A stretch of DNA of 64,000 nt from Emticicia agri (GTDB lineage: Bacteria > Bacteroidota > Bacteroidia > Cytophagales > Spirosomataceae). Under the pieces are notes generated by a model that did not search any database, had not been told where the DNA came from, and saw nothing but the letters and a program-made list of their open reading frames with translations. The stretch covers positions 1 to 64,000 of the forward strand of contig NZ_SEWF01000008.1 in assembly GCF_004168285.1 (NCBI RefSeq), written 5' to 3'. This document shows, piece by piece, positions 1-64,000 of this stretch. The position numbers and the translations under genes are program-made. Within the stretch, counting starts at the first letter, position 1; the number at the start of each line of letters is the position of its first letter.

Positions 1-1047
1 ATAAGATAACCCTTTGATTTTCAGTAAATCTATTACCTGTTGACTCATTTGAAAAACTGCTTGAAGCTCTTCAATTAAGCCCTGATGCTGTTTGATAGGT
101 CTAAAAAAGTCTTGTTCTTTGGCTGAAAAGGTTTCAAAACAAGTAATAATCTTCTTTGACCAGACAATACTGGGCTCTAAATTCATGAACCGAGCAATCA
201 CTCTTTGTTTAGGTGGAAGCAAGTAGGCCACCTCTCTCATGATTCCTTGAAATTTAGCCTGTGCGATGGCTTGCTGCCAACTGATAAACTTACCATGGTT
301 ACGATAGTGTTTCTCTACTATCAAGGCTATTTGATGAGAGACGTCTGCAATCCTGATACAACCACTATCACCAATACCCTTGCGTAAATTACTATTGCCA
401 TCACTGATAATATAGACAGGTTTACTACCCATTTTTTCTGTCACTTTTTCAATCTCTGCCCTAATATCTTCCGCTTTCCAGGATGATCGCACTGCGATAG
501 ACAAAACACTGACCTGTTCATAGTTTAAAGCAGTTGGCTGCTCTTTTTGGGCAGCTACTCCCAAGATAAGTACTAACCTTTGCTGACCGATTACCATACA
601 CTCATCAATGATTAAACCATAGGACTTACCAAGCTCACAGACTGGATGAGTATATTTATAGTAGCCTAATTTCTGCACCCATACAGCAATGATACTTTTA
701 CTGGGTAAGACGCCTAAAACACCGAATTCTAACTGAATGTATAGCAAAATCTTTACAATTCCTCTATAGCCACAGCCTAAAACCAAGTATAAGTATACAC
801 TCATTTGAATAGTCTGAACACTGTACTGATATCCTTGAGCTTTAGTAATCCGACCTGAATTTTGCTTGACAGAACGCAATTCTGAGGATTGTAAGGTCTT
901 ATATTTACGCTTCCACAAATCCCGACTCGCCTCTAATTCTTTCAGTCGCTGTCTGAGTTGTCTAAGCTCTGTTCGGCTATTTTTGACTTTTGCTTTTAAT
1001 TCAGCTATATTTGTTCCTAAAGCATTCCACTGCTTGGGTTCTTGCAT
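1..1047 (-). CDS. DDE transposase-like protein, C-terminus beyond window
   Basis: An open frame of 349 codons runs from an ATG at 1047 down to base 1 without a stop, so the gene is cut by the window edge. The N-terminal ~60 residues are charged and coiled-coil-like (many K/E/R, 'LRQLRQRLKELEASRDLWK'). A hydrophobic helix-turn-helix-like part follows ('YLVLGCGYRGIVKILLY'). Then comes a nuclease-type core: 'GLIIDECMVIGQQRLVLILG' carries a first candidate Asp and 'YIISDGNSNLRKGI' a second, followed by 'IADVSHQIALIVEKHY'. This order matches a transposase-like family I know from planctomycetes and cyanobacteria (D in IVDHT, D in VSDHG, then DVAHK). The third acidic residue is not identified. It may be an intact insertion sequence or a domesticated relic; the far end is not visible. 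Family assignment is by remembered motif pattern only. Confidence 0.6.
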   Translation of the reverse strand, partial: MQEPKQWNALGTNIAELKAKVKNSRTELRQLRQRLKELEASRDLWKRKYKTLQSSELRSVKQNSGRITKAQGYQYSVQTIQMSVYLYLVLGCGYRGIVKILLYIQLEFGVLGVLPSKSIIAVWVQKLGYYKYTHPVCELGKSYGLIIDECMVIGQQRLVLILGVAAQKEQPTALNYEQVSVLSIAVRSSWKAEDIRAEIEKVTEKMGSKPVYIISDGNSNLRKGIGDSGCIRIADVSHQIALIVEKHYRNHGKFISWQQAIAQAKFQGIMREVAYLLPPKQRVIARFMNLEPSIVWSKKIITCFETFSAKEQDFFRPIKQHQGLIEELQAVFQMSQQVIDLLKIKGLSY

Positions 1048-1104
1048 ATATTTTGTTCTTTTCCAATTACAAAATTGCAAGAACTTTTTCTTTTATTGGA
1101 CACC

Positions 1105-1232
1105 CTACCCGTAGGGACTAAAATCATCAAAAAACATTGTCTAATATCCCATAGGGATAATATATCGGCGGCCGCCGCGCGGTAGAAATGACAACTAAAA
1201 CACCTATTAAGTCCCGTAGAGATGATATATTC
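1105..1232. repeat. Three diverged copies of a TCCCGTAGGGA-type palindrome
   Basis: Related units occur at about 1107-1125 (ACCCGTAGGGACTAAAATC), 1147-1168 (TCCCATAGGGATAATATATC) and 1211-1232 (GTCCCGTAGAGATGATATAT). Each is built on a short inverted repeat TCCC-GTA-GGGA with an AT-rich tail. A GC-only stretch (about 1167-1182) separates the second and third units. The units lie between the transposase-like gene and ccmC and resemble the short intergenic repeats common in Bacteroidota. Confidence 0.55.
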
Positions 1233-1285
1233 AAAGCTCTATTCTTTAAAAATAACCCAAGCCAAAAGGTTTATTTCCATAAAAT

Positions 1286-1951
1286 CTATAACTGCTCAGT
1301 CTTCAGTCTTTTAATGATTCTCAGCCTGATTCTTAAACTTGTTATCCAGACGCCTAAGATAGTCCAGCCAATAATGGCCGGGTAAAATACCATTCTTACA
1401 CGGTTGTCCATATCGTATTTACCAAAGGCCGGGTTGCCTCCATTGCCCGGGTGCAAAGAGTCTGTCATGCGTGGTAAAATCCAAACCAGTGGCATAAAAG
1501 CCGCAAAGGCAAAAATATTATAAACCGCCGACAACCGACCTCTTTTCTGCTCATCTTCAAACGAACTTCTCAGGACAAAATAAGCCGAGTATATCAGTAA
1601 GCCTACCTCTACCGCAATAATTTTCGGGTCTTTCGGTATCGGGTCGCCCCATGTATAATTTCCCCATACAGCACCTGTAATAAAACCTAATGCCCCATAA
1701 AGAATTGCAGTATTGGCAAATTCTGACGAAAACTCATCATCCTGTATATTTCCACCTCTCAGATACTTAATACCAAACCATACAGACGCCACCATCAGGG
1801 TCATCATACCAAACCATAATGGCACATGAAAATACACATTACGCAGGGTTTCGTTGAGTACAGGTTGGCGAGGTATGGCACCAATAAGCCCTTGTATAAG
1901 GGTGTAGAACAAAAGCACTACACAAAGAATTTTCCACCAGGATTTTCGCAT
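1286..1951 (-). CDS. ccmC: Cytochrome c biogenesis / heme export membrane protein CcmC
   Basis: Product of 221 residues with about six membrane segments. It carries the Trp-rich heme-handling motif in the form 'GAVWGNYTWGDPIPKDPK', between a preceding periplasmic His-containing loop ('NVYFHVPLWFG') and a later one with 'RMTDSLHPGN'. In the CcmC/CcsA family this tryptophan-rich loop plus flanking histidines binds heme at the outer face of the inner membrane during cytochrome c maturation. Length is close to the usual ~220-250. It lies 112 bp downstream of ccmB on the same strand, the order seen in other Bacteroidota; the ATPase CcmA is not in the window. Confidence 0.88.
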   Translation of the reverse strand: MRKSWWKILCVVLLFYTLIQGLIGAIPRQPVLNETLRNVYFHVPLWFGMMTLMVASVWFGIKYLRGGNIQDDEFSSEFANTAILYGALGFITGAVWGNYTWGDPIPKDPKIIAVEVGLLIYSAYFVLRSSFEDEQKRGRLSAVYNIFAFAAFMPLVWILPRMTDSLHPGNGGNPAFGKYDMDNRVRMVFYPAIIGWTILGVWITSLRIRLRIIKRLKTEQL

Positions 1952-2063
1952 ATATCAATCGTGAATTAGCGGTCCGCCGCCGCGGTGAATTTCGAATTAG
2001 TGAATAAAATATAAACTAATTCTTATCAGATACTTATATTATAAAAACAATTTATCAAATTCA

Positions 2064-2726
2064 TTAGCTTCTCCACAAATACGGGAAAAGCAGATAGCTA
2101 ATGCTGAGTACTATGGCATCAATCGCTAATAAAATGGCAATTTCATCATAACTTGTCTCCCAACCCAGACCGTCCATCGCACTCTTGGATAATTTGGTTA
2201 TCATCATGAGCATAGGCAGAATAATCGGGAAACTCAGAATTGCCATCAGCGTTGAGGTATTTTCTGCTTTTGAGGCTATTCCGGCCACCATAGTAAGGGT
2301 AGTTGAAAAACCGATAGAGCCTAATAAAATACAAACCAGATATAGAGGCAGATTACCCACCGGATTACCCATCATTACCACATAAACCACAAAACCCAAT
2401 ACCGACAAGACTAACATCAACAGGGTATTATAGATTATCTTTGAGATAATAATACCTTGCGGACTTGCCAACGTATAGTAATAGAGTTGGCGGCCTGCGC
2501 CCTCTTGTGTAAAACTTTTAGTGATGGAATTAACAGCGGTAAATAATAAAATAATCCAGAAGAGGGTATTCCAGGTGATAGGTTCTATGATATCAACCTT
2601 TAATTTGAAACTCATATAACACACAAAAACCGTACTCACAATGTATAGTAACATGCCGTTGAGTGCGTATTTCTGACGCCATTCTAAACGAATTTCTTTT
2701 TCTATAAGTGCCCTGATTTCTTGCAT
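2064..2726 (-). CDS. ccmB: Heme exporter membrane subunit CcmB
   Basis: Product of 220 residues with six hydrophobic segments. The N-terminal cytosolic helix 'EIRALIEKEIRLEWRQKY' followed by 'ALNGMLLYIVSTVFV' is characteristic of CcmB, the permease of the CcmABC heme transporter. The conserved 'EGAGRQLYYYTLASPQG' loop is also present. I chose the ATG at 2726. The longer frame would begin at a GTG at 2738, but the residues of family members start just before EIRxLIxKE. A TAnnTTTG-type box lies about 38 bp upstream. ccmC follows on the same strand, so both are probably transcribed together. Confidence 0.88.
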   Translation of the reverse strand: MQEIRALIEKEIRLEWRQKYALNGMLLYIVSTVFVCYMSFKLKVDIIEPITWNTLFWIILLFTAVNSITKSFTQEGAGRQLYYYTLASPQGIIISKIIYNTLLMLVLSVLGFVVYVVMMGNPVGNLPLYLVCILLGSIGFSTTLTMVAGIASKAENTSTLMAILSFPIILPMLMMITKLSKSAMDGLGWETSYDEIAILLAIDAIVLSISYLLFPYLWRS

Positions 2727-2763
2727 GTACTGAAACACGATACCTTGTCGTACTATCGTGGTA

Positions 2764-2771
2764 CAAAGGTA
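2764..2771 (-). promoter_or_regulatory. -7 box (TACCTTTG) for ccmB
   Basis: Read on the minus strand this is TACCTTTG, a perfect match to the Bacteroidota sigma-ABfr -7 consensus TAnnTTTG. It sits 38 bp before the ATG at 2726. A clear -33 TTG at the usual spacing is not seen. Confidence 0.5.
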
Positions 2772-2839
2772 CTACGCAAACGATTAGGATTTTATGATTT
2801 TAATTCTTTTTTTCAGGGTTTTTGTCTATAAAAAATTAA

Positions 2840-2877
2840 TAGCCACAAAGTACACGAATTACACAATGTATCACAAT
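2840..2877. repeat. Single arm of the GCCAC..GTACAC repeat
   Basis: AGCCACAAAGTACACGAATT followed by ACACAATG closely matches the left arm of the full inverted repeat at 5522-5610. Only one arm is recognisable here, suggesting a decayed copy. The 293-bp gap between ccmB and feoA otherwise holds no supported gene; a 73-codon open frame across it reads through this repeat and is not credible. Confidence 0.5.
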
Positions 2878-3031
2878 TGGTTTTTGTTCAGTTGCATAAA
2901 CTCCTGCATTTCTTGGGTATTACCGCCGGTCAATTGTAGCCTTATAATACAGTATGATAAAAATCATTTTTATTTACGAACCAAAACTTGTAAACTTGCG
3001 TTCAATTTAAAATAATTCTAAATAAGATTTG

Positions 3032-3274
3032 GTGAAGTTTCCCGAAAAAACTGTTGCAGACCTGAACATTGGAGAGAAAGGGATTATTAATACTTTCAAA
3101 GACCCTGTTATGTCGTTGAAATTATTAGAGATGGGTTGTTTGCCCGGAACCGAGGTTACCTTAGATTTCATCGCTCCATTAGGTTGTCCCGTTGGTATCA
3201 GAGTGGCGGGTTATCATCTTTCTCTCAGAAAAAGAGAGGCGGCAACCATTGTATTGAAACCCAATCAGGCATAA
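3032..3274 (+). CDS. feoA: Ferrous iron transport protein A, FeoA
   Basis: Small SH3-like protein of 80 residues ('LKLLEMGCLPGTEVTLDFIA' and 'VAGYHLSLRKREAATI'), the typical FeoA fold and length. FeoA is a cytosolic partner that supports FeoB-dependent Fe(II) uptake. There is no ATG near the expected N-terminus; the frame begins with TTG-GTG, and I take the GTG at 3032 (TTG at 3029 is possible). feoB starts 33 bp downstream, also with GTG, so the two genes form an operon. A near-consensus TAAACTTG at 2991-2998 could be the promoter box. Confidence 0.9.
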   Translation: MKFPEKTVADLNIGEKGIINTFKDPVMSLKLLEMGCLPGTEVTLDFIAPLGCPVGIRVAGYHLSLRKREAATIVLKPNQA

Positions 3275-3307
3275 ACCGGCTTGATTATTTAAATTCCTGG
3301 AATTAAG

Positions 3308-5416
3308 GTGAAAGAAAAAAAAGTTATAGCCCTGCTGGGAAACCCGAACGCTGGAAAGTCTTCTTTATTTAATCAACTGACCGGACTCCGGCAAAAAATC
3401 GGAAACTTTCCGGGTGTTACCGTTGATAAAAAGACAGGTTTCTGCCGGATAGATGCAAAAACCGATATACAGATTCTTGATTTACCCGGTACTTATAGTA
3501 TTTACCCTAATTCGTTAGACGAACAGGTGGTATTAGAAGTATTAGCCAACCCGCAACACCCGGAATACCCCGATGTAGCCGTTGTAGTAGCCGATGCCTC
3601 AAATCTGAAACGTAATATGCTGCTCTTTGAGCAGGTAAGCGATTTGGGGATTCCGACCATTCTTGCCCTCAATATGCTTGACGTAGCCGAAGAAATGGGT
3701 ATCTCTATCAATTCGGGTAAGTTATCGAAGATTTTAGGTGTTCCGGTGGTAGAACTGAATGCCCGTCAGGGAATCGGAATAGATGGACTGAAACACACCA
3801 TTCTGACTCAGCTTGAAACCCGGAAAACTCATATTAATCCTCCTATTTTTGATGAGAAATCAGAAGCCATTGCTTCAGAGGTTCGTAAAAAATATAATAT
3901 CTCCAATAAATACCTCGCCTTGCAATATGCGGCACAAGCGCCTAAACTCATGTTCTTAGGTGATATTGCCCAGAAGGATTTGCAAACGCTTGTTGAGAAA
4001 TACAATTTCAATGCCGATGCCTTTCAATCGGCCGAAACAATTGACCGTTATCATGACATCAGCAGTACATTGACTCAGGTGGTTCACGAAACAGGTGTTA
4101 AGACTGAAACCGTTTCGGAAAAAATCGATAAAATATTATTGCATCGTATCTGGGGCTACGCCATTTTTTTGGGTATTCTGTTCCTGATTTTCCAGTCGGT
4201 TTTCTCATTTGCCGAATACCCTATGGACTTAATTGACCAGGGGGTAGCAGGGCTGAATGAGTGGTTGAAATCAGTATTGCCCGAGAGTGCCTTAGTAAGT
4301 TTACTAACTGATGGCTTAATTGCAGGAGTAGGTGGGGTAGTTATTTTTATTCCTCAGATTGCCTTTTTATTTGCTTTTATCTCTATTCTCGAAGAGTCGG
4401 GTTATATGGCACGTGTAGTGGTACTCATGGATAAACTCATCCGCCGCTTTGGTATGAGTGGGAAATCAGTTGTTCCATTAATTTCGAGTATGGCCTGTGC
4501 AGTACCGGCCATCATGTCGGCTCGTACCATTGGTAGTTGGAAAGACCGCCTCATTACCATCATGGTTACACCACTAATGAGTTGCTCGGCCAGATTGCCC
4601 ATTTATACCATTCTGATTGCATTAGTTGTGCCGGATACCAAAGTATTAGGTATTTTTAATATGCAGGGAATCGCCTTGATGGGGTTATATCTCTTAGGCT
4701 TCTTATCGGCTCTAATAGCAGGCTGGATGATGAAACTGATTCTGCAATCGAAAGAACGCAGTTATTTTATTATGGAGTTGCCTACCTATAAAATGCCACG
4801 TTGGAAACAGGTAGGGTTTATGATTATAGAAAAAGTAAAAACCTTTGTTTTTGAAGCCGGAAAAGTGATTATTGCTATTTCAATAGTACTTTGGGTACTG
4901 GCCTCTTACGGCCCGGGTGATGAGATGGAGCAGGCTGAAAAACAGGTACTGACCGAAAACCCAAATCAGTTACCTGAAGTATTAGCTTCTAAAATTGCTT
5001 CTGTGCGTCTTGAAAACTCTTATGCGGGGCATTTTGGCAAATTTATTGAACCTGCCATCGAACCTTTAGGCTATGACTGGAAAATCGGCATTGCGCTCAT
5101 TACTTCGTTTGCAGCCCGTGAGGTATTTGTAGGAACTGTCTCAACTATTTACAGCATAGGGGCAGACCCCGAAGACGAAAGCACCATTAAAGACCGACTT
5201 CGCAACGAGATTAATGCTAATACAGGTCAACCCTCTTTTTCGATTGCCACTTCTTTTTCATTACTGATATTTTATGTATTTGCCATGATGTGCATGAGCA
5301 CCATTGCCACGGTTTACCGTGAAACCAAAGGCTGGAAGTGGCCGCTTATTCAGTTAGGCTATATGTCGGTGCTGGCTTATGTAGCAGCATTGGGAGTGTA
5401 TCAGGTTCTGAAATAA
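3308..5416 (+). CDS. feoB: Ferrous iron transporter FeoB
   Basis: Product of 702 residues. An N-terminal G domain shows G1 GNPNAGKS (residues 11-18), G3 DLPG (58-61) and G4 NMLD (122-125). A helical spacer follows to about residue 275. The C-terminal half has repeated membrane segments with the two Gate-type regions, including the cysteines in 'SMACAVPAIMSAR' and 'PLMSCSARLPIY' expected for FeoB. It moves Fe(II) across the inner membrane in a GTPase-dependent way. Start is GTG at 3308; no ATG is available upstream in frame. It follows feoA; no FeoC is seen. A hairpin terminator lies 35 bp after the stop. Confidence 0.96.
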   Translation: MKEKKVIALLGNPNAGKSSLFNQLTGLRQKIGNFPGVTVDKKTGFCRIDAKTDIQILDLPGTYSIYPNSLDEQVVLEVLANPQHPEYPDVAVVVADASNLKRNMLLFEQVSDLGIPTILALNMLDVAEEMGISINSGKLSKILGVPVVELNARQGIGIDGLKHTILTQLETRKTHINPPIFDEKSEAIASEVRKKYNISNKYLALQYAAQAPKLMFLGDIAQKDLQTLVEKYNFNADAFQSAETIDRYHDISSTLTQVVHETGVKTETVSEKIDKILLHRIWGYAIFLGILFLIFQSVFSFAEYPMDLIDQGVAGLNEWLKSVLPESALVSLLTDGLIAGVGGVVIFIPQIAFLFAFISILEESGYMARVVVLMDKLIRRFGMSGKSVVPLISSMACAVPAIMSARTIGSWKDRLITIMVTPLMSCSARLPIYTILIALVVPDTKVLGIFNMQGIALMGLYLLGFLSALIAGWMMKLILQSKERSYFIMELPTYKMPRWKQVGFMIIEKVKTFVFEAGKVIIAISIVLWVLASYGPGDEMEQAEKQVLTENPNQLPEVLASKIASVRLENSYAGHFGKFIEPAIEPLGYDWKIGIALITSFAAREVFVGTVSTIYSIGADPEDESTIKDRLRNEINANTGQPSFSIATSFSLLIFYVFAMMCMSTIATVYRETKGWKWPLIQLGYMSVLAYVAALGVYQVLK

Positions 5417-5450
5417 AACTTTTTCCGGAGCATTTGCGTTTGCTTTTCAC

Positions 5451-5486
5451 AAGACTTCCTGAAACCAATTCGGGAAGTCTTATATT
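5451..5486 (+). terminator. Hairpin terminator after feoB
   Basis: AAGACTTCC and GGGAAGTCTT form a stem of about nine pairs around a 12-base loop, followed by an AT-rich tail (TATATTTTCT). Confidence 0.6.
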
Positions 5487-5521
5487 TTCTACTAATTTTG
5501 TAGTCATTTTTTAAATTAGAA

Positions 5522-5610
5522 TTGCCACTATGTACACAAATAACACAATGTTACATTATTCAATTGAAAAACATTGTGCAACATTGTGTACCATCTGTAC
5601 ATTGTGGCAA
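5522..5610. repeat. Inverted-repeat element, GCCAC..GTACAC family
   Basis: Left arm begins TTGCCACTATGTACAC; right arm ends GTACATTGTGGCAA. The arms pair imperfectly over about 40 bases each around CAATTGAA. It lies between feoB and the GroES-like gene, and the long upstream extension of the latter frame begins inside it. A single arm is at 2840-2877, and a 15-base identical core (GTTACATTATTCAAT) recurs near 52450. Confidence 0.75.
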
Positions 5611-5648
5611 AAATATTTTTAATACGATTCCACTTAGATTCATTATTT

Positions 5649-6026
5649 ATGATTGGCGTAACCGCAGATAACAAATTGAAAAGGCTGATTGTAGTAGGCG
5701 ACAAAGTATTGGTAAAACCTAATAATCCGTCTGATAAAACCAATTCAGGTTTATATCTACCCCCTACCGTAACAGAAAAAGAAGAAGTACAGACCGGATA
5801 CATCATCAAGGTCGGGCCGGGCTACCCTCTACCGCAACAGACAGAAGACGAACCCTGGAAAGAAACCGAAGAAAAAGTAAAATATATGCCTTTACAGGCA
5901 CAAGAAGGCGATTTGGCTATTTATCTGCAACGCCATGCCATTGAGGTAATGTATGAGGGCGAAAGATATGTAATTCTGCCACAGGCGTCTATTCTGATGC
6001 TTGAGCGTTTTGAAGATTTAGGTTAA
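5649..6026 (+). CDS. GroES-like co-chaperone family protein
   Basis: Product of 125 residues, longer than the ~95 of true GroES. It begins 'MIGVTADNKLKRLIVVGDKV' and has the GroES-type strand 'DKVLVKP', the mobile-loop-like part 'SGLYLPPT' and 'EVQTGYIIKVGPG', then an acidic insertion ('EDEPWKETEEKVKY') and a closing barrel ('EGDLAIYLQRHAIEVMYEGE'). GroES caps the GroEL chamber; here no groEL is adjacent, so this is likely a second, divergent paralogue. I use the ATG at 5649; the longer frame starts in the preceding repeat. Its stop shares the bases TTAA with the stop of the convergent thioredoxin gene. Confidence 0.75.
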   Translation: MIGVTADNKLKRLIVVGDKVLVKPNNPSDKTNSGLYLPPTVTEKEEVQTGYIIKVGPGYPLPQQTEDEPWKETEEKVKYMPLQAQEGDLAIYLQRHAIEVMYEGERYVILPQASILMLERFEDLG

Positions 6027-6448
6027 TTTTCTTTTGCCCGTTTCACAGCAAAATCAGCCTCATCCATAAAAACCTGGGGCGGCATGACCCCTTCTATTCG
6101 ATGGAGAACTTTTCCTTCGGGAGCAATAAACAGGTAAGTTGGGTATGCCCCTACTTTGTAGAGACTTCTGACCACCTGCCCCTCTGAAGTATCTCCATCG
6201 ACTTTGAAATTAATAAATTGCTTGTTGAATTTCTCCGACACACGGGCATCGGCAAAAGTATGTTCGTCCATCCATTTGCAAGGGCCACACCAGGTAGTAA
6301 ATACGTCCACAAAAATAATCTGCTTTTTAGCTTTGGCTTCTGCTAATATCTGCTGCATGCTTCTCTCCTGCCCTTTTACAAATTTCATTTGCGCATGGGT
6401 CAGGTTTATGCTACCGATTAATAGTATCCAAACGAGGTGTTTTTTCAT
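6023..6448 (-). CDS. Secreted thioredoxin-family protein
   Basis: Product of 141 residues. A short signal peptide ends near residue 19 (THA-Q). The thioredoxin fold carries the redox motif CGPC at residues 54-57 in 'VFTTWCGPCKWMDE', and the cis-proline strand 'GAYPTYLFIAPEGKVL'. It probably acts as a thiol-disulfide oxidoreductase in the periplasm. A larger relative with the same 'FTTWC-PC' and 'F-FN--FIN-KVD' pattern is at 14201-15532. The 3' end overlaps the convergent GroES-like gene by four bases. The promoter box is at 6470-6477. Confidence 0.88.
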   Translation of the reverse strand: MKKHLVWILLIGSINLTHAQMKFVKGQERSMQQILAEAKAKKQIIFVDVFTTWCGPCKWMDEHTFADARVSEKFNKQFINFKVDGDTSEGQVVRSLYKVGAYPTYLFIAPEGKVLHRIEGVMPPQVFMDEADFAVKRAKEN

Positions 6449-6469
6449 ATAATGTGCTATCAGTCATTA

Positions 6470-6477
6470 CAAAGCTA
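6470..6477 (-). promoter_or_regulatory. -7 box (TAGCTTTG) for the thioredoxin gene
   Basis: TAGCTTTG on the minus strand matches TAnnTTTG and lies 22 bp upstream of the ATG at 6448. Confidence 0.5.
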
Positions 6478-6493
6478 ATGAAAATAAATAAAA

Positions 6494-6598
6494 TTTAACC
6501 ACAGAGTTGCACGAGGTTTTGCACAGAGTAACGCAGAGTTTTATATCCAAACCCTCCGTGAAACTCCGTGCAAAACCTCGTGCACCTCCGTGGTTAAA
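6494..6598. repeat. Inverted-repeat element, AACCACGGAG family
   Basis: The left arm runs TTTAACCACAGAGTTGCACG onward; the right arm is its approximate complement ending GTGCACCTCCGTGGTTAAA. Arms are about 45 bases each with a short AT-rich centre. It fills the gap between the thioredoxin promoter and the end of the serine hydrolase gene. A single arm of the same family is at 18315-18343. Confidence 0.8.
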
Positions 6599-6611
6599 AA
6601 TTTTCAAATAG

Positions 6612-8261
6612 CTATCGCACCACTGCAGGTAAAATATATTCCTGCATCATTTTATCAACCTGTGGATGGCCGTAAGGGCGGTTATAAGCTTTGGCAGTAA
6701 CGACTATTGTCAGAGGTATATCTTTGAAGATAAATATTTTGCTACCACCATTACCGGCACAATAGAAAGTTTCGTAGTCTTTACCATTGATAGTATAAGT
6801 TTTATTCCAGAATAAATAGCCATAATATTCATTGGTTCTGCCGGGAATTGGCAGGTATTTAGTAAATGTTTTTGCTACCCATTGCTGAGACATAACCTGT
6901 TTGCCATTCCATTTACCTTTGTTCTGGTAGAGTTGTCCGAATTTAGCATAATCCAGTGCCGACATGCGCAAACCTCCGGCGGTGTTAGCTACCTTTTGCG
7001 GTGTATATTGCCATTCATATCTGGTAATCCCTAATGGACTGAATAGCTTTTTATCAGCATATTTTTCCAGACTTTCGGGCACAGATTTATTCAGAATATC
7101 ACCTAACAATACTACTCCGACAGTAAAATAATCCCATTGATTACCACTGATTTTCTTGTCATCCATTCCTAAATCCAATCCGAATTTTACCCAGTTAGCC
7201 GTTGGATACATATACTCTTCATTACCCGGTGATTCCATATTACTATCAGACCCATTAAAGGCTGAACTCATTCTCAGCAAATCCTTTATTTTAACACTAT
7301 CTTTCTTTGTGCTATAATTGGCATACTGTTTCAAATCATAGAATTTATCCAGCGTCTGGTTCTCATCTTTAATATAGCCTTCCTGAATGGCAATGCCCAT
7401 CATGGCAGAGGCAAAAGATTTGCCTACTGAACGAGTATCGTGCAAGGTATTTCTGTCTGCCTTATTAAAATACTCTTCCAGCAGCAATTTACCGTCTTTG
7501 ATTACTACTACACTGGTTATTTCCTTTAACTTATTCAGCGCAATCAGTCTGTTCATTTCTTCTATCTTCTGTGTATCAACAGCAGCCTTGGAAAGTTCCC
7601 AACCCGAATTTGGTTGAATAGGTTGTACAGCTATTTGCTCACGTGTGAGTTCAGGTGTTTTAATAATAAGTTTAATGTCTCCCAGAGCAATCAAATCGCC
7701 TACTTTTACCTCTTGCCCTAAGTTGATATAAGGGCGCATCTCTATTTTCAGTTGATGGGTTCCGTCTGTCAGGGCATCTTCGCCCCCTCTCAATAAAAAT
7801 CGATTGAACATATATACCGCCCACCAGTCTTCACCTTTTGAGGTAGTGATGGGTACTCTGAAAGTGGTAGTAGTATGTTTTTTCAGCCCTGCGCCATGAT
7901 GCAGATTTTCTTTGTAAATCAGTTTTCCGTCAACATAAAAAGAAAACTGGTAATTCCCTTTCGTAATGATTTCATCGGCCGGTACATCAGGTGCTAACTG
8001 ATGCAGATAATTGGTAATAGAATTAGCTAAAAAAGGTCTGATGCTTAAATCAGAAACAGGCTTCAACTCAAAACTTGTCAGAAAATCACTTTCTTTCAAT
8101 TGTTCTATGGGAATATTGTCTGGCAGGAAAGCAATTCGCCCGACATTCGCCTGATGCAGAGGATTGACAAAACCATCGGTTTGCACAAGGTCTTTAGTTT
8201 GTCCGTAAGTAGCGTGGCATACCGGAAATAATACCAATAAAGTTAAGATTAGCTTTTTCAT
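6612..8261 (-). CDS. Secreted serine hydrolase, beta-lactamase/PBP-type
   Basis: Product of 549 residues. A signal peptide (to about residue 20) is followed by a ~210-residue N-terminal region without recognised family, then a class C beta-lactamase/esterase-like domain. The nucleophile motif SxxK is SVGK at residues 278-281 ('DTRSVGKSFASAMMG'), and the late 'FYCAGNGGSKIFIF' fits the KTG-equivalent strand. Such proteins hydrolyse esters, peptides or lactams in the periplasm; the substrate cannot be read. A TACCTTTG box at 8283-8290 gives a short leader. It is separate from the downstream repeat. Confidence 0.85.
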   Translation of the reverse strand: MKKLILTLLVLFPVCHATYGQTKDLVQTDGFVNPLHQANVGRIAFLPDNIPIEQLKESDFLTSFELKPVSDLSIRPFLANSITNYLHQLAPDVPADEIITKGNYQFSFYVDGKLIYKENLHHGAGLKKHTTTTFRVPITTSKGEDWWAVYMFNRFLLRGGEDALTDGTHQLKIEMRPYINLGQEVKVGDLIALGDIKLIIKTPELTREQIAVQPIQPNSGWELSKAAVDTQKIEEMNRLIALNKLKEITSVVVIKDGKLLLEEYFNKADRNTLHDTRSVGKSFASAMMGIAIQEGYIKDENQTLDKFYDLKQYANYSTKKDSVKIKDLLRMSSAFNGSDSNMESPGNEEYMYPTANWVKFGLDLGMDDKKISGNQWDYFTVGVVLLGDILNKSVPESLEKYADKKLFSPLGITRYEWQYTPQKVANTAGGLRMSALDYAKFGQLYQNKGKWNGKQVMSQQWVAKTFTKYLPIPGRTNEYYGYLFWNKTYTINGKDYETFYCAGNGGSKIFIFKDIPLTIVVTAKAYNRPYGHPQVDKMMQEYILPAVVR

Positions 8262-8282
8262 TTCTTCATTTTTTGTGAATCA

Positions 8283-8290
8283 CAAAGGTA
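8283..8290 (-). promoter_or_regulatory. -7 box (TACCTTTG) for the serine hydrolase
   Basis: Perfect TAnnTTTG match on the minus strand, 21 bp upstream of the ATG at 8261. Confidence 0.5.
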
Positions 8291-8335
8291 AGCGCCTCTT
8301 TACCGTAAAAAATAGAACAGAATTAACATCAAAGC

Positions 8336-9145
8336 CTAATTCAGCACATTTTTACGGTGTTCTAAAGCATTGATACCATTAACGGCTTTGAAACAGCGGG
8401 CAAAATGGCTCTGGTCGGCAAAACCACATTCGAAAGCAATATCAGCCAATGATTTGTTTTTTTGAGAAAGTAATGAAAGCGATTTTTCGACTTTCAGTTT
8501 CCTGATGTATTCGCCGATATTACAATGAAAGTATTTAGAGAAATCTCTCGAAAGATGTACAGGGTGAATACCTAATTCTGTTGATAATTCAGTAAGGCTC
8601 CATTGGTCGGCAAAAGTATCATGTAGTAATCCTTTCAGTTGGTTTACCCAGGCCGGATTTTTATAGAGCGGTGTCTGACCCTCCCGCTCCATCTGGCTCA
8701 GGAGTTGCAGCAGTAAAGTCTGAATACCGAGAGTCGTAGTCATATCATCGGTTTTCGATTCTCTGAAAATTTTATAGAGCAGAAATTTCAATTCAGGATT
8801 TGAGATATTGAGGCTCCCTGTAAGGTTATCTAAACTAAAATCTAATTCTCTCACCCATTGATTGGTTAATTCGATATGAAAACCACGGGTAAAACCGGGA
8901 GGTTTTATATTATAGTGAGGTTCCTGCCAGTTATGAAACAACAAACTTCCGGCATCACAATTGTAGACTTCTTTCTTATTCCCTTCTATTACTTTTCCTT
9001 GCAGAATAAAAGTGAAATAGGCGTTTTCGTGATAATGCCAGTCTACTGTATCAAGCGTATATTCGGTATCGGTCAAAGTAACACCATCCAACCTGATAGT
9101 CCGGTTGGTTTGCCCATGAAATTGTCCTGTTTGTAAGTGTTTCAT
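8336..9145 (-). CDS. AraC-family transcriptional regulator
   Basis: Product of 269 residues. The N-terminal part is cupin-like ('DWHYHENAYFTFILQGKV' and 'CDAGSLLFHNWQEPHYN'), a likely sensor. The C-terminal ~100 residues carry two helix-turn-helix units: 'WSLTELSTELGIHPVHLSRD' and 'LADIAFECGFADQSHFARCF', the AraC signature. It begins six bases after the msrB stop on the same strand, so it is co-transcribed with msrB and may control it or the serine hydrolase that follows. The effector is unknown. Confidence 0.9.
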   Translation of the reverse strand: MKHLQTGQFHGQTNRTIRLDGVTLTDTEYTLDTVDWHYHENAYFTFILQGKVIEGNKKEVYNCDAGSLLFHNWQEPHYNIKPPGFTRGFHIELTNQWVRELDFSLDNLTGSLNISNPELKFLLYKIFRESKTDDMTTTLGIQTLLLQLLSQMEREGQTPLYKNPAWVNQLKGLLHDTFADQWSLTELSTELGIHPVHLSRDFSKYFHCNIGEYIRKLKVEKSLSLLSQKNKSLADIAFECGFADQSHFARCFKAVNGINALEHRKNVLN

Positions 9146-9151
9146 TCTGGG

Positions 9152-9727
9152 TTACAACTGCGTCTTATCATCCGGCTCAAAATCCATAGCGATAGAATTC
9201 ATGCAATAGCGTTTGTGTGTAGGCGCAGGGCCGTCGTCGAACAAGTGGCCTAAATGACCGTTACAGCGTCCGCAAAGGGCCTCTGTGCGGTGCATGCCAT
9301 GCGAGTAATCTTCTTCATAAACCACACTGCTGGCGTCTTCCTGCTCAAAGAAGCTCGGCCAACCGCACATACTGGCAAACTTGGCATCGGAGCGGAATAG
9401 CTTATTACCACAAGACGCACAGTAATAGGTTCCCTTACCTGTATAATTCCAGTATTTACCCGTAAAAGCTCTTTCAGTAGCTTTCTGACGCATAATGGCA
9501 TACACATCAGGCGGCAATACTTTTTTCCATTCGGCATCACTTACGTGCAAGGGTGTTTTATCGGTATGCGAATAATACGGATTTCCTTTTTTGAGTTCTT
9601 CAGTTTGCATAGTATTTTGTTGGGATTTATTCTGACAACTAAAGAGGCATAAAATAGTGAACACTAAACCTGCTATTTTTATGCTCGTGGATTTTATCAT
9701 ATCATTTACTGCTTTAGTTATACTCAT
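9152..9727 (-). CDS. msrB: Peptide-methionine (R)-S-oxide reductase MsrB, lipoprotein
   Basis: Product of 191 residues. The N-terminus has a lipoprotein signal with the lipobox LFSC, so the enzyme is probably anchored outside the cytoplasm. The MsrB domain shows the zinc-binding pairs CASC and CGRC, 'SMCGWPSFFEQ' and the catalytic Cys in 'HKRYCMNSIAMDF'. MsrB reduces methionine-R-sulfoxide in oxidised proteins. Alternative start: ATG at 9700, also just ahead of the signal. The araC-type gene follows six bases downstream. Envelope thioredoxins in this window could supply electrons, by inference. Confidence 0.94.
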   Translation of the reverse strand: MSITKAVNDMIKSTSIKIAGLVFTILCLFSCQNKSQQNTMQTEELKKGNPYYSHTDKTPLHVSDAEWKKVLPPDVYAIMRQKATERAFTGKYWNYTGKGTYYCASCGNKLFRSDAKFASMCGWPSFFEQEDASSVVYEEDYSHGMHRTEALCGRCNGHLGHLFDDGPAPTHKRYCMNSIAMDFEPDDKTQL

Positions 9728-9904
9728 TTCTTATTAATGAAACGTCGTACTTTAACAAAATGTTTCAATTCTTTTCGCTTAAAATTATCATACTTTTATT
9801 ATTTTTTCTTTACAAACTTTAATCCGCTCTCTAAAAATCTCAGAGTCCCCTTGCCATGTTATTGGCTTTCGCACTCGGGAGAATCTGAGCGTACTCAAGC
9901 TAAA

Positions 9905-9943
9905 CAAAAAAATCCCGACTTCACAATGATAGCAAAGCCGGGA
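9905..9943 (-). terminator. Rho-independent terminator of the sugar isomerase operon
   Basis: On the minus strand TCCCGGCTT and AAGTCGGGA pair around a 12-base loop and are followed by a run of seven T. It lies 25 bp past the stop of the isomerase gene. Confidence 0.85.
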
Positions 9944-9967
9944 CCGAATATATAGAATATCTACTTA

Positions 9968-11035
9968 CTAACTCAAAGAGCTCTTGCAGAACTCTAAACA
10001 TTTTTTCACCTCTGCAACCGGGTTCGAGCCTTCCGGCACTTTGTACTCTAATTCAATAGTAGCCGGGAAACTGTACTTATTGTCTTTCATCAATTTTAAA
10101 GCCTCTCTGATAGGTGTATCTCCCTGTCCCCATACGACGTTACCTTTGCCATGTGCCGGAGTCTGACGGTCTTTTAAGTGCATACTCACGATACGGTCAT
10201 GTTTCAACTTGATGAAATCTAATGGCGTTGGGTTACCTGCCGCTACAAAATGACCAAAATCAAGGTTCAATGAATTGGCTGGAGATTGTGCCAATGCTGT
10301 ATCCCACAAAGTATAGGTTTGTTGTTCGTGGCCATGATAACCTACTTTTACACCTACTTTTTGTGCAATAGTACCTAATTTTAACGTATGTTCGTCGTTA
10401 GACGGATGTTCTAAGGTTACCTGATTGGCACCCAAAGCTTTAGCGGCTCTCATACCAAATTCAATTTCAGTATCGCTGTTGTTTCTGCCAAACGCATTGG
10501 GTTTGAAAGCATAGATAGAAACGCCTGCTTTTTTATAGGTTTTGCCTAATTCTTCAAATTTTGCCATAGAAGCGCCTGCTCTCCATTTAGCCACTTCGGC
10601 ATTATAAGATTTCATTTGTGCTTCGGCATCTTCTAATTTCTTTTTTTCTTCTTCGGTTAACTCCTGTTTTTCGTTTCTTTTTCTCATCAACGGAAAAACA
10701 GAACGCATATCAACATAGCTTTTAGGTTTACCTGCATAGATTTCGGCAGGGTCGCCCATCAATTCAATGGCACTGATACCCGACTCTAATACATATTGCA
10801 AAACAGCTTCTGCACTTTGGTCAGGCATTTCTCTGAACGAGTACGTGATAACGCCAATCTGCACACCATTAATGAGTGAATTAGGCCCGAAAAGGTTTTT
10901 AATATAAGCAGGCGCTCCGAACACCGAATTGCTTGCTAAGACCGAACCTGAAACAAGTGCTGCGGCAGTTCCTAAAAACTGGCGGCGTGACACAGAGGGA
11001 TTGTTTGATTTTTCCATTGGATGATTATGTTTCAC
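9968..11035 (-). CDS. Tat-exported sugar phosphate isomerase/epimerase-like protein
   Basis: Product of 355 residues. The twin-arginine signal is visible ('SRRQFLGTAAALVSG', around residues 16-30). The mature part is a xylose-isomerase-like TIM barrel (AP endonuclease 2 superfamily): 'IGVITYSFREMPDQS', 'GISAIELMGDPAEIY', 'GYHGHEQQ', 'LDFGHF' and 'HLKDRQ' hold the usual metal-ligand positions. A charged helical insertion (about residues 125-150, 'MRKRNEKQELTEEEKKKLED') is unusual. It lies 45 bp after the PVC-type cytochrome gene, with a terminator behind it, so both form an operon probably for periplasmic sugar oxidation or isomerisation. The substrate is unknown. Confidence 0.83.
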   Translation of the reverse strand: MKHNHPMEKSNNPSVSRRQFLGTAAALVSGSVLASNSVFGAPAYIKNLFGPNSLINGVQIGVITYSFREMPDQSAEAVLQYVLESGISAIELMGDPAEIYAGKPKSYVDMRSVFPLMRKRNEKQELTEEEKKKLEDAEAQMKSYNAEVAKWRAGASMAKFEELGKTYKKAGVSIYAFKPNAFGRNNSDTEIEFGMRAAKALGANQVTLEHPSNDEHTLKLGTIAQKVGVKVGYHGHEQQTYTLWDTALAQSPANSLNLDFGHFVAAGNPTPLDFIKLKHDRIVSMHLKDRQTPAHGKGNVVWGQGDTPIREALKLMKDNKYSFPATIELEYKVPEGSNPVAEVKKCLEFCKSSLS

Positions 11036-11080
11036 TTACTTTATTACGATTATGAAAATTTACTATACCGATTCCGGTTA

Positions 11081-13927
11081 TTAATTAAGTTCAAATATTT
11101 TGAGTTGTTTCATTGTCCACGGGATATCGTCTTCAGGATTATCTATACCCTGGTCGAGTTTTATTCTGATAAATTTCGCTTTTTTAGGGTTCAATGCAAT
11201 CACATTATCGCCATCATTTCCCTTTTGTGAGCTTAGGCTTTGTTGCCAGTTTATACCGTCTGATGAAGTTTCTATGATATACATTCTTGGATGGGTCTGT
11301 ACCATCGGTCTTTGGCCGGGTGGCGTATTAGGCTTGGGTACCCAGCCTCTTTTTACCATAGCTGCCGAATTAAACTGTATTTCGCTCACCGCCGTTTCTT
11401 TCGGAAACTCAATCTGGTACCACATGCCTTTTTCCTGCTTTACTCCGGTTGACCATCCTTCATAAGTAAAGGCACTAATTGGTGAAACATTCCCCCCTAT
11501 ACGGGTAGAGGCTGTGTTGCTGGCGGTTACTTTCCAGCCTTCACGTTGTTGCAATTCATGCGGTACTAATTTAATCAGTTTATCGTATTGATACATGCCT
11601 GTCTGGTCGGCTGTTTTCTGACGGATATTAGCTACTAAATCTTTTGAAATCAACGAAGCATCGTTTGAGAGTCCGTTGCGGATATAAGAAACTATATCGG
11701 CTACCCATTGGTCGGGTTGTTCTTTCATGCTTGCCATCATGCCCCCTGCATAGGTTTTGCCCTCAATGGCTCCATCCATGCCATGCAATATTACCCTGAT
11801 GGCGTATTCAGGATGTGATTGAATACGGGCAGAACCTGCCAATGCCGGAGCCAACAATTTACCGTCGCCCGCCGGAGTACCCATGCCATTATTGCCATGA
11901 CATTGCGAGCATAGTTCATTGTATATCACTGCCCCACGACTCAGCATTTCCTGCTGGTCTTTGCTCAACTCTGCCATTATCCCAAGCCCTCTCGTAGGTC
12001 TTGGCGGAGTTATAATCTGCGCACCAACTAATTTTACACCTGCGGCCAGGTTTTTCTCTACCGTATTTTTGATGTTAGCTTCTAAATCAGGCAGTTTCAA
12101 AAACTTGTGACTCAACATGGCCTGCACAGCCACATCGGTATTTGCATCACTTAAAGCTGCTTTATAACTGGCTTCTAACTCTTTTTTACCTTCTTTATAT
12201 AAAGTTTCTCCTGCTCTTAGTGCCTGTACACGAATACGAGGATTAGCATCGCTCAATAGTTTTTGTACCGTTTCTGTTTTCAAAGCATTCAAGCCTTCCA
12301 ATGCCCAGATGGCGTGCATTCTTGCCAGTACATTCGGGCTGGTCAATGCCATTTTTTCTAAAGCCGGTGCTACCGAAAGGTCTTTGCGTAATACAATTAA
12401 TTGCTGAGCGGCGTCTCTCCACCAGCCATTCGGGTGTTCAAGGTGCTTTACCAAGGCTGATGTTTTTTCGTTCAGCATTTTAGGCTTGGTTTTATCACGC
12501 TCTTTACCATCATAAGTAATGCGCCAGATGCGGCCTAAACCCACCACTTTATCTAATTGGTATTGCTCAATTTTGGTACGCAGATAGGTACCTTTTTGTG
12601 TCCATTGCCCCTCCTGAATAATGCCATGATACATATCTACAATATACATAGTGCCATCAGGCGCAGTTGCCATATCAACCGGACGGAAAAGCGGGTCGGT
12701 AGAACGCAGAAACTCTGATTGTTGATCCTGGTACACGTTATGAAGAGTAGTTAACCCCTCTTTCACCACAGGATTAATCTGACGAACTATCCGGGCTACC
12801 GGTTCACCATAAAAGTACTGACCTCTTAGTGATTCCGGTAGGCGGTCTCCCCGATATACGTCATTTCCTGCTGAACCGGTAACCCGTTTCAACGAACCAT
12901 CAGGCTGTCTGATTTCGTCCATACCTCCCTGCATATCCGATATTTTTACGGCTGCTCCATAAGGAATATCAAAGCCTTTGGCAAATTCATTAGCCACTTC
13001 AAAATTTCCGTAGTGAATCGGAAACTGGAAATATGATGGCAAGCCACTGGCACCACCCTGAAACCACAATTTGCCATCATCATCATGCGTGATACCCCAT
13101 TGCGCTCTGTTAAAGCCCGTTTTTTCACGAATAACCCCACCAGGTGTTTCTCTTACACGAAAAGCATTAACAGTACTATACAGCCAGTTGTCCATGCCCC
13201 AGTACATAAAAGCCTGTTGATGCTCTACATTACCTGAGCGGCCGTATTTGTTGGTAAATAATTCTTTTTTATCCGCTTTACCATCGCCATCGGTATCGGT
13301 GTATTTATACACATTGTCAGCGTCAGATTCCATCGTTAGCACACAATCTTTGCCATAAGGCAATACAAAGCGAGGGAATATTAGATTATCAATGAAAGTA
13401 GTTCCGGTTTCATACACGCCGTCGTTGTCTTTATCTTCCCATCTTGAAATGCGGCTTGTCGGCTCCAATTCATCTTTAGAGTCAGCAGTAAGCATATAAG
13501 ACCTTAGTTCAAGCACATACATACGGCCGTTCCCATCAAAGGCAATCGCTCCGGGTTGCTGAATGGCAGGTTCGGTCAGAACAGGTTCAATGCGGTAGCC
13601 GGGCGGAAGTAAGAAATGTTTGGCTTCTTCTGAAGCATAGAGTGGGATAACAGGTTTTTTAGCTTCCAGGTCAACCCCCTTCCAGTCGTCACTATTCGGG
13701 TCTGCTCCTGCAGGGAGCAACATCTGTGGTGAAGTGGAAGAAAATGAGTTGATAACGTCTTTTACCAGGTCTTGCTGAGGGGCAGTTGTCGCAGTAGCCG
13801 TATTGTTACCATTATCGGTATTCTGGATAGGCTGACTGGATTTACAAGAACTGATAAGGTACAGACAAAAAGCAAAGAATAAGAAAATTTTCAGGTTTTT
13901 GGAAGGATTTTTCTTAGATACTTTCAT
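11081..13927 (-). CDS. PVC-type multidomain cytochrome dehydrogenase lipoprotein
   Basis: Product of 948 residues. A lipoprotein signal ends in LISSC. Next comes a beta-propeller of the membrane-bound dehydrogenase type (from 'HFLLPPGYRIEPVLTEP' to about residue 475), then HEAT-like helices (roughly residues 490-640), a class I cytochrome c domain with the heme site CSQCH ('NELCSQCHGNNGMGTPAG') and a C-terminal discoidin-like F5/8 sheet domain ('WQQSLSSQKGNDGDN'). PVC-type CxxCH proteins are thought to oxidise sugars or similar substrates and pass electrons to the heme. I use the ATG at 13927, directly before the signal; a longer frame to 13978 has no signal. The isomerase gene follows in the same operon. 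Confidence 0.87.
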   Translation of the reverse strand: MKVSKKNPSKNLKIFLFFAFCLYLISSCKSSQPIQNTDNGNNTATATTAPQQDLVKDVINSFSSTSPQMLLPAGADPNSDDWKGVDLEAKKPVIPLYASEEAKHFLLPPGYRIEPVLTEPAIQQPGAIAFDGNGRMYVLELRSYMLTADSKDELEPTSRISRWEDKDNDGVYETGTTFIDNLIFPRFVLPYGKDCVLTMESDADNVYKYTDTDGDGKADKKELFTNKYGRSGNVEHQQAFMYWGMDNWLYSTVNAFRVRETPGGVIREKTGFNRAQWGITHDDDGKLWFQGGASGLPSYFQFPIHYGNFEVANEFAKGFDIPYGAAVKISDMQGGMDEIRQPDGSLKRVTGSAGNDVYRGDRLPESLRGQYFYGEPVARIVRQINPVVKEGLTTLHNVYQDQQSEFLRSTDPLFRPVDMATAPDGTMYIVDMYHGIIQEGQWTQKGTYLRTKIEQYQLDKVVGLGRIWRITYDGKERDKTKPKMLNEKTSALVKHLEHPNGWWRDAAQQLIVLRKDLSVAPALEKMALTSPNVLARMHAIWALEGLNALKTETVQKLLSDANPRIRVQALRAGETLYKEGKKELEASYKAALSDANTDVAVQAMLSHKFLKLPDLEANIKNTVEKNLAAGVKLVGAQIITPPRPTRGLGIMAELSKDQQEMLSRGAVIYNELCSQCHGNNGMGTPAGDGKLLAPALAGSARIQSHPEYAIRVILHGMDGAIEGKTYAGGMMASMKEQPDQWVADIVSYIRNGLSNDASLISKDLVANIRQKTADQTGMYQYDKLIKLVPHELQQREGWKVTASNTASTRIGGNVSPISAFTYEGWSTGVKQEKGMWYQIEFPKETAVSEIQFNSAAMVKRGWVPKPNTPPGQRPMVQTHPRMYIIETSSDGINWQQSLSSQKGNDGDNVIALNPKKAKFIRIKLDQGIDNPEDDIPWTMKQLKIFELN

Positions 13928-14053
13928 TTTTTTATTTGAAAAATAATATTCCAATAAAAATACTTCATTGTTGGGCATACTTCCAAGAAAATCGACAAAT
14001 TCCGAGATTAAAACGGCAAATTGGGAGATTGGGGGAGATTAGGTGCTTTTGTT

Positions 14054-14197
14054 ATTTGTGGGGCGAACTTCCAGTTCGCCTAATATCAATCTTTTTTATA
14101 GCAAGTCAAGCAATAGAAGCAGTTTCTAAAGTAAGTTTATTAATAACTCAAGCCTATTTTTCAGTATCTAAGGCGAACTGGAAGTTCGCCCCACAAA
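14054..14197. repeat. Inverted-repeat element with hairpin arms (GGCGAACTTCCAGTTCGCC)
   Basis: ATTTGTGGGGCGAACTTCC at 14054-14072 continues to 14081 and is repeated in inverse orientation at 14170-14197. Each arm is itself a hairpin (GGCGAACT-tcc-AGTTCGCC). The inner ~88 bases show nothing coding. The element stops three bases short of the thioredoxin stop codon. The rest of the 273-bp gap (13928-14053) holds only AT-rich sequence. Confidence 0.85.
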
Positions 14198-14200
14198 TGA

Positions 14201-15532
14201 CTACCTCCGCTTTATCTCCTTCAAAGCCAACTTCAACTCCTTAGTCTCAATACCCTGCTTTTTGGCTAATTTGATGGCTGCTTTTTCAGTTCTGATGGCT
14301 TCTTTTCTTCTGCCTAATTTTGATAGCAGATTGGCGTAGGTATCTAAATTAACAGGAGATTTGAATAGTTCTATGGAACGTTCCGACCATTTCAGGGCTG
14401 TTTCCAGTTCCTCTTTATTTTCAATCAACTGAAAATACCCCCAGGCATACTCGTTCAAGTGAAAAGAGGTCAGTTTTTCAGCGCTGCTCTTCATGTCTTC
14501 TACAGCCGACAGGTATTGCATGGTATTGTCTTTGATACCTTTGGCTTTGGCACCTTGTATAAACCTTTCTGTTTTCTGTTGCGATTCTTCTGCCAGTTGT
14601 TCGTTGGTTTTCTCCATCAGTCTGGCACCCTCTTTAGAAGCAATCATTCTGAAATTTCCTGCATCACGGGTTATTTTGGCAAAATCTAACCTGAACTGCC
14701 TTTCCTCTGCTTCAAATCCTGCTTCGCTGTAAGAGGTCTGTCTTACTGCACTGATTAATCGTTCAAATAGTTCTTTATCTGCTGATTCTATGGCTTTTTT
14801 AAAGGTATTCCGCTTGGCTTTTGAGATACCATCCAACACAAATTTCTGTTGCTCAGGTGTCATATTCATAAATCGGTCGAGCGCATTAGCCAGAATCTCA
14901 AAGGCTTTGGTGTCAATCATTCCGATATTCTCCGAAATTATCATCAATACCTTTTCGGTCTTATGTGCCGATACGGGAATGGCTTTCAGATACTCATCTA
15001 ATATCAGGGCATTCTGTTCACCATTCAGCTTTTTTCTTTTCAGAAACTCGTGCAAAAATTCAGCGTCTCTGCGTCCTGCCTCAAAATCTTTTTCCAGTGC
15101 AGCAATCGGCTTGTAATCAATGCCTGCCTGTAAGGCTTTATCAGCTTCTGACATAAATTTCTGGGCTGACATAGAGCCAATGGCACGATAAACCACGTCG
15201 CCTTCGGCATTGATAAAAAGATAGGTCGGGTAGCCCGAAATCGAATATTTTTTTGCCAGCGTATTGCCTTCTCCTTTCTCGGCATCAACTTTATAGTTGA
15301 TAAACGAAGCATTAAACTTCTCTCCTACTTCGGTATTGGTAAATACATTTCTATCCATTACTTTGCATGGCGCACACCAGGTAGTGTACATATCTATAAA
15401 TATCAGTTTGCGCTGACTTTTAGCTTCGCTGAGTATTTGCGCCCATGTACCTTCGCTGAAAGTGATACCTTTGGTATCATTGGCATAGGCTGTGTAAGCT
15501 ATCCAGTATAGTAGGTAATATATTTTTTTCAT
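14201..15532 (-). CDS. Secreted thioredoxin with long helical C-terminal domain
   Basis: Product of 443 residues. A signal peptide ends near 'YTAYA-N'. The thioredoxin domain has CAPC in 'MYTTWCAPCKVMDRNVFTN' and the cis-Pro strand 'SGYPTYLFINAEGDVV'. The remaining ~300 residues are helical and TPR-like towards the end ('YANLLSKLGRRKEAIRTEKA'), a region of unknown role that may bind partners. I start at the ATG 15532; an ATG at 15544 adds four residues. The longer frame to 15565 starts inside the promoter box and is unlikely. Confidence 0.84.
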   Translation of the reverse strand: MKKIYYLLYWIAYTAYANDTKGITFSEGTWAQILSEAKSQRKLIFIDMYTTWCAPCKVMDRNVFTNTEVGEKFNASFINYKVDAEKGEGNTLAKKYSISGYPTYLFINAEGDVVYRAIGSMSAQKFMSEADKALQAGIDYKPIAALEKDFEAGRRDAEFLHEFLKRKKLNGEQNALILDEYLKAIPVSAHKTEKVLMIISENIGMIDTKAFEILANALDRFMNMTPEQQKFVLDGISKAKRNTFKKAIESADKELFERLISAVRQTSYSEAGFEAEERQFRLDFAKITRDAGNFRMIASKEGARLMEKTNEQLAEESQQKTERFIQGAKAKGIKDNTMQYLSAVEDMKSSAEKLTSFHLNEYAWGYFQLIENKEELETALKWSERSIELFKSPVNLDTYANLLSKLGRRKEAIRTEKAAIKLAKKQGIETKELKLALKEIKRR

Positions 15533-15562
15533 AGCTTTGCGCATTTTCTTGCAGATTTCTGA

Positions 15563-15570
15563 CAAATTTA
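15563..15570 (-). promoter_or_regulatory. -7 box (TAAATTTG) for the thioredoxin/TPR gene
   Basis: Perfect TAnnTTTG on the minus strand, 31 bp upstream of the ATG at 15532. It excludes the longest possible start of that gene. Confidence 0.5.
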
Positions 15571-15688
15571 AACGAATAAAGATATATCAGAAAAAATCCG
15601 CTTTTTTTTGAAAGGTTTTCGCCTCAAATTTGTTATATCAATAAAGGCTTCAATAAATACATTATATCTTGGTTTTTTGTTTAAGATA

Positions 15689-15696
15689 TAGTTTTG
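15689..15696 (+). promoter_or_regulatory. -7 box (TAGTTTTG) at the menF start
   Basis: TAGTTTTG ends only four bases before the ATG at 15701; a TTG lies 17 bases upstream. The spacing would place transcription start at or next to the start codon, giving a leaderless or nearly leaderless mRNA. Confidence 0.45.
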
Positions 15697-15700
15697 TAAT

Positions 15701-16912
15701 ATGACAACAACAAACTTAAAGACCAGTACTTATAGACAAACCCTCTGGAATGCAGCGCTTGAATCAGGTTTTCCGACAGCTATGTGGCGTTTACCTAAAC
15801 AAAACGATAAACACTTCCTTACCTCTTTCCTTAAGAATCCTGAACAGATTAAAATAGAATTTGAAGAGTTGGGTCCCGGATTTGCCTTCTCGCCTTTTAT
15901 TAATCCTGATGGCAACGATACTTATTTTCTAAAAGCTGACCTACACTATATTTTTTCTGATGCAGCTACCTCTGAAAACGAAACCTTTCAGGAAATAATT
16001 GTTCCTGCCTCTGTTGACCCCGATTTTATAGATTTACTGAATGCCCAACCCTCAACCAAACCCTTTTTCAGTTTAAAGAATGGTGCAGTGGCAAATACTA
16101 CTTCAAGCGAAGAATTTATTGAAGAGGTAAATACGGCAATCAATGATATTGAGGCCGGGAAATTCAAGAAAGTGGTTCTTTCAAGAACTAAAAATTTCAG
16201 TATTCCTACCGATTTTGAAATAGTAACGGTTTTTGATAAATTATGTGTGGCTTATCCTAATGCTTTTGTATCGGTGGTATCTATCCCGAGTTTAGGTATG
16301 GTCTGGATGGGGGCTTCACCGGAAACACTGGTAAGTCAGGATGCACAGGGAATATTCCGTACAATGGCGCTGGCAGGGACACAATCGGCCTTTGATGCCG
16401 ATGGCAATCTGATAAAACCATCTGAGGCTTTGTGGCGACAAAAAGAAATTGAGGAACATGCCCTCGTAAGCCGTTATATTGTGAGTTGCCTGAAAAAAAT
16501 ACGGGTACGTGAGTTTGAAGAAGAAGGGCCGAAAACTGTAATAGCAGGGAATTTGATGCACCTGCGTATGGATTTTATTGTGGACACTGTTGAAATCAAC
16601 TTCCCGGAAATGGCAACTGTTATGCTGGATTTACTGCACCCGACCTCTGCCGTTTGCGGAATGCCCAAAGAACCTGCCAGACAGTTTATTTTAGCCAACG
16701 AAAAATATGACCGTGAGTTTTATAGTGGTTTTTTAGGTCCGGTAAATATTCAGCAGGAATCACATATTTTTGTTAATCTGCGTACCATGAAACTACAGAA
16801 TGGGATAGCTACCCTCTACGCAGGCTGCGGCATCACGGCCGACTCAAATGCCGAAAAAGAATGGATTGAAACCGAAATGAAATTACAGACTTTGGGCAAA
16901 TTTCTGGTTTGA
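15701..16912 (+). CDS. menF: Isochorismate synthase (chorismate-binding family)
   Basis: Product of 403 residues with the chorismate-binding fold in its C-terminal two thirds: 'GKFKKVVLSRTKNFSIP', 'MVWMGASPETLVS', 'MALAGTQ', 'EIEEHALVSRYI', 'MLDLLHPTSAVCGMPKEPA' and 'YDREFYSGFLGPVN'. The enzyme converts chorismate to isochorismate, the first committed step to menaquinone (or a catecholate siderophore; no siderophore genes are nearby). menC of the same route starts at 63671, far away in this window. Anthranilate or aminodeoxychorismate synthase are less likely: the 'LHPTSAVCGMPKEPA' form and absence of a glutaminase partner favour MenF. Confidence 0.88.
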   Translation: MTTTNLKTSTYRQTLWNAALESGFPTAMWRLPKQNDKHFLTSFLKNPEQIKIEFEELGPGFAFSPFINPDGNDTYFLKADLHYIFSDAATSENETFQEIIVPASVDPDFIDLLNAQPSTKPFFSLKNGAVANTTSSEEFIEEVNTAINDIEAGKFKKVVLSRTKNFSIPTDFEIVTVFDKLCVAYPNAFVSVVSIPSLGMVWMGASPETLVSQDAQGIFRTMALAGTQSAFDADGNLIKPSEALWRQKEIEEHALVSRYIVSCLKKIRVREFEEEGPKTVIAGNLMHLRMDFIVDTVEINFPEMATVMLDLLHPTSAVCGMPKEPARQFILANEKYDREFYSGFLGPVNIQQESHIFVNLRTMKLQNGIATLYAGCGITADSNAEKEWIETEMKLQTLGKFLV

Positions 16913-16927
16913 TAAATCCTATAAATA

Positions 16928-17060
16928 CAGCGAATGAAACGGACGCCGTCGCGGTCGCTGGCTAAGGTAACAAAGGAATTATTCTAATTGCACGCCGGAC
17001 TTAAGTCCGGCACTGTATAAAAAAATCCTTTGTTATCTTAGACACCGAATTCATTCGGTG
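16928..17060. repeat. Nested three-hairpin palindrome, copy 1
   Basis: Left hairpin CAGCGA..TCGCTG, box CTAAGGTAACAAAGGA (16962-16977), central palindrome GCCGGACTTAAGTCCGGC (16994-17011), complementary box TCCTTTGTTATCTTAG (17026-17041) and right hairpin CACCGAAT-TC-ATTCGGTG. The two boxes pair with each other, so the whole unit folds as a long stem. Lies between menF and the convergent repeat-protein gene. Confidence 0.9.
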
Positions 17061-17095
17061 AGTACCAAACAAAAACAATTTTATTGTCGTTTAGC

Positions 17096-18175
17096 TTACT
17101 TTCTGCCAAACAGACGAGCCCAGAAACCTTTGGCTTTTTGGGTGGCCTTTTCGGCCGCTTCTGAGGCTTCACTGGCTAACTCCTGTGCTTTTAGTTTAGC
17201 TGTTTCCAATGCCTCTGCCGCATCTTCTTTAATATCATCTAATTTTTCAGCCGCCTGATTTTTCAGTTCGTTAATCTTTTCTTCGTTTACATATTTGGCT
17301 TTCAGCTCTTCAATTTTTTCAGAGGCTTCAGCCGCTAATTCCTGCGCTTTTACTTTTGCATTAGCTACTGCTTCTTTAGCATCTTCTTTTAAATCTTCAA
17401 ATTTGTCTGCCGCAATAGCCGCTGCTTCCTGTGCTTTTACTTTTGCCGCATCAAAAGCATCACTTGCATCTTCTTTCAAATCATTGATTTTATCTGTAGC
17501 AGTTTCGGTAAATGATTGTACTTTTTCTTTACCTTCTGCTACAGTTTCGGTTGTTTTCTCTTTAGCCTCCTCTACTTTTGCCTCTACAGTAGCTTTTACC
17601 TCCGCCACTTTCTCTTCTGCCATAGCTACTTTTTCTTCTGCTACGGACTTTACTTCTTCAACTTTAGCAGTTACTTCTTCTTTTACTTCTGCTGCCTTTT
17701 CTTTGGCTTCGGCTTTCACTTCTTCAACTTTCTCTTCTGCTATAGCTATTTTTTCTTCAGTTGCTGCCTTTACTTCTTCAGCTTTAGTGGCAGCCTCTTC
17801 TTTCAACTCCTCTACTTTTTCTTTAGCAGCTTCTTTTACCTCTTCTGCTTTTGCTCCGCCAATGGCAGCTTTTTCTTCTGCTTCGGCTTTTACTTCCTCT
17901 ATCTTGTCAGCGGCCGCTTCTTTGGCATCTGCCGCAGCTTCAGTAGCTTCGGCTTTTATTTCTTCTACTTTGGCAGCAGCTTCTTCTACTTTCGCCTCAG
18001 CTACAGCCTTTGCTTCTTCGGCAGCCACGGCTGCTTCTTCTTTGATTTCAGCAGCTTTTTCTTTACCTGCTTCAATGGTTTCAGCTACAGCCGCTTTAGC
18101 ATCTGCTACTGCATCTGATGGGATACTTGTTTCTTCAACTTTGTCAGTGGTTTCGGATTTCTTATTAGTTGCCAT
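17096..18175 (-). CDS. Ala/Glu/Lys repeat protein, LEA- or apolipoprotein-like
   Basis: Product of 359 residues almost wholly made of A, E, K, V and D. Residues ~20-230 are short 11-residue-type repeats ('AEEKVEEVKAEAKEKAAEV'), and residues ~230-345 hold longer units ('DKFEDLKEDAKEAVANAKVK'). The pattern predicts long amphipathic helices. It ends with an aromatic/basic tail 'AKGFWARLFGRK' that could touch membranes. There is no signal peptide. LEA-like helical proteins protect against desiccation or freezing, and apolipoprotein-like ones bind lipid; which applies here is not known. The opposite strand carries long open frames only because of the repetitive codons. Confidence 0.75.
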   Translation of the reverse strand: MATNKKSETTDKVEETSIPSDAVADAKAAVAETIEAGKEKAAEIKEEAAVAAEEAKAVAEAKVEEAAAKVEEIKAEATEAAADAKEAAADKIEEVKAEAEEKAAIGGAKAEEVKEAAKEKVEELKEEAATKAEEVKAATEEKIAIAEEKVEEVKAEAKEKAAEVKEEVTAKVEEVKSVAEEKVAMAEEKVAEVKATVEAKVEEAKEKTTETVAEGKEKVQSFTETATDKINDLKEDASDAFDAAKVKAQEAAAIAADKFEDLKEDAKEAVANAKVKAQELAAEASEKIEELKAKYVNEEKINELKNQAAEKLDDIKEDAAEALETAKLKAQELASEASEAAEKATQKAKGFWARLFGRK

Positions 18176-18314
18176 TTCGCTTCAGAGTTTGAGTTAGTAA
18201 ATTGGATAAAAGAGTCTGATAAATTTCACACAAATAAAACCAAAGCAATTGATTTTTAATCAATTAGCTTATTTTTTTATTATTAAAATTATATACGTAG
18301 GTATCGTTTATACT

Positions 18315-18343
18315 TTACCACGGAGTATCACTGAGTTTCACGG
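18315..18343. repeat. Single arm of the AACCACGGAG repeat
   Basis: TTACCACGGAGTATCACTGA and following bases match one arm of the element at 6494-6598. No second arm is adjacent. Confidence 0.45.
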
Positions 18344-18346
18344 TTG

Positions 18347-18492
18347 GGTGATTGTCTTGAACTGGGATTTAGCTGATTGAACAGATTTCACTGAAACTCT
18401 TTAGAAAATCTAATATATTTCAGTAGGCACTATGTTTTTAAATCAGTTCCATCAGGTTAATCAGCTAAATCCCAGTTCAAGACAAAATCACC
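18347..18492. repeat. Inverted-repeat element, GTCTTGAACT family, copy 1
   Basis: The left arm (18347-18378, GGTGATTGTCTTGAACTGGG onward) is repeated inverted at 18459-18492 (ending CAAGACAAAATCACC). The arms share about 30 bases with few mismatches. Copy 2 is at 37135-37278. With the preceding half-repeat it fills most of the 334-bp gap; no gene is seen in it. Confidence 0.85.
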
Positions 18493-18509
18493 ATATAACG
18501 GCTACTCAA

Positions 18510-19202
18510 TTACTTAAAACTGATAATAAAGTGCGCAACAAAAGGATTCAGTTTCTGCGCATGTGGATTTTTAGACTCAAACGACTGGTCGCCCATTACT
18601 TTTTCGGCCACACTACTCAACGCCTGATTTTCGTAATCATAAGCTAATATGATTGATAAATAGCTTGTGCTGTCTGCATTCATCAGTTTACCGCCATTCC
18701 AGTCCACAACCGACCCACCATAGTCCCAGCCAAAGCCTGAGAAATTAAAAGGTTTTCCGTTTATTTGCTCTAACTCCGTCAGCTTTGTACCTACTTTTAC
18801 CCCATTGGTTACGTACCATTGTACCTCATTTTCTTTGCCGGGCTCTACAAAACCTATCTCTACATACGCAGGGTCTTTAAAGTTAAGCGTATCTTTCCAG
18901 GTAATATGCGCTTCGTTGGGTGTACCTTTATAAATGATAGTCCCGATTGAGAACATTCCCTCTGCGCCATAAATGGTATCGTGTACACTTACATTGGCTT
19001 TACCTAATTTGTTGATTAATTGCTGCTCACTGCTTCCGCTCGTAATTAACCCTGCTTTTTCACCGGGAATACACTCCCAGTTACTAACTATCGCCTCGCT
19101 GCTATCAGCCAAAGCAGTTGAATCAACTTTTTGTTCGTTGGTATCAGATGTACAGGCATTCAATAAAATACTCAACAGTATTATTGTGAATAACAACCTC
19201 AT
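18510..19202 (-). CDS. Lipoprotein of unknown function
   Basis: Product of 230 residues with a clear lipobox (LLNAC, Cys near residue 17). The mature part is a mixed alpha/beta domain with Gly/Trp-rich motifs ('FGWDYGGSVVDWNGGKL') and an early segment 'SSEQQLINKLGKANVSV' that recalls BON/SmpA-like lipoprotein starts. I do not recognise the family. Its start codon is two bases after the DUF5916 stop on the same strand, so the two are probably expressed together. Confidence 0.7.
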   Translation of the reverse strand: MRLLFTIILLSILLNACTSDTNEQKVDSTALADSSEAIVSNWECIPGEKAGLITSGSSEQQLINKLGKANVSVHDTIYGAEGMFSIGTIIYKGTPNEAHITWKDTLNFKDPAYVEIGFVEPGKENEVQWYVTNGVKVGTKLTELEQINGKPFNFSGFGWDYGGSVVDWNGGKLMNADSTSYLSIILAYDYENQALSSVAEKVMGDQSFESKNPHAQKLNPFVAHFIISFK

Positions 19203-19204
19203 AT

Positions 19205-21422
19205 TCAGAATTGTTTAAGGTAACTGATTTTGGCAATTACGTGGTCTTCTATTTGTCTCGGTTTTTGTAGCAGATTATCAAATTCTCTATGATTATACAC
19301 CACATAAATATAAGACAATGGTTGGTATTCCCACGACAGACGAATATTATAATTCTGCGACAGGTTTTCAGCATTTTTCTGATAAAAACCTATCAACTGC
19401 ACACGTGGGTTCAGGGCAAACCGACCCTCAATGCTATATAAATCTACGTCTAATTCACCGTTAGCTTCCTGAGCGAGAGAGCCCACCTTATTGAAATGAT
19501 TCCGGTTATATCTTGCTAAAATTGAAATATGCGGAATAGGTGCTATCTGCAAACGAATATCGTGTGAGTTCAGACGTCCGTTAAAGTAAGTACCCCATTC
19601 AAAGGAAGTATTCAGACTAACGATTGCCGAGGGATTAGTACTGGCATAAATCTGATGCCTTACATAATTGTAATCACCATTATCAATCTGTACTCCTAAT
19701 GGCACGAAAGGCTCTGTAAGCCGTTGGAATGTGGGATTAATCAGGTAGCCAAAGAACCCACCTCGCTGAAAATTCAACCAGATAGGATTAATATTCAGTT
19801 GTCGTTCAATCAGTTTTCCGGTAGAAGCCTGATGATAAAACTCGGTCATAATACCCGGTTCAAATGCACGGATAAACTTCTTGAACGGAATCCATTTACC
19901 CCGGTTAAAGAAGAAAATCCCCGGCGTAGTACCGATGACATCGCTTCTTGAAACGAAACCCATTTCAGGGTTAAAGTCTTTGGTTACAATAGATTGAGTC
20001 CACCAGATTTTAAACTGGTTAGTGGTATAATAATATTGGGCAAAACCTGAAAAACCTGATTTACCGGTATTGGAAGAGGTTGAATAAACCGCCATTGTAT
20101 TCAATGAATGCGACTCACTTAAACGGAAAAATCCATCAATGGTACCTGTCAGATTGGTGCCATCAGGGCGGTTTTTTACCGTTACCAATCCACCGATGCG
20201 GTTCTGTTTACCAAAGTTTTCAGAGTATCTTCCTACAAAGAAATTAGTACCGGGTGTATCCCCTACTCCTCGCTGGCGCATGGCAATTGCCCCGTAGTTT
20301 CTTTTCAAGGAACGGTACACAAATCTGCCACCTACATCAATCGGAATCGGATTACCACTATCGTCCAGCCCTATGGTTCGGCTGAAAAAAGGTTGTACAC
20401 GCATACTACCTCCCGAAAGGTCTTCATTTGGCCCGACACCTACGCCAAAAAGTGAGGCATTTTCTAAGAAAAACTGTCGCCTTTCAGGAAAAAATACGGA
20501 GAATCGGGTTACATTATTTACCTGACGGTCGGCATCAGCCTGAGCAAAGTCTGTATTGACTGTTAAATCTAAAATAGCATTCGGGTTAATGGCCCATTTC
20601 ACCTCACCCCCTAATTTATAGGTATTTTTGTCCGGCCTGTCAAAATTTTTATAGCGGTCGAACGAAGTCAGGAAATAAGGCTGGATACGCAAATTAGTTG
20701 AGGGTGGCGGTGGTTGCAGGTTGGTTAATACCCCGGCGTAGTCCATACGGGTATTGGTAAAAGTACGGGGGAAAGGCGAAAAAGCCGATTGCTCGTTGGT
20801 CAGGCGTCGGTTACGGAATACGTTAAAACCCCAGTTCTGAATCAGAGAATCAGTTTTAGGATAACGTAAAGTCTGCCAGGGTACGGCCATTTCAGCCACC
20901 CAGCCGGAATCGGTACGGGTAGTACGTACACGCCACAGACCATCCCAGTCAATGTCGTAATAAATATCGTCGAACGACAGAAAGTCTCTCTGCACGCCGT
21001 AAGGATTGGTTACCAATGCCATAGCATTGCGCTTATCATTGAACCCATCAAACGACAAAGCCACTAAATCGTGCTGTCTGAAACTAAAATCCCGCTTGAA
21101 GTCAGTGGCACGTATGGCTTTTTTACCCAGAGAATCACGGGCAAAAATCCCAAAATACAGGTAGTTTTTATTGTAAAGCACACGTACATCTGTCCGTTGG
21201 CTCGGCTGCTTTCCCTGAAAAGGTTCAATCTGAATAAAGTTTGCTATAGGTTTGGCAAACTTCCATTCAGCATCATTCATCACGCCGTCAATCCGGAGAT
21301 TAGTACTGATAAGTGTGGCTTCTATCTTTTTTTTTTACTGAGTCGGGTTTAAAAATTTCTGCGTCCTGGGCAAAAGAAAAAGAAGTAATAAAAAATAAAA
21401 AAATAGGTAGTTTTTTAATCAT
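19205..21422 (-). pseudogene. DUF5916 outer-membrane protein, frameshifted at an A10 run
   Basis: The main frame (19205 to 21283) holds a CBM9-like N-domain ('FRQHDLVALSFDGFNDKRN') and a large beta-barrel-like C-part ('FFPERRQFFLENASLFGVG', 'GGRFVYRSLKRNYGAIAMRQ'), the DUF5916 architecture. It lacks a signal peptide. The signal lies in another frame, from an ATG at 21422: 'MIKKLPIFLFFITSFSFAQ'. The frames join exactly if the run of ten A (T at 21327-21336) is nine: then 'DSVKKK' flows into 'IEATLISTNLRIDG', a normal DUF5916 start, giving 738 residues. So this is a sequencing error, a phase-variable tract, a slippage site or a new pseudogene. Related proteins act at the outer membrane; substrate is unknown. 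Confidence 0.8.
21327..21336. other. A10/T10 homopolymer causing the frameshift
   Basis: Ten consecutive T on the plus strand (A on the coding strand), right after the secretion signal of the DUF5916 gene. One base fewer restores a single frame. Confidence 0.9.
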
Positions 21423-21447
21423 ACAATGGGTAGCTTTTTCAGTTTTA

Positions 21448-21455
21448 CAAAAATA
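21448..21455 (-). promoter_or_regulatory. -7 box (TATTTTTG) for the DUF5916 gene
   Basis: Perfect TAnnTTTG on the minus strand, 26 bp upstream of the ATG at 21422. Its location supports that ATG, not the later GTG, as the native start. Confidence 0.5.
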
Positions 21456-21546
21456 GCAAAAACTCGTGTTTTTTTCTATTCTAAGGTACAAATTGAGAAA
21501 TAAATCTCTCATTAAAACCTGAGTACGCTACGCTTTTCTATATACG

Positions 21547-21572
21547 GACGATTTGAAAAATCGTGATACAAT
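21547..21572. repeat. Single arm of the GACGATTTGAAAAATCGTC element
   Basis: GACGATTTGAAAAATCGTGA and following bases match one arm of the element at 29572-29719, including its own hairpin. Confidence 0.55.
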
Positions 21573-21597
21573 GCTCAAAGAATCTCGTCCTATTTAT

Positions 21598-21605
21598 TAG
21601 TTTTG
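21598..21605 (+). promoter_or_regulatory. -7 box (TAGTTTTG) for the esterase
   Basis: Perfect TAnnTTTG, 43 bp upstream of the ATG at 21649. Confidence 0.45.
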
Positions 21606-21648
21606 TTGCGCTCTTAATTATTTACTATCTCATTCTAATCTCAATTCT

Positions 21649-22533
21649 ATGATGAAAAACTTCCGCTTAATTGTTTTCTCTGCTTTATGCTTTTTGTGTT
21701 TCTATGCAAATGCCGCTACGGTTGATAGTCTGGATGTACCCAGTGCTGTTATGAACAAAGCTTATAAAGCTGCCGTTGTATTGCCTGCTTCGTATGCCAA
21801 TAGTAAGGCGGCTTATCCGGTATTGTATTTGTTGCATGGCGGGTCGGGGCATTTTCGTGACTGGCTGACCTTAACACCGGATAAAATGCTGGTGAAGAAC
21901 CTGGCTGACCAGTTTAATATGATTATTGTTATGCCCGAAGGCGAGACCTTTGGCTGGTATCTTGATAGCCCTGTTGACCCCAATAACAAGTTTGAAACCT
22001 ATATCACCAAAGAAGTGATTCAGAAAATAGATAATACTTATCGTACTGTTCGTAGCAATAAAGGCCGGGTAATCACAGGTTTATCAATGGGCGGACACGG
22101 TGCTATGTATTTATCTGGCAGACATCCCGAATTGTTTTGTGCGGCAGGTACCATGAGTGGTGCAATGGATATGAACTATACTAAATTCAGGATAAATGAA
22201 GATTTTGCCAAATCGCTCAAAGACCGTTTTCAGAAATTATTAGGCACCTCAGATACTTCTGACGACGTGTATGTCAAAAACTCTATCATCAATATGGTAG
22301 ATGCCATTAAAAAGAATGGAATGCCCATTATTATTGATTGTGGCGTAGATGATTTTCTGATAGAAGCCAACCGTGAATTACACCACCGTTTATTGTATAA
22401 CAACGTTCCGCATGATTACGTAGAAAGACCCGGCGCCCATACCTGGGAATACTGGCAGAATTCATTGCCCTATCATCTACTTTTCTTCCAGAAGGTTTTG
22501 AAAGGTAATGGCTCGGCTGTTGAAGGGAAGTGA
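21649..22533 (+). CDS. Secreted esterase, alpha/beta hydrolase (esterase D/feruloyl type)
   Basis: Product of 294 residues with a signal peptide cut near 'FYANA-A'. The alpha/beta-hydrolase fold is visible: oxyanion part 'PVLYLLHGGSGHFRDW', nucleophile elbow GLSMGG, acid in 'IIIDCGVDDFLI', and catalytic His in 'RPGAHTWEYW'. These match the 'putative esterase' family that includes S-formylglutathione hydrolase, feruloyl esterase and mycolyl transferase. Being secreted, an acetyl- or feruloyl-ester of polysaccharides is a likely substrate, by inference. ATG-ATG gives two neighbouring starts. Followed by a nested-palindrome element. Confidence 0.88.
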   Translation: MMKNFRLIVFSALCFLCFYANAATVDSLDVPSAVMNKAYKAAVVLPASYANSKAAYPVLYLLHGGSGHFRDWLTLTPDKMLVKNLADQFNMIIVMPEGETFGWYLDSPVDPNNKFETYITKEVIQKIDNTYRTVRSNKGRVITGLSMGGHGAMYLSGRHPELFCAAGTMSGAMDMNYTKFRINEDFAKSLKDRFQKLLGTSDTSDDVYVKNSIINMVDAIKKNGMPIIIDCGVDDFLIEANRELHHRLLYNNVPHDYVERPGAHTWEYWQNSLPYHLLFFQKVLKGNGSAVEGK

Positions 22534-22556
22534 CAACCTAATTTCTCCGACAACGA

Positions 22557-22691
22557 CAGCGAATGGAAACAGTCCGCCGCTGCGGTCGCTGCCTAAGATA
22601 ACAAAGGTTATTATTTTTAGTGGCCGACTTAAGTCGGCACATATATAAATAATATTCCATTGTTTTCTTAGCCACCGAATTCTATTCGGTG
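22557..22691. repeat. Nested three-hairpin palindrome, copy 2
   Basis: Left hairpin CAGCGA..TCGCTG with inner CCGC/GCGG, box CTAAGATAACAAAGG, centre GCCGACTTAAGTCGGC (22623-22638), right box CCATTGTTTTCTTAG and right hairpin CACCGAAT..ATTCGGTG. Compared with copy 1 the central stem is shorter by one pair on both arms. Confidence 0.9.
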
Positions 22692-22699
22692 ACCCACAA

Positions 22700-22730
22700 G
22701 AACGTCCTTCAATCAAAGGACGCTCTTTAT
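22700..22730 (+). terminator. Hairpin, probable terminator after the esterase
   Basis: ACGTCCTT and AAGGACGC pair around a six-base loop, then TCTTTATATT. Confidence 0.5.
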
Positions 22731-22789
22731 ATTACAAATTCATATCATAGCCTAAACCACCCCAAGGAATTTTATTCTACAGCCTGATG

Positions 22790-22818
22790 TTTGTTTACTA
22801 AGCAATTTTATAATTTTG
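22790..22818 (+). promoter_or_regulatory. Promoter of panD: TTTG, 17 bases, TAATTTTG
   Basis: -33-like TTTG (22790-22793) and -7 TAATTTTG (22811-22818), both consensus for Bacteroidota. Start of transcription would fall after 22823, so the TTG at 22816 cannot start panD; the ATG at 22846 fits. Confidence 0.65.
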
Positions 22819-22845
22819 CACCACTATCAAAAAAAGGAAGGTATT

Positions 22846-23196
22846 ATGCTTGTTAATATTTTTAAGTCGAAAATTCATAGAGTGAAAGTTACCCAGGCAG
22901 AGTTGAATTACGTAGGGAGTATTACGATTGATGAAGATTTGCTCGACGCCGCAGGTATTATGGAAAACGAAAGAGTACAGGTAGTGAACAATAACAACGG
23001 CGAACGTCTGGAAACCTACGCCATTAAAGGCAAGCGGGGCTCAGGCATTATCTGTCTGAATGGAGCAGCAGCCCGCAAAGCAGAAGTGGGCGATATTGTG
23101 ATTATTATCTCGTATGCGTGGATGACACCCGAAGAAGCCAAAACTCATAAACCCCTTGTCGTGTTTCCTGATGAGAATAACCGTGTAGTGAAATGA
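22846..23196 (+). CDS. panD: Aspartate 1-decarboxylase PanD
   Basis: Product of 116 residues. From the ATG at 22846 the cleavage site GS falls at Gly24-Ser25 ('[10 protein letters not shown]'), exactly as in the E. coli enzyme, where self-cleavage makes the pyruvoyl cofactor on Ser25. '[19 protein letters not shown]' and '[20 protein letters not shown]' are further family motifs. It makes beta-alanine for pantothenate and coenzyme A. A GGAAGG lies just upstream. Its last four bases overlap the next gene (ATGA), so translation is coupled with the membrane protein downstream. Confidence 0.96.
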
Positions 23197-24185
23197 TAAA
23201 AAAGGTTTTGCAATATGTTATTTCGTTGGCAGTAGCCGGAGGTTTATTATGGTTTGTTTTTAAAGATATAGATTTAAACGCCCTTTGGGAAAAAATAAAA
23301 CAAGCCGATTACAAATGGGTAGGGCTATCGGCTGTTTTAGCCTTAATTGCCCATTGGAGCCGGGCTTACCGCTGGGCATTAATGTTGCAACCTTTAGGCT
23401 ATAATCCTTCTGTTTTCAGAACTACCTTAGCCGTATTAGTTGGCTATCTGGCTAATCTGGTTTTTCCAAGAGCAGGTGAGTTTGCCCGTTGTGGCACGCT
23501 CAAAAACCTCGACGATATTCCTTTTGAAAAATCTTTTGGTGCAGTAGTGGCCGAAAGAATAGCCGATGTACTGGTTTTACTGGTTCTAATTTTATTGAAT
23601 TTATTATTAGAATTTGACCGCTTGAGTACATTTTTTTTCAATTTCTTCGGCGATAAATTCAAAAATCCGATTTTGTTATTGGGCTTGGGGGCTGCCTTTC
23701 TTATACTGGCTTTTATGGCCTTTATGACCTTTAAACGCAATCAAGATAAAATTTCACAATTACCACTGTATCAGAAAGTCGCCAATGTTATTAAGGGATT
23801 GGCCGATGGCTTTTTAAGTGTGCGCAATCTCAAGAACCCAATGGTCTTTGTGTTCCATACGGTTTTTATCTGGGTAATCTATTACATCACCACTTATGTG
23901 CTTTGTTTTGCCTTACCCGAAACCGCCAACCTTTCGCCATTAGCCGCCTTAACTATTTTTGTGATGGGTTCTATCGGAATGGCAGCACCTACGCAGGGGG
24001 GTATCGGCAGTTATCACTTTTTAGTGGGTAGTATTGTCGTATTATATGGATTATCAGAGCAGGACGGTATTACTTTAGCAACATTCCTCCATGCCATGCA
24101 AGGGCTGTTTTTTGTGGTGGTTTTTGGGGTTGTAGCGTTTTTATTGACACTTGTTTTGCCGAAGAAAAAGTTGGAGGGTGTTTGA
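23193..24185 (+). CDS. Flippase-like membrane protein (LPG synthase TM-region family)
   Basis: Product of 330 residues with about eight membrane segments. '[20 protein letters not shown]', '[20 protein letters not shown]', '[15 protein letters not shown]' and '[17 protein letters not shown]' identify the lysylphosphatidylglycerol synthase transmembrane / UPF0104 family. Members flip or synthesise lipids or glycolipids in the inner membrane; the C-terminal synthase domain of MprF is absent. Overlaps panD by four bases; the functional link to pantothenate is unclear and probably just operon sharing, as also seen in other Bacteroidota. Confidence 0.85.
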
Positions 24186-24219
24186 AATTCGTTTAGATTT
24201 CTAAATTCAATATATAAAA

Positions 24220-24356
24220 ATGAGCGATGAAGAATATAGAGAATTAGAGATAAAGATTCTGCTTGAACGTTATGAGAAGTTCAAGAAAGACAGGATTTTG
24301 AGGAGACAATAAGGAAGTTGAAAGAAAAGTATGGTTTAGAGGTTAATAGTAAGTAA
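24220..24356 (+). pseudogene. Small frameshifted ORF, unknown charged protein
   Basis: An ATG at 24220 opens 'MSDEEYRELEIKILLERYEK' and stops at 24312 after 30 residues. A second frame just before the stop continues as 'DFEETIRKLKEKYGLEVNSK', ending at 24356. Removing the shift (one base short near 24291-24296) would join them into a ~45-residue, highly charged helical protein. I do not recognise the family. This looks like one small gene broken once, or with a sequencing error. It lies between the flippase-like gene and a repeat element. Confidence 0.4.
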
Positions 24357-24382
24357 AACCTACATATTTTATTAAATTAGTT

Positions 24383-24545
24383 AGCTTGGGCGCCCCGGGG
24401 CTTCGACTCCGCTCAGCCGCCGAATCCGAGTTTTAAGTGCCAAAGTAGAGAGGACAACCAGGCAATTGAGATAAGAAATCAACAAATAAACTGAAGCCTA
24501 TCCGGTGCCTGAGCGAAGTCGAAGGCCGCGCATAGGAGGCACTCG
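24383..24545. repeat. Inverted-repeat element, TTCGACT(C/T)CGCTCAG family
   Basis: GGGGCTTCGACTCCGCTCAG at 24397-24416 is inversely repeated as CTGAGCGAAGTCGAAGGCC at 24509-24527, with GC-rich flanks and an AT-rich centre. It fills the gap before rfaE2. Similar repeats are well known in other bacterial genomes. Confidence 0.75.
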
Positions 24546-24571
24546 AACAATTATAAATTTTAAGCGCACAC

Positions 24572-25051
24572 ATGACTGAATCAAAAATACAAACTAAAGA
24601 AGAAGCCCTGAAACAAATACAGCAATGGCAATCTGAAGGCAAAAAAATCGTTTTTACTAATGGATGCTTCGATATTGTACACTTAGGGCATATCGACTAT
24701 TTGGAGAAAGCCCGTAATTTGGGCGACAAACTGGTATTGGGTTTAAACACAGATGCTTCGGTGCGAAGGCTGAAAGGGGAAAGCCGCCCCATTGTGAATG
24801 AATATGCCAGAGCAAGAATGATGTCAGCCTTTGAATTTGTAGATACTGTCATTTTGTTCGATGAACCAACCCCTAAAGAACTGATTGAGACACTTTGTCC
24901 GAATATTTTAGTGAAAGGGGACGATTATACGGTAGCGAACATTGTTGGAGCAGATTTTGTTATTAGTAAAGGAGGGGAAGTAAAGACTATTTCGTTAGTA
25001 AATGGCTACTCAACTACTTCTATTATTAAAAAAATAAAGGATTTAGACTGA
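24572..25051 (+). CDS. rfaE2: D-glycero-beta-D-manno-heptose 1-phosphate adenylyltransferase
   Basis: Product of 159 residues of the cytidylyltransferase fold: '[20 protein letters not shown]' contains the nucleotide-binding HxGH (HLGH), and '[13 protein letters not shown]' the later signature ISTT-like motif. This matches the stand-alone C-terminal domain of HldE. It makes ADP-heptose for the lipopolysaccharide inner core. The kinase domain (rfaE1) is not in the window. Start ATG at 24572. Confidence 0.92.
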
Positions 25052-25129
25052 TACCTTTAGAGGAGTGTTAAACCTGCTCACAAAAAATCCGTCAAACTAC
25101 TATCACAATTAAAATGAAAAAGTAAAGCT

Positions 25130-25828
25130 ATGATTTTTGTAATAAGTATTGTTTTTATGCTACTTGGTCTGGCCGTTTCTTCAAGATTGAAGCGGAAATT
25201 TGCCGAGTATTCAAAGATAGGTTTGTCTAATGGTATGACAGGGGCTGAAATAGCCCGCAAAATGCTGAACGACAATGGCATATATGATGTAAGAATCACA
25301 CAGGTAGAAGGCCAGTTAACAGACCATTATGACCCGCTCAATAAGACTGTTAACCTGAGCTATGATGTTTACAATGGCAATAGTGCCGCTTCGGCCGCTG
25401 TAGCAGCTCATGAGTGCGGACACGCCGTGCAACACAATATTGCTTATGCTCCATTGAAAATGCGTTCGGCCTTGGTGCCTATCGTAAATGTGGCTACTAA
25501 CGCCATGAATTTCTTTTATATGTTTGGGTTTATGTTTATGGCCTATATTTTCTCAAAAAATACTCCTATGGCCCAGACAGTTCTTTTAGGCTTAATAGTA
25601 GCCAATGCTATTATTGCGGCCTTTGCATTAATTACACTACCTGTTGAGTACGATGCCAGTAACCGTGCGTTAGCCTGGATGGAAAACAGAGGCGTAGTAA
25701 ACAGCCGTGAGCATGGTATGGCTAAAGATGCCTTGAAATGGGCTGCTCTTACGTATGTAGTAGCCGCAGCCGGTGCAGTAGCTAACTTGCTGTATTACGT
25801 GAGTATGTATCTGGGCAGACGCGATTAA
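25130..25828 (+). CDS. Membrane zinc metallopeptidase, YugP family
   Basis: Product of 232 residues. One membrane segment at the N-terminus, then the zinc site HECGH ('AAHECGHAVQHN'), then two or three further membrane segments and 'LPVEYDASNRALAWMENRG', the pattern of the neutral zinc metallopeptidase family named after B. subtilis YugP. Role and substrate are unknown; it sits in the inner membrane. Followed by a strong terminator hairpin. Confidence 0.9.
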   Translation: MIFVISIVFMLLGLAVSSRLKRKFAEYSKIGLSNGMTGAEIARKMLNDNGIYDVRITQVEGQLTDHYDPLNKTVNLSYDVYNGNSAASAAVAAHECGHAVQHNIAYAPLKMRSALVPIVNVATNAMNFFYMFGFMFMAYIFSKNTPMAQTVLLGLIVANAIIAAFALITLPVEYDASNRALAWMENRGVVNSREHGMAKDALKWAALTYVVAAAGAVANLLYYVSMYLGRRD

Positions 25829-25851
25829 GCATTGCTTACAAAAAAATAAAG

Positions 25852-25916
25852 GGAAACCATCAATCAAACGAGCTTATTAATTACTTTTGTTTGATTGATG
25901 GTTTTCTGTTTTTTTA
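25852..25916 (+). terminator. Rho-independent terminator after the YugP-type gene
   Basis: GGAAACCATCAATCAAA pairs with TTTGATTGATGGTTTTC over about 17 bases around a 21-base loop, followed by a run of T (25909-25916). Confidence 0.85.
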
Positions 25917-25940
25917 CTCATTTTAACTTTATTTTCTATT

Positions 25941-27077
25941 GTGATTTCGACCTACAACTTCCCTACTAAAATACGCTTTGGCGCAGGTGCCGTAGAAGAA
26001 TTAGCTGATTATCTGAAAGATAATAACCTGTCAAAACCACTTATCGTAACCGACCCGGTGGTAGCAGGTCTACCTTTCCTAAAGCGAATTGCAGAAAACT
26101 TACGTCTTAAAGGTATCAGTGTTGAGGTTTTCTCTGATATTCACAAAAATCCTGTGAAATCAGATGTCTATAAAGGCGATGAGGCTTACCATGCTACCGA
26201 CCGTGACAGTATTATAGGCATTGGTGGCGGTGCGGCTATGGATGTGGCAAGGGCCATCGTGTTACGCATCAATCACAGAGAAGATTTATTCAAGTATGAT
26301 GACCTGATTGGCGGAGATATTTATGTAACCAACGATGTTCCGCATTTTATTACCATTCCAACCACTTCGGGTACAGGTAGTGAAGTAGGAAGAAGTGCCA
26401 TTATTGCCGACGACGAGACACACCAGAAGAAAATTCTTTTTTCGCCTAAATTGCTGGCAAAAATTGTTTTCGCTGACCCGCTCCTTACGATGGACTTACC
26501 TCCATTCGTAACGGCAGCTACCGGAATGGACGCTTTAACACATAACATGGAGGCATTTTTAGCCAAAATGTATCACCCGATTTGTGAGGGTATTGCGCTG
26601 GAAGGTATTTCTTTAATCCACCATTCATTAGAAAAGGCTGTTATTAACCCTGATGTTGATGCACGCAGTAAGATGTTATTAGGTTCAATGATGGGTGCTA
26701 TTGCCTTTCAGAAAGGTTTAGGGGTAGTACACTCATTGGCTCACCCGCTTTCATCGTTGCTTGATACGCATCATGGGTTGGCCAATGCTGTAAATATTCC
26801 TTACGGCATGCAATTCAATATGGCAGGTTTTGAAGACAAGTTCCGTAGAATTGCCCGTACTTTAGACCTGAAAGAAGAAACAGGCGAATCAGTAGTAACC
26901 TATTTATTTAATCTCAACAGCCGTATCAATATTCCACATCGATTAAGAGACATTGGTGTCAGAGAAGAGCATATAGAAACCCTTGCAGACTTAGCTATTG
27001 CCGACTTTGCCCATCCCAACAATCCGAAACCTGTGAGCAGGGAAGATTTCAAAGCCTTGTATTTAGAGGCGTTATAG
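25941..27077 (+). CDS. Iron-containing alcohol dehydrogenase
   Basis: Product of 378 residues of the group III iron alcohol dehydrogenases. NAD-binding 'GIGGGAAMDVAR' and 'TIPTTSGTGSEVGRSAII'. The metal site is Asp/His-based: 'DALTHNMEAFLAKMYHPICE' and 'GVVHSLAHPLSSLLDTHHGL'. It oxidises or reduces an alcohol/aldehyde or related carbonyl in the cytosol; the substrate cannot be read. The start is GTG at 25941; no ATG is available nearby. Isolated gene behind a terminator. Confidence 0.9.
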   Translation: MISTYNFPTKIRFGAGAVEELADYLKDNNLSKPLIVTDPVVAGLPFLKRIAENLRLKGISVEVFSDIHKNPVKSDVYKGDEAYHATDRDSIIGIGGGAAMDVARAIVLRINHREDLFKYDDLIGGDIYVTNDVPHFITIPTTSGTGSEVGRSAIIADDETHQKKILFSPKLLAKIVFADPLLTMDLPPFVTAATGMDALTHNMEAFLAKMYHPICEGIALEGISLIHHSLEKAVINPDVDARSKMLLGSMMGAIAFQKGLGVVHSLAHPLSSLLDTHHGLANAVNIPYGMQFNMAGFEDKFRRIARTLDLKEETGESVVTYLFNLNSRINIPHRLRDIGVREEHIETLADLAIADFAHPNNPKPVSREDFKALYLEAL

Positions 27078-27173
27078 AACAGCAAGTATAGGCATCATAG
27101 GTTTAAACGGAATAGACATAAACAACGCTTATAATATTGTTGACTATTATAAGAAAAACGCATTTTTTAATGT

Positions 27174-27181
27174 TATTTTTG
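27174..27181 (+). promoter_or_regulatory. -7 box (TATTTTTG) for the 252-residue secreted protein
   Basis: Perfect TAnnTTTG 31 bp upstream of the ATG at 27213. Confidence 0.4.
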
Positions 27182-27212
27182 TTTAGATATTTACTCGTAT
27201 TCGTTACAACCT

Positions 27213-27971
27213 ATGAAAACTTTCGTACTTCTTTTCACATTAGTGGCGCTGCCATGCTGCCTTATAGGGCAAGAACTCTATAATCCGGCCAAAGATTACC
27301 GTTACTTTATAAGAGATTCAAGAATTTCGGATAACAATCAGACCAAAATTGTTATCAACGATAAAGGTGATACTACGCTTGTAGCTCATTACAAATCACA
27401 AGATGGGCCAAGCAGGACTTTCCAGGAATTTACCAAAGTCTTTAAGGGTACTCCGTTTTTTAAAAACGGGTGGTATAAGGGAATTATGAGTTCAGAAAAC
27501 GGAAAAGACATGAGTTTTCTGATGGCTTACAATATCCAGAAAAACGTGGTATATGTAGTAGAAAACGCCAAAATGGATGCGGTGGCCGTACGACCGGAAG
27601 AGTTTACGATTGAAGGCCATACTTTCAGAAAATATGAAGATATATTTCTGGAGACGCTCTATATGCAGCGAAACATTCTGCTAAAGGGATATAGTTGTGT
27701 TTTAAGCACTGGATACTCTGAAAAGACGGGCTACGATACCCAAAGCGGAACAGCTGCCTATGAGGGCGAGTTCAGGAAATACCATAAGTATTTCACGATT
27801 CAGGACGATATGTTGAGAGCAGTACCCACCGGAAAAAAAGCCTTACAGACATTCCCGAAAGGTAAAAGACCTTTATTAGAACAATTTGTAAAAACTAATC
27901 ATATTAACTTGAAAACTGAACAAGGGTTGATTGAAGTTTTCAGGTATTACGATTCACTTGGTATGATGTAA
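27213..27971 (+). CDS. Secreted protein of unknown function
   Basis: Product of 252 residues with a signal peptide (cut near 'CLIGQ-E'). The mature part is mixed alpha/beta with many aromatic residues ('YNPAKDYRYFIRDSRIS', 'FFKNGWYKGIMSSENGKDMS'). I do not recognise the family. It stands alone between two hairpins or gaps: the alcohol dehydrogenase upstream and a terminator right after it. Confidence 0.7.
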   Translation: MKTFVLLFTLVALPCCLIGQELYNPAKDYRYFIRDSRISDNNQTKIVINDKGDTTLVAHYKSQDGPSRTFQEFTKVFKGTPFFKNGWYKGIMSSENGKDMSFLMAYNIQKNVVYVVENAKMDAVAVRPEEFTIEGHTFRKYEDIFLETLYMQRNILLKGYSCVLSTGYSEKTGYDTQSGTAAYEGEFRKYHKYFTIQDDMLRAVPTGKKALQTFPKGKRPLLEQFVKTNHINLKTEQGLIEVFRYYDSLGMM

Positions 27972-27981
27972 AAATATTCAG

Positions 27982-28020
27982 GGGGTGGCAAAAAATTTCT
28001 GCATTATAGCCACCCTTTTC
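27982..28020 (+). terminator. Terminator hairpin after the secreted protein gene
   Basis: GGGTGGC pairs with GCCACCC around a ~19-base loop, then TTTTCTCT. Confidence 0.6.
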
Positions 28021-28099
28021 TCTATCCCTCCCCCACATAGCTATTGTGTATCTGACCACAGACTTGAGTCATTTTATTTCACTCAAAAATGTTAATCAA

Positions 28100-28570
28100 A
28101 TGAGCAAAATTTTGATAATCCTTGTTCTGGCATCATTCATTTTGACCTCTTGTAAAAACAGTCTTAAAAATAAAGAAACACAAAAAGATATGCTAACCGA
28201 AACTGAAACCCGGAAAAAAGCTACGCTTGCCGCAGTAGAAAAATTCAATGAAGCCTTCAACCGCCACGATGTTGAGGCTGTAATGAATGCCATGACCGAA
28301 GACTGTATTTTTGAAAATACAGCCCCGGCACCTGATGGTACCCGTATAGTGGGTGCTGAGGCTGTAAGAGCCTACTGGACAAAATTCTTTACGAATAATC
28401 CTGATGCTTTTTTTGAGGCAGAAGAAATATTTGCCGATGGTGACCGCTGTGTAGTGAGATGGATTTATCGGAAGACTAAAGACGGAAAACCCTGGCATTT
28501 GCGGGGTGTAGATATTTTCAAAGTCCGCAATGGCAAGGTTGCTGAAAAGTTAGCTTATGTGAAAGGATAA
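28100..28570 (+). CDS. SnoaL/NTF2-like lipoprotein
   Basis: Product of 156 residues from the ATG at 28100; the longer frame to 28046 has no signal. The start has a lipobox (LTSC, Cys near residue 19), so the protein is anchored outside. The mature part is a nuclear transport factor 2-like barrel: 'KFNEAFNRHDVEAVMNAMTE', 'AEAVRAYWTKFFTNNPDAF' and 'WHLRGVDIFKVRNGKVAEKL' are typical SnoaL-like ketosteroid-isomerase-fold motifs. The ligand or reaction is unknown. A perfect palindrome, a shared terminator, follows. Confidence 0.82.
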   Translation: MSKILIILVLASFILTSCKNSLKNKETQKDMLTETETRKKATLAAVEKFNEAFNRHDVEAVMNAMTEDCIFENTAPAPDGTRIVGAEAVRAYWTKFFTNNPDAFFEAEEIFADGDRCVVRWIYRKTKDGKPWHLRGVDIFKVRNGKVAEKLAYVKG

Positions 28571-28586
28571 AATAGAATTACCTAAG

Positions 28587-28614
28587 GTAGGGGTTCAAAA
28601 TTTTGAACCCCTAC
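28587..28614. terminator. Bidirectional palindromic terminator
   Basis: A 28-base perfect palindrome (stem GTAGGGGTTCAAAA and its complement) separates two convergent genes, ending the NTF2-like gene and the DMT transporter. Confidence 0.65.
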
Positions 28615-28624
28615 AGTGGTTGCC

Positions 28625-29539
28625 TTATAACAAAATAATCATTACCGAGCCAATAATCATAATTACGCCGCCAATCAGTTTTTTATAAATATCCTGTTCC
28701 TGAAAAATTCTATATCCTAAAAATATATTTACCAACACCGATAGTTGAAAAAGCGATAAGGCATAGCCCACAGGCATTTGCTGAAATATATAAGTGGTTG
28801 AAAACTGGGTAATACCAATACAAACAATAAGACCTACAAATATCCCTATTATTGATACTTCAATCTTTTGTAAGCTATTCTGTAGTTTTTCCTTGCTCCA
28901 TAAAAGCAGCAGCAACGAAAAAACAGTGCCAAACCAGCACCAGGTAAAAAACGAATGAATATAAGAAGAAAGCAGAATTACTTTCTTACCCACAACGGCT
29001 TCAGTAGCTGTCAGAATCATCGCCCAGATTCTGAACTGAATTTCTTTACGTCTGAAAAGTTGCCATGTAAAACCCTCTTCGGTTGTATTCAACACAAAAT
29101 AACTTCCGGCTATAATTAGCCCTACCCCTATCAAGCCCCATATATCAGGTATTTCATGCAATAAGAAAAAACCTATCAGCATACTGATAACGGCTTTGTA
29201 AGCATTAATTGGCCCTAAAACTGACAGGTCGCCTGCTTGCAGGGCTTTTACCAAAAACAGATTACCTAAAGCCCCCAATACGCCCATAATGACTGAGTAA
29301 ATCCAGAAATCAGCCGATATATTTTCCCAATCTAATTGAAAGACAAAAGCCAGACATATAAGCCCCAGAATAAAATAAGTGAGGAAGTTTACAAACAAAG
29401 GCGAAAGCCCCTGAATAGTCAGTTTTTTCTGAAAAACATTGGCAAACGGATTGGAGAAGATTCTTAGTAAAATGGCAATGGAAAGTATGAGAATAGTACT
29501 TGTCAAAGGGATAAATAGGTTTAGTTTTTCTATGAACAA
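28625..29539 (-). CDS. EamA/DMT-family transporter
   Basis: Product of 304 residues with about ten membrane segments in two EamA repeats ('LGNLFLVKALQAGDLSVLGP' and 'FIPLTSTILILSIAILLR'). Such drug/metabolite transporters export or import small metabolites; the substrate is not known. The start is a TTG at 29539 whose bases form the end of a TACTTTTG promoter-like box (29537-29544). If that box is a real promoter, translation would begin further in, e.g. at the TTG at 29506. Confidence 0.8.
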   Translation of the reverse strand: MFIEKLNLFIPLTSTILILSIAILLRIFSNPFANVFQKKLTIQGLSPLFVNFLTYFILGLICLAFVFQLDWENISADFWIYSVIMGVLGALGNLFLVKALQAGDLSVLGPINAYKAVISMLIGFFLLHEIPDIWGLIGVGLIIAGSYFVLNTTEEGFTWQLFRRKEIQFRIWAMILTATEAVVGKKVILLSSYIHSFFTWCWFGTVFSLLLLLWSKEKLQNSLQKIEVSIIGIFVGLIVCIGITQFSTTYIFQQMPVGYALSLFQLSVLVNIFLGYRIFQEQDIYKKLIGGVIMIIGSVMIILL

Positions 29540-29571
29540 AAGTAAAGATTTAATCTATTGCCGATTGTTTT

Positions 29572-29719
29572 TTGTATGACGATTTTTCAAATCGTCGCTC
29601 GGCGAATACTAAAGTAATTTAAATGGCATACTTTATTTCTTTTATGAAAATGGTCAAATCTACATGGTTAATTTATAAAATTCTGTCGAATTTTGACGAT
29701 TTGAAAAATCGTCATACAA
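29572..29719. repeat. Inverted-repeat element, GACGATTTTTCAAATCGTC family
   Basis: TTGTATGACGATTTTTCAAA at 29572-29591 (arm to 29596) is inversely repeated at 29695-29719. Each arm is also its own hairpin. The element lies in the head-to-head gap between the DMT transporter and folA. A single arm is at 21547-21572. Confidence 0.85.
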
Positions 29720-29782
29720 TTTAAAACTTGCAAAATTTCAGAAAATTGATACTTTTATACTTCTTAACCATTACTAACCACC

Positions 29783-30289
29783 ATGCCCATTATTTCTTTG
29801 ATTGCTGCGATGAGTAAAAACCGAGCCATAGGGCTTCATAATGCCTTGCCCTGGAAACCTATTCCTGCCGACTGGGATAATCTGAAAAAAGTAACCAATG
29901 GCAAAAAGATGATTATGGGGCGTAAGAGTTACGATAATCCGCACAGAATATGGTCAGATGCTGGCAATTATATCATTACCCGTCAGCCGGATTATGAAGC
30001 AGAAGAAGGTTTTGAAGTAGTAAGCAGTTTAGAAGAAGCCTTAGAAAAGTGCGCTGACCAGAAAGAAGTTTTTGTGTTGGGCGGAGAAGAAATATTCAGG
30101 TTAGCCATACCAATGGCTGATAAAATCTATTTAACTCTCGTTCATGCGTTTTTTGAGGGCGACACTTTTTTCCCAACCTTTGATGAAAATGATTTTGATA
30201 CAATAGAGCGCAAGGAATTTAAAATAGGAGAAAATACCCCTTATGATATTTCTATTTTGACTTATCAGCGGAAAGGATTTGATAAGTAA
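29783..30289 (+). CDS. folA: Dihydrofolate reductase
   Basis: Product of 168 residues with DHFR motifs: 'ISLIAAMSKNRAIG', 'LPWKPIPADWDNLKKVT', 'KKMIMGRKSYDN', 'FVLGGEEIFRLAIPMADKIY' and 'LTLVHAFFEGDTFFP'. It reduces dihydrofolate to tetrahydrofolate with NADPH for thymidylate and purine synthesis. The acidic active-site residue usually follows the W-P region; here the pattern 'PADWDNLKK' has Asp at that place. The Uma2-type gene follows with its ATG 17 bases after the stop. thyA is not in the window. Confidence 0.95.
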   Translation: MPIISLIAAMSKNRAIGLHNALPWKPIPADWDNLKKVTNGKKMIMGRKSYDNPHRIWSDAGNYIITRQPDYEAEEGFEVVSSLEEALEKCADQKEVFVLGGEEIFRLAIPMADKIYLTLVHAFFEGDTFFPTFDENDFDTIERKEFKIGENTPYDISILTYQRKGFDK

Positions 30290-30305
30290 TGACATTAAAT
30301 CAATA

Positions 30306-30860
30306 ATGGTAATGACAACGGAGAAATGGACTTATAGTGATATGTTAGCCAAACTGCCTGCCGAATCTCGCTATGAAATTCGGAATTATAATCTTATTGA
30401 TATGCCTTCACCTACTGAAAAACATCAGGAATTACAATTTAAGCTGACCCTACTTTTAGGAAATCATATTGTCGCCAATAAATTAGGTAAATTCTATCAA
30501 GCACCTTTTGATGTCATACTCGATGAGGGAAATACCGTTCAGCCTGATTTGCTTTTTGTGAGTAACGAAAACAAAGAAATTATCAAAGAAAGAGGTGTTT
30601 TTGGTGCGCCTGATTTAATGATAGAAATTGTATCTAAAGGCTCCATCATCCGCGATTATGTAGAGAAGAAAGAAGATTATGAGAAATTTGGCATTAAAGA
30701 ATACTGGATTATTGACCCTCAGAATAAATTTATACAGATTTTCAGCCTTGAATCAAACAAGTACAAGCCTTATTCCTCTGCCGACGGCGAGGAATCCCTG
30801 AGTGTAAAATCAATCGTACTAACCGGATTTGAATTACAATGGAGCGATTTATTTGAATAA
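30306..30860 (+). CDS. Uma2-family (DUF820) PD-(D/E)XK nuclease-like protein
   Basis: Product of 184 residues from the ATG at 30306; the longer frame starts with a TTG inside folA. The Uma2 core is clear: 'SRYEIRNYNLIDMPSPTEKH', 'NTVQPDLLFVSNEN' and 'APDLMIEIVSKGS...EDYEKFGIKEYWIID', matching the D...ExK nuclease pattern (Asp in PDLLF, Glu in IEIVS, Lys in SKGS). The family is common in cyanobacteria and Bacteroidota but its biological role is undefined. It is in the same direction as and right after folA, so probably co-transcribed. It ends next to the convergent lytT-type gene (30863). Confidence 0.85.
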   Translation: MVMTTEKWTYSDMLAKLPAESRYEIRNYNLIDMPSPTEKHQELQFKLTLLLGNHIVANKLGKFYQAPFDVILDEGNTVQPDLLFVSNENKEIIKERGVFGAPDLMIEIVSKGSIIRDYVEKKEDYEKFGIKEYWIIDPQNKFIQIFSLESNKYKPYSSADGEESLSVKSIVLTGFELQWSDLFE

Positions 30861-30862
30861 TC

Positions 30863-31564
30863 TCACAACATTCGGTTACTGACTTTCTGCAAAAAACTCT
30901 CCCGGTACTTTTCCGAAATAGGCAAGTTTTTCTCCTGTATAATCACCTGATTATCGCTGATTTTCTTGATTTTATTGCAGTTGATAATGTACGACAAATG
31001 TATTCTGGCAAAATTGGCAGGTAGAGTTTCTTCCAGCTCCCGCATCAGCTTATAGGTAATTACCTTGTCTGTTTCCGTTACCAGACATACATAATCTTTT
31101 AGTCCCTCAATATACAGAATATCATCATACTCCAATTTGATAATCTCTCTACCCGATTTTACAAAAATATGCGCCTCGGCCGGGTTTGAAACTACTGCTG
31201 GCTTTACAGGTTCAACCATTTGCAAACGCTTTACCGATTTCAGAAAACGCTCAAAAGTGATAGGTTTCAGCAGGTAATCAAACGCATTTTTCTCGTAGCT
31301 CTCAATGGCAAATGCAGAGTAAGCGGTGGTAAATATCACTTTCTGTTTTTCGGGCAGAAAACTCTTCAGTTGCATTCCTGTCAGGTAAGGCATTTCGATA
31401 TCTAAAAAAATCAAATCAACTTCGTTTTTTTCCAGAAAAGCAATGGCTTCCATTGCATTGAAACACTTGCCTGCCAATGCTAAAAAAGGCACTTGTCTGA
31501 TGTGGTTTTCCATCAAGGCAACTGCTAAAGGCTCATCGTCAACAATCAGGCAACTGAATTTCAT
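30863..31564 (-). CDS. LytTR-family response regulator
   Basis: Product of 233 residues from the ATG at 31564. N-terminal receiver domain ('KFSCLIVDDEPLAVALMENH', phospho-acceptor Asp in 'VDLIFLDIEMPYL', Lys in 'NAFDYLLKPITFE') and C-terminal LytTR DNA-binding domain ('DDILYIEGLKDYVCLVTET', 'FARIHLSYIINCNKI'). It overlaps the sensor kinase stop by the four bases ATGA, so the pair is co-translated. Targets are unknown; the two-gene secreted operon starting divergently at 32738 is a candidate. Confidence 0.93.
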   Translation of the reverse strand: MKFSCLIVDDEPLAVALMENHIRQVPFLALAGKCFNAMEAIAFLEKNEVDLIFLDIEMPYLTGMQLKSFLPEKQKVIFTTAYSAFAIESYEKNAFDYLLKPITFERFLKSVKRLQMVEPVKPAVVSNPAEAHIFVKSGREIIKLEYDDILYIEGLKDYVCLVTETDKVITYKLMRELEETLPANFARIHLSYIINCNKIKKISDNQVIIQEKNLPISEKYRESFLQKVSNRML

Positions 31565-32571
31565 AATACAGGAAATGATAAAGAGGCATAAAAATAACCG
31601 TCTTTGCAATAAGCCTCAAACCCAAAATTATCAGGGTATAGCAAAGCTAATCGCTTCTGCAAATTAGATAAACTCCGCCATGTCGCCGCTTTCTGGTTAA
31701 AGGTTTTATTTTTTACGGTATAATGCAGAATCGAATTGGCTAAACTCAATGAAATTTCGGCTTCATTATCTTTCAGGGTTTTATTAACCCCATGCTTAAA
31801 AACATTCTCTACAAAAGGTATCAATAGCATGGGCGGTATTAAAAAATACCTGTTGGCAATGGTATTCACAAAAGTCAGTTTCAGCGGATTCAATATTCTT
31901 ATTTGCTCTAATTCGATATAGTTTTCCAGAAACTTAATTTCGGTTTCTAACGGCACTTTTTCTTTAGTGGCTTCATCAACAAAATACCGCATCATATCCG
32001 ATAATTTGGCTATCATTTCTGAGGTCTTTGGCGAATGGCTCACACTCAACGAATAAATATTATTGAGCGTATTGAACAAAAAATGTGGCTGTACCTGTGC
32101 TTTCAGCAGATTCAGTTCAGAGGTCAGTTGTTTGTTTTTCAGAATCTCCTGTGTATGTAATAAATCGACATAATCAATTGAGATACGCAATAGAAACCCA
32201 AACAGAAAGGCCAGAAACTGGGTAATTAACAGAAAAGAAAAATGCGTATAATTCCATCCGTAAAAGGTATGCCTGATAAATACCCTGTTCAGCAACTGGT
32301 CTTCAATCGACATTCTCAGAAAAACTGTTACCAGTAAAAAAGCTGTTGAGTACACACCATATTCCCAGTATTTATTCCGGTGAAAATATTTGATTATCAG
32401 ATAATTAGCATTCCCATAAACAGCAACCAAAAAGAAAATTACAAAAATATTGGCGGTTACAAACCCGATTTCCCATCTGTTTTTTTGAGTAAAGTACAAG
32501 ACAAGCATGGTATATACCATCATCCATAGCACTACCTGTATAAGTCTGAAATTAATTCTTGTCTGATTCAT
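31561..32571 (-). CDS. LytS/YehU-type sensor histidine kinase
   Basis: Product of 336 residues from the ATG at 32571. Four membrane segments at the N-terminus, then the His_kinase region 'LKAQVQPHFLFNTLNNIYSL' with the phosphorylated His in PHFLFN, followed by a truncated-looking GHKL ATPase ('LLIPFVENVFKHGVNKTLKD' with the N-box Asn). No sensing domain outside the membrane part is visible. It forms a two-component system with the LytTR regulator, overlapping by four bases. Confidence 0.92.
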   Translation of the reverse strand: MNQTRINFRLIQVVLWMMVYTMLVLYFTQKNRWEIGFVTANIFVIFFLVAVYGNANYLIIKYFHRNKYWEYGVYSTAFLLVTVFLRMSIEDQLLNRVFIRHTFYGWNYTHFSFLLITQFLAFLFGFLLRISIDYVDLLHTQEILKNKQLTSELNLLKAQVQPHFLFNTLNNIYSLSVSHSPKTSEMIAKLSDMMRYFVDEATKEKVPLETEIKFLENYIELEQIRILNPLKLTFVNTIANRYFLIPPMLLIPFVENVFKHGVNKTLKDNEAEISLSLANSILHYTVKNKTFNQKAATWRSLSNLQKRLALLYPDNFGFEAYCKDGYFYASLSFPVL

Positions 32572-32737
32572 ACCCAAATTTGCTTTTTTTCGGCAATTAT
32601 CCCTAATTTTTTCGATAGCTGCCTGTTTTTTTTCGATGCTTTTCCATCTCTATCACAAGGTCGAAAAAACAGTCCAATCAGTCTAATAATATTTCCTGAT
32701 TGATAAGCCTGCGCTAATATTGCACAAAAAAACAATT

Positions 32738-33163
32738 ATGAAAAAGCTGATTCTTTTACTGGTGATAGGTTCTTTGACCTATCACCCAACCCATGCGCAA
32801 AAAGCCTCTTATGTGGCTATGGACATTGTTAAAGTCAAAAACGGACTCTGGAAAGAAGCCCTCTACTTTTTTGAAAACAACTGGAAACTGTATCGGGAAG
32901 ACGCCATCAAAGAAGGCATTATCAGTTCGTATAAACTTCTGGTAAATAAAGCCGATAGCGTAAACAATAACATCATCTTGTTTACTGAATACCCTGATAG
33001 CTTATCTTACCGCAAAAGTGAAGAAAATTTTCGTCCGATTCTGAAAAAAATACACCCTAATGGCCCGATCTATCTGAACGAAAAACGCCGTAATGACTTT
33101 ATGGAAACAGTGGTTTTTAACTGGTATAGGGTCTGGACAGATGACAAAGAAAAACGTAAATAA
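32738..33163 (+). CDS. Secreted protein, possible dimeric alpha/beta-barrel
   Basis: Product of 141 residues from the ATG at 32738. A signal peptide ends near 'YHPTHA-Q'. The mature part begins 'ASYVAMDIVKVKNGLWKEAL' with a pattern that recalls ABM-type ferredoxin-like barrels but I do not recognise the family with confidence. It is divergent from the LytS/LytR operon and 13 bases upstream of an NTF2-like gene, so the two are co-transcribed. Confidence 0.65.
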   Translation: MKKLILLLVIGSLTYHPTHAQKASYVAMDIVKVKNGLWKEALYFFENNWKLYREDAIKEGIISSYKLLVNKADSVNNNIILFTEYPDSLSYRKSEENFRPILKKIHPNGPIYLNEKRRNDFMETVVFNWYRVWTDDKEKRK

Positions 33164-33176
33164 ACCATTTATAATT

Positions 33177-33605
33177 ATGCAAAAACTCATGCTTATTTTT
33201 TGCTGCATTCTTATGCAGTGTTCTCTCGCTTTGGCTCAAAAGTCAGACCTTGATTTAGTAAAAGAAACAGTTCAGAATTACATGGACGGCGGTACCTACG
33301 GCGATACCGCCAAAATGGCAAAGGTATTTCATCCGACTGCCTTTATGAAATTTGTTGATGTAAAAACAGGTGAGTTCAGAGATGTACCCATTGCCAGATA
33401 TCTGGAAGGAGGTAAAGCCAGCGCAGGCAAAAAGGCTGACCGTACGACTAAAATCGTGAATATTGATATAACAGGCACAGCCGCACAGGCAAAATTAGAA
33501 TTAGAATATCCTACTTTTAAATTCATAGATTATTTCAATCTCTTAAAAATCAATGGAGAGTGGAAAGTAGTAAGTAAGATTTTTTTCAGGGAAGACAAGA
33601 AATAG
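33177..33605 (+). CDS. Secreted NTF2/SnoaL-like (putative lumazine-binding) protein
   Basis: Product of 142 residues. Signal peptide cut near 'CSLALA-Q'. Mature part 'DLVKETVQNYMDGGTYGDTA', 'MAKVFHPTAFMKFVD' and 'YPTFKFIDYFNLLKINGEWK' is a lumazine-binding/NTF2-like domain often secreted in Bacteroidota. The ATG at 33177 is 13 bases after the upstream gene stop; a longer frame starts inside that gene. A strong terminator follows. Confidence 0.8.
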   Translation: MQKLMLIFCCILMQCSLALAQKSDLDLVKETVQNYMDGGTYGDTAKMAKVFHPTAFMKFVDVKTGEFRDVPIARYLEGGKASAGKKADRTTKIVNIDITGTAAQAKLELEYPTFKFIDYFNLLKINGEWKVVSKIFFREDKK

Positions 33606-33632
33606 AATTTATATAGTTTGTTGAAATCTCAA

Positions 33633-33666
33633 AATCTATGTCAAAAATCTGACATAGATTTTTTTA
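33633..33666 (+). terminator. Rho-independent terminator
   Basis: AATCTATGTCA pairs with TGACATAGATT around a six-base loop, followed directly by TTTTTATT. It ends the NTF2-like operon. Confidence 0.88.
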
Positions 33667-33742
33667 TTGCATTTTTCCAATAACTATCAATCCAAAAATC
33701 GTAATTTGTTGCACTGATTATCTTAATTAAACTATTACCCCA

Positions 33743-35422
33743 ATGCGACACTCCCAACTCTTAATAGGACTATTGATTCTCTTTCTTATCACCTCTTGTG
33801 AAGAAAAACCTCTGTATGACATCATCATTAAAAATGGCCTTGTGTATGACGGCAATGGTGGTGAACCCGTAAAGGCTGATATTGCCATCATGGCTGATAC
33901 CATTGCGTTTATAGGTGATTTATCAGGACAGTCAGGAACTAAACAGACCATAGATGCCAGCGGTCTGGTGATTTCACCGGGTTTTGTGAATATGCTAAGC
34001 TGGAGTACCGAAAGCCTGATTCAGGATGGCAGGTCATTAGGTGAAATCAAACAAGGCGTAACGCTCGAAGTAATGGGCGAAGGAGATTCGATGGGGCCGT
34101 TGAGCGATTCGGTAAAAGCCTATGCACAACGCCTGCAAGGGGATATTAAATATAAAATTGAGTGGACTACCCTGGGCGAATATCTTAATTATTTAGAAAA
34201 ACGTGGGGTTTCTACCAATGTAGCCTCATTTGTAGGAGCGGCTACTGTCAGAGCCAATGAATTAGGTTATGCCAACCGCCCTCCAAATCTGGAAGAATTA
34301 GAGAGAATGAGGCAACAGGTAAGAAAAGCGATGGAAGAAGGCGCTATGGGTGTAGGGTCATCACTTATTTATGTACCAGGTACTTATGCCTCTACATACG
34401 AACTCACAGAATTAGCCAAAGTAGCGTCAGAGTATGGCGGAATGTATATTTCACATATCAGAAGTGAGGGGAACAAACTGGAAGAAGCCGTAGATGAAAT
34501 CATAAAAATAGGGAAAGATGCCAATATCCATTCAGAGATATACCATCTGAAAGCCGCAGGGAAAGACAACTGGCACAAATTAGATAAAGTAATTGCCAAG
34601 GTAGATAGCGCCCGCAAAGCCGGGATTAATATCACAGCCGATATGTATAACTATATTGCAGGAGCCACAGGTTTAGATGCCGCTATGCCCCCATGGGTGC
34701 AAGAGGGTGGTTTACCACAGTGGCGCAGACGCCTGAAAGAAGAAATTATCAGAAGAAGAGTGGGTGAAGAAATGCAGGCCAAACAAAACGAATGGGAGAA
34801 TCTTTGTCTGGCAGCAGGGGCTGATAAAACCTTACTGATTGGTTTCAAGCAAGACTCCCTGAAAAAATATATAGGCAAAACACTGGCAGAAGTAGCGGCA
34901 CTACGCCATAAAACATGGTATGAAACTGCGATGGACTTGGTTATTCAGGACGATTCAAGGGTTGACGTGGTGTATTTTTTAATGAGCGAAGAAAATGTAA
35001 AAAAACAGATTCAATTACCTTACATGAGTTTCTGTTCTGATGCGGCCTCAATGGCACCGGAAGGCGTATTTCTGAAATCGAGTGCGCATCCAAGAGCCTA
35101 TGGCAGTTTTACCCGCCTGATAGGAAAATATGTGCGCGATGAGCAGGTAATTTCTTTACAGGAAGCTATCAGAAAACTCTCGTCTTTCCCCTGCGATAAT
35201 CTGAAGATTCAGAAAAGAGGAAGATTAAAAGTAGGCTATTATGCCGATATTTTAGCTTTCGATTTGGCTAAAATGAAAGACAATGCTACTTTCGAAAAAC
35301 CCCATCAGTTATCAGAGGGTATGGTGCATGTCTTTGTAAACGGCCAGCAAGTACTGAAAGATGGCGAACACACGGGCGTAAAATCAGGAAGATTTGTAAA
35401 AGGGCCGGGCTGGAAGCCATAG
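33743..35422 (+). CDS. D-aminoacylase/amidohydrolase-type lipoprotein, HxH site absent
   Basis: Product of 559 residues. Lipobox LITSC near residue 19. The start 'YDIIIKNGLVYDGNGGEPVK' and the end ('GRLKVGYYADILAFDLAKM') are clear N-acyl-D-amino-acid deacylase / amidohydrolase features. The usual first metal motif 'GFIDxHTH' reads 'GFVNMLSWSTESL' here, without HxH. Later candidate ligands remain: 'EYGGMYISHIRSEGN', 'SEIYHLKAAGKDN' and 'PYMSFCSDAASM'. So catalysis may use a changed metal centre or be lost; a Bacteroidota branch with this change seems to exist. It is an envelope lipoprotein, alone in its unit, followed by a hairpin. Confidence 0.82.
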   Translation: MRHSQLLIGLLILFLITSCEEKPLYDIIIKNGLVYDGNGGEPVKADIAIMADTIAFIGDLSGQSGTKQTIDASGLVISPGFVNMLSWSTESLIQDGRSLGEIKQGVTLEVMGEGDSMGPLSDSVKAYAQRLQGDIKYKIEWTTLGEYLNYLEKRGVSTNVASFVGAATVRANELGYANRPPNLEELERMRQQVRKAMEEGAMGVGSSLIYVPGTYASTYELTELAKVASEYGGMYISHIRSEGNKLEEAVDEIIKIGKDANIHSEIYHLKAAGKDNWHKLDKVIAKVDSARKAGINITADMYNYIAGATGLDAAMPPWVQEGGLPQWRRRLKEEIIRRRVGEEMQAKQNEWENLCLAAGADKTLLIGFKQDSLKKYIGKTLAEVAALRHKTWYETAMDLVIQDDSRVDVVYFLMSEENVKKQIQLPYMSFCSDAASMAPEGVFLKSSAHPRAYGSFTRLIGKYVRDEQVISLQEAIRKLSSFPCDNLKIQKRGRLKVGYYADILAFDLAKMKDNATFEKPHQLSEGMVHVFVNGQQVLKDGEHTGVKSGRFVKGPGWKP

Positions 35423-35487
35423 ATATGTATCACGACTTTTACGGTCCGTCGTTACGGAAATCGTATTGAATAAAGCTGCTATTAAAT

Positions 35488-35525
35488 GGGGTATTATAAA
35501 ACACTTCTACGTTTTATGATACCCC
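35488..35525. terminator. Hairpin between convergent genes
   Basis: GGGGTATTATAAAAC pairs with GTTTTATGATACCCC around an eight-base loop. It separates the D-aminoacylase-like gene from the convergent oxidoreductase and can end both. Confidence 0.6.
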
Positions 35526-35559
35526 AAACTATTTGCCCGTCTATTATAACAGAAAATGG

Positions 35560-37113
35560 TTATTGATTTAGCACCACTTTCGCCGCATTTCTGCCGGGTA
35601 TGCCGCTTACAGCACCGCCTCTAACAGCACCTGAGCCGCAGATGTAGATATGGTCATAAGGTGTTTCTACACCCCATTTGCCTATGTGATTGGTATCTTC
35701 GGCATAAAACCACGATAAGCCATTATGAAATATATTTCCTCTTGGCATGCCTAATTCTTTCTCTAAATCTACCGAGCTTTTGGCTTCCAGGCATAAGTTG
35801 CCTTCTTTGTCTTTAGCCAGACAATCCTCTAAGGGTTCTGCCAGATATTCATTAATTCCTTTCAGAAATTTTTCTACTACCTCTTTCTTGGCAGCTTCAT
35901 TATCATGTACAAACAGTTCATAAGGTAAATCCAAGCCAAATACAGTTAGCGTATGATACCCCTGTTTTTGTAACTCTTCTGATAAAATAGAGGGGTCGGT
36001 CAGTGTATGGCAATAGATTTCACAGGCAATTTTATCAGGAATTTTACCTGATGCAGCCGTTTTAAAGGTTTCTTCCATTTGCTCAAATGATTGATTGATA
36101 TGGAAAGTGCCTGCAAATGCCTGTTCTGGCTTTACCTGAGTGTCTTTTAACTGAGGTAGTCTTTTCAGCAGCAGGTTAATTTTAAAAGCAGTTCCTTCTT
36201 CTGTTGATTTGTAGGGTAAGGGTTTATACCCTAAAAGTTTTTCCAATACTTTTGGGGCAGCATTGTGCAGTATATCTCCGGCTGTTACCTGATATGGCTT
36301 TTCATGCTGCTTATAAATTATTTTAGTGCCATCTATACGCTTCACTTCTGCATCTGCTATTATTTCTACACCTGAGTCAATTGCTTTTTTTATTAACTGA
36401 GCTACCAGATTACCCATGCCACCTTGTGGCACCCGCCATTCGCCTGTCTTGTTGCCGATGATATGATAAATAAATGTCTTATTCTGTAACAAACTTTCGT
36501 CATAGGCATGGGTATAAGACCCTATTTTGGCATCGGTCATCAATACACCTCGAAGAATATCAGATTTTACATGGGTTTCTATGAATTTGCCGATGGGCTC
36601 TTCTACAAAACTTTGCCAGAGTTCGCTCTGGTTCTCCGCCTCAAAATAGGCCTTCCAGTCTGCTTTACTTTTTAGGGGTAACAAAAACGAATCCCATATC
36701 AATCCGGCAAATGTCTGTTGTTTCTTCAGAATAGTCTGGTACCCCTCCCATTCTTCCTCTCCATAGCCCATGTTCAGCACCGATTTCCGTGAAACTTCTT
36801 CATCTGCATTGCTGATAAGTAAGCCTTTATGTACCCCATTCTGCACATAAGGTGTATAAGAAGCAATATTTCTGCGGAGTAACTTTATATCAAGATTTAG
36901 TTCTTCAAAAATCTCTTTTGGAAAAAGACTTACCAGATAAGAATATCTTGAGAGATAAGCCTCATAATCAGGAAAAACTTTTTGTGAGGTTGTACCCCCA
37001 CCTATATAATCGTTCTTTTCTAAAATCAATACTTTTTTACCTGCTTTTGCCAAATAACAAGCAGCTACCAGGCCATTATGCCCCCCTCCTATGATGACTG
37101 AATCGTAGATCAT
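35560..37113 (-). CDS. FAD-dependent oxidoreductase, phytoene-desaturase-like
   Basis: Product of 517 residues. The N-terminal FAD-binding site is 'SVIIGGGHNGLVAACYLAKA' followed by 'VLILEKNDYIGGGTTSQKVF', and the C-terminal one 'YDHIYICGSGAVRGGAVSG'. The order fits the PYROXD2 / phytoene-desaturase-like amine oxidase superfamily. Substrate is not known; it is not next to carotenoid genes. It lies in the cytosol (no signal). Following is a repeat element, and the glutamine amidotransferase gene is upstream on the same strand. Confidence 0.86.
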   Translation of the reverse strand: MIYDSVIIGGGHNGLVAACYLAKAGKKVLILEKNDYIGGGTTSQKVFPDYEAYLSRYSYLVSLFPKEIFEELNLDIKLLRRNIASYTPYVQNGVHKGLLISNADEEVSRKSVLNMGYGEEEWEGYQTILKKQQTFAGLIWDSFLLPLKSKADWKAYFEAENQSELWQSFVEEPIGKFIETHVKSDILRGVLMTDAKIGSYTHAYDESLLQNKTFIYHIIGNKTGEWRVPQGGMGNLVAQLIKKAIDSGVEIIADAEVKRIDGTKIIYKQHEKPYQVTAGDILHNAAPKVLEKLLGYKPLPYKSTEEGTAFKINLLLKRLPQLKDTQVKPEQAFAGTFHINQSFEQMEETFKTAASGKIPDKIACEIYCHTLTDPSILSEELQKQGYHTLTVFGLDLPYELFVHDNEAAKKEVVEKFLKGINEYLAEPLEDCLAKDKEGNLCLEAKSSVDLEKELGMPRGNIFHNGLSWFYAEDTNHIGKWGVETPYDHIYICGSGAVRGGAVSGIPGRNAAKVVLNQ

Positions 37114-37134
37114 TTTAATTGATAAGTAGTTAAG

Positions 37135-37278
37135 TTGTCTGAACTATGATTTAGCTGATTAAATGATTTCTCTGAATTGTGGTTTTGATAATAGTAGAAT
37201 GATTATCTGATAATAAAATGTTTAATGTCAAAAATCAATCAGGTAAATCCATTAATCAGTTCAATCATAGTTCAAGAC
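37135..37278. repeat. Inverted-repeat element, GTCTTGAACT family, copy 2
   Basis: TTGTCTGAACTATGATTTAG (37135-37154) and onward pairs imperfectly with ATCATAGTTCAAGAC at 37264-37278. It is related to copy 1 at 18347-18492. It runs into the glutamine amidotransferase gene and supplies its stop codon. Confidence 0.8.
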
Positions 37279-37972
37279 TAAATCCCCCTGCCGCCTGAAT
37301 AAAAACCTCTCTGATTCGGTTATTGAAAGGGTTCTGAAAATCTTCAATCCGTTCAGGGTGCCATTGCACCAGCGTCAGCGAATGCCCATTCGGATTTTTC
37401 CATTCAAGACCTTCTACAATTCCGTCTTCCGACAATGCGTTAACCACTAAAGTATCTGCCGGTACATCTACTGACTGGTGGTGTGCCGAATTGATTTCTC
37501 CTGTGGTAACACGGGTAATTTCAGCCAGTTCTGTGTCAGGAAAAACCTCTATTTGGTGGTATCGGTCTTTACCTTCATAATACTTGGAATGATTATTTTT
37601 TCCGATGCTCGGAATATCACCAATCAGGGTTCCCCCTAAAAAAACATTGGCAAATTGCAAACCTCTGCAAATACCTAATAACGGCACCTTATGCGCAAAA
37701 ACATATTCACAAACTTTCCATTCAAACTCATCACGTTGTTCGTCCATAAACGCCGGGTTACACAAGGCAAGGTTTTCCGGTTTGTTATAAAATCTGGGGT
37801 GAACGTCTTCTCCGCCTGTAAGTAATACGCCATTACATTGGCTGATTTCTTCTAAATTATTTTCCTTGTATCCAAGTTTGATTATACGTATATTGTCGTT
37901 TTGGCATAGAACCCATTGTTCATAAATCGGGTGCTTTTCGCCGCAGTCAGTAATGCCAATTGTTATTTTCAT
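37265..37972 (-). CDS. Gamma-glutamyl-GABA hydrolase-type class I glutamine amidotransferase
   Basis: Product of 235 residues from the ATG at 37972. Peptidase C26 features: catalytic Cys in 'VPLLGICRGLQFANVF', His/Glu in 'LVQWHPERIED', and 'GVLLTGGEDVHPRFY' early. Family members hydrolyse gamma-glutamyl bonds of gamma-glutamyl-GABA (putrescine use) or polyglutamate. The last residues (FSLEL and the stop) are read from a repeat element, so the native C-terminus may have been replaced. It is upstream of the oxidoreductase on the same strand. Confidence 0.88.
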   Translation of the reverse strand: MKITIGITDCGEKHPIYEQWVLCQNDNIRIIKLGYKENNLEEISQCNGVLLTGGEDVHPRFYNKPENLALCNPAFMDEQRDEFEWKVCEYVFAHKVPLLGICRGLQFANVFLGGTLIGDIPSIGKNNHSKYYEGKDRYHQIEVFPDTELAEITRVTTGEINSAHHQSVDVPADTLVVNALSEDGIVEGLEWKNPNGHSLTLVQWHPERIEDFQNPFNNRIREVFIQAAGGFSLEL

Positions 37973-38259
37973 CGAACAAATAGTGAAAAAGATAAGATAA
38001 AACGAGGTAATGCATCCGCTCAATAAGGAAACTATTGATTACTACGGAACATAAGATTTAACAATGTAAAAAGTCTTAGATGGTATGATTTTTGACTACT
38101 CAACAGTAGTTGCTCTCACAAAAATTGTAATTTATCAAACTAAAAACAAATAGTTTGTACAATCGCTGTAATAGCCATTATATTTACTTTTGCCGGAATC
38201 TTTCTAAAACGTAAAATCTGCTGCTATCATATTGTTTTAACACACGTTACGATATAAAA

Positions 38260-38267
38260 TAATTTTG
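38260..38267 (+). promoter_or_regulatory. -7 box (TAATTTTG) for the hybrid kinase
   Basis: Perfect TAnnTTTG 77 bp upstream of the ATG at 38345. A second TACTTTTG lies at 38185-38192. The 372-bp gap 37973-38344 holds no gene; only these boxes and AT-rich sequence are seen. Confidence 0.4.
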
Positions 38268-38344
38268 TTCATGCCTGAGTAAAATTATGATAAACTTTAC
38301 GGTTTAGTGTTTGAGTTTGAAATGAATTTATTTAAACAAAAAGA

Positions 38345-41300
38345 ATGACAGCCTTATTACCTGTTCCAGTCAACGAAAAGGATAGACTAAAAGCCCTGAA
38401 AAGCTACAATTTACTTGATTCAGTAAACGAAGAAGAATTTGACCGACTTACCAGATTAGCTTCCATTATTTGCGGCGTTCCTATTTCGCTGGTGAGTTTG
38501 GTTGATGAAGAAAGGCAGTGGTTCAAATCCAAAATTGGCCTGAAAGACAACGAAACCAGTCGTGATATTTCTTTCTGCCAATATACGATTATGGACAAAG
38601 CAATTTTTGAAGTAGAAGATGCTACACAAGACGAACGCTTCAAAGATAATCCGCTCGTATTAGGAGAGCCCAATATACGTTTTTATGCGGGCTATCCTTT
38701 GATAGACCCAAATGGTTATGCGCTGGGGTCTTTGTGCGTAATCGATGATAAACCTAAAAAACTGAATAAAAAGCAGGAAGAGGCACTTACGATTATAGCA
38801 CAGGAAGTAATTTCACAGATTATTGCCCGCAAAGAAAAAGAAGATCTGAAAAACTATGAAACGCTTTTTAACCTCTCAAATGATTTGATATGTATTGTCA
38901 ATGATGGCTATTTTAAAAAGATTAATCCGGCATTTAACCATACCCTTGGTTGGACTAATGAACAATTGTTAGAAAAACCGGTTCAGGACTTTATTCATCG
39001 TGAAGATATAGAAAATTCAAAAGAACAACTCAAAGCCCTCTCTAACGGCGAAAAAACATTAAGTATAAATAACAGATACAGAACAGCTGAAGGCGATTAT
39101 AAACTGCTGCAATGGGTGGTTACCAAAGAACCTGATACAGGAAATTCGTATGCCATCGGCCGTGATATTACTGAACAGCATCGTATCGAACATGAGTTAG
39201 TAGAAACCAAAAACATGTTGGAGTCGACCAACAGGATAGCCAGAATTGGGGCGTGGAAAGTAAACTTAGAAACTAAAGAGGTAATATTTTCTGAAATTAC
39301 GAAAGAAATTCATGAATTAAGCCCTGAGTACATTCCAACAATAGAGCACAGTATGCTCGTTACTAAAGGAGAAGAAAACAGGAGTGAGATTCAAAACCTG
39401 GTAGAATCTGCCATCAGAACAGGTGAACCTTTCGATACCGAGATCCAGATTGTAACCGATAAAGGCAATACTAAATGGGTACGGGCATTAGGTAGAGTAG
39501 AGTTTAGCCAAGGCAAGCCTAATATTATTTATGGCACTATACAAGATATAGACAAAGAGAAACAGGTAAGGCTTGAATTAGACAAAGTTTATACCGAACT
39601 AAAAGCCATATTAGATGCCGATTCAGGGGTTTCGATTATTACAAGCGATAACTTCGGTACGGTCAGGACTTTCAATAAAGGTTCAGAATTGATGCTGGGC
39701 TACAAAGCCGAAGAAGTAATAGGTATTAAGAAAGCAAGTACTTTCCATGACCCTGAAGAAGTGAGAAAACATGCAGAAAAAATAACTGCCGAATTGGGTA
39801 TTACTTTAAGAGAGGTCAATGAAGCATTTGTAGCCAAACCGCGTTTGGGCATAACTGATACCAATGAGTGGACTTACATTACCAAGGATGGGTCAAGAAT
39901 CACAGTTGAACTGTCAATAACGCCACTTACTGACCCACAAAAGAAAATTACCGGCTTTGTGGGTATTGCCAAAGATATTACTGCCAAGAAAATATGGGAA
40001 CGTAAGATCATGCTCAGTGAAGAGCGCCACAGAGGTTTCTTTGAGCACTCTCAGGGTTTGATGTGTACGCACGACTTAAAAGGCAGATTCCTGACTGTAA
40101 ATCCGGCCGGAGCGCAATTGTTAGGTTATTCGGCTGAAGAGTATCTGCAAAAATCTCTGTTTGATTTAGTGCCTGCCGAATATGCCGACGTAGTAAAGGC
40201 CTATCTGCATCAGATAAAGGAACAAGGGTACTTTAAAGGATTGATGAAAGTTCAGCACCGGGATGGTTCTTTCAAGACCTGGATGTATAATAATATTCTT
40301 TCTGAATTGATGGATGGCGAAAAATACGTAATAGGTAATGCTGTAGATATGACAGACCGTATTCTGATGGAGAAAGAACTGATTAAAGCAAAAGTACAAG
40401 CAGAACAGAATGCCCATGCCAAAGATGTGTTTCTGGCGAATATGAGCCATGAAATCCGTACGCCGATGAATGCCATTGTTGGTTTTGCCAATCTGTTGAA
40501 AGACACCCTTTTAAATGAAGAACAGGCGGAATATCTGTCTTATATTATTACCTCAACCGAAAACCTGTTAGGGATTATCAACGATATTTTAGATATTTCA
40601 AAAATTGAATCAGGGCATATTGTAATCGAAGAAATACCTTTCAGTATAAAGGAAATTGTAAAAACGGTAAGAAGTATTCTGAAAAACAAAGCTACTGAGA
40701 AAGGCCTGGAATTAGATTGTCGGATAGACGAAAACATTCCTGAAGTACTGTTAGGAGACCCGACCAGATTGAACCAGATATTACTCAATCTGGCCAACAA
40801 TGCGGTTAAGTTTACTACTTCAGGATCGGTTAATATCATAGTAGAGCAAAACGCAAGTACCGATACTGAAACTACTATCGCGTTTAAGGTGGTTGATACT
40901 GGTATAGGTATTCCGCAAGACAAGATAGATATGATTTTTGACCGCTTTACCCAAGCTAATTCAGATACTACCCGTAAATTTGGTGGTACAGGCTTAGGGT
41001 TAAGTATTTCAAAATCATTGGTAGAGTTGCAGAATGGCGAATTATGGGTAGAAAGCGTACCAGACCAGGGTTCTACTTTTGCCTTTACACTTACTTATAA
41101 AAAGGTAAAAGACGAGGTATCAAAGAATAAAAACGGCAATAATATACTGCTCGTAAGCGATAAGAAAGTACATGTATTGTTGGTCGAAGACAATATTCTG
41201 AATCAGAAACTCGCTTTAAGAGTATTAGAGAAATTCGGGTTCACTTCTGACCTGGCAGCAAATGGCCGGATTGCAACAGAAAAAGTCAGAGACAATCGAT

Positions 41301-41521
41301 ATGATATTATTCTGATGGATTTACAGATGCCCGAAATGGACGGTTATCAGGCTACTACTTTTATACGCAACGAGCTAAAAGATACAACGCCTATTATGGC
41401 CATGACGGCACACTCATTGGTAGGCGAAAAAGACAAATGTATTGAAATTGGCATGAACGAATACATTACCAAGCCTTTCAATCAAAAAGAACTATTCGAT
41501 AAGATCATGAGCTTTGTATAA
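38345..41521 (+). CDS. Hybrid sensor histidine kinase (GAF-PAS-HK-receiver)
   Basis: Product of 1058 residues, cytosolic. Order: N-terminal GAF-like domain (to about 160, 'ICGVPISLVSLVDEERQWF'), four PAS/PAC units (about 170-680), a His-kinase core with the H-box 'FLANMSHEIRTPMNAIVG', N-box 'QILLNLANNAVKFT', 'VVDTGIGIP' and 'FGGTGLGLSIS', then a C-terminal receiver with the phospho-acceptor Asp in 'DIILMDLQMPEMDGYQA' and Lys in 'EYITKPFNQ'. It senses internal signals and phosphorylates its own receiver; no output partner is adjacent. Followed by a repeat element and the phosphate pair. Confidence 0.93.
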   Translation: MTALLPVPVNEKDRLKALKSYNLLDSVNEEEFDRLTRLASIICGVPISLVSLVDEERQWFKSKIGLKDNETSRDISFCQYTIMDKAIFEVEDATQDERFKDNPLVLGEPNIRFYAGYPLIDPNGYALGSLCVIDDKPKKLNKKQEEALTIIAQEVISQIIARKEKEDLKNYETLFNLSNDLICIVNDGYFKKINPAFNHTLGWTNEQLLEKPVQDFIHREDIENSKEQLKALSNGEKTLSINNRYRTAEGDYKLLQWVVTKEPDTGNSYAIGRDITEQHRIEHELVETKNMLESTNRIARIGAWKVNLETKEVIFSEITKEIHELSPEYIPTIEHSMLVTKGEENRSEIQNLVESAIRTGEPFDTEIQIVTDKGNTKWVRALGRVEFSQGKPNIIYGTIQDIDKEKQVRLELDKVYTELKAILDADSGVSIITSDNFGTVRTFNKGSELMLGYKAEEVIGIKKASTFHDPEEVRKHAEKITAELGITLREVNEAFVAKPRLGITDTNEWTYITKDGSRITVELSITPLTDPQKKITGFVGIAKDITAKKIWERKIMLSEERHRGFFEHSQGLMCTHDLKGRFLTVNPAGAQLLGYSAEEYLQKSLFDLVPAEYADVVKAYLHQIKEQGYFKGLMKVQHRDGSFKTWMYNNILSELMDGEKYVIGNAVDMTDRILMEKELIKAKVQAEQNAHAKDVFLANMSHEIRTPMNAIVGFANLLKDTLLNEEQAEYLSYIITSTENLLGIINDILDISKIESGHIVIEEIPFSIKEIVKTVRSILKNKATEKGLELDCRIDENIPEVLLGDPTRLNQILLNLANNAVKFTTSGSVNIIVEQNASTDTETTIAFKVVDTGIGIPQDKIDMIFDRFTQANSDTTRKFGGTGLGLSISKSLVELQNGELWVESVPDQGSTFAFTLTYKKVKDEVSKNKNGNNILLVSDKKVHVLLVEDNILNQKLALRVLEKFGFTSDLAANGRIATEKVRDNRYDIILMDLQMPEMDGYQATTFIRNELKDTTPIMAMTAHSLVGEKDKCIEIGMNEYITKPFNQKELFDKIMSFV

Positions 41522-41673
41522 GAATTGTCGATTGCATATTGTCGAATATTTTTTTATTGTCGAGTGTCAATTGCAGATTGTCGAATGGTAAACTCGACAA
41601 TTTGCAATCGAAAATCGACAATCAAATTGACAATCCGAATCGCAATGGCGACCCGTTCGACATTCGACAATTC
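41522..41673. repeat. Inverted-repeat element, ATTGTCGA family
   Basis: GAATTGTCGATTGC at the left end and GACATTCGACAATTC at the right end are inversely related. Between them short ATTGTCGA and TCGACAAT units repeat several times in both orientations, so the element can fold in several ways. Confidence 0.75.
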
Positions 41674-41799
41674 CTTTCTTCTTCCTAAGTTTACAATTTC
41701 TTAACATGTTTTCTTCCTACTATTGAAGAAACTTTCGGAATTTTGCACTATGAACACCAATATAAATCATACTGTAATAACTTAAACCCAAAATCCCTT

Positions 41800-43215
41800 A
41801 TGTTTGGCTTAGAAACCGACATTTTTCTTTTACTTTCTTTCTGCCTTCTGGCGGCCTGCGCATTTGAATTCATAAATGGTTTCCACGATACCGCCAACGC
41901 CGTTGCCACTGTTATCTACACCAATTCGCTAAAACCAACCCAAGCCGTTGTATGGTCGGGGTTAATTAATTTTGTAGGTGTAGTAACCGGCGGAGTAGGC
42001 GTAGGAATGAGCATAGTAAATCTGCTTCCGGTTGAGCTTCTGATTGACCAGAATGTTTACCATAGTATAGCCATGGTACTGGCCTTATTATTCAGTGCCA
42101 TCATCTGGAACTTCGGAACCTGGTATTTTGGTATTCCGGCATCCAGTTCGCATACACTCATCGGTGCTATTTTAGGGGTTGGTTTAGGATACGCCCTATT
42201 GCCCGATAACGCCACAGGAGTAGCTGCCGTAAACTGGGACAAAGCCAAAGAAATATTCTATGCACTTTTTTTATCACCTCTCGTAGGTTTTAGTTTAGCT
42301 GTTATCTTAATGTTTACGCTTCGTAGAGTATTAAATAAAGACATCAGAAAACAGATATTTGACGAGCCTAAGAAAAACGAAGAACCGCCTTTTTGGGTAA
42401 GAGCCATTCTGATAACAACCTGTACACTGGTAAGTTTCTTTCATGGCCGTAACGATGGACAAAAAGGTATCGGACTGGTAATGTTGATTCTGATTGGGAT
42501 TCTGCCTGCTTATTTTGCTATCAATAATACCATTGATTTTGATAAAATTAAACCCGACCTGTCCACTATTTCTGAAAAAGTAGCCTTAATAGATACTACT
42601 AAAGTTTCAGATGTTGAAAAAGTAAGGATCAATGACATCAAAGCAAGTGTTGGCTTTCTTAATTCGCTGGCAGATAGTAACAAAGTCAGCAAAGCCAATG
42701 CCTTAGACGCCCGCAAAGCTTTGCTGACTATCAGTGGCAATGCTAAAAAATTAGTAGAAGACCCTGACGTAATTCTGAGTGCAGCCGATAAAACTGCGCT
42801 GAAAGCCGCAGCCGTACAAGAAGAGAAAGGTATCAGAAAATATACCGACCACGCTCCTATGTGGGTCGTACTCATGATTTCGCTCTCATTAGGATTAGGA
42901 ACCATGATAGGCTGGAAACGGATTGTAGTAACCGTAGGAGAAAAAATCGGAAAATCGCACCTGACTTATGCTCAGGGAGCATCAGCCGAATTAGTGGCAG
43001 CTACTACTATCGGATTGGCCTCGTGGTTTAAATTACCAGTAAGTACTACGCACTCCTTATCGTCGGGTATTGCAGGTACAATGGTTGCCAGCAAAGGTAT
43101 CAAAAATTTACAATCGGGCACTATCAAAAATATCGCATTAGCCTGGGTGCTTACCTTACCGGTTGCTATTATTCTTTCAGCTACATTATTTCTCTTCTTC
43201 CGTTGGTTATTGTAA
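41800..43215 (+). CDS. Inorganic phosphate transporter, PiT family
   Basis: Product of 471 residues from the ATG at 41800. Two PiT signature repeats: 'FEFINGFHDTANAVATVIYT' and 'SFFHGRNDGQKGIGLVML', with 'WYFGIPASSSHTLIGAILG' and 'WFKLPVSTTHSLSSGIAGTM'. It moves phosphate (metal phosphate) with a proton or sodium gradient. Between the halves is a ~110-residue soluble segment ('FDKIKPDLSTISEKV' to 'GIRKYTDHAPM'), an unusual insertion. The phosphate-porin gene follows on the same strand. Confidence 0.94.
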   Translation: MFGLETDIFLLLSFCLLAACAFEFINGFHDTANAVATVIYTNSLKPTQAVVWSGLINFVGVVTGGVGVGMSIVNLLPVELLIDQNVYHSIAMVLALLFSAIIWNFGTWYFGIPASSSHTLIGAILGVGLGYALLPDNATGVAAVNWDKAKEIFYALFLSPLVGFSLAVILMFTLRRVLNKDIRKQIFDEPKKNEEPPFWVRAILITTCTLVSFFHGRNDGQKGIGLVMLILIGILPAYFAINNTIDFDKIKPDLSTISEKVALIDTTKVSDVEKVRINDIKASVGFLNSLADSNKVSKANALDARKALLTISGNAKKLVEDPDVILSAADKTALKAAAVQEEKGIRKYTDHAPMWVVLMISLSLGLGTMIGWKRIVVTVGEKIGKSHLTYAQGASAELVAATTIGLASWFKLPVSTTHSLSSGIAGTMVASKGIKNLQSGTIKNIALAWVLTLPVAIILSATLFLFFRWLL

Positions 43216-43263
43216 TAGAGAAGAAAAAACGATAAAATAGAAGAATGTACTTCTTTTATTAAT

Positions 43264-43305
43264 AAAAGATTTTGGGATAGACTCAATCCTGTCCCAAAAT
43301 CTTTT
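43264..43305 (+). terminator. Hairpin between the phosphate transporter and the porin
   Basis: AAAAGATTTTGGGA pairs with TCCCAAAATCTTTT around a 14-base loop. It may end or attenuate the transporter transcript before the porin gene. Confidence 0.6.
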
Positions 43306-43355
43306 GTATATCGCAAAAATCCCTTCAATTTTGCAGCACTATTGATTTTACACCA

Positions 43356-44675
43356 ATGATGAACCTTGTTTTAAATCTCTCTAAGAGAACTGTTATAGGC
43401 AGTTTTTTAATTTGTTGTACCCTATCGGTATCTTTTGCGCAAGACCACGGAGCTTTAACAGATATTGATACCACTACAGCCCGTAAACTCTTTGCTACAC
43501 TCAAAAAATACGAATTTGTAGGTATCAGTGGCTATATACAGCCGCAGTTCCAATGGATACAGACCAAAGGAGCCAAAAATTTTAATGGCGGAGATTTTCA
43601 GCCCAATGCCAGCAACCGTTTTATGCTGCGCCGTGGTCGTATCCGCTTTGATTATGCCCGCTATTTCGAAAACAATATGCCCAAACTCTATTTTATCTTT
43701 CAGTTTGACGGCACCGAGCGAGGCATTTTTATACGTGATTTCTGGGGACGTATCTATGAAAATAAATTCAAGTCTTTTTACCTTACTACCGGTATGTTTG
43801 CCCGTCCGTTCGGCTTCGAATTAGGTTATGGCTCACCAGACCGTGAATCACCGGAACGTGGAAGAATGTCACAGATTCTGATGAAAGTAGAGCGTGATTT
43901 TGGTTTTATGGGTAGTTATGAACCCCGTGCAAAAACCAATTTTCTGAAATATATCAAATTTGACCTGGCCGTATTTAATGGGCAAGGAGTAAATGCAGTA
44001 GCTGATTTTGACAATCACAAAGATGTCGTTTCAAGGCTTTCAGTAAAACACTTTAATCTGGCACCAAAACTGATTGTGAGCGGAAGCGTATCAGGCTTTG
44101 TGGGAGGCATGGAACAGTTTACCAACAAGATTTATCGGATGAACGAATCTACCAGACAATTTTTGGTTGATTCATCGGCCAGTAATGTAGGAAGAATTGC
44201 ACCCCGAAATTATTATGGAGCCGATATACAAATCAGGATTCCAAACCGTGTAGGTGAAACAGAATTCAGGGCAGAGTATATCAGAGGTACGCAAACGGCA
44301 CTTCAGGGTACTACCGAAACCCCAGCGGTTATTCCTATGGAAAATGGCAAATTAGCTCCACTCTATATCCGTCATTTTGATGGGGCTTATTTTTATTACC
44401 TCCAGCACTTAGGCAGCAGAAAACATCAGCTAATACTGAAATATGACTGGTATGACCCTAATAAAAAAGTAAAAGGTACGCAGATAGGACAAGGATTCTC
44501 AGCCGCTGATGTTCGCTTTAATACCTTTGGTTTTGGTTACCTGACTTATATTTATGACAATGTAAGATTGATGCTCTGGTATGAAATGCCGCAGAATGAG
44601 CAAACAGCTTTGACTGACTATACGAAGGATTTGAAGGATAATAACTTTACTTGTCGGGTGCAGTATAGGTTTTAA
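43356..44675 (+). CDS. Phosphate-selective porin O/P family protein
   Basis: Product of 439 residues. Signal peptide cut near 'SVSFAQ-D'. The barrel starts 'FVGISGYIQPQFQWIQTKG' and 'NRFMLRRGRIRFDYARYFEN', and shows 'YLTTGMFARPFGFELGYGSP', the OprO/OprP-type porin pattern. It forms an outer-membrane channel for phosphate or pyrophosphate. Placed right after the PiT transporter, so the pair can carry phosphate across both membranes (inference). Two neighbouring ATG codons at 43356 and 43359. Confidence 0.88.
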   Translation: MMNLVLNLSKRTVIGSFLICCTLSVSFAQDHGALTDIDTTTARKLFATLKKYEFVGISGYIQPQFQWIQTKGAKNFNGGDFQPNASNRFMLRRGRIRFDYARYFENNMPKLYFIFQFDGTERGIFIRDFWGRIYENKFKSFYLTTGMFARPFGFELGYGSPDRESPERGRMSQILMKVERDFGFMGSYEPRAKTNFLKYIKFDLAVFNGQGVNAVADFDNHKDVVSRLSVKHFNLAPKLIVSGSVSGFVGGMEQFTNKIYRMNESTRQFLVDSSASNVGRIAPRNYYGADIQIRIPNRVGETEFRAEYIRGTQTALQGTTETPAVIPMENGKLAPLYIRHFDGAYFYYLQHLGSRKHQLILKYDWYDPNKKVKGTQIGQGFSAADVRFNTFGFGYLTYIYDNVRLMLWYEMPQNEQTALTDYTKDLKDNNFTCRVQYRF

Positions 44676-44703
44676 AGAGACGCCCCGCCGACCCGTCGGA
44701 CCG

Positions 44704-44880
44704 CCCTAAAGGGGTGCTACAAATTCGACGATTATGAAACTCACGTAGCATACGTAATGGTATTCTAAAATTCAGCTAATACTTGTGAAGGCCTTATTTA
44801 AGGTTTTTTTACTACTCCTAAAGGGGAGCTAAAAAAAATCGTCGAATCTGAAAGCTCCCCTTTAGGGGTTGGGGGTGTTG
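44704..44880. repeat. Inverted-repeat element, CCCTAAAGGGG..TTCGACGATT family
   Basis: CCTAAAGGGGTGCTAC with AATTCGACGATT (44705-44733) is inversely related to AATCGTCGAATCTGAAAGCT with CCCCTTTAGGGG (44837-44868). An inner hairpin CTCCTAAAGGGGAGCT / AGCTCCCCTTTAGGGG (44815-44868) lies within it. It overlaps the 3' end of tamB. Confidence 0.8.
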
Positions 44881-47800
44881 GTTTACGCTTGAAGATTGTA
44901 TTGAAATTACGGGTATGTTGCAGGCTTACGCCATTTACCGTAACGTTTGTGTTAAAGTTATAGAAGTAATTTGGCACGTTGCGGCTATAAGCCTTTAAAC
45001 GCCAGCTACCATCTTCATTCAATAGCCATTCTACCTCTCCACCATAAAAATAGTTTCCGGCGGTTTGTTCCTGGTTTTGTAGAATAGTGTTATTTACACT
45101 CAATTTCAAACGATTATTGCTGAAACGATACGAGAAATTGACCTGTACATTATTAAACAAACTCTGACGTACGGTACTCATAGCCCCCAACTGTACCCCG
45201 ATTTCAAGGTTAGGGTTTATTTTAGAAGCAATAGTGCCCAACTGGTTGGTCAGAAGGCTACTGACATTATCTAAAAGCAATTGAGAATCAACCACATCTC
45301 TGAAACTATTGTCAGAGAATAATCGGTTAAACGCTGCTACCCCAACAAAGTTATTCGCTAATAATTGTTCATCGTTTCTTAGCCTCTGCTCAAAAGCAAT
45401 TACCTGTGGCTGGAGATTCAATGGTAATCGTCTCTGGTCGAATCTGATGTCATATTTGATTGTTGGCGTCATGAGTTTATCGGTCAGCATCACATAGGCA
45501 CTTACCGGATATTGAGTTTTCAGTTCGGCACTGTTGGTAGCCGAAACAATGCCATCTGGTAAAAATACATTGGCTGTTACAATGGCATTGATACTGATGT
45601 CTGCATCATAAGGGTCGCCTGACCAACGAATCCAGCTACCATCGGCAATATCAAATTTCCTTACCCTTGATATATTCTGCAAGCTGAAATCATACTTCCC
45701 ACTTCTGATGGTATAGGGGCCAGTCATGGTAAAACCTCCACGGGTATCATATTCAATACTGATTCGCCCGTTTCCTACGGCGGTTAACTGGTCTTTATTG
45801 ATACGGTCAAATATCACTATACATTCCGCATCAGGCGTAATAGTAAAGTTAAACGCCATCGTTAAACTGCCTGACTCTTCTGTTACAGTTGAGTCTTTTT
45901 TAGTGGCTTTACTTTTAGGATTCTGTTCGTTTCTGGTAACAAAAGTAATGCCCTCTTCTTCGGTATTCACATAGGTTGCTCCATCTAACGGAATCGTAAT
46001 TTTTGTCCCTTTTTTGCTGGTCAGGTTACCTGTCATGGCCACATTTTTCAGGCTTCCGGTAATATGCAAATCTCCGGTAGCCACTGCTGTGCCAAAGAAA
46101 TCTTCGTTGTTCTTAATGGAGGTATTCATGATTCTGAACCCATCTCGGCCTCGCATATAAGCATGAAGCCCTAACATGAAATTGCCGCTTCCGCCATTAA
46201 AAATACCTCCGGCCAACTCTGCTTCATTGCCTTCAGTATCATGTACTTTAAAGCCTTTCTGCACCACAAACCCTTCTTCATTAAAATTAATCTTATCATC
46301 AAAATACAAGGCAGTATTTAGTTCATTCACCACCAGACTCCCTTTCTCAACAGCTACGCTACCCCTGATAACCGGGTCGCCGGGCGTACCGCCGATAGAC
46401 AATATACCTGAGCCGTAGCCTGCTACATTAGAAAAAATATCATCAACAAACGACTGGAATATTTCAAGATTCGCTTTTTTAAGCTCAGCTTTCAGGTTAA
46501 GCGGGTCATATTCATCTTTAGGGTCATAAGTACCCGACAGGCGAAATATCTCGTTATCGATTCTGACAATATTGCCATTGATATTCAGCTTCTGGGTTAG
46601 GTTATCCCAGAGTATCCCCCCTGCTATGGTACCTACCAGGCTATTTTTGTAAATCAGTTTATCAATACCAAACTCACTTGTAACCAAGCCATCGCTATAC
46701 ATATCTTTCAGCATCAGCTTACCATTCACAATGCCTTTCAGGTCAACATTTGAGAGTGGCTTAATGGTTTGCAAATCAAAATCATGCACATCTACATAGG
46801 CTTCCTTGAGACTATCAGCCGACAGATAGCCATTCATGGAAATACTCTGGTTTTTGTTAGCAATGGTTACATCCTGAAAACAAATATCTGACCGATAGAA
46901 ATTAATAAGGTTGTTTCTTGCCAATTGCCAGGTTTCGCCCAACAAGTCCAGCTTGGTATTCCGATGGTTAAAATTTACGTCGATTTCATTCTGTAAAAAG
47001 GTAAGTTGCCCAAACACCTGCGCTTTGTTTGAACTCTTCTGTTGTTTGATTCTGGCATCAAATTCTATCACATTAGCCTGCCCCCATGCACCGTTTACTT
47101 CTAATTTTTCGGTAGGCGCCATATCGCCTAATTTCTGTTTATCCGAATTAAACACCAAAGAAGTAAGAATCTTAGGCGATGCCAATTCTTTAGATGTAAT
47201 AAAGTCTAATTCATTGTTATAAAACGCAAAACTTCCATGCCGTAAAGTATCAATCTTACCCCCCAACGAGACCTCAATTGTATTTCTTATATTGAGTTGT
47301 CCGTTCAATTCGGTATTAGGCGAGATAAACAACTCAGGATAGAAATAAGCAAAGAAAGGTTCTGACTTCTTGAATAAGACTTTATAGTCGAGATTATATC
47401 TTGGTTGAAAAGTAGAAGTAGGTAAATTAACATAATAAGTCATGCGAGTAGCTTCATCTTCAACAAAATACTGTGTATATTCTTTCGAGAAACGTACCAC
47501 ATCATTGATTACCTGACTTGGCGTAAACTTACCTGTTACATCAATATTAAAAAACTCTGAAAGCAGACTGATACGACGACTATTGCTGTCTAAAGTAGAC
47601 GTAACAAATACCGAATCAATGCCCAATTTCCGTTTATCATATTGCAGAACTGTGTGCAATAACTGCGCACGCCCCATCCAGTTATCTAATTCATTTCCCT
47701 GAAAATCTAAGGTTAATTCAGAGCGTAGTTTTACATCATTTTTGGCATATCCTAAAGCCTGTAGATTGGCATTCTGAACAAAGCCATGAATATCGAACTT

Positions 47801-49381
47801 ATTAAGTTTCTGACTGAAATCAACTTTACCACCTATATCAAAAGTCAGATTAGTATCCTTTACGCTCACTCGCCCATCAAATAAAGACTGGCTCATTTCG
47901 CCGTCAACCGTAATATTTCTGAAGTCATAACCATTAAACCATATATGCTTCACAGTGCCGTCGAAATTCAATAAGGCATCTTTAATGGTCAATCCTTTCC
48001 CTTTAATATCGCCTGTAAAAGACATTTTCTGGAGCATTTTTTCTTCGTTCACCAGTTTGCCTAATTCTAATTCATCAACCATCAACGAACCTGTATAAGT
48101 AGGTAAAGCTTTACCATTGGGTATCTTCATGGTAATATTCCCTGCTACCAGACCCAACTGAGACTTTACGAAAGCATCGGTTGTAAAATCGTTATACAGT
48201 CCTTTAAATATTCCGGCAAAAGTAGTGATACCAAACTTCTGTACGTGTTTCAGATAGAGCGAGTCGCCCACATACTGACGGGCATCAATGGCATCAATCT
48301 GCGAAGGTTTCCAGGTCAGGTCCATCACTGCCTTTCGCAAGTCAGGCATATTTTTAAAGGCAATATCCCCATCAAGGTAGCTGTTCTTACCAAATTTCAG
48401 GTTAAAGTTTTTGACCCTGAAATCATGTACTGTTCCCTTGAAATCTCCGTTAAGCAAGTAGTTTTCATGATATTCATACATATCAGTTGCAAACCTGCCC
48501 AAGTCTTGTGCATCAATTTCACAATCGCGCAGGTCTCCTATCATTTCCACTTTTTCGTTGAAATCGCTGAAATCTCTTGGTGTAAGGTAATTGAAATGAA
48601 CCGACCGCTTGAGTGTAGAATTATTAATTCGGGCATACAGGTCATCAAATCTCATGTGCTGCCTCGAATAAAAGAATTGTGTATTTAATTCTTTTATCTC
48701 AAGGTTACTTCTGCGGTCGGCTCCTTTTAAATCTGTCAGAGCAAACTTAATGGTATCGCCCTGTATAAAAAAGTCTTTCAGCAACCCCTGAACCCCATGA
48801 ACTGTAAAATTATTATAATCAAATTCTTCTTTAGGGAAACGGGCTTCTTCAGGGTCTTGCAGCGTAAATGTGCCCCCCTGAATATAAGTTTCATCAATCG
48901 TAAACGGAATATTATGCTCAATCCTAACTTTGGCAGTATCAGGCGTTGAGGTCAGTTCTTCAATCTTCGCAATCCATTTATCAATATTCAGATCGCCATC
49001 GGGTTCATAAATTAACTTTACCCGTGGGTCGAGTACCATTACATAATCAAGGTTATTGTCGAAAGTCAGAAAAGTATTCCAGTTGAAATTGAAATTGGTT
49101 TTAGAGTTCACATATAACTCTTTTACAAAAATCATTTCACGGTTTTTGTAGTCATAAATCGTTACATTCTCTAAGGTGATTTCATCGAACCAGGTAAGTT
49201 TGGCTTTTTCTATTTTTACTTGAGAACCTAATTTCTGAGAGAGGTATTCGGTAGCTCTTTGTAGGGTAAGGGTTTGTACTACAGGCAATTGCAAGGCATA
49301 AAATACCGTAACTATTCCCATAAAAATAATGAAAATAAGATTCAGCAGGATTCTGGTTGATATTTTAACTATGCGGCGCAA
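44798..49381 (-). CDS. tamB: Translocation and assembly module protein TamB
   Basis: Product of 1527 residues. One N-terminal membrane anchor ('LLNLIFIIFMGIVTVFYALQ'), then repeated beta strands of the AsmA/TamB type over most of the length, and a C-terminal DUF490 domain ('GSWIRWSGDPYDADISINAI', 'NLEIGVQLGAMSTVRQSLF'). TamB is a periplasm-spanning groove protein that works with outer-membrane partners in barrel assembly or lipid transport. The last ~28 residues ('KPTPPTPKGELSDSTIFFSS' and beyond) are encoded in a repeat element. Whether the original end is lost is not known. Start ATG at 49381. Confidence 0.92.
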   Translation of the reverse strand: MRRIVKISTRILLNLIFIIFMGIVTVFYALQLPVVQTLTLQRATEYLSQKLGSQVKIEKAKLTWFDEITLENVTIYDYKNREMIFVKELYVNSKTNFNFNWNTFLTFDNNLDYVMVLDPRVKLIYEPDGDLNIDKWIAKIEELTSTPDTAKVRIEHNIPFTIDETYIQGGTFTLQDPEEARFPKEEFDYNNFTVHGVQGLLKDFFIQGDTIKFALTDLKGADRRSNLEIKELNTQFFYSRQHMRFDDLYARINNSTLKRSVHFNYLTPRDFSDFNEKVEMIGDLRDCEIDAQDLGRFATDMYEYHENYLLNGDFKGTVHDFRVKNFNLKFGKNSYLDGDIAFKNMPDLRKAVMDLTWKPSQIDAIDARQYVGDSLYLKHVQKFGITTFAGIFKGLYNDFTTDAFVKSQLGLVAGNITMKIPNGKALPTYTGSLMVDELELGKLVNEEKMLQKMSFTGDIKGKGLTIKDALLNFDGTVKHIWFNGYDFRNITVDGEMSQSLFDGRVSVKDTNLTFDIGGKVDFSQKLNKFDIHGFVQNANLQALGYAKNDVKLRSELTLDFQGNELDNWMGRAQLLHTVLQYDKRKLGIDSVFVTSTLDSNSRRISLLSEFFNIDVTGKFTPSQVINDVVRFSKEYTQYFVEDEATRMTYYVNLPTSTFQPRYNLDYKVLFKKSEPFFAYFYPELFISPNTELNGQLNIRNTIEVSLGGKIDTLRHGSFAFYNNELDFITSKELASPKILTSLVFNSDKQKLGDMAPTEKLEVNGAWGQANVIEFDARIKQQKSSNKAQVFGQLTFLQNEIDVNFNHRNTKLDLLGETWQLARNNLINFYRSDICFQDVTIANKNQSISMNGYLSADSLKEAYVDVHDFDLQTIKPLSNVDLKGIVNGKLMLKDMYSDGLVTSEFGIDKLIYKNSLVGTIAGGILWDNLTQKLNINGNIVRIDNEIFRLSGTYDPKDEYDPLNLKAELKKANLEIFQSFVDDIFSNVAGYGSGILSIGGTPGDPVIRGSVAVEKGSLVVNELNTALYFDDKINFNEEGFVVQKGFKVHDTEGNEAELAGGIFNGGSGNFMLGLHAYMRGRDGFRIMNTSIKNNEDFFGTAVATGDLHITGSLKNVAMTGNLTSKKGTKITIPLDGATYVNTEEEGITFVTRNEQNPKSKATKKDSTVTEESGSLTMAFNFTITPDAECIVIFDRINKDQLTAVGNGRISIEYDTRGGFTMTGPYTIRSGKYDFSLQNISRVRKFDIADGSWIRWSGDPYDADISINAIVTANVFLPDGIVSATNSAELKTQYPVSAYVMLTDKLMTPTIKYDIRFDQRRLPLNLQPQVIAFEQRLRNDEQLLANNFVGVAAFNRLFSDNSFRDVVDSQLLLDNVSSLLTNQLGTIASKINPNLEIGVQLGAMSTVRQSLFNNVQVNFSYRFSNNRLKLSVNNTILQNQEQTAGNYFYGGEVEWLLNEDGSWRLKAYSRNVPNYFYNFNTNVTVNGVSLQHTRNFNTIFKRKPTPPTPKGELSDSTIFFSSPLGVVKKP

Positions 49382-49462
49382 CTACTTGAGCGAATAAACA
49401 AAATAATTAACAAATCAATTAATTACTGAATTACCAATGGTAATTTTGTGTTTTAATTACTT

Positions 49463-49598
49463 CACCGAATAAAACGGTCTGCCGTTGCGGTCGGTGGCTA
49501 AGATAACAGCGGTCTTTTTTTGTATACATAGCCGGACCGCGCGGTCCGGCTTATAGTAATATTTCCTTTGTTATCTTAGGCGGTGAATTCATTCACCG
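49463..49598. repeat. Nested three-hairpin palindrome, copy 3
   Basis: Left hairpin CACCGA..TCGGTG, box GCTAAGATAACA, centre GCCGGACCGCGCGGTCCGGC (49531-49550), right box CCTTTGTTATCTTAG (49565-49579), right hairpin CGGTGAAT-TC-ATTCACCG (49581-49598). The central and right stems differ from copies 1 and 2 by paired changes. It lies 35 bp before tsaD. Confidence 0.9.
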
Positions 49599-49633
49599 AT
49601 ACTTTTGAAAACACAAAATTTTAATCTTTAGTT

Positions 49634-50641
49634 TTGAATATTTTAGCGATCGAATCTTCTTGTGACGAAACGTCAGCGGCTGTTATTTCTAACGGTAAAA
49701 TCTACTCTAACATTGTAGCAGGACAACTAATTCATGAACGTTTTGGTGGAGTTGTCCCTGAGTTGGCTTCCCGTGCCCACCAGCAACATATTTTACCCGT
49801 GGTCGAAAATGCACTGGAAAAGGCAAAGGTAACAAAAAATCAGCTAAATGCCATAGCTTTTACACGTGGCCCGGGGCTTTTAGGCTCTTTGCTGGTAGGC
49901 ACTTCATTTGCCAAAGCTATGGCTCTTGGGCTCAATATTCCACTGATAGAAGTCAATCATATTCAGGCACATGTATTGGCACACTTTATTGATGAGCCTG
50001 CTCCGGCGTTTCCTTTTTTATGCCTTACAGTCAGCGGCGGTCATACCCAGATTGTACTGGTACGCAGCCATTTAGATATGGAGGTAATTGGTGAAACCCA
50101 GGACGATGCCGTTGGTGAAGCCTTTGATAAAACGGCCAAGCTTTTGGGGTTACCTTATCCCGGCGGGCCATTGGTAGATAAATATGCCCAACAAGGCAAC
50201 CCCGAGGCTTTTGAGTTTCCTTTGTCTGAAATGCCCAAATACAATTTCTCGTTCAGTGGTATCAAGACTTCTATTCTGTACTTTTTAAAGGCTAATCAGG
50301 CGAAAAATCCGAATTTTATTGAAGAAAATATGGCTGATATTTGTGCGAGTGTACAGCATGCACTCATAAAAATGCTATTGCAAAAACTACGCAAGGCAGC
50401 TCGTGAATTAAACATTAAAGAAGTAGCTATTGCCGGAGGGGTTTCGGCCAATTCGGGTCTGAGAAAAGCCTTACAGGAATTAGGCGAAAAAGAAAGATGG
50501 AAAGTTTATATCCCACAGTTTCAGTACTGTACCGACAATGCCGGAATGATTGCTATGGCGGCTCATTTTAAATACCTGAAAGGCGAGTTTACCTCGCAGG
50601 AAGTAAGCCCCTTGCCGAGAATGGATGGTAAATATTCGTAG
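49634..50641 (+). CDS. tsaD: tRNA N6-adenosine threonylcarbamoyltransferase TsaD
   Basis: Product of 335 residues. 'NILAIESSCDETSAAVI' is the canonical TsaD start, so the start codon must be the TTG at 49634. The metal-binding motifs are 'RAHQQHILPVVE', 'NHIQAHVLAHFI' and 'TVSGGHTQIVLV', and the end holds 'CTDNAGMIAMAAH'. TsaD, with TsaB, TsaC and TsaE, makes t6A37 in ANN-decoding tRNAs, an essential step. Its start codon sits inside a TAGTTTTG box (49629-49636). It is bracketed by two nested palindrome copies (49463-49598 and 50645-50766). Confidence 0.95.
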   Translation: MNILAIESSCDETSAAVISNGKIYSNIVAGQLIHERFGGVVPELASRAHQQHILPVVENALEKAKVTKNQLNAIAFTRGPGLLGSLLVGTSFAKAMALGLNIPLIEVNHIQAHVLAHFIDEPAPAFPFLCLTVSGGHTQIVLVRSHLDMEVIGETQDDAVGEAFDKTAKLLGLPYPGGPLVDKYAQQGNPEAFEFPLSEMPKYNFSFSGIKTSILYFLKANQAKNPNFIEENMADICASVQHALIKMLLQKLRKAARELNIKEVAIAGGVSANSGLRKALQELGEKERWKVYIPQFQYCTDNAGMIAMAAHFKYLKGEFTSQEVSPLPRMDGKYS

Positions 50642-50644
50642 TAT

Positions 50645-50766
50645 CAGCGACTGAAGTCGCCGTCTAAAATAACAAAGGAACAATTTTAGTTGTGTAATGC
50701 GGACTTAAGTCCGCTTATGTAAGATGACAATACCGTTGTTATCTTAGACGGCGACTTCAGTCGCTG
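50645..50766. repeat. Nested three-hairpin palindrome, copy 4
   Basis: Left hairpin GCGACT-ga-AGTCGC (50647-50660), box CTAAAATAACAAAGG, centre GCGGACTTAAGTCCGC (50699-50714), right box TTGTTATCTTAG and right hairpin GCGACT-tc-AGTCGC. Starts three bases after the tsaD stop. Stems differ from the other copies by matched changes on both arms. Confidence 0.9.
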
Positions 50767-50791
50767 ACAAATATCAGAAAAATCGCTGTAA

Positions 50792-50825
50792 CGAAATCGC
50801 CTTGCCAGTTGGCAAGGCGATTTCG
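50792..50825. terminator. Strong palindrome between tsaD and the haloperoxidase-like gene
   Basis: CGAAATCGCCTTGCCA pairs with TGGCAAGGCGATTTCG around a two-base loop. The two convergent genes could both use it as terminator, though no clear T-run follows. Confidence 0.6.
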
Positions 50826-50828
50826 CTA

Positions 50829-52193
50829 TTACTTATTTACTGCAACAGTATTCTTTTTCTTCCTTGTCTGCGCAACTCTTAGCACCTCCTGCCCTATTTT
50901 TATTCCACATTTATTACCTTCATCACACCCTGACCAGTAATGAATACCGCCGTACAACCGGCTGACACTTGCCATCAGAGCCGCTTCTCTGAATGAGCTA
51001 AACGACATAACCCCGTGCCCGTGTTTATATTCGGTAGAATCTGTAAATGCTACCTTATCGCCATGTACAAAACTGAATACTTCGGCAGCAGCGGCAGAAA
51101 TAGTGCTGTGGCCACTTGTGTACTCAGGGAAAGGCGGAGTTTGCAGGAATGGTTGCCATTTAGGGTCAACTTCGGCATTGATAACTGTTTCGGGACGAAC
51201 TTTTATACTGCGGTACTTTTCTCTCCAGCAACTGATGAAACCATCTAATAAAGCAATTGAGCCCAATACATACCCCTCAACACTTTTCTCGAAAGAAGCT
51301 TTGGTTTTACGGGAAACCGTAGTATGAATTGCCAACCAGTGTCCGCCGGGAGTCATTTTTTTATTAGCAAACATCACGTGTCCCATCACATTCATTACAA
51401 ATGGGTTATCGTCCCAGAACCATGCAATGCGTTTCTGTTCTTCTGTCAGGTTCTTACCCAATTCATATACTTCGTTGGTTTCTTTCCAGAAAGCACTCTT
51501 TTTATCATGATTATACATGGGTGGCGGCGGCGGAGGGAATTGCCCTGCCGAGTCTAAGGCAAAAGCACGTATCTTGTTCCACTCAGGCTCGCAGGCATCG
51601 GCATAGGCAGGAGGCGTAGGCACCCACGTACCTGGCAGGTTAGTTACCGTAAATCGGATACCACGTGTTTGTTTATATTTATCTTTCCCAGAATACCGCA
51701 TCACATGAGCGGCTACACTATCGCCATAAGCCATTGAGCGTTCCATTACATCTTCAGGCACGCCCATATCTTCATATTTTTTAAAGAAAGTTTTCTCATA
51801 ATCGTCAAAGAAATTGCCTGAGAAAGTAAGCGTACGTGCTACTTTCAGAAAAGCCCTTGTACTGGCTAATGGAAAACAATAATCCAGTCCTTTTTCAGGC
51901 TTGGGTGCTTCGGTAAAACCTTTGAGTTTTCCTCCTAAAGATTCATATTCAGGGAAACCCGGCACCATAGCTTCATAGCCAGCAAGTGTAGAATAGGCAT
52001 AAATACGGGCAGCTACCGGAGGTTTAAAAATATCATGAATAATCACTTCTGTTAGCAATTCAACTGATTGGTGATAAAGCTCAGGGTCGGCGGCTTTAGC
52101 ATTATAAATTTTAGCATTGCTTTTAGACTTACAAGCATTCAATGATAAGCCGATAACAGCAATACTAATAAAGAGAAAAGATTTTTTTAACAT
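50829..52193 (-). CDS. Vanadium haloperoxidase/PAP2-like lipoprotein
   Basis: Product of 454 residues from the ATG at 52193; the longer frame has a stray hydrophobic extension. Lipobox LNAC near residue 21. The C-terminal PAP2 motifs are all present: 'KYRSIKVRPETV' (K/RP), 'PFPEYTSGHSTIS' (SGH) and 'SRLYGGIHYWSGCDEG' (SRxxxxxHxxxD). Such proteins are vanadium-dependent haloperoxidases or lipid phosphatases on the outside of the inner or outer membrane. A His in the SGH region serves as vanadate-stabilising residue in the family. Substrate is not known. Confidence 0.86.
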   Translation of the reverse strand: MLKKSFLFISIAVIGLSLNACKSKSNAKIYNAKAADPELYHQSVELLTEVIIHDIFKPPVAARIYAYSTLAGYEAMVPGFPEYESLGGKLKGFTEAPKPEKGLDYCFPLASTRAFLKVARTLTFSGNFFDDYEKTFFKKYEDMGVPEDVMERSMAYGDSVAAHVMRYSGKDKYKQTRGIRFTVTNLPGTWVPTPPAYADACEPEWNKIRAFALDSAGQFPPPPPPMYNHDKKSAFWKETNEVYELGKNLTEEQKRIAWFWDDNPFVMNVMGHVMFANKKMTPGGHWLAIHTTVSRKTKASFEKSVEGYVLGSIALLDGFISCWREKYRSIKVRPETVINAEVDPKWQPFLQTPPFPEYTSGHSTISAAAAEVFSFVHGDKVAFTDSTEYKHGHGVMSFSSFREAALMASVSRLYGGIHYWSGCDEGNKCGIKIGQEVLRVAQTRKKKNTVAVNK

Positions 52194-52235
52194 GGGTAGT
52201 GCAAACGAAACTAAAAAAAATACAATTATTAAATG

Positions 52236-52243
52236 CAAATTTA
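52236..52243 (-). promoter_or_regulatory. -7 box (TAAATTTG) for the haloperoxidase-like gene
   Basis: Perfect TAnnTTTG on the minus strand, 43 bp upstream of the ATG at 52193. The remaining 317-bp gap to 52511 holds a decayed repeat near 52410-52465 (ATACGAATTATACGAAA and GTTACATTATTCAAT) and nothing coding. Confidence 0.45.
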
Positions 52244-52510
52244 CAAAACTTACTGAATTGAAACGATGATTTTTGTCATTTTAATATCTGTTTAATTAAC
52301 TTACAAAATCTGTTCATGTTGAAATCATGTATTTTCTGACTGGCTCAGGTGCATCAATAAAAAAACCGTCACTAAAGCAGATTTACATAAACCTGTTTCA
52401 GGACTTACTGTTTATACGAATTATACGAAACCTGTTTAAAAATTCGTGTTACATTATTCAATCTCCGTTTTTTTTCTTAAAATGCTGCACTATTTCCTGT
52501 GAAGCCCATA

Positions 52511-53920
52511 ATGCCTACTTTTATAGCCACATATCTTTTATTAAAAAGCAGAAAGTTTTCAGTTAGAAGTTGTATTTTTTGCTTATCTGTTTCTTTCACA
52601 ACATTTGCCCAGAATCCCACACCGCAACAGATTTTTCAGGAATCAATCAATTTCCTCATTCAAACCCAATGCGATTCTACCATTGCAGGCAAGCAATATG
52701 CCGGGGAATGGCCCGTGTATATGAACCTGATTGAACCTTACCTATTTATTGGTAAGAAACAAAAAGCCCGTGACTCTAACTGCTTTAATATATCAGCGAT
52801 ACATAATTTTCTGTCAGAAATTTATCTGCACGACACTACGTTGTCAGCCCTAAAACCTGTTTTACTGAAAGCCTTTCATGAGATTCAGACCTATCAGGTA
52901 GACCATCGATACAATTTCTGGAAACTGTTGCCAACGCCTCGTAATCATCGGATGTTTGGTAAAGACCCACATTTGTTAGTACGACGCCCCACCAACTATC
53001 CGCTCAAATCAAGGTTTATCAACAAAACTGCCAATGTACCCGAAGATGCCGATGATACGGCGCTGGCCAATACAGCTACGTATTATCATAATCAGATTTT
53101 TAACGACTCCGTGAAAGCCCTTTCTTATGCAGGTTTTGATGAGTATTTAGACAAAAAGCGCAAAAACCGGAACTGGTACAATTTTATGCTGCCCTCTCCA
53201 AGGCAATCGGGTGCCTACCTTACCTGGCATCATCAGGAGTATGAATACGACCACTGGACCCCTGTTACTACTTACTTTTCGCTATTATTTATTTTTACGC
53301 CTTTCAGTTCGGCTTATCCTGTAGCCTATCAGCCCTGGATTCCATTCGGGGCCAATGATGTAGATGTGGTGGTGAATAGTAATATTCTTAATTACCTTTC
53401 ACTAACGTCTCAGGTAAACCAAAGCGTAGGTAAAAGCGGTGCCATAAAAGTAATTGAACATAGTGTCAGAAAAAACTTGTGGAGTACCGCCGCAGTCTAT
53501 TATCCCAACAGCTATCATATTGATTATGCAGTAGCTAAAGCTTATCATAATGGTGTAGAGGAGTTAGGCAATGCCGCAAAAAAAATAGCTAAACATCTTT
53601 TAGAAACACAACAGGCCAATGGGAGTTTTGAAAGCAAACCTTGGGTAAATAAAAAAGATATTATCCAGTCAACGGCCTATGCGCTTCATGCCATGTTAGA
53701 TTTACGAGACAAGGGGGTAGCTATACCTGACGAAAATATCAGAAAAGCTATTGATTTTTTGGTATCAAAAGCACAAAGAGCAAACGGCCTGTGCCATTGG
53801 GAAGGAGGTGTTTATTTTTCAGGCGGCACTTTGTTGCGTAATATTCTTATCTGGCAATCAGACGCCTATACAACTGCTTTGATAGCCAAGTGTTTTCAGA
53901 GGTATGATAAGGTGTATTGA
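52511..53920 (+). CDS. Secreted alpha-toroid protein with DxDDTA motif
   Basis: Product of 469 residues from the ATG at 52511, with a signal-like N-terminus cut near 'FTTFAQ-N'. Near residue 165 is 'VPEDADDTALANTATYY', a DxDDTA motif as in class II (protonation-initiated) terpene cyclases. Near residue 375 'LLETQQANGSFESKPWVNKK' and 'STAYALHAMLDL' resemble the QW-type alpha-toroid repeats of cyclases and prenyltransferases. An exported protein of this kind would be unusual; it may also be a glycan-acting toroid. I do not recognise the exact family. A GTG at 52499 is an alternative start. Confidence 0.55.
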   Translation: MPTFIATYLLLKSRKFSVRSCIFCLSVSFTTFAQNPTPQQIFQESINFLIQTQCDSTIAGKQYAGEWPVYMNLIEPYLFIGKKQKARDSNCFNISAIHNFLSEIYLHDTTLSALKPVLLKAFHEIQTYQVDHRYNFWKLLPTPRNHRMFGKDPHLLVRRPTNYPLKSRFINKTANVPEDADDTALANTATYYHNQIFNDSVKALSYAGFDEYLDKKRKNRNWYNFMLPSPRQSGAYLTWHHQEYEYDHWTPVTTYFSLLFIFTPFSSAYPVAYQPWIPFGANDVDVVVNSNILNYLSLTSQVNQSVGKSGAIKVIEHSVRKNLWSTAAVYYPNSYHIDYAVAKAYHNGVEELGNAAKKIAKHLLETQQANGSFESKPWVNKKDIIQSTAYALHAMLDLRDKGVAIPDENIRKAIDFLVSKAQRANGLCHWEGGVYFSGGTLLRNILIWQSDAYTTALIAKCFQRYDKVY

Positions 53921-54068
53921 TAATTTTCTTTAAAAATTTATTTTATTGAGTAGGGACTTAACATTTTTCAATTCATTTAAAACTTATATATAGTTTTCAT
54001 GTTCTTTAATTAGATTTAATACAAGATTTATAATAACTTCGGTTATGGTAATTTACTCACTACTTGGT

Positions 54069-54371
54069 ATGGACAAGAAAACTAAACCCAATATTTCTCC
54101 AACGGCATTTTGGGACGTTAATTTTAACAAGATAGACTTTGAACATAATAGTCTTTTTGTAATGGACAAGGTTTTCAATTATGGCACATGGTCAGATATT
54201 ATTGAAACATTAAGATTCTATGGCATAGAAAGAGTAAAAAAAGAAATCATACACGCTCCATATTTCAAGAATACTACACTTTCTTTTCTTTGTCTTATTC
54301 TTAACTTGAAGGAAAAAGATTTTGAAGCATACCAGCGAAGACAAGCAAGACCATCTATCTGGGATCAGTAA
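54069..54371 (+). CDS. DUF6922-type small protein, partner of AbiEii-like gene
   Basis: Product of 100 residues from the ATG at 54069. 'ISPTAFWDVNFNKIDFEHNS' and 'FNYGTWSDIIETLRFYG' fit DUF6922, a small protein usually encoded before AbiEii/AbiGii-type nucleotidyltransferases. Its role may be that of an antitoxin or scaffold. The next gene starts 11 bases after its stop. Confidence 0.75.
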   Translation: MDKKTKPNISPTAFWDVNFNKIDFEHNSLFVMDKVFNYGTWSDIIETLRFYGIERVKKEIIHAPYFKNTTLSFLCLILNLKEKDFEAYQRRQARPSIWDQ

Positions 54372-54382
54372 TACCATGTACC

Positions 54383-55012
54383 ATGCTATATACAACTACT
54401 GTTAAAGAAAGTACTTACGAGTTACTTAAAAAACTCATGCAAATACCCGAGTTATCGGAATTTGTTTTGGTTGGTGGTACTAATCTATCTCTAAAATTCG
54501 GGCACCGCATTTCGATAGATTTACACCTCTTTACGAACACTGAGTTTGACAGAGAAGAAGTATTTACGGGCATTGTTACAGCACTCCCTCAAACTATTAA
54601 GATTGACGAAAGAAAACAGACCATCTGGCTTACTATTGAAGGAGTAAAAGTTGATGTCATTTTACATAAATATCCATATATCAGACCCATTCAAATAATA
54701 GATGCCATTCGTTTTATGTCAGTTGAAGATATTATTCCTATGAAATTAGAGGCAATGGCGACAAGAGGTGCAAAAAAGGATTTTTGGGATATTGCAGAAC
54801 TGCTCAACTATTATAATCTACAAACAATGTTAGAGTTTTACGAACTGAAATACCCTAACAGCGATATTGGGCATATCATTCGTTCAATGACCTACTTTGT
54901 TGATGCAGAAGTTCAAAAAGATGACCCTGAAGACCTAAAAGGTATCACATGGGCGCAAGTAAAATCAAAAATAAAGAAAACCGTTGAATTGTTTGTAAGA
55001 CAGCAGTTATAG
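54383..55012 (+). CDS. AbiEii/AbiGii-type nucleotidyltransferase, altered active site
   Basis: Product of 209 residues. 'FVLVGGTNLSLKFGHRISID' followed by LHLF is the nucleotidyltransferase motif, but the usual DxD (DLDLF) reads DLHLF. The third acidic position is in 'GVKVDVILHKYP'. The helical part 'DIIPMKLEAMATRGAKKDFW' is typical of AbiEii toxins. In AbiE systems the toxin modifies tRNA or a similar target. The D-to-H change suggests reduced or altered catalysis. Paired with the DUF6922 gene; a weak hairpin (55014-55040) follows. Confidence 0.82.
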   Translation: MLYTTTVKESTYELLKKLMQIPELSEFVLVGGTNLSLKFGHRISIDLHLFTNTEFDREEVFTGIVTALPQTIKIDERKQTIWLTIEGVKVDVILHKYPYIRPIQIIDAIRFMSVEDIIPMKLEAMATRGAKKDFWDIAELLNYYNLQTMLEFYELKYPNSDIGHIIRSMTYFVDAEVQKDDPEDLKGITWAQVKSKIKKTVELFVRQQL

Positions 55013-55202
55013 CATTTTTGCATACTTCAATAGCAAAAATACGTCTCCATACTTGGCTATTTTCCTCTTCACAATTAATCCTTTCCTCTATTGTTCAATA
55101 AATTTCATGCGCATTTTCAGCCTTTTCACAACCATTTACGTCTTCTTTATGTTGTTTGTGCAGCAGCTATTAATTTTTTATTAATAATTTCACAAAAGAT
55201 AT

Positions 55203-56474
55203 ATGACGTTTGCCAATAACGTTACAGGCAACTCTCCGATAACGACCAATAAACGTAAGATATTCAATGATCCGGTTTATGGATTTGTAACGATACATTC
55301 AGATTTAATTTTCGACCTGATTGAGCATCCTTTTTTCCAGCGTTTACGTCGTATAAAGCAATTGGGTATGGCAGAGCTGGTTTACCCCGGTGCCTTACAC
55401 ACACGTTTCCATCATGCGTTAGGGGCTATGCACTTAATGCACGAGGTTTTGGTGGTGCTACAATCGAAAGGGCAGGCTATATCCGAAAGTGAATTTGAAG
55501 CGGCACAAATAGCAATTCTGCTGCATGATATAGGGCATGGACCATTTTCTCATGTACTTGAATACACTATTTTAGACCAGGTGCATCATGAGCATATTTC
55601 ATCTTTGTTGATGGAAAAACTTAACAGAGAGTTTGACGGAAAACTTTCTTTAGCTATTGAAATGTTTAACGGCACTTATGAACGTGATTTTTTTCATCAA
55701 CTGATTTCGAGTCAGTTAGATATGGACAGGCTGGATTATCTGAACCGTGATTGTTTTTTTACCGGAGTGGCAGAAGGAACCATTGGCGTAGACAGAATTA
55801 TCAAGATGCTAAACGTAGTGGGTAATCAGTTGGTAGTAGAAGAAAAAGGCGTATTAAGTGTTGAAAATTTTCTAAGTGCCCGACGCCTGATGTACTGGCA
55901 GGTATATTTACATAAAACCGCTATTTGTGCCGAAACTATGCTCATGCAGATTATCAGACGTGCCAGAGAATTGATTAATCAGGGAGAGGAATTATTTGCG
56001 AATCCGGCATTTTTAGTTTTTTTGAAAGAAAACGTCAGTTTAAAAGAGTTTCAAAACAATGATAAGTATCTGCAAGCGTTTACACTATTAGACGATTACG
56101 ACATCTGGGCTTGTGTAAAAAACTGGCAGTTTCATGCTGATAAAATTTTATCGACCATTTGCAGAGATTTACTGAACAGAAACCTGTTCAAAATCAAAAT
56201 AGCTAATAAACCCATAGAACCAGCACTTATTAGTTCATTAAAACAAGCACTCATTGACAACGGTATCCCCGACAATCAGTTAGACTATTTTATCACCGAA
56301 GGCGACGTAAGCAACAAAGGTTACGTGCGCGGTGATGAAACCATCTACATTTGCACCAAAAATAAAGAAGTAGTAGACATTGCCGATGCCTCAGATTTAC
56401 CGACCATCAAGGCATTGAGCAACATCGTGAAAAAATACTATGTATGTTGGGGCAAAAATGTATATTTGCAATGA
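55203..56474 (+). CDS. HD-domain phosphohydrolase (COG1078/dGTPase-like)
   Basis: Product of 423 residues. Starts with 'RKIFNDPVYGFVTIHSDLIF'. The HD site is spread over 'HTRFHHALGAMHLMH' and 'AILLHDIGHGPFSH', and 'SSQLDMDRLDYLNRDCFFTG' holds the later Asp. These proteins hydrolyse nucleotides (dNTPs or similar); the exact substrate is not readable. It stands upstream of the lpx cluster on the same strand with a 133-bp gap. In other Bacteroidota this neighbour is conserved. Confidence 0.9.
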   Translation: MTFANNVTGNSPITTNKRKIFNDPVYGFVTIHSDLIFDLIEHPFFQRLRRIKQLGMAELVYPGALHTRFHHALGAMHLMHEVLVVLQSKGQAISESEFEAAQIAILLHDIGHGPFSHVLEYTILDQVHHEHISSLLMEKLNREFDGKLSLAIEMFNGTYERDFFHQLISSQLDMDRLDYLNRDCFFTGVAEGTIGVDRIIKMLNVVGNQLVVEEKGVLSVENFLSARRLMYWQVYLHKTAICAETMLMQIIRRARELINQGEELFANPAFLVFLKENVSLKEFQNNDKYLQAFTLLDDYDIWACVKNWQFHADKILSTICRDLLNRNLFKIKIANKPIEPALISSLKQALIDNGIPDNQLDYFITEGDVSNKGYVRGDETIYICTKNKEVVDIADASDLPTIKALSNIVKKYYVCWGKNVYLQ

Positions 56475-56607
56475 TTTTGCTATGTTGTGAATTATTTTTG
56501 TACTATTTCAAGAATATTTTCGACAAAAATTATTTTGTCGGCACTCAATTTAACCAAAGTGTCACTGTATACAACTAACGCAAAGTTTAAACTCGCTTAA
56601 GTATCTT

Positions 56608-57660
56608 ATGCAATTTACGATAAAGCAAATAGCTCACTTACTGAATGGAGAAGTCAAAGGCGACGACTCCCTGACAGTCAGCAAGTTAGCCAAAATTGAA
56701 CAAGGTGTTCCTGGCGATATATCATTTCTTGCCAATCAGAAATACGAGCATTTTATCTATACTACCAAGGCTTCAGCCGTCATTGTCGGGAAAGATTTTG
56801 TTCCTAAAAAAGAAATTTCTGCTGCGCTGATTATAGTCAAAGACCCCTATAATTCATTTACGCAACTGCTTGAAGAGTATCAGAAGATTTTGAATTTTTC
56901 TAAGAAAGGCCTTGAGCAACCGGTCTTTGTAGGACAAGGAACAGAGATAGGTGAAGGTGCCTATCAGGGTGCCTTTTCTTATGTCGGAAACAATACAAAA
57001 ATAGGAAAAAATGTAAAGATTTACCCTCAGGTATATATAGGCGATAACGTAACCATTGGCGACAATACACTGATTTATGCCGGTGTAAAAATATATAGCA
57101 ATACCATTATTGGTAACAATTGTGTGTTTCATGCAGGTGCAGTAATAGGCAGCGACGGCTTTGGGTTTGCTCCTCAGGAAGATGGCACCTATAAAACTAT
57201 TCCTCAATTGGGGAACGTACTGATTGAAGATAATGTAAGTATCGGAGCCAATACAACCATTGATTGTGCTACTATGGGTTCTACCATTATCCGTCAGGGT
57301 GTAAAAATTGATAATTTAGTTCAGATTGCACATAATGTAGAAATCGGAAAAAATACCGTAATTGCAGCACAAACCGGTATAGCCGGTTCAGCAGTTATCG
57401 GCGAAAATTGTGTATTTGGCGGTCAGGTGGGTGTAGTAGGGCATATTTCAGTAGCAAACGGTACAAAAGTCGGCGCACAAACAGGCATTACAAGAGGAAT
57501 CAAAAAAGAAAATACTTCGGTAGCAGGAAAACCTGTATCAGAATTAAACGACTATCTTCGGTCGGTAGCTGTTTTCAGAAAACTCCCACAATTAGAAAAA
57601 CAAGTCAGAGAGTTGGAAAAACGCCTTGAAGAGCTAATTGCCGAGGGAGTATTTTCATAG
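56608..57660 (+). CDS. lpxD: UDP-3-O-acylglucosamine N-acyltransferase
   Basis: Product of 350 residues, the usual length. N-terminal uridine-binding part ('TIKQIAHLLNGEVKGDDSLT') then left-handed beta-helix hexapeptides ('GENCVFGGQVGVVGHISVAN'). It transfers a second 3-hydroxyacyl chain in lipid A synthesis. The lipid A run lpxD, lpxC-fabZ, lpxA follows closely. Confidence 0.96.
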   Translation: MQFTIKQIAHLLNGEVKGDDSLTVSKLAKIEQGVPGDISFLANQKYEHFIYTTKASAVIVGKDFVPKKEISAALIIVKDPYNSFTQLLEEYQKILNFSKKGLEQPVFVGQGTEIGEGAYQGAFSYVGNNTKIGKNVKIYPQVYIGDNVTIGDNTLIYAGVKIYSNTIIGNNCVFHAGAVIGSDGFGFAPQEDGTYKTIPQLGNVLIEDNVSIGANTTIDCATMGSTIIRQGVKIDNLVQIAHNVEIGKNTVIAAQTGIAGSAVIGENCVFGGQVGVVGHISVANGTKVGAQTGITRGIKKENTSVAGKPVSELNDYLRSVAVFRKLPQLEKQVRELEKRLEELIAEGVFS

Positions 57661-57697
57661 CTAAAAGTAGCTAAACCGAAAAATAAGATAATTGCCT

Positions 57698-59089
57698 ATG
57701 AACGTTAAGCAACAAACCATTCAAAAGAAAGTTTCAATTACAGGGGTAGGATTGCATACCGGCGAAAATGTAACGCTTACTATACAACCTGCGCCTATCA
57801 ACCACGGTTATAAATTTCAAAGAATCGACTTAGAAAACAAGCCCATTATAGAAGCCGATGTAGATTATGTGGTAGATACCTCAAGAGGCACGGTTTTAGA
57901 AAAAGAGGGAGCAAGAGTACACACCACCGAACATATTCTGGCCGCTTTGGTTGGTTTACAGATTGACAATGTACTGATACAGTTAGATGGGCCTGAAATC
58001 CCTATTTTAGATGGTAGTGCCATCAGATTTGTTGAATTATTAGAAGAAGCAGGCATTGAAGAACAACATTCTTTACGTAATTATTATGAGGTAACTGAAG
58101 CTATCCATTACCGCAATGATGAACGTAGTATTGAATTAGCGGCCTTACCTTTAAACGACTATCGTGTAACGGCTATGGTTGATTATAACTCAACTATTCT
58201 TCATAGCCAGCATGCACAGTTGCATGCCATTGAGTTGTTTAAAGAAGAAATTGCTCCTTGCCGTACTTTTGTTTTTTTACATGAGTTAGAAGCACTCTTC
58301 AAAGCAGGACTCATTAAAGGTGGCGATATCGGGAATGCCGTAGTTATTGTAGATAAAGAGGTTTCAGAGGCAGAAGTGGAAAGCCTTTCTCAATTATTAA
58401 ACAAGCCTAAAATTCATGTAGGCAAAACAGGTATTCTTAACGATGCCCCATTGCGTTTTCCTAACGAACCCGCCCGTCATAAATTATTAGACGTGATGGG
58501 AGATTTAGCGTTGGTAGGTCGTCCGTTAAAAGCTCATATTTTAGCCGCACGCCCGGGCCATAAGCCCAATGTAGAACTGGCCAAGAAAATCAAAAAACAA
58601 ATGCTTGATTCGGCTAAAGGGGCACCACAGTATGACCCAAATACGCCTCCGGTACTTAATGTCAACGATATAGCTAAATTATTACCGCATCGTTATCCAT
58701 TTGCTTTATTAGATAAAATTGTATATCTGGACGGACAAACCGTGATTGGTATCAAAAATATCACAATGAACGAGCCACAGTTTACAGGACACTTCCCTGA
58801 TAATCCTGTAATGCCCGGTGTATTACAAATTGAGGCTATTGCACAGAATGGTGGTGTGTTGGTGCTGACTTCTACCGGAAATCCTGAAGCCTACTGGCCC
58901 TATCTGGTAAGTATAGACAATTGCCGTTTCTATAGAAATGTGCTGCCTGGCGATACCCTTATTATCAGATGTTCGTTACTGGCTCCGATCAAATTAGGTG
59001 TAGCCAAAATGCACGGTGATGCCTGGGTAGGCAAAAACCTTGTGTGCGATGTAAACATGACCGCACGTTTAGTGAAAAAAGCAAAATAA
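57698..59089 (+). CDS. lpxC-fabZ: Fused UDP-3-O-acyl-GlcNAc deacetylase / 3-hydroxyacyl-ACP dehydratase
   Basis: Product of 463 residues. The LpxC half (to about 310) has the zinc site 'HTTEHILAALVGLQIDNVLI' and 'LLDVMGDLALVGRPLKAHIL'. The FabZ half begins near 'IAKLLPHRYPFALLDKI' and has the dehydratase site 'GHFPDNPVMPGVLQIEAIAQ'. The fusion is a known feature of Bacteroidota. One enzyme makes the committed step to lipid A, the other dehydrates hydroxyacyl-ACP. The ATG at 57698 is used; a TTG lies two codons upstream. Confidence 0.97.
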   Translation: MNVKQQTIQKKVSITGVGLHTGENVTLTIQPAPINHGYKFQRIDLENKPIIEADVDYVVDTSRGTVLEKEGARVHTTEHILAALVGLQIDNVLIQLDGPEIPILDGSAIRFVELLEEAGIEEQHSLRNYYEVTEAIHYRNDERSIELAALPLNDYRVTAMVDYNSTILHSQHAQLHAIELFKEEIAPCRTFVFLHELEALFKAGLIKGGDIGNAVVIVDKEVSEAEVESLSQLLNKPKIHVGKTGILNDAPLRFPNEPARHKLLDVMGDLALVGRPLKAHILAARPGHKPNVELAKKIKKQMLDSAKGAPQYDPNTPPVLNVNDIAKLLPHRYPFALLDKIVYLDGQTVIGIKNITMNEPQFTGHFPDNPVMPGVLQIEAIAQNGGVLVLTSTGNPEAYWPYLVSIDNCRFYRNVLPGDTLIIRCSLLAPIKLGVAKMHGDAWVGKNLVCDVNMTARLVKKAK

Positions 59090-59167
59090 AGCTACAACCA
59101 CCGGCTAAAACTGTAAGCTAATCACTTGTAGTTTGGCTTACCAATACTAAGCAATAATCAAACAATT

Positions 59168-59968
59168 ATGAATCAACCATTAGCATTCATACATCCAGAC
59201 GCCAAAATAGCTCATAACGTTGTTGTGGAGCCATTTGCTGTGATAAATAAAGATGTAGAAATTGGTGAAGGAACATGGATAGGCTCTCATGCAATTATCA
59301 TGGAGGGTGCAAGAATCGGAAAAAACTGCCGTATATTTCCCGGGGCGGTTATCTCGGCTGTTCCACAGGATTTAAAATTTAAGGGTGAAGATACAAAAAC
59401 CATTATTGGTGATAACACCACTATCCGGGAATGTGTAACTGTCAATCGTGGAACAGTAGATAAATACCGTACCGAAATTGGCTCAAACTGCCTCATTATG
59501 GCTTATACACATATTGCCCACGATTGTATTGTTGGTAATCATGTGATTCTTGCCAACTGTGTGCAATTAGCCGGACATATTACCGTAGGCGACTACGCCA
59601 ATATCGGTGGGATGTCAGCCGTACAACAATTTGTTAAAATCGGCAAGCATACCTATATAGGAGGTTGTTCACAAATCCGCAAAGATGTTCCTCCTTATAT
59701 CAAAGCTGCCCGTGAGCCACTTTCTTATGCAGGTATCAACTCGGTAGGGCTGAGACGTAGAGGTCATTCTGACGAAAAAATTGCAGAAATACAGGATATT
59801 TACCGCTATATCTATCTGAAAGGACTGAATAACAGTGATGCCATCAGTCAGGTAGAATTAGAATTTCAGGCATCTCCTGAGCGTGACGAAATCCTGAATT
59901 TTATCTCTAATTCTGAAAGAGGAATCATCAAAAGTCCTGCAAAAAAAGGTTCAGAAAGTGACTATTGA
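59168..59968 (+). CDS. lpxA: Acyl-ACP-UDP-GlcNAc O-acyltransferase
   Basis: Product of 266 residues, close to the E. coli length. Beta-helix hexapeptides with the catalytic His in 'MAYTHIAHDCIVGNHVILAN' and the C-terminal 'RGHSDEKIAEIQDIYRYIYL'. Makes the first acyl transfer in lipid A synthesis. It overlaps the following ABC ATPase gene by 11 bases. Confidence 0.97.
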   Translation: MNQPLAFIHPDAKIAHNVVVEPFAVINKDVEIGEGTWIGSHAIIMEGARIGKNCRIFPGAVISAVPQDLKFKGEDTKTIIGDNTTIRECVTVNRGTVDKYRTEIGSNCLIMAYTHIAHDCIVGNHVILANCVQLAGHITVGDYANIGGMSAVQQFVKIGKHTYIGGCSQIRKDVPPYIKAAREPLSYAGINSVGLRRRGHSDEKIAEIQDIYRYIYLKGLNNSDAISQVELEFQASPERDEILNFISNSERGIIKSPAKKGSESDY

Positions 59969-60578
59969 GCTCGCTAATATAGGTAAGAAATACCGCAACG
60001 AATGGATTTTTCGCCATACCAGTTTGTCTTTCTCAGCCAAAGAAAGTTATACTTTTGTTGGGCCTAATGGTAGCGGGAAATCCACTCTTTTACAAGTAAT
60101 TGCAGGTGTCTTACCACATACCGAAGGGCAAATTACTTATACTTCAAACGGCCAACCTATCAGCATTGATGATATTTTCAGGAAAATTGTTATTGCTGCG
60201 CCTTATCTTGAACTCATTGAAGAGTTTACCTTGCTTGAAATCGTAGAATTTCATCAGCAATTCAAGCCTTTTAAAAATCACATCTCCCCTACTCAACTTC
60301 TTGAACTCATCGAGTTGGCTCCTCATAAAAACAAATCGGTCAAAAACTTTTCGTCAGGCATGAAACAACGCCTGAAATTAGGTTTAGCCTTTTATTCTGA
60401 CTGCCCCATTATTCTCTTAGACGAACCCACCTCTAACCTTGATGCTCAGGCTACACAATGGTATCTGAATCAGGTAGAGCAACACACGCAAGAGCGTTTA
60501 CTGATTATATGCTCCAACCAACCCCACGAATACGCTTTCTGTAAGAATATAGTTGATGTGAGGGATTTTAAGAAATGA
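59958..60578 (+). CDS. ABC transporter ATP-binding protein
   Basis: Product of 206 residues. Walker A 'GPNGSGKSTLL', signature 'NFSSGMKQRLKLGLAF' and Walker B 'PIILLDEPTSNLD'. No permease is adjacent, so the partner is elsewhere. It overlaps lpxA by 11 bases and starts with GTG, so it is translationally coupled to lipid A genes; a role in envelope lipid or ion transport is inferred only. Confidence 0.9.
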   Translation: MTIELANIGKKYRNEWIFRHTSLSFSAKESYTFVGPNGSGKSTLLQVIAGVLPHTEGQITYTSNGQPISIDDIFRKIVIAAPYLELIEEFTLLEIVEFHQQFKPFKNHISPTQLLELIELAPHKNKSVKNFSSGMKQRLKLGLAFYSDCPIILLDEPTSNLDAQATQWYLNQVEQHTQERLLIICSNQPHEYAFCKNIVDVRDFKK

Positions 60579-60614
60579 GGTAAGAAATCTAATAAAATAT
60601 TAGGGCGATTTTTC

Positions 60615-60743
60615 GTAGAGACGCATTGCATGCGTCTTCAAGGGTCTATGCACCCCAGCATATACTATTCAGGAAAATAGAATTAAGATAGACAATATAT
60701 GACATTCATAGGCTCTTGAAGACACCATGCATGGCGTCTCTAC
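60615..60743. repeat. Inverted-repeat element, GTAGAGACGCATTGCATGCGTC family
   Basis: The left arm GTAGAGACGCATTGCATGCG (60615-60634, to about 60650) is inversely repeated at 60707-60743, ending GGCGTCTCTAC. Each arm holds its own hairpin. It lies between the ABC gene and queG, which are convergent. Confidence 0.85.
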
Positions 60744-60773
60744 TACATTGATTTTCAGGTTTTGTTCATAATT

Positions 60774-61712
60774 TCACTCTTCCCTCACAAAATCAATATT
60801 CCGTTTCAACCCCTCCAACTTAGTCCGCTTCACGGCCGACCTGCGAAAGATTTCCTGGAAGAGTTCTTCTGTAATTTCCTCCCAATCCTTTTTTGTGAAT
60901 TCAGCCAGTTGAGGATTCAGATTAAATTCCGGTGTAGAATGAGGGCGAGCGAAAGAATTCCAGGGGCATACGTCCTGACAAATATCACAGCCAAAAATCC
61001 AGTTTTCCATTTTGCCTTTTACTTCGTCAGGAATAGCCTCTTTCAGTTCAATGGTATAATAGCTGATACATTTACTGCCGTCTACTACATAAGGTTCAAC
61101 AATGGCATCGGTAGGGCAAGCATCTATACAACGGGTGCAGGTACCACAGTAATCTTTTATGGCTCCATCGGGCTGTATTTCAAGGTCGCAGATGATTTCG
61201 CCTATAAAGAAAAAGCTCCCTATTTCACGGTTAATCAGGTTGGTATGTTTGCCTAACCAACCTGCGCCACTTTTTTTTGCCCATGCTTTATCCATCACCG
61301 GAGCCGAATCGACAAATACTCTGCCATTCACCTCTCCTATTTCTTCCGAAATCGCCTCCATCAAATCCTTTAGCTTGTCTTTCATCACAAAATGATAGTC
61401 TTTACCATAGGCATATTTAGACAGTTTAAGGTTTTCAGGCGCTTGCGGTAAAGTTTTTTCGGGATAATAATTAAGTATAAGAGTAATTACCGACTTTGCA
61501 CCCTCTACTAACAGGCGAGGGTCAAGGCGTTTGTCGAAGTAATTAGCCATATAGGCCATTTTGCCATGATAATTTTTACTGAGCCATGCTTCTAAACGGG
61601 GGGCTTCTTCTTCTAAAAACTCAGCTTTAGAAATACCACAATAATCAAAGCCTAATTCTCTGGCTTTGGTTTTAATCAGATTAGCATATTTTACTGCATA
61701 CGATTGAAGCAT
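60774..61712 (-). CDS. queG: Epoxyqueuosine reductase QueG
   Basis: Product of 312 residues. Two [4Fe-4S] ferredoxin clusters: '[17 protein letters not shown]' and '[13 protein letters not shown]'. The N-part '[20 protein letters not shown]' and '[18 protein letters not shown]' is the cobalamin-dependent reductase domain. It makes the last step of queuosine synthesis in tRNA wobble position 34. Its -7 box (61717-61724) is only four bases before the ATG. Confidence 0.95.
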
Positions 61713-61716
61713 GGTA

Positions 61717-61724
61717 CAAATATA
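61717..61724 (-). promoter_or_regulatory. -7 box (TATATTTG) at the queG start
   Basis: Perfect TAnnTTTG on the minus strand ending four bases before the ATG, suggesting a leaderless transcript, as at menF. Confidence 0.4.
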
Positions 61725-61885
61725 TAGTTAAATAGCCAGATAGATTTACTTAAACATTTTCAGGATAATTTAACATATCTTACTACCGTAGAATAGAAGT
61801 TTCAAAACATTTATTTTCGTCATACAAAATCCATCTTTATCTTTAGCAAAATTTCATTTTTACACAACAAAACAAATCTACTCAC

Positions 61886-62509
61886 ATGAAAAAAAAGCTG
61901 TGTATCTCTCTCCTTTTATTGATTTCTGTTACAACTTTTGGGCAGGTTATTCCTGAAGGAACCCGTTTTCTCGGTGGCGACCTGAACTTTAATTCTACTG
62001 AATCTAAAGTAAAAGATGTGGTTATGAATAGTAATTTTGGTATAGGTATAAGACCTTCTTTTACAAAATTCACGAAAGATAATTCTTCTTTCACGGTTGC
62101 CATAGGCTATAATATCGTTACGGCAGGAGTCAGATCAACCTTTAGTTCAGACCTAATTAAAACAACGCTACACACTATTTCTGCTGGTTTTTATTTAAGT
62201 AATTACAAAATGTTTAACGAAAAATTCGGCGTTTCTATCAGATATGGCGGAGACGTAGGATACTCGTTTAATACTTCTTCAACCAATCGAGATACCAGAT
62301 CCTTTATCAAAAGCACTATACTTAATCTGAGCGCAGGGCCGGGTATTATCTATTTACTCAATGAAAAATGGGCGGTTGAAGGAGTAACCTCGCTTGTGAA
62401 TATCTCTTCAGTCTATACAAAATCAGGAGATGTAAGTGCGTTTAGCATGGGTACTGATATTAGCTTAAACCCATCTGTAGGAATTGGTTTCAGATATTTT
62501 TTGAAATAG
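61886..62509 (+). CDS. Outer-membrane beta-barrel protein
   Basis: Product of 207 residues with a signal peptide (cut near 'TTFGQ-V'). The mature part consists of alternating strands ending in an aromatic residue ('GIGFRYFLK'), typical of OmpA/OmpW-sized barrels. No specific family recognised. The 3' end overlaps the convergent lpxK by 20 bases. Confidence 0.75.
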   Translation: MKKKLCISLLLLISVTTFGQVIPEGTRFLGGDLNFNSTESKVKDVVMNSNFGIGIRPSFTKFTKDNSSFTVAIGYNIVTAGVRSTFSSDLIKTTLHTISAGFYLSNYKMFNEKFGVSIRYGGDVGYSFNTSSTNRDTRSFIKSTILNLSAGPGIIYLLNEKWAVEGVTSLVNISSVYTKSGDVSAFSMGTDISLNPSVGIGFRYFLK

Positions 62510-63539
62510 CCGATAAAATAAAGCTATCGAAATCGGCTTTATCATCAATCATTACTTCAATCGGAACATAAAAGAATCTCTCAAGCTCTTGCACGTACAG
62601 CAAGGGCTTGATTTTTACCATATCTTTTTCAGTCGTAATAATTTGTTGCAAAGGGTTTTGCCTATTAAGCATTTGCTCAATTTCATTTCTGGAAAATGCA
62701 AAATGGTCGGGGTAGTCAATTACCTTTCCGATACTATATCCTTTCTTTTTCAGGTATTCCTGAAATACCTCCGGCCTGGCAATGGCAGTTACTACTACGG
62801 CAAGGTTTTCAACATTAAAAACCTTATTTTCAGCGTATGAACTAATGGCTTTATAATGAATCTGTGAGAAGCAAACAGGTGTATCAGCTAAAGTATATCG
62901 GCTTATACCTGCTTTTATCTCTTCTTTGGCTTTTGCTGAAATATCTGTCGGACATTTGCTGACAATTACTGCATGAGCTCTGTTGGCACTTCGCCGAATA
63001 TCTCTTAATTTCCCTACCGGAGCCAGATAATCTGCATAAAAAGGTCGGTTATAGTCACATAAAAGTATATTAAGGTGTGGCGCAATTCTACGGTGCTGAA
63101 AAGCATCATCTAAAATGATTAATTCGTTATCAGGGAAAGTAGCTTGAATTTTATTTACACCTGCAATTCTATCTTCGCAAACTACTACCTTGATTTTATC
63201 TTTAAATTTCAGGTAATACTGCATCGGTTCGTCACCTATCGTTTGAGCCGTAGCCGTATCATCTGCCCATACAAAGCCTTTGGTTTGGCGTTTGTATCCT
63301 CTGCTTAAAATAGTGGTTTTGTATTGACTGGCTAAAAGATTGACCAGATACTCTACATGCGGTGTTTTGCCGGTACCACCTAAATTCAGGTTGCCCACAT
63401 TAATGGTAAATACATCAGGGCGGGTACTTGTCAGAATACCATTATCGTAGAGCCAGTTTCTTGTATAAACCACACAAGTCAATAAAAATGTAAGCGGTAA
63501 TAACAGTATCTGTAAAATCAAGGATATGGAAAATGGCAT
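62490..63539 (-). CDS. lpxK: Tetraacyldisaccharide 4'-kinase
   Basis: Product of 349 residues. One membrane segment at the N-terminus, then the P-loop 'VGNLNLGGTGKTPHVEYLVN', 'SRGYKRQTKGFVWADD' and 'LDDAFQHRRIAPHLNILL'. It phosphorylates lipid A at the 4' position on the cytosolic face. A fourth lipid A gene in this window, separate from the lpxD-lpxA run. 3' end overlaps the barrel gene by 20 bases. Confidence 0.96.
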   Translation of the reverse strand: MPFSISLILQILLLPLTFLLTCVVYTRNWLYDNGILTSTRPDVFTINVGNLNLGGTGKTPHVEYLVNLLASQYKTTILSRGYKRQTKGFVWADDTATAQTIGDEPMQYYLKFKDKIKVVVCEDRIAGVNKIQATFPDNELIILDDAFQHRRIAPHLNILLCDYNRPFYADYLAPVGKLRDIRRSANRAHAVIVSKCPTDISAKAKEEIKAGISRYTLADTPVCFSQIHYKAISSYAENKVFNVENLAVVVTAIARPEVFQEYLKKKGYSIGKVIDYPDHFAFSRNEIEQMLNRQNPLQQIITTEKDMVKIKPLLYVQELERFFYVPIEVMIDDKADFDSFILSAISKNI

Positions 63540-63641
63540 GATTGATTTCGGATTAGTGACAATTCATTAGCTTTTTTATACTTTTTCACAAGAAAACAAC
63601 ACAAAATGGGTCATTTGTGGCATAAAAAATAAAACTTTCTG

Positions 63642-63649
63642 TACTTTTG
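63642..63649 (+). promoter_or_regulatory. -7 box (TACTTTTG) for menC
   Basis: Perfect TAnnTTTG 21 bp before the ATG at 63671. Confidence 0.5.
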
Positions 63650-63670
63650 CAAACTTACGCATTTTTTTCG

Positions 63671-64000
63671 ATGGGGCTGAAAGCTAATTGGGTCAAACAC
63701 TTATTGAAGTTTAAATTTGAGGCGGGGACTTCTCGTGGTGTTTATACCGAGAAAGAGACTTTTATTTTACGCATATCTGATACCGAAAATGCCTCGGTTT
63801 TTGGATTGGGTGAAATTGCTCCCCTGCATGGTTTGAGTATTGATTTCGTACCTGACTTTGAACAGGTATTGAATAATGTGTGCGATACCTTCAATAGCCT
63901 CGATTTAGAAGTTTTCCCCTGGAACCTGAATATTATACTCTCACAATTGATTGATGATGCTTTCCCCTCTGTCAAATTCGGTTTTGAAACAGCCTTGCTT
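63671..64000 (+). CDS. menC: o-Succinylbenzoate synthase (menC), cut by window edge
   Basis: Open frame from the ATG at 63671 to the end (110 codons). 'VFGLGEIAPLHGLSIDFVPD' and 'AFPSVKFGFETAL' match the N-terminal capping domain of the MenC branch of the enolase superfamily (pattern 'GEIAPL-GLS', then 'S-KF--E-A'). It makes o-succinylbenzoate in menaquinone synthesis. The catalytic Lys/Asp region is beyond the window. menF of the same route is at 15701. Confidence 0.75.
   Translation, partial: MGLKANWVKHLLKFKFEAGTSRGVYTEKETFILRISDTENASVFGLGEIAPLHGLSIDFVPDFEQVLNNVCDTFNSLDLEVFPWNLNIILSQLIDDAFPSVKFGFETALL

Follow-up and report, generated by a model that had tools for sequence, protein, structure and literature searches.

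The window analysed here, a 64,000-nucleotide stretch of Emticicia agri DNA, contains four sequences in which hairpins are nested to a common plan, and the question they raise is what such a repeated structure is for. Very probably all four belong to one REPIN-like, non-autonomous mobile element found in the genus Emticicia and dependent on an IS200/IS605-related TnpA, a small transposase by which the element most likely moves in single-stranded form.

Structure of the element

The first-pass annotation had given the four copies one layout of hairpin, box, central palindrome, inverse box and hairpin, and both layout and positions are confirmed for all four (Table 1). Its view that the outer boxes are conserved stands in that a box is shared, but the boxes are not identical, being CTAAGAAAACAATGG in one window copy and CTAAGATAACAGCGG in another. 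It had also described each copy as one three-hairpin palindrome. Half-unit searches, and the finding of both paired and lone halves, correct this: the repeating unit is a half, composed of an outer hairpin, one base, a 15-nt box (CTAARATAACAAAGG), an AT-rich spacer and an inner hairpin; short halves measure about 66-70 nt. A complete copy (115-150 bp) is two inverted halves with one common inner hairpin. Outer hairpins come in two lengths, a short one of mostly 18-19 nt and a long one of mostly 33-35 nt with a GC-rich insert, and long forms occur for the central hairpin too.

Table 1. Positions of the element copies in the window and of the transposase locus L160 in Emticicia sp. C21
Feature	Location	Strand	Left outer hairpin	Box	Central palindrome	Inverse box	Right outer hairpin
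Copy 1, complete element	16928-17060	.	16928-16960, long	16962-16976	16994-17011	17027-17041	17043-17060, short
Copy 2	22557-22691	.	22557-22591, long	22593-22607	22623-22638	22657-22671	22673-22691, short
Copy 3	49463-49598	.	49463-49496, long	49498-49512	49530-49551	49565-49579	49581-49598, CGGTGA..TCACCG type
Copy 4	50645-50766	.	50645-50662, short, A.C mismatch type	50664-50678	50699-50714	50733-50747	50749-50766, short, A.C mismatch type
Left arm AATTTTGTGTTTT, 13-bp inverted repeat bracketing copy 3	49442-49454	+
Right arm AAAACACAAAATT, 13-bp inverted repeat bracketing copy 3	49608-49620	+
Half matched by model R3	L160, 1232-1298	-
Half matched by model R3	L160, 1361-1427	+
tnpA, intact Y1/HUH transposase gene (143-146 aa), between two inward-facing halves	L160, 1483-1914
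Half matched by model R3	L160, 1962-2044	-

As single-stranded DNA, copies 1 to 4 fold far more stably than their shuffles (z of -7.8, -8.6, -6.5 and -11.0; 0/200 shuffles fold as well for each copy). The claim that both arms of a stem change together is borne out on 50 half-units, whose rows are not all independent since the halves of one copy have a common inner stem: cells changed on both sides number 102 against 35.7 (sd 3.9) expected, a count that 0/500 shuffles reach, and the covariation score is 0.323 against 0.090 in shuffles and at most 0.106 with the partner slid. A weaker measure, pairs changed on both sides, gives 8/16 against 6.4 (13/500 shuffles reach 8), and further pair types in the stems are not in excess (14 against 13.3 shuffled; 211/500 shuffles reach this). 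Pairing throughout the stems holds for 95.3% of cells across the 50 half-units (80.8% shuffled), but it is imperfect: 23/50 outer hairpins have an A.C mismatch in common, always at their second pair.

This mismatch goes with a division of the ends into two types. Type I ends have a KTT foot before perfect CAC..GTG hairpins (26/33, falling to 0-3/33 if shifted), and type II ends an RTRW foot before A.C-mismatch hairpins (31/52, 2-5 if shifted); 21 of 55 copies combine one of each. Two end types with distinct feet, together with the conserved A.C mismatch, are unusual features of the Emticicia element.

Copy number and distribution

Profile searches found the further copies that the first-pass annotation had proposed to collect, and their stems covary. 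The window genome contains at least 39 complete copies, another 6 in which one half is degenerate, and 13 lone halves; the congener Emticicia sp. C21 (G002) has at least 19 complete copies. Half-unit matches number 99 in the window genome, where the 97 listed resolve into 39 fused pairs plus 19 halves with no partner (the full-core model R2 matches 6 of these). In C21 they number 54, and the 53 listed give 19 fused pairs, 11 unpaired halves and 2 inverted pairs that are separated, one of them enclosing a tnpA gene. About 230 bases were read at each of 11 unpaired boxes in the window genome, none of which coincides with a genome Y1 match: five are halves (L133, L134, L138, L139, L141), two are altered elements whose second half lies far off or has degenerated (L135, L136), and four (L132, L137, L140, L142) were rejected as halves, since they look like chance box matches.

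The family was detected in nine of the 11 Emticicia genomes, one of them only at the borderline, and in 0/27 other genomes. Copies are dispersed and mostly intergenic, and they are old, with a mean pairwise identity of 72-73% (maximum 90%).

A transposase gene between two halves

In C21, one tnpA gene lies among halves of the same kind. The half-unit model R3, built without this locus, matches three halves around the gene (Table 1). The product matches Pfam Y1_Tnp (E 1.8e-26), the IS200/IS605 model of NCBIfam (69.2 bits against a cut-off of 55) and, in the PDB, the transposases 2xm3 (E 6.8e-10), which we take to be ISDra2 TnpA, and 2a6m of ISHp608 (E 1.5e-5). It has the catalytic motifs DHLH (HuH) and YIFNQEVHH; its score of 35.7 bits with the REP-associated tyrosine transposase model NF047646 is below the cut-off of 80, and it lacks Y---NP.

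Among 30 of the 53 Y1 matches in ten congeners, only L160 has a tnpA with exact boxes on both sides. All four Y1 loci of the window genome (L016-L019) were ruled out as carriers of the element, the box core AACAAAGG being absent from their flanks to a distance of about 1.5 kb, or less if the contig ends sooner. The window genome has the most copies, yet no close C21 TnpA copy is seen in its assembly of 174 contigs; the best matches are 36% (intact) and 47% (a fragment with a stop).

Since the two halves face inward around tnpA in C21, the small copies are most simply read as the two ends of a tnpA-bearing element from which the gene was lost, the inner hairpins becoming fused. The transposase would bind the hairpins in single-stranded DNA, for example the lagging-strand template, and would cut at the short foot next to each outer hairpin; the doublet would then be excised and joined into another single-stranded target without duplication of that target. 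That an enzyme of the C21 type moves the copies by such a route, cutting at the feet, is what we infer from sequence, because the window assembly has no close TnpA copy.

Occupied sites, empty sites and target duplication

Comparison with the congeners G001, G002 (C21) and G003 shows that sites are often empty. The copy 1 element is not seen at the orthologous site in any of the three, G002 having a different hairpin-ended sequence there. Copy 2 is present at its site in G001 and not seen in G002 or G003. G001 and G002 both lack the element at the copy 3 site, and the copy 4 site has no element in G001 and another palindromic sequence in G002. Element-free sites could be aligned for 15 site-genome pairs over 10 sites, most of them too diverged for the junction to be placed; at the best (L011 against G002) the junction is readable only within a run of T. 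As to whether insertion takes place 3' of a fixed short target, as in IS200/IS605 elements, the foot consensus agrees with what is seen at L011 and L002 where the element is missing, the junctions at other sites not being readable.

Some sites are common to species: besides copy 2 in G001, flank matches in G002 bracket (L084, L014) or adjoin (L015) a G002 copy. This would suit a once mobile element, now domesticated, whose copies bind a host protein (nucleoid, gyrase or recombination) that keeps the stems paired, and so would the many copies kept by the window genome without a close TnpA. Host-protein binding has been suggested for the BIMEs of E. coli. However, several copies are unshared between genomes, and partnerless halves occur, as expected of decay. 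We regard domestication as very unlikely.

The check for target-site duplications, like that for empty sites, had been proposed in the first-pass annotation. None of 51 elements shows a duplication of at least 3 bp at zero offset. With offsets allowed, a few copies have a short word in common between their two flanks (of 8 bp at L088, and of 5 bp at L102 and at one L033 copy), and the average word, 1.59 against 1.47 for permuted flanks (p 0.25, 51 elements), is not above chance. This bears on the possibility that the element is a MITE of a double-strand-cutting DDE transposase, its hairpins being decorated terminal inverted repeats. The two hairpin-and-box ends (about 34 nt) are indeed inverted copies of each other, but the fixed-length duplication expected of such a MITE is not found, the gene between two such ends is Y1, there are two hairpin types each with its own foot, and the hairpins are kept by compensatory change though left and right ends differ. 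We regard a DDE origin as very unlikely.

The first-pass annotation left it undecided whether selection for structure acts in DNA or in RNA. Strong folding would also be expected of a bidirectional terminator, an mRNA-stabilising hairpin or a structured RNA, retained because it influences the genes nearby, and at 5 of the 22 copies with both neighbour ORFs called these are convergent. However, the neighbours run in the same direction at 14 of the 22 and diverge at 3, and such mixed orientations, together with the lack of any Rfam match at the gathering threshold, leave an RNA role without positive evidence; frequent emptiness of the sites in congeners and retention of the A.C mismatches also speak against it. 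An RNA-level element thus has little probability. A DNA transposase target is favoured, because the same ends flank a Y1 gene, copies are present or absent among congeners and no target-site duplication is detectable.

Comparison with known systems

No named family with this plan was known to the first-pass annotation. We likewise found none that matches the plan exactly, although the element is of a known kind, close to REP/BIME/REPIN sequences and to PATEs, the non-autonomous palindromic relatives of IS200/IS605. No paper on the Emticicia family was found in the open-licence PMC literature, which does not establish its absence in print.

REPIN/BIME sequences with RAYT/TnpA_REP, as described in PMC3116915, PMC8266576 and PMC6006769, are likewise dispersed extragenic palindromes, mostly in inverted pairs. 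Their repeats also border a Y1 transposase gene of low copy number, their imperfect stems keep a mismatch, and a preferred foot lies 5' of the hairpin. Inverted palindromic pairs are found in Emticicia, and the halves and tnpA of C21 are arranged like a REPtron, an arrangement not seen in the window genome. REPINs have a GT[AG]G tetranucleotide at the foot, where the Emticicia ends have KTT or RTRW. The Emticicia unit also differs in comprising two hairpins and a conserved box of 15 nt, and the C21 TnpA has Y---Q--HH where class 2 TnpA_REP has Y---NP.

By motif, rather than by the authors' HMM, the C21 protein belongs to TnpA_Y1 subclass 1.2 of Quentin et al. (2018, PMC6006769): Y---Q--HH, WQ, a length of about 148 aa, low copy number and occurrence in Bacteroidetes all agree, the HuH motif being DHLH where their table has DH[IV]H. 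That paper gives no REP for the subclass, whereas the C21 member is bracketed by cognate repeats and relatives tend to have hairpins nearby.

PATEs, as described in PMC3119063, are also non-autonomous, with palindromes near the ends, a targeting sequence beside the end, no target duplication and IS605-type kin, but they lack terminal inverted repeats, whereas the Emticicia element is an inverted doublet. IS200/IS605 elements (IS608, ISDra2) have an HUH/Y1 TnpA with hairpins at the ends and resemble the Emticicia element in showing no excess of target-site duplication. Their left and right ends differ, without terminal inverted repeats; a further difference is that in C21 one tnpA of this type stands against at least 19 gene-less fused copies. 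The single tnpA locus with these ends, and their inversion, unlike classical IS200/IS605, are among the observations that stand against the preferred reading, as are the age of the copies and the lack of a close TnpA in the window genome.

How REPs and REPINs spread is an open question, addressed mostly in Proteobacterial class 2 TnpA_REP. In Emticicia nature offers a system in which the Y1 subclass is a different one, the unit has two hairpins and there are two end types with distinct feet; one strain keeps the enzyme, and in others only the repeats were detected. Which hairpin features the enzyme reads, and whether it is the doublet that moves, thereby become directly testable. It is quite possible, though we put it forward tentatively, that Y1 transposases with the Y---Q--HH motif (subclass 1.2) are, in Bacteroidota, a second, independent REP/REPIN-making system, each keeping its own family of hairpins whose apex is conserved while the arms drift and covary, and that the perfect KTT-foot and A.C-mismatched RTRW-foot hairpins of Emticicia are functional left and right ends. 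If true, repeat-making would extend to a subclass reported without REPs.

Inverted repeats around some copies

An outer inverted motif, GAACTTGTCT/AGACAAGTTC, was rejected as a general element end, since it occurs near only L001, L005 and L008 among 131 flanks. Four of 51 copies lie between inverted-repeat arms of at least 10 bp (permutation p 0.01 for the mean), and arms similar to those bracketing copy 3 are found on both sides of the corresponding empty site of G001 and of G002. This could reflect insertion into hairpin loops, but the arms need not predate the element, because at L008 they are missing along with it in both G001 and G002.

Distribution and folding of the copies

The four palindromic copies of the window, starting at 16928, 22557, 49463 and 50645, are present as the first-pass annotation described, and are very probably REPIN-like non-autonomous elements of a Y1 transposase, whose movement we infer from sequence comparison. 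As single-stranded DNA, their stability lies 6.5 to 11 standard deviations above that of dinucleotide shuffles. An exact pattern (AACAAAGG, 40-65 bases, CCTTTGTT) has 15 matches in the Emticicia agri genome and none for a reversed-pattern control. R2, a covariance model of the full core built from 18 copies, which match by construction, finds 44 places there (82 matches counting both strands). That copies should exist beyond the window is borne out by R2 matches in 9 of 38 genomes, including E. agri itself; within the genus 9 of 11 genomes are positive, with a single borderline match in the congener G004 (E 8.6e-4), and the congener copies were outside the training set. None of the 27 genomes from outside the genus matched, with 122 candidates scored per genome.

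Most copies tested (23 of 24) lie outside mechanically called ORFs of at least 90 codons, the sole one inside being in an ORF of ~95 codons, and the orientation of neighbouring genes is mixed. Any two copies are on average 72-73% identical, and at most 90%, and thus there has been no recent burst.

The half-unit as building block

A complete copy is two inverted half-units (outer hairpin, 15-nt box, AT-rich spacer, inner hairpin) with the inner hairpin in common. Five of 11 inspected unpaired boxes in E. agri belong to such halves. The half-unit model R3, whose counts are lower bounds (150 candidates scored per genome), gives 99 matches in this genome, the 97 listed forming 39 fused inverted pairs, with 19 halves left unpaired; six of the 19 also have an R2 match and therefore a degenerate partner, leaving 13. 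In Emticicia sp. C21 (G002) there are 54 matches, of which the 53 listed form 19 fused pairs, two inverted pairs with separate inner hairpins and 11 unpaired halves, at least two of these (C1:888366 and C6:161830) overlapping an R2 match.

The earlier suggestion that the two arms of each stem change together holds in an alignment of 50 half-units: 95.3% of cells are paired, 102 are changed on both sides where shuffles give 35.7, and the alignment scores 0.323 for covariation vs 0.090 shuffled and at most 0.106 with the partner slid. The excess is weaker for pairs with two-sided change (8 vs 6.4, reached in 13 of 500 shuffles), and further pair types show none (14 vs 13.3, 211 of 500 shuffles). 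The exception to pairing is the second pair of the outer hairpin, where an unpaired A.C is retained in 23 of the 50.

Some copies carry GC-rich inserts within the outer hairpin, central hairpin or box. Inserts such as GCGGACGCCGCGCGG lie within the boxes of loci L048, L086, L091, L092, L093 and L141, and also inside long outer and central hairpins. They are reminiscent of the small repeats that insert into PATE palindromes of Haloquadratum (PMC3119063).

A Y1 transposase gene between two half-units

PF01797 (Y1 transposase) has 4 matches in E. agri and 53 across ten congeners. Of these 53 congener loci 30 were inspected, and at one the gene is enclosed by element ends: L160 on contig3 of Emticicia sp. 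C21, the single gene-bearing copy found. It was excluded from R3 training. Our rough estimate of the chance that two inward halves lie within 150 bp of one of five Y1 genes is near 1e-4, based on ~54 halves in 6.6 Mb and allowing for intergenic clustering.

Features of the C21 tnpA locus (L160, local coordinates)
Feature	Position	Strand	Remark
Additional half	1232-1298	-	R3
Half-unit	1361-1427	+	R3, inward-facing toward ORF
Intact Y1 ORF	1483-1914		Between two inward half-units
Half-unit	1962-2044	-	R3, inward-facing toward ORF

The encoded TnpA matches Pfam Y1_Tnp (1.8e-26) and, above cut-off, an IS200/IS605 model of NCBIfam; its match to the REP-associated NCBIfam model is below cut-off. Relatives of solved structure include the ISHp608 transposase and 2xm3, which we take to be ISDra2 TnpA. 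The protein carries DHLH, WQ and YIFNQEVHH, in agreement with the published subclass 1.2 signature Y---Q--HH except that HuH has L where the survey has I/V (PMC6006769). In that survey no REP is listed for subclass 1.2 and typical IS200 end structures are generally absent (PMC6006769); the TnpA in question is outside the subclasses reported with REPs. Evidence against the proposed reading is that E. agri, the most copy-rich genome, has as its nearest TnpAs an intact protein of 36% identity and a stop-containing fragment of 47%. Possible reasons are loss of the enzyme there, its absence from the 174-contig assembly, or the action of a different Y1 enzyme.

Element-free sites and end types

Empty orthologous sites, looked for in close relatives, were found. 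Site 49463 is element-free in G001 and G002 with flanks aligning; 50645 lacks the element in G001 and has another palindromic sequence in G002; 22557 is occupied in G001 and lacks the element in G002 and G003; and 16928 lacks it in all three. For 16 further copies the joined flanks were searched in three congeners, and 15 of the 20 stretches extracted were aligned, picked for continuous or close flank matches, widely separated ones being only partly read. The element is absent from 15 of 15 of these near-continuous stretches (10 sites). In G002, the flank matches of L084 and L014 lie on either side of a resident copy, and one match of L015 abuts such a copy; thus some insertions are common to both genomes.

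The G002 counterpart of the first window copy's site (L126 310-433) holds a different hairpin-ended sequence with GAGACGTATTGCAATACGTCTC ends. A similar hairpin lies at L264 240, the L076 site in G001, and a single related-looking one at window 60619-60637.

Target-site duplication did not exceed chance in the 51 of 70 extracted elements with both hairpins resolved (19 with missing, odd or distant-subfamily hairpins were dropped). At zero offset, flanks share two bases in 7 elements vs 5.3 expected, and three or more in none; when offsets of as many as 3 bases are allowed, common words average 1.59 vs 1.47 (p 0.25), and L088 has the longest, of 8 bp. The G002 counterpart of L011 reads through with no visible duplication, at a resolution limited by a run of T.

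Outer hairpins with perfect CAC..GTG are preceded by a KTT foot in 26 of 33 cases (0-3 at shifted positions), and those with the A.C mismatch by RTRW in 31 of 52 (2-5 when shifted). Among 55 copies, 21 are of mixed type, 11 have two mismatch ends, as does the C21 tnpA locus, and 6 have one unclassed end. Two diverged element-free sites, L011 and L002, are compatible with feet that predate insertion and would reflect target preference, not element sequence.

Inverted-repeat arms of at least 10 bp enclose 4 of 51 copies; those around the third window copy exist in relatives without the element, those at L008 do not. Outer arms GAACTTGTCT/AGACAAGTTC lie beyond the outer hairpins at L001 (single arm), L005 and L008. 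In G001 and G002, the L005 and L008 sites have neither these arms nor the element, and so a longer subfamily or a nested insertion is possible.

Relatives of the C21 transposase

Among 80 retained loci of 227 encoding the C21 TnpA or relatives (C21 included), 79 have Y---Q--HH in a forward frame. In the 59 analysed, which all have long flanks and again include C21, a hairpin with a stem of at least 7 occurs inside 250 bp of the gene in 40, vs 9 for equal-length stretches ~1.2 kb off (Wilcoxon p 2e-7), and hairpins flank the gene on both sides in 17. A recurrent hairpin, CAACGGATTNNAATCCGTTG, has 1 to 20 copies per genome and more than two in 9 of 12 genomes, counts that are illustrative and not a census since the genomes were selected for it or a similar hairpin at tnpA. 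Two contrast genomes have none, and a reversed control gives none in 14 of 14 genomes. One low-copy genome has a single copy and another only two, close together, counts that give no sign of dispersal in either. Tentatively, the Y---Q--HH TnpAs of Bacteroidota might form a second REP/REPIN-making system, with the two end types of the Emticicia doublet as functional left and right ends; we place this somewhat short of an even chance, a little lower on account of the weaker dispersal in 3 of the 12 genomes.

Other palindromic sequences

A second hairpin pair, GACGATTTTTCAAATCGTC, lies at window 29578-29714. Near-identical hairpins lie to either side of a longer Y1 gene in E. agri (L018, 1144 and 1824; ORF 1165-1815) and of its G002 counterpart (L170, 1147 and 1827), and may represent another repeat family, distinct from the first and with a Y1 gene of its own. 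An inverted hairpin pair, GGCGAACTTCCAGTTCGCC and GGCGAACTGGAAGTTCGCC, spans 129 bp end to end at window 14062-14190, with no further copy among the extracted loci. A further dispersed palindromic family is represented at window 18352-18485 by an inverted repeat of 43 nt with 86% complementarity, which has partial matches in either orientation at numerous positions of G001 and G002.
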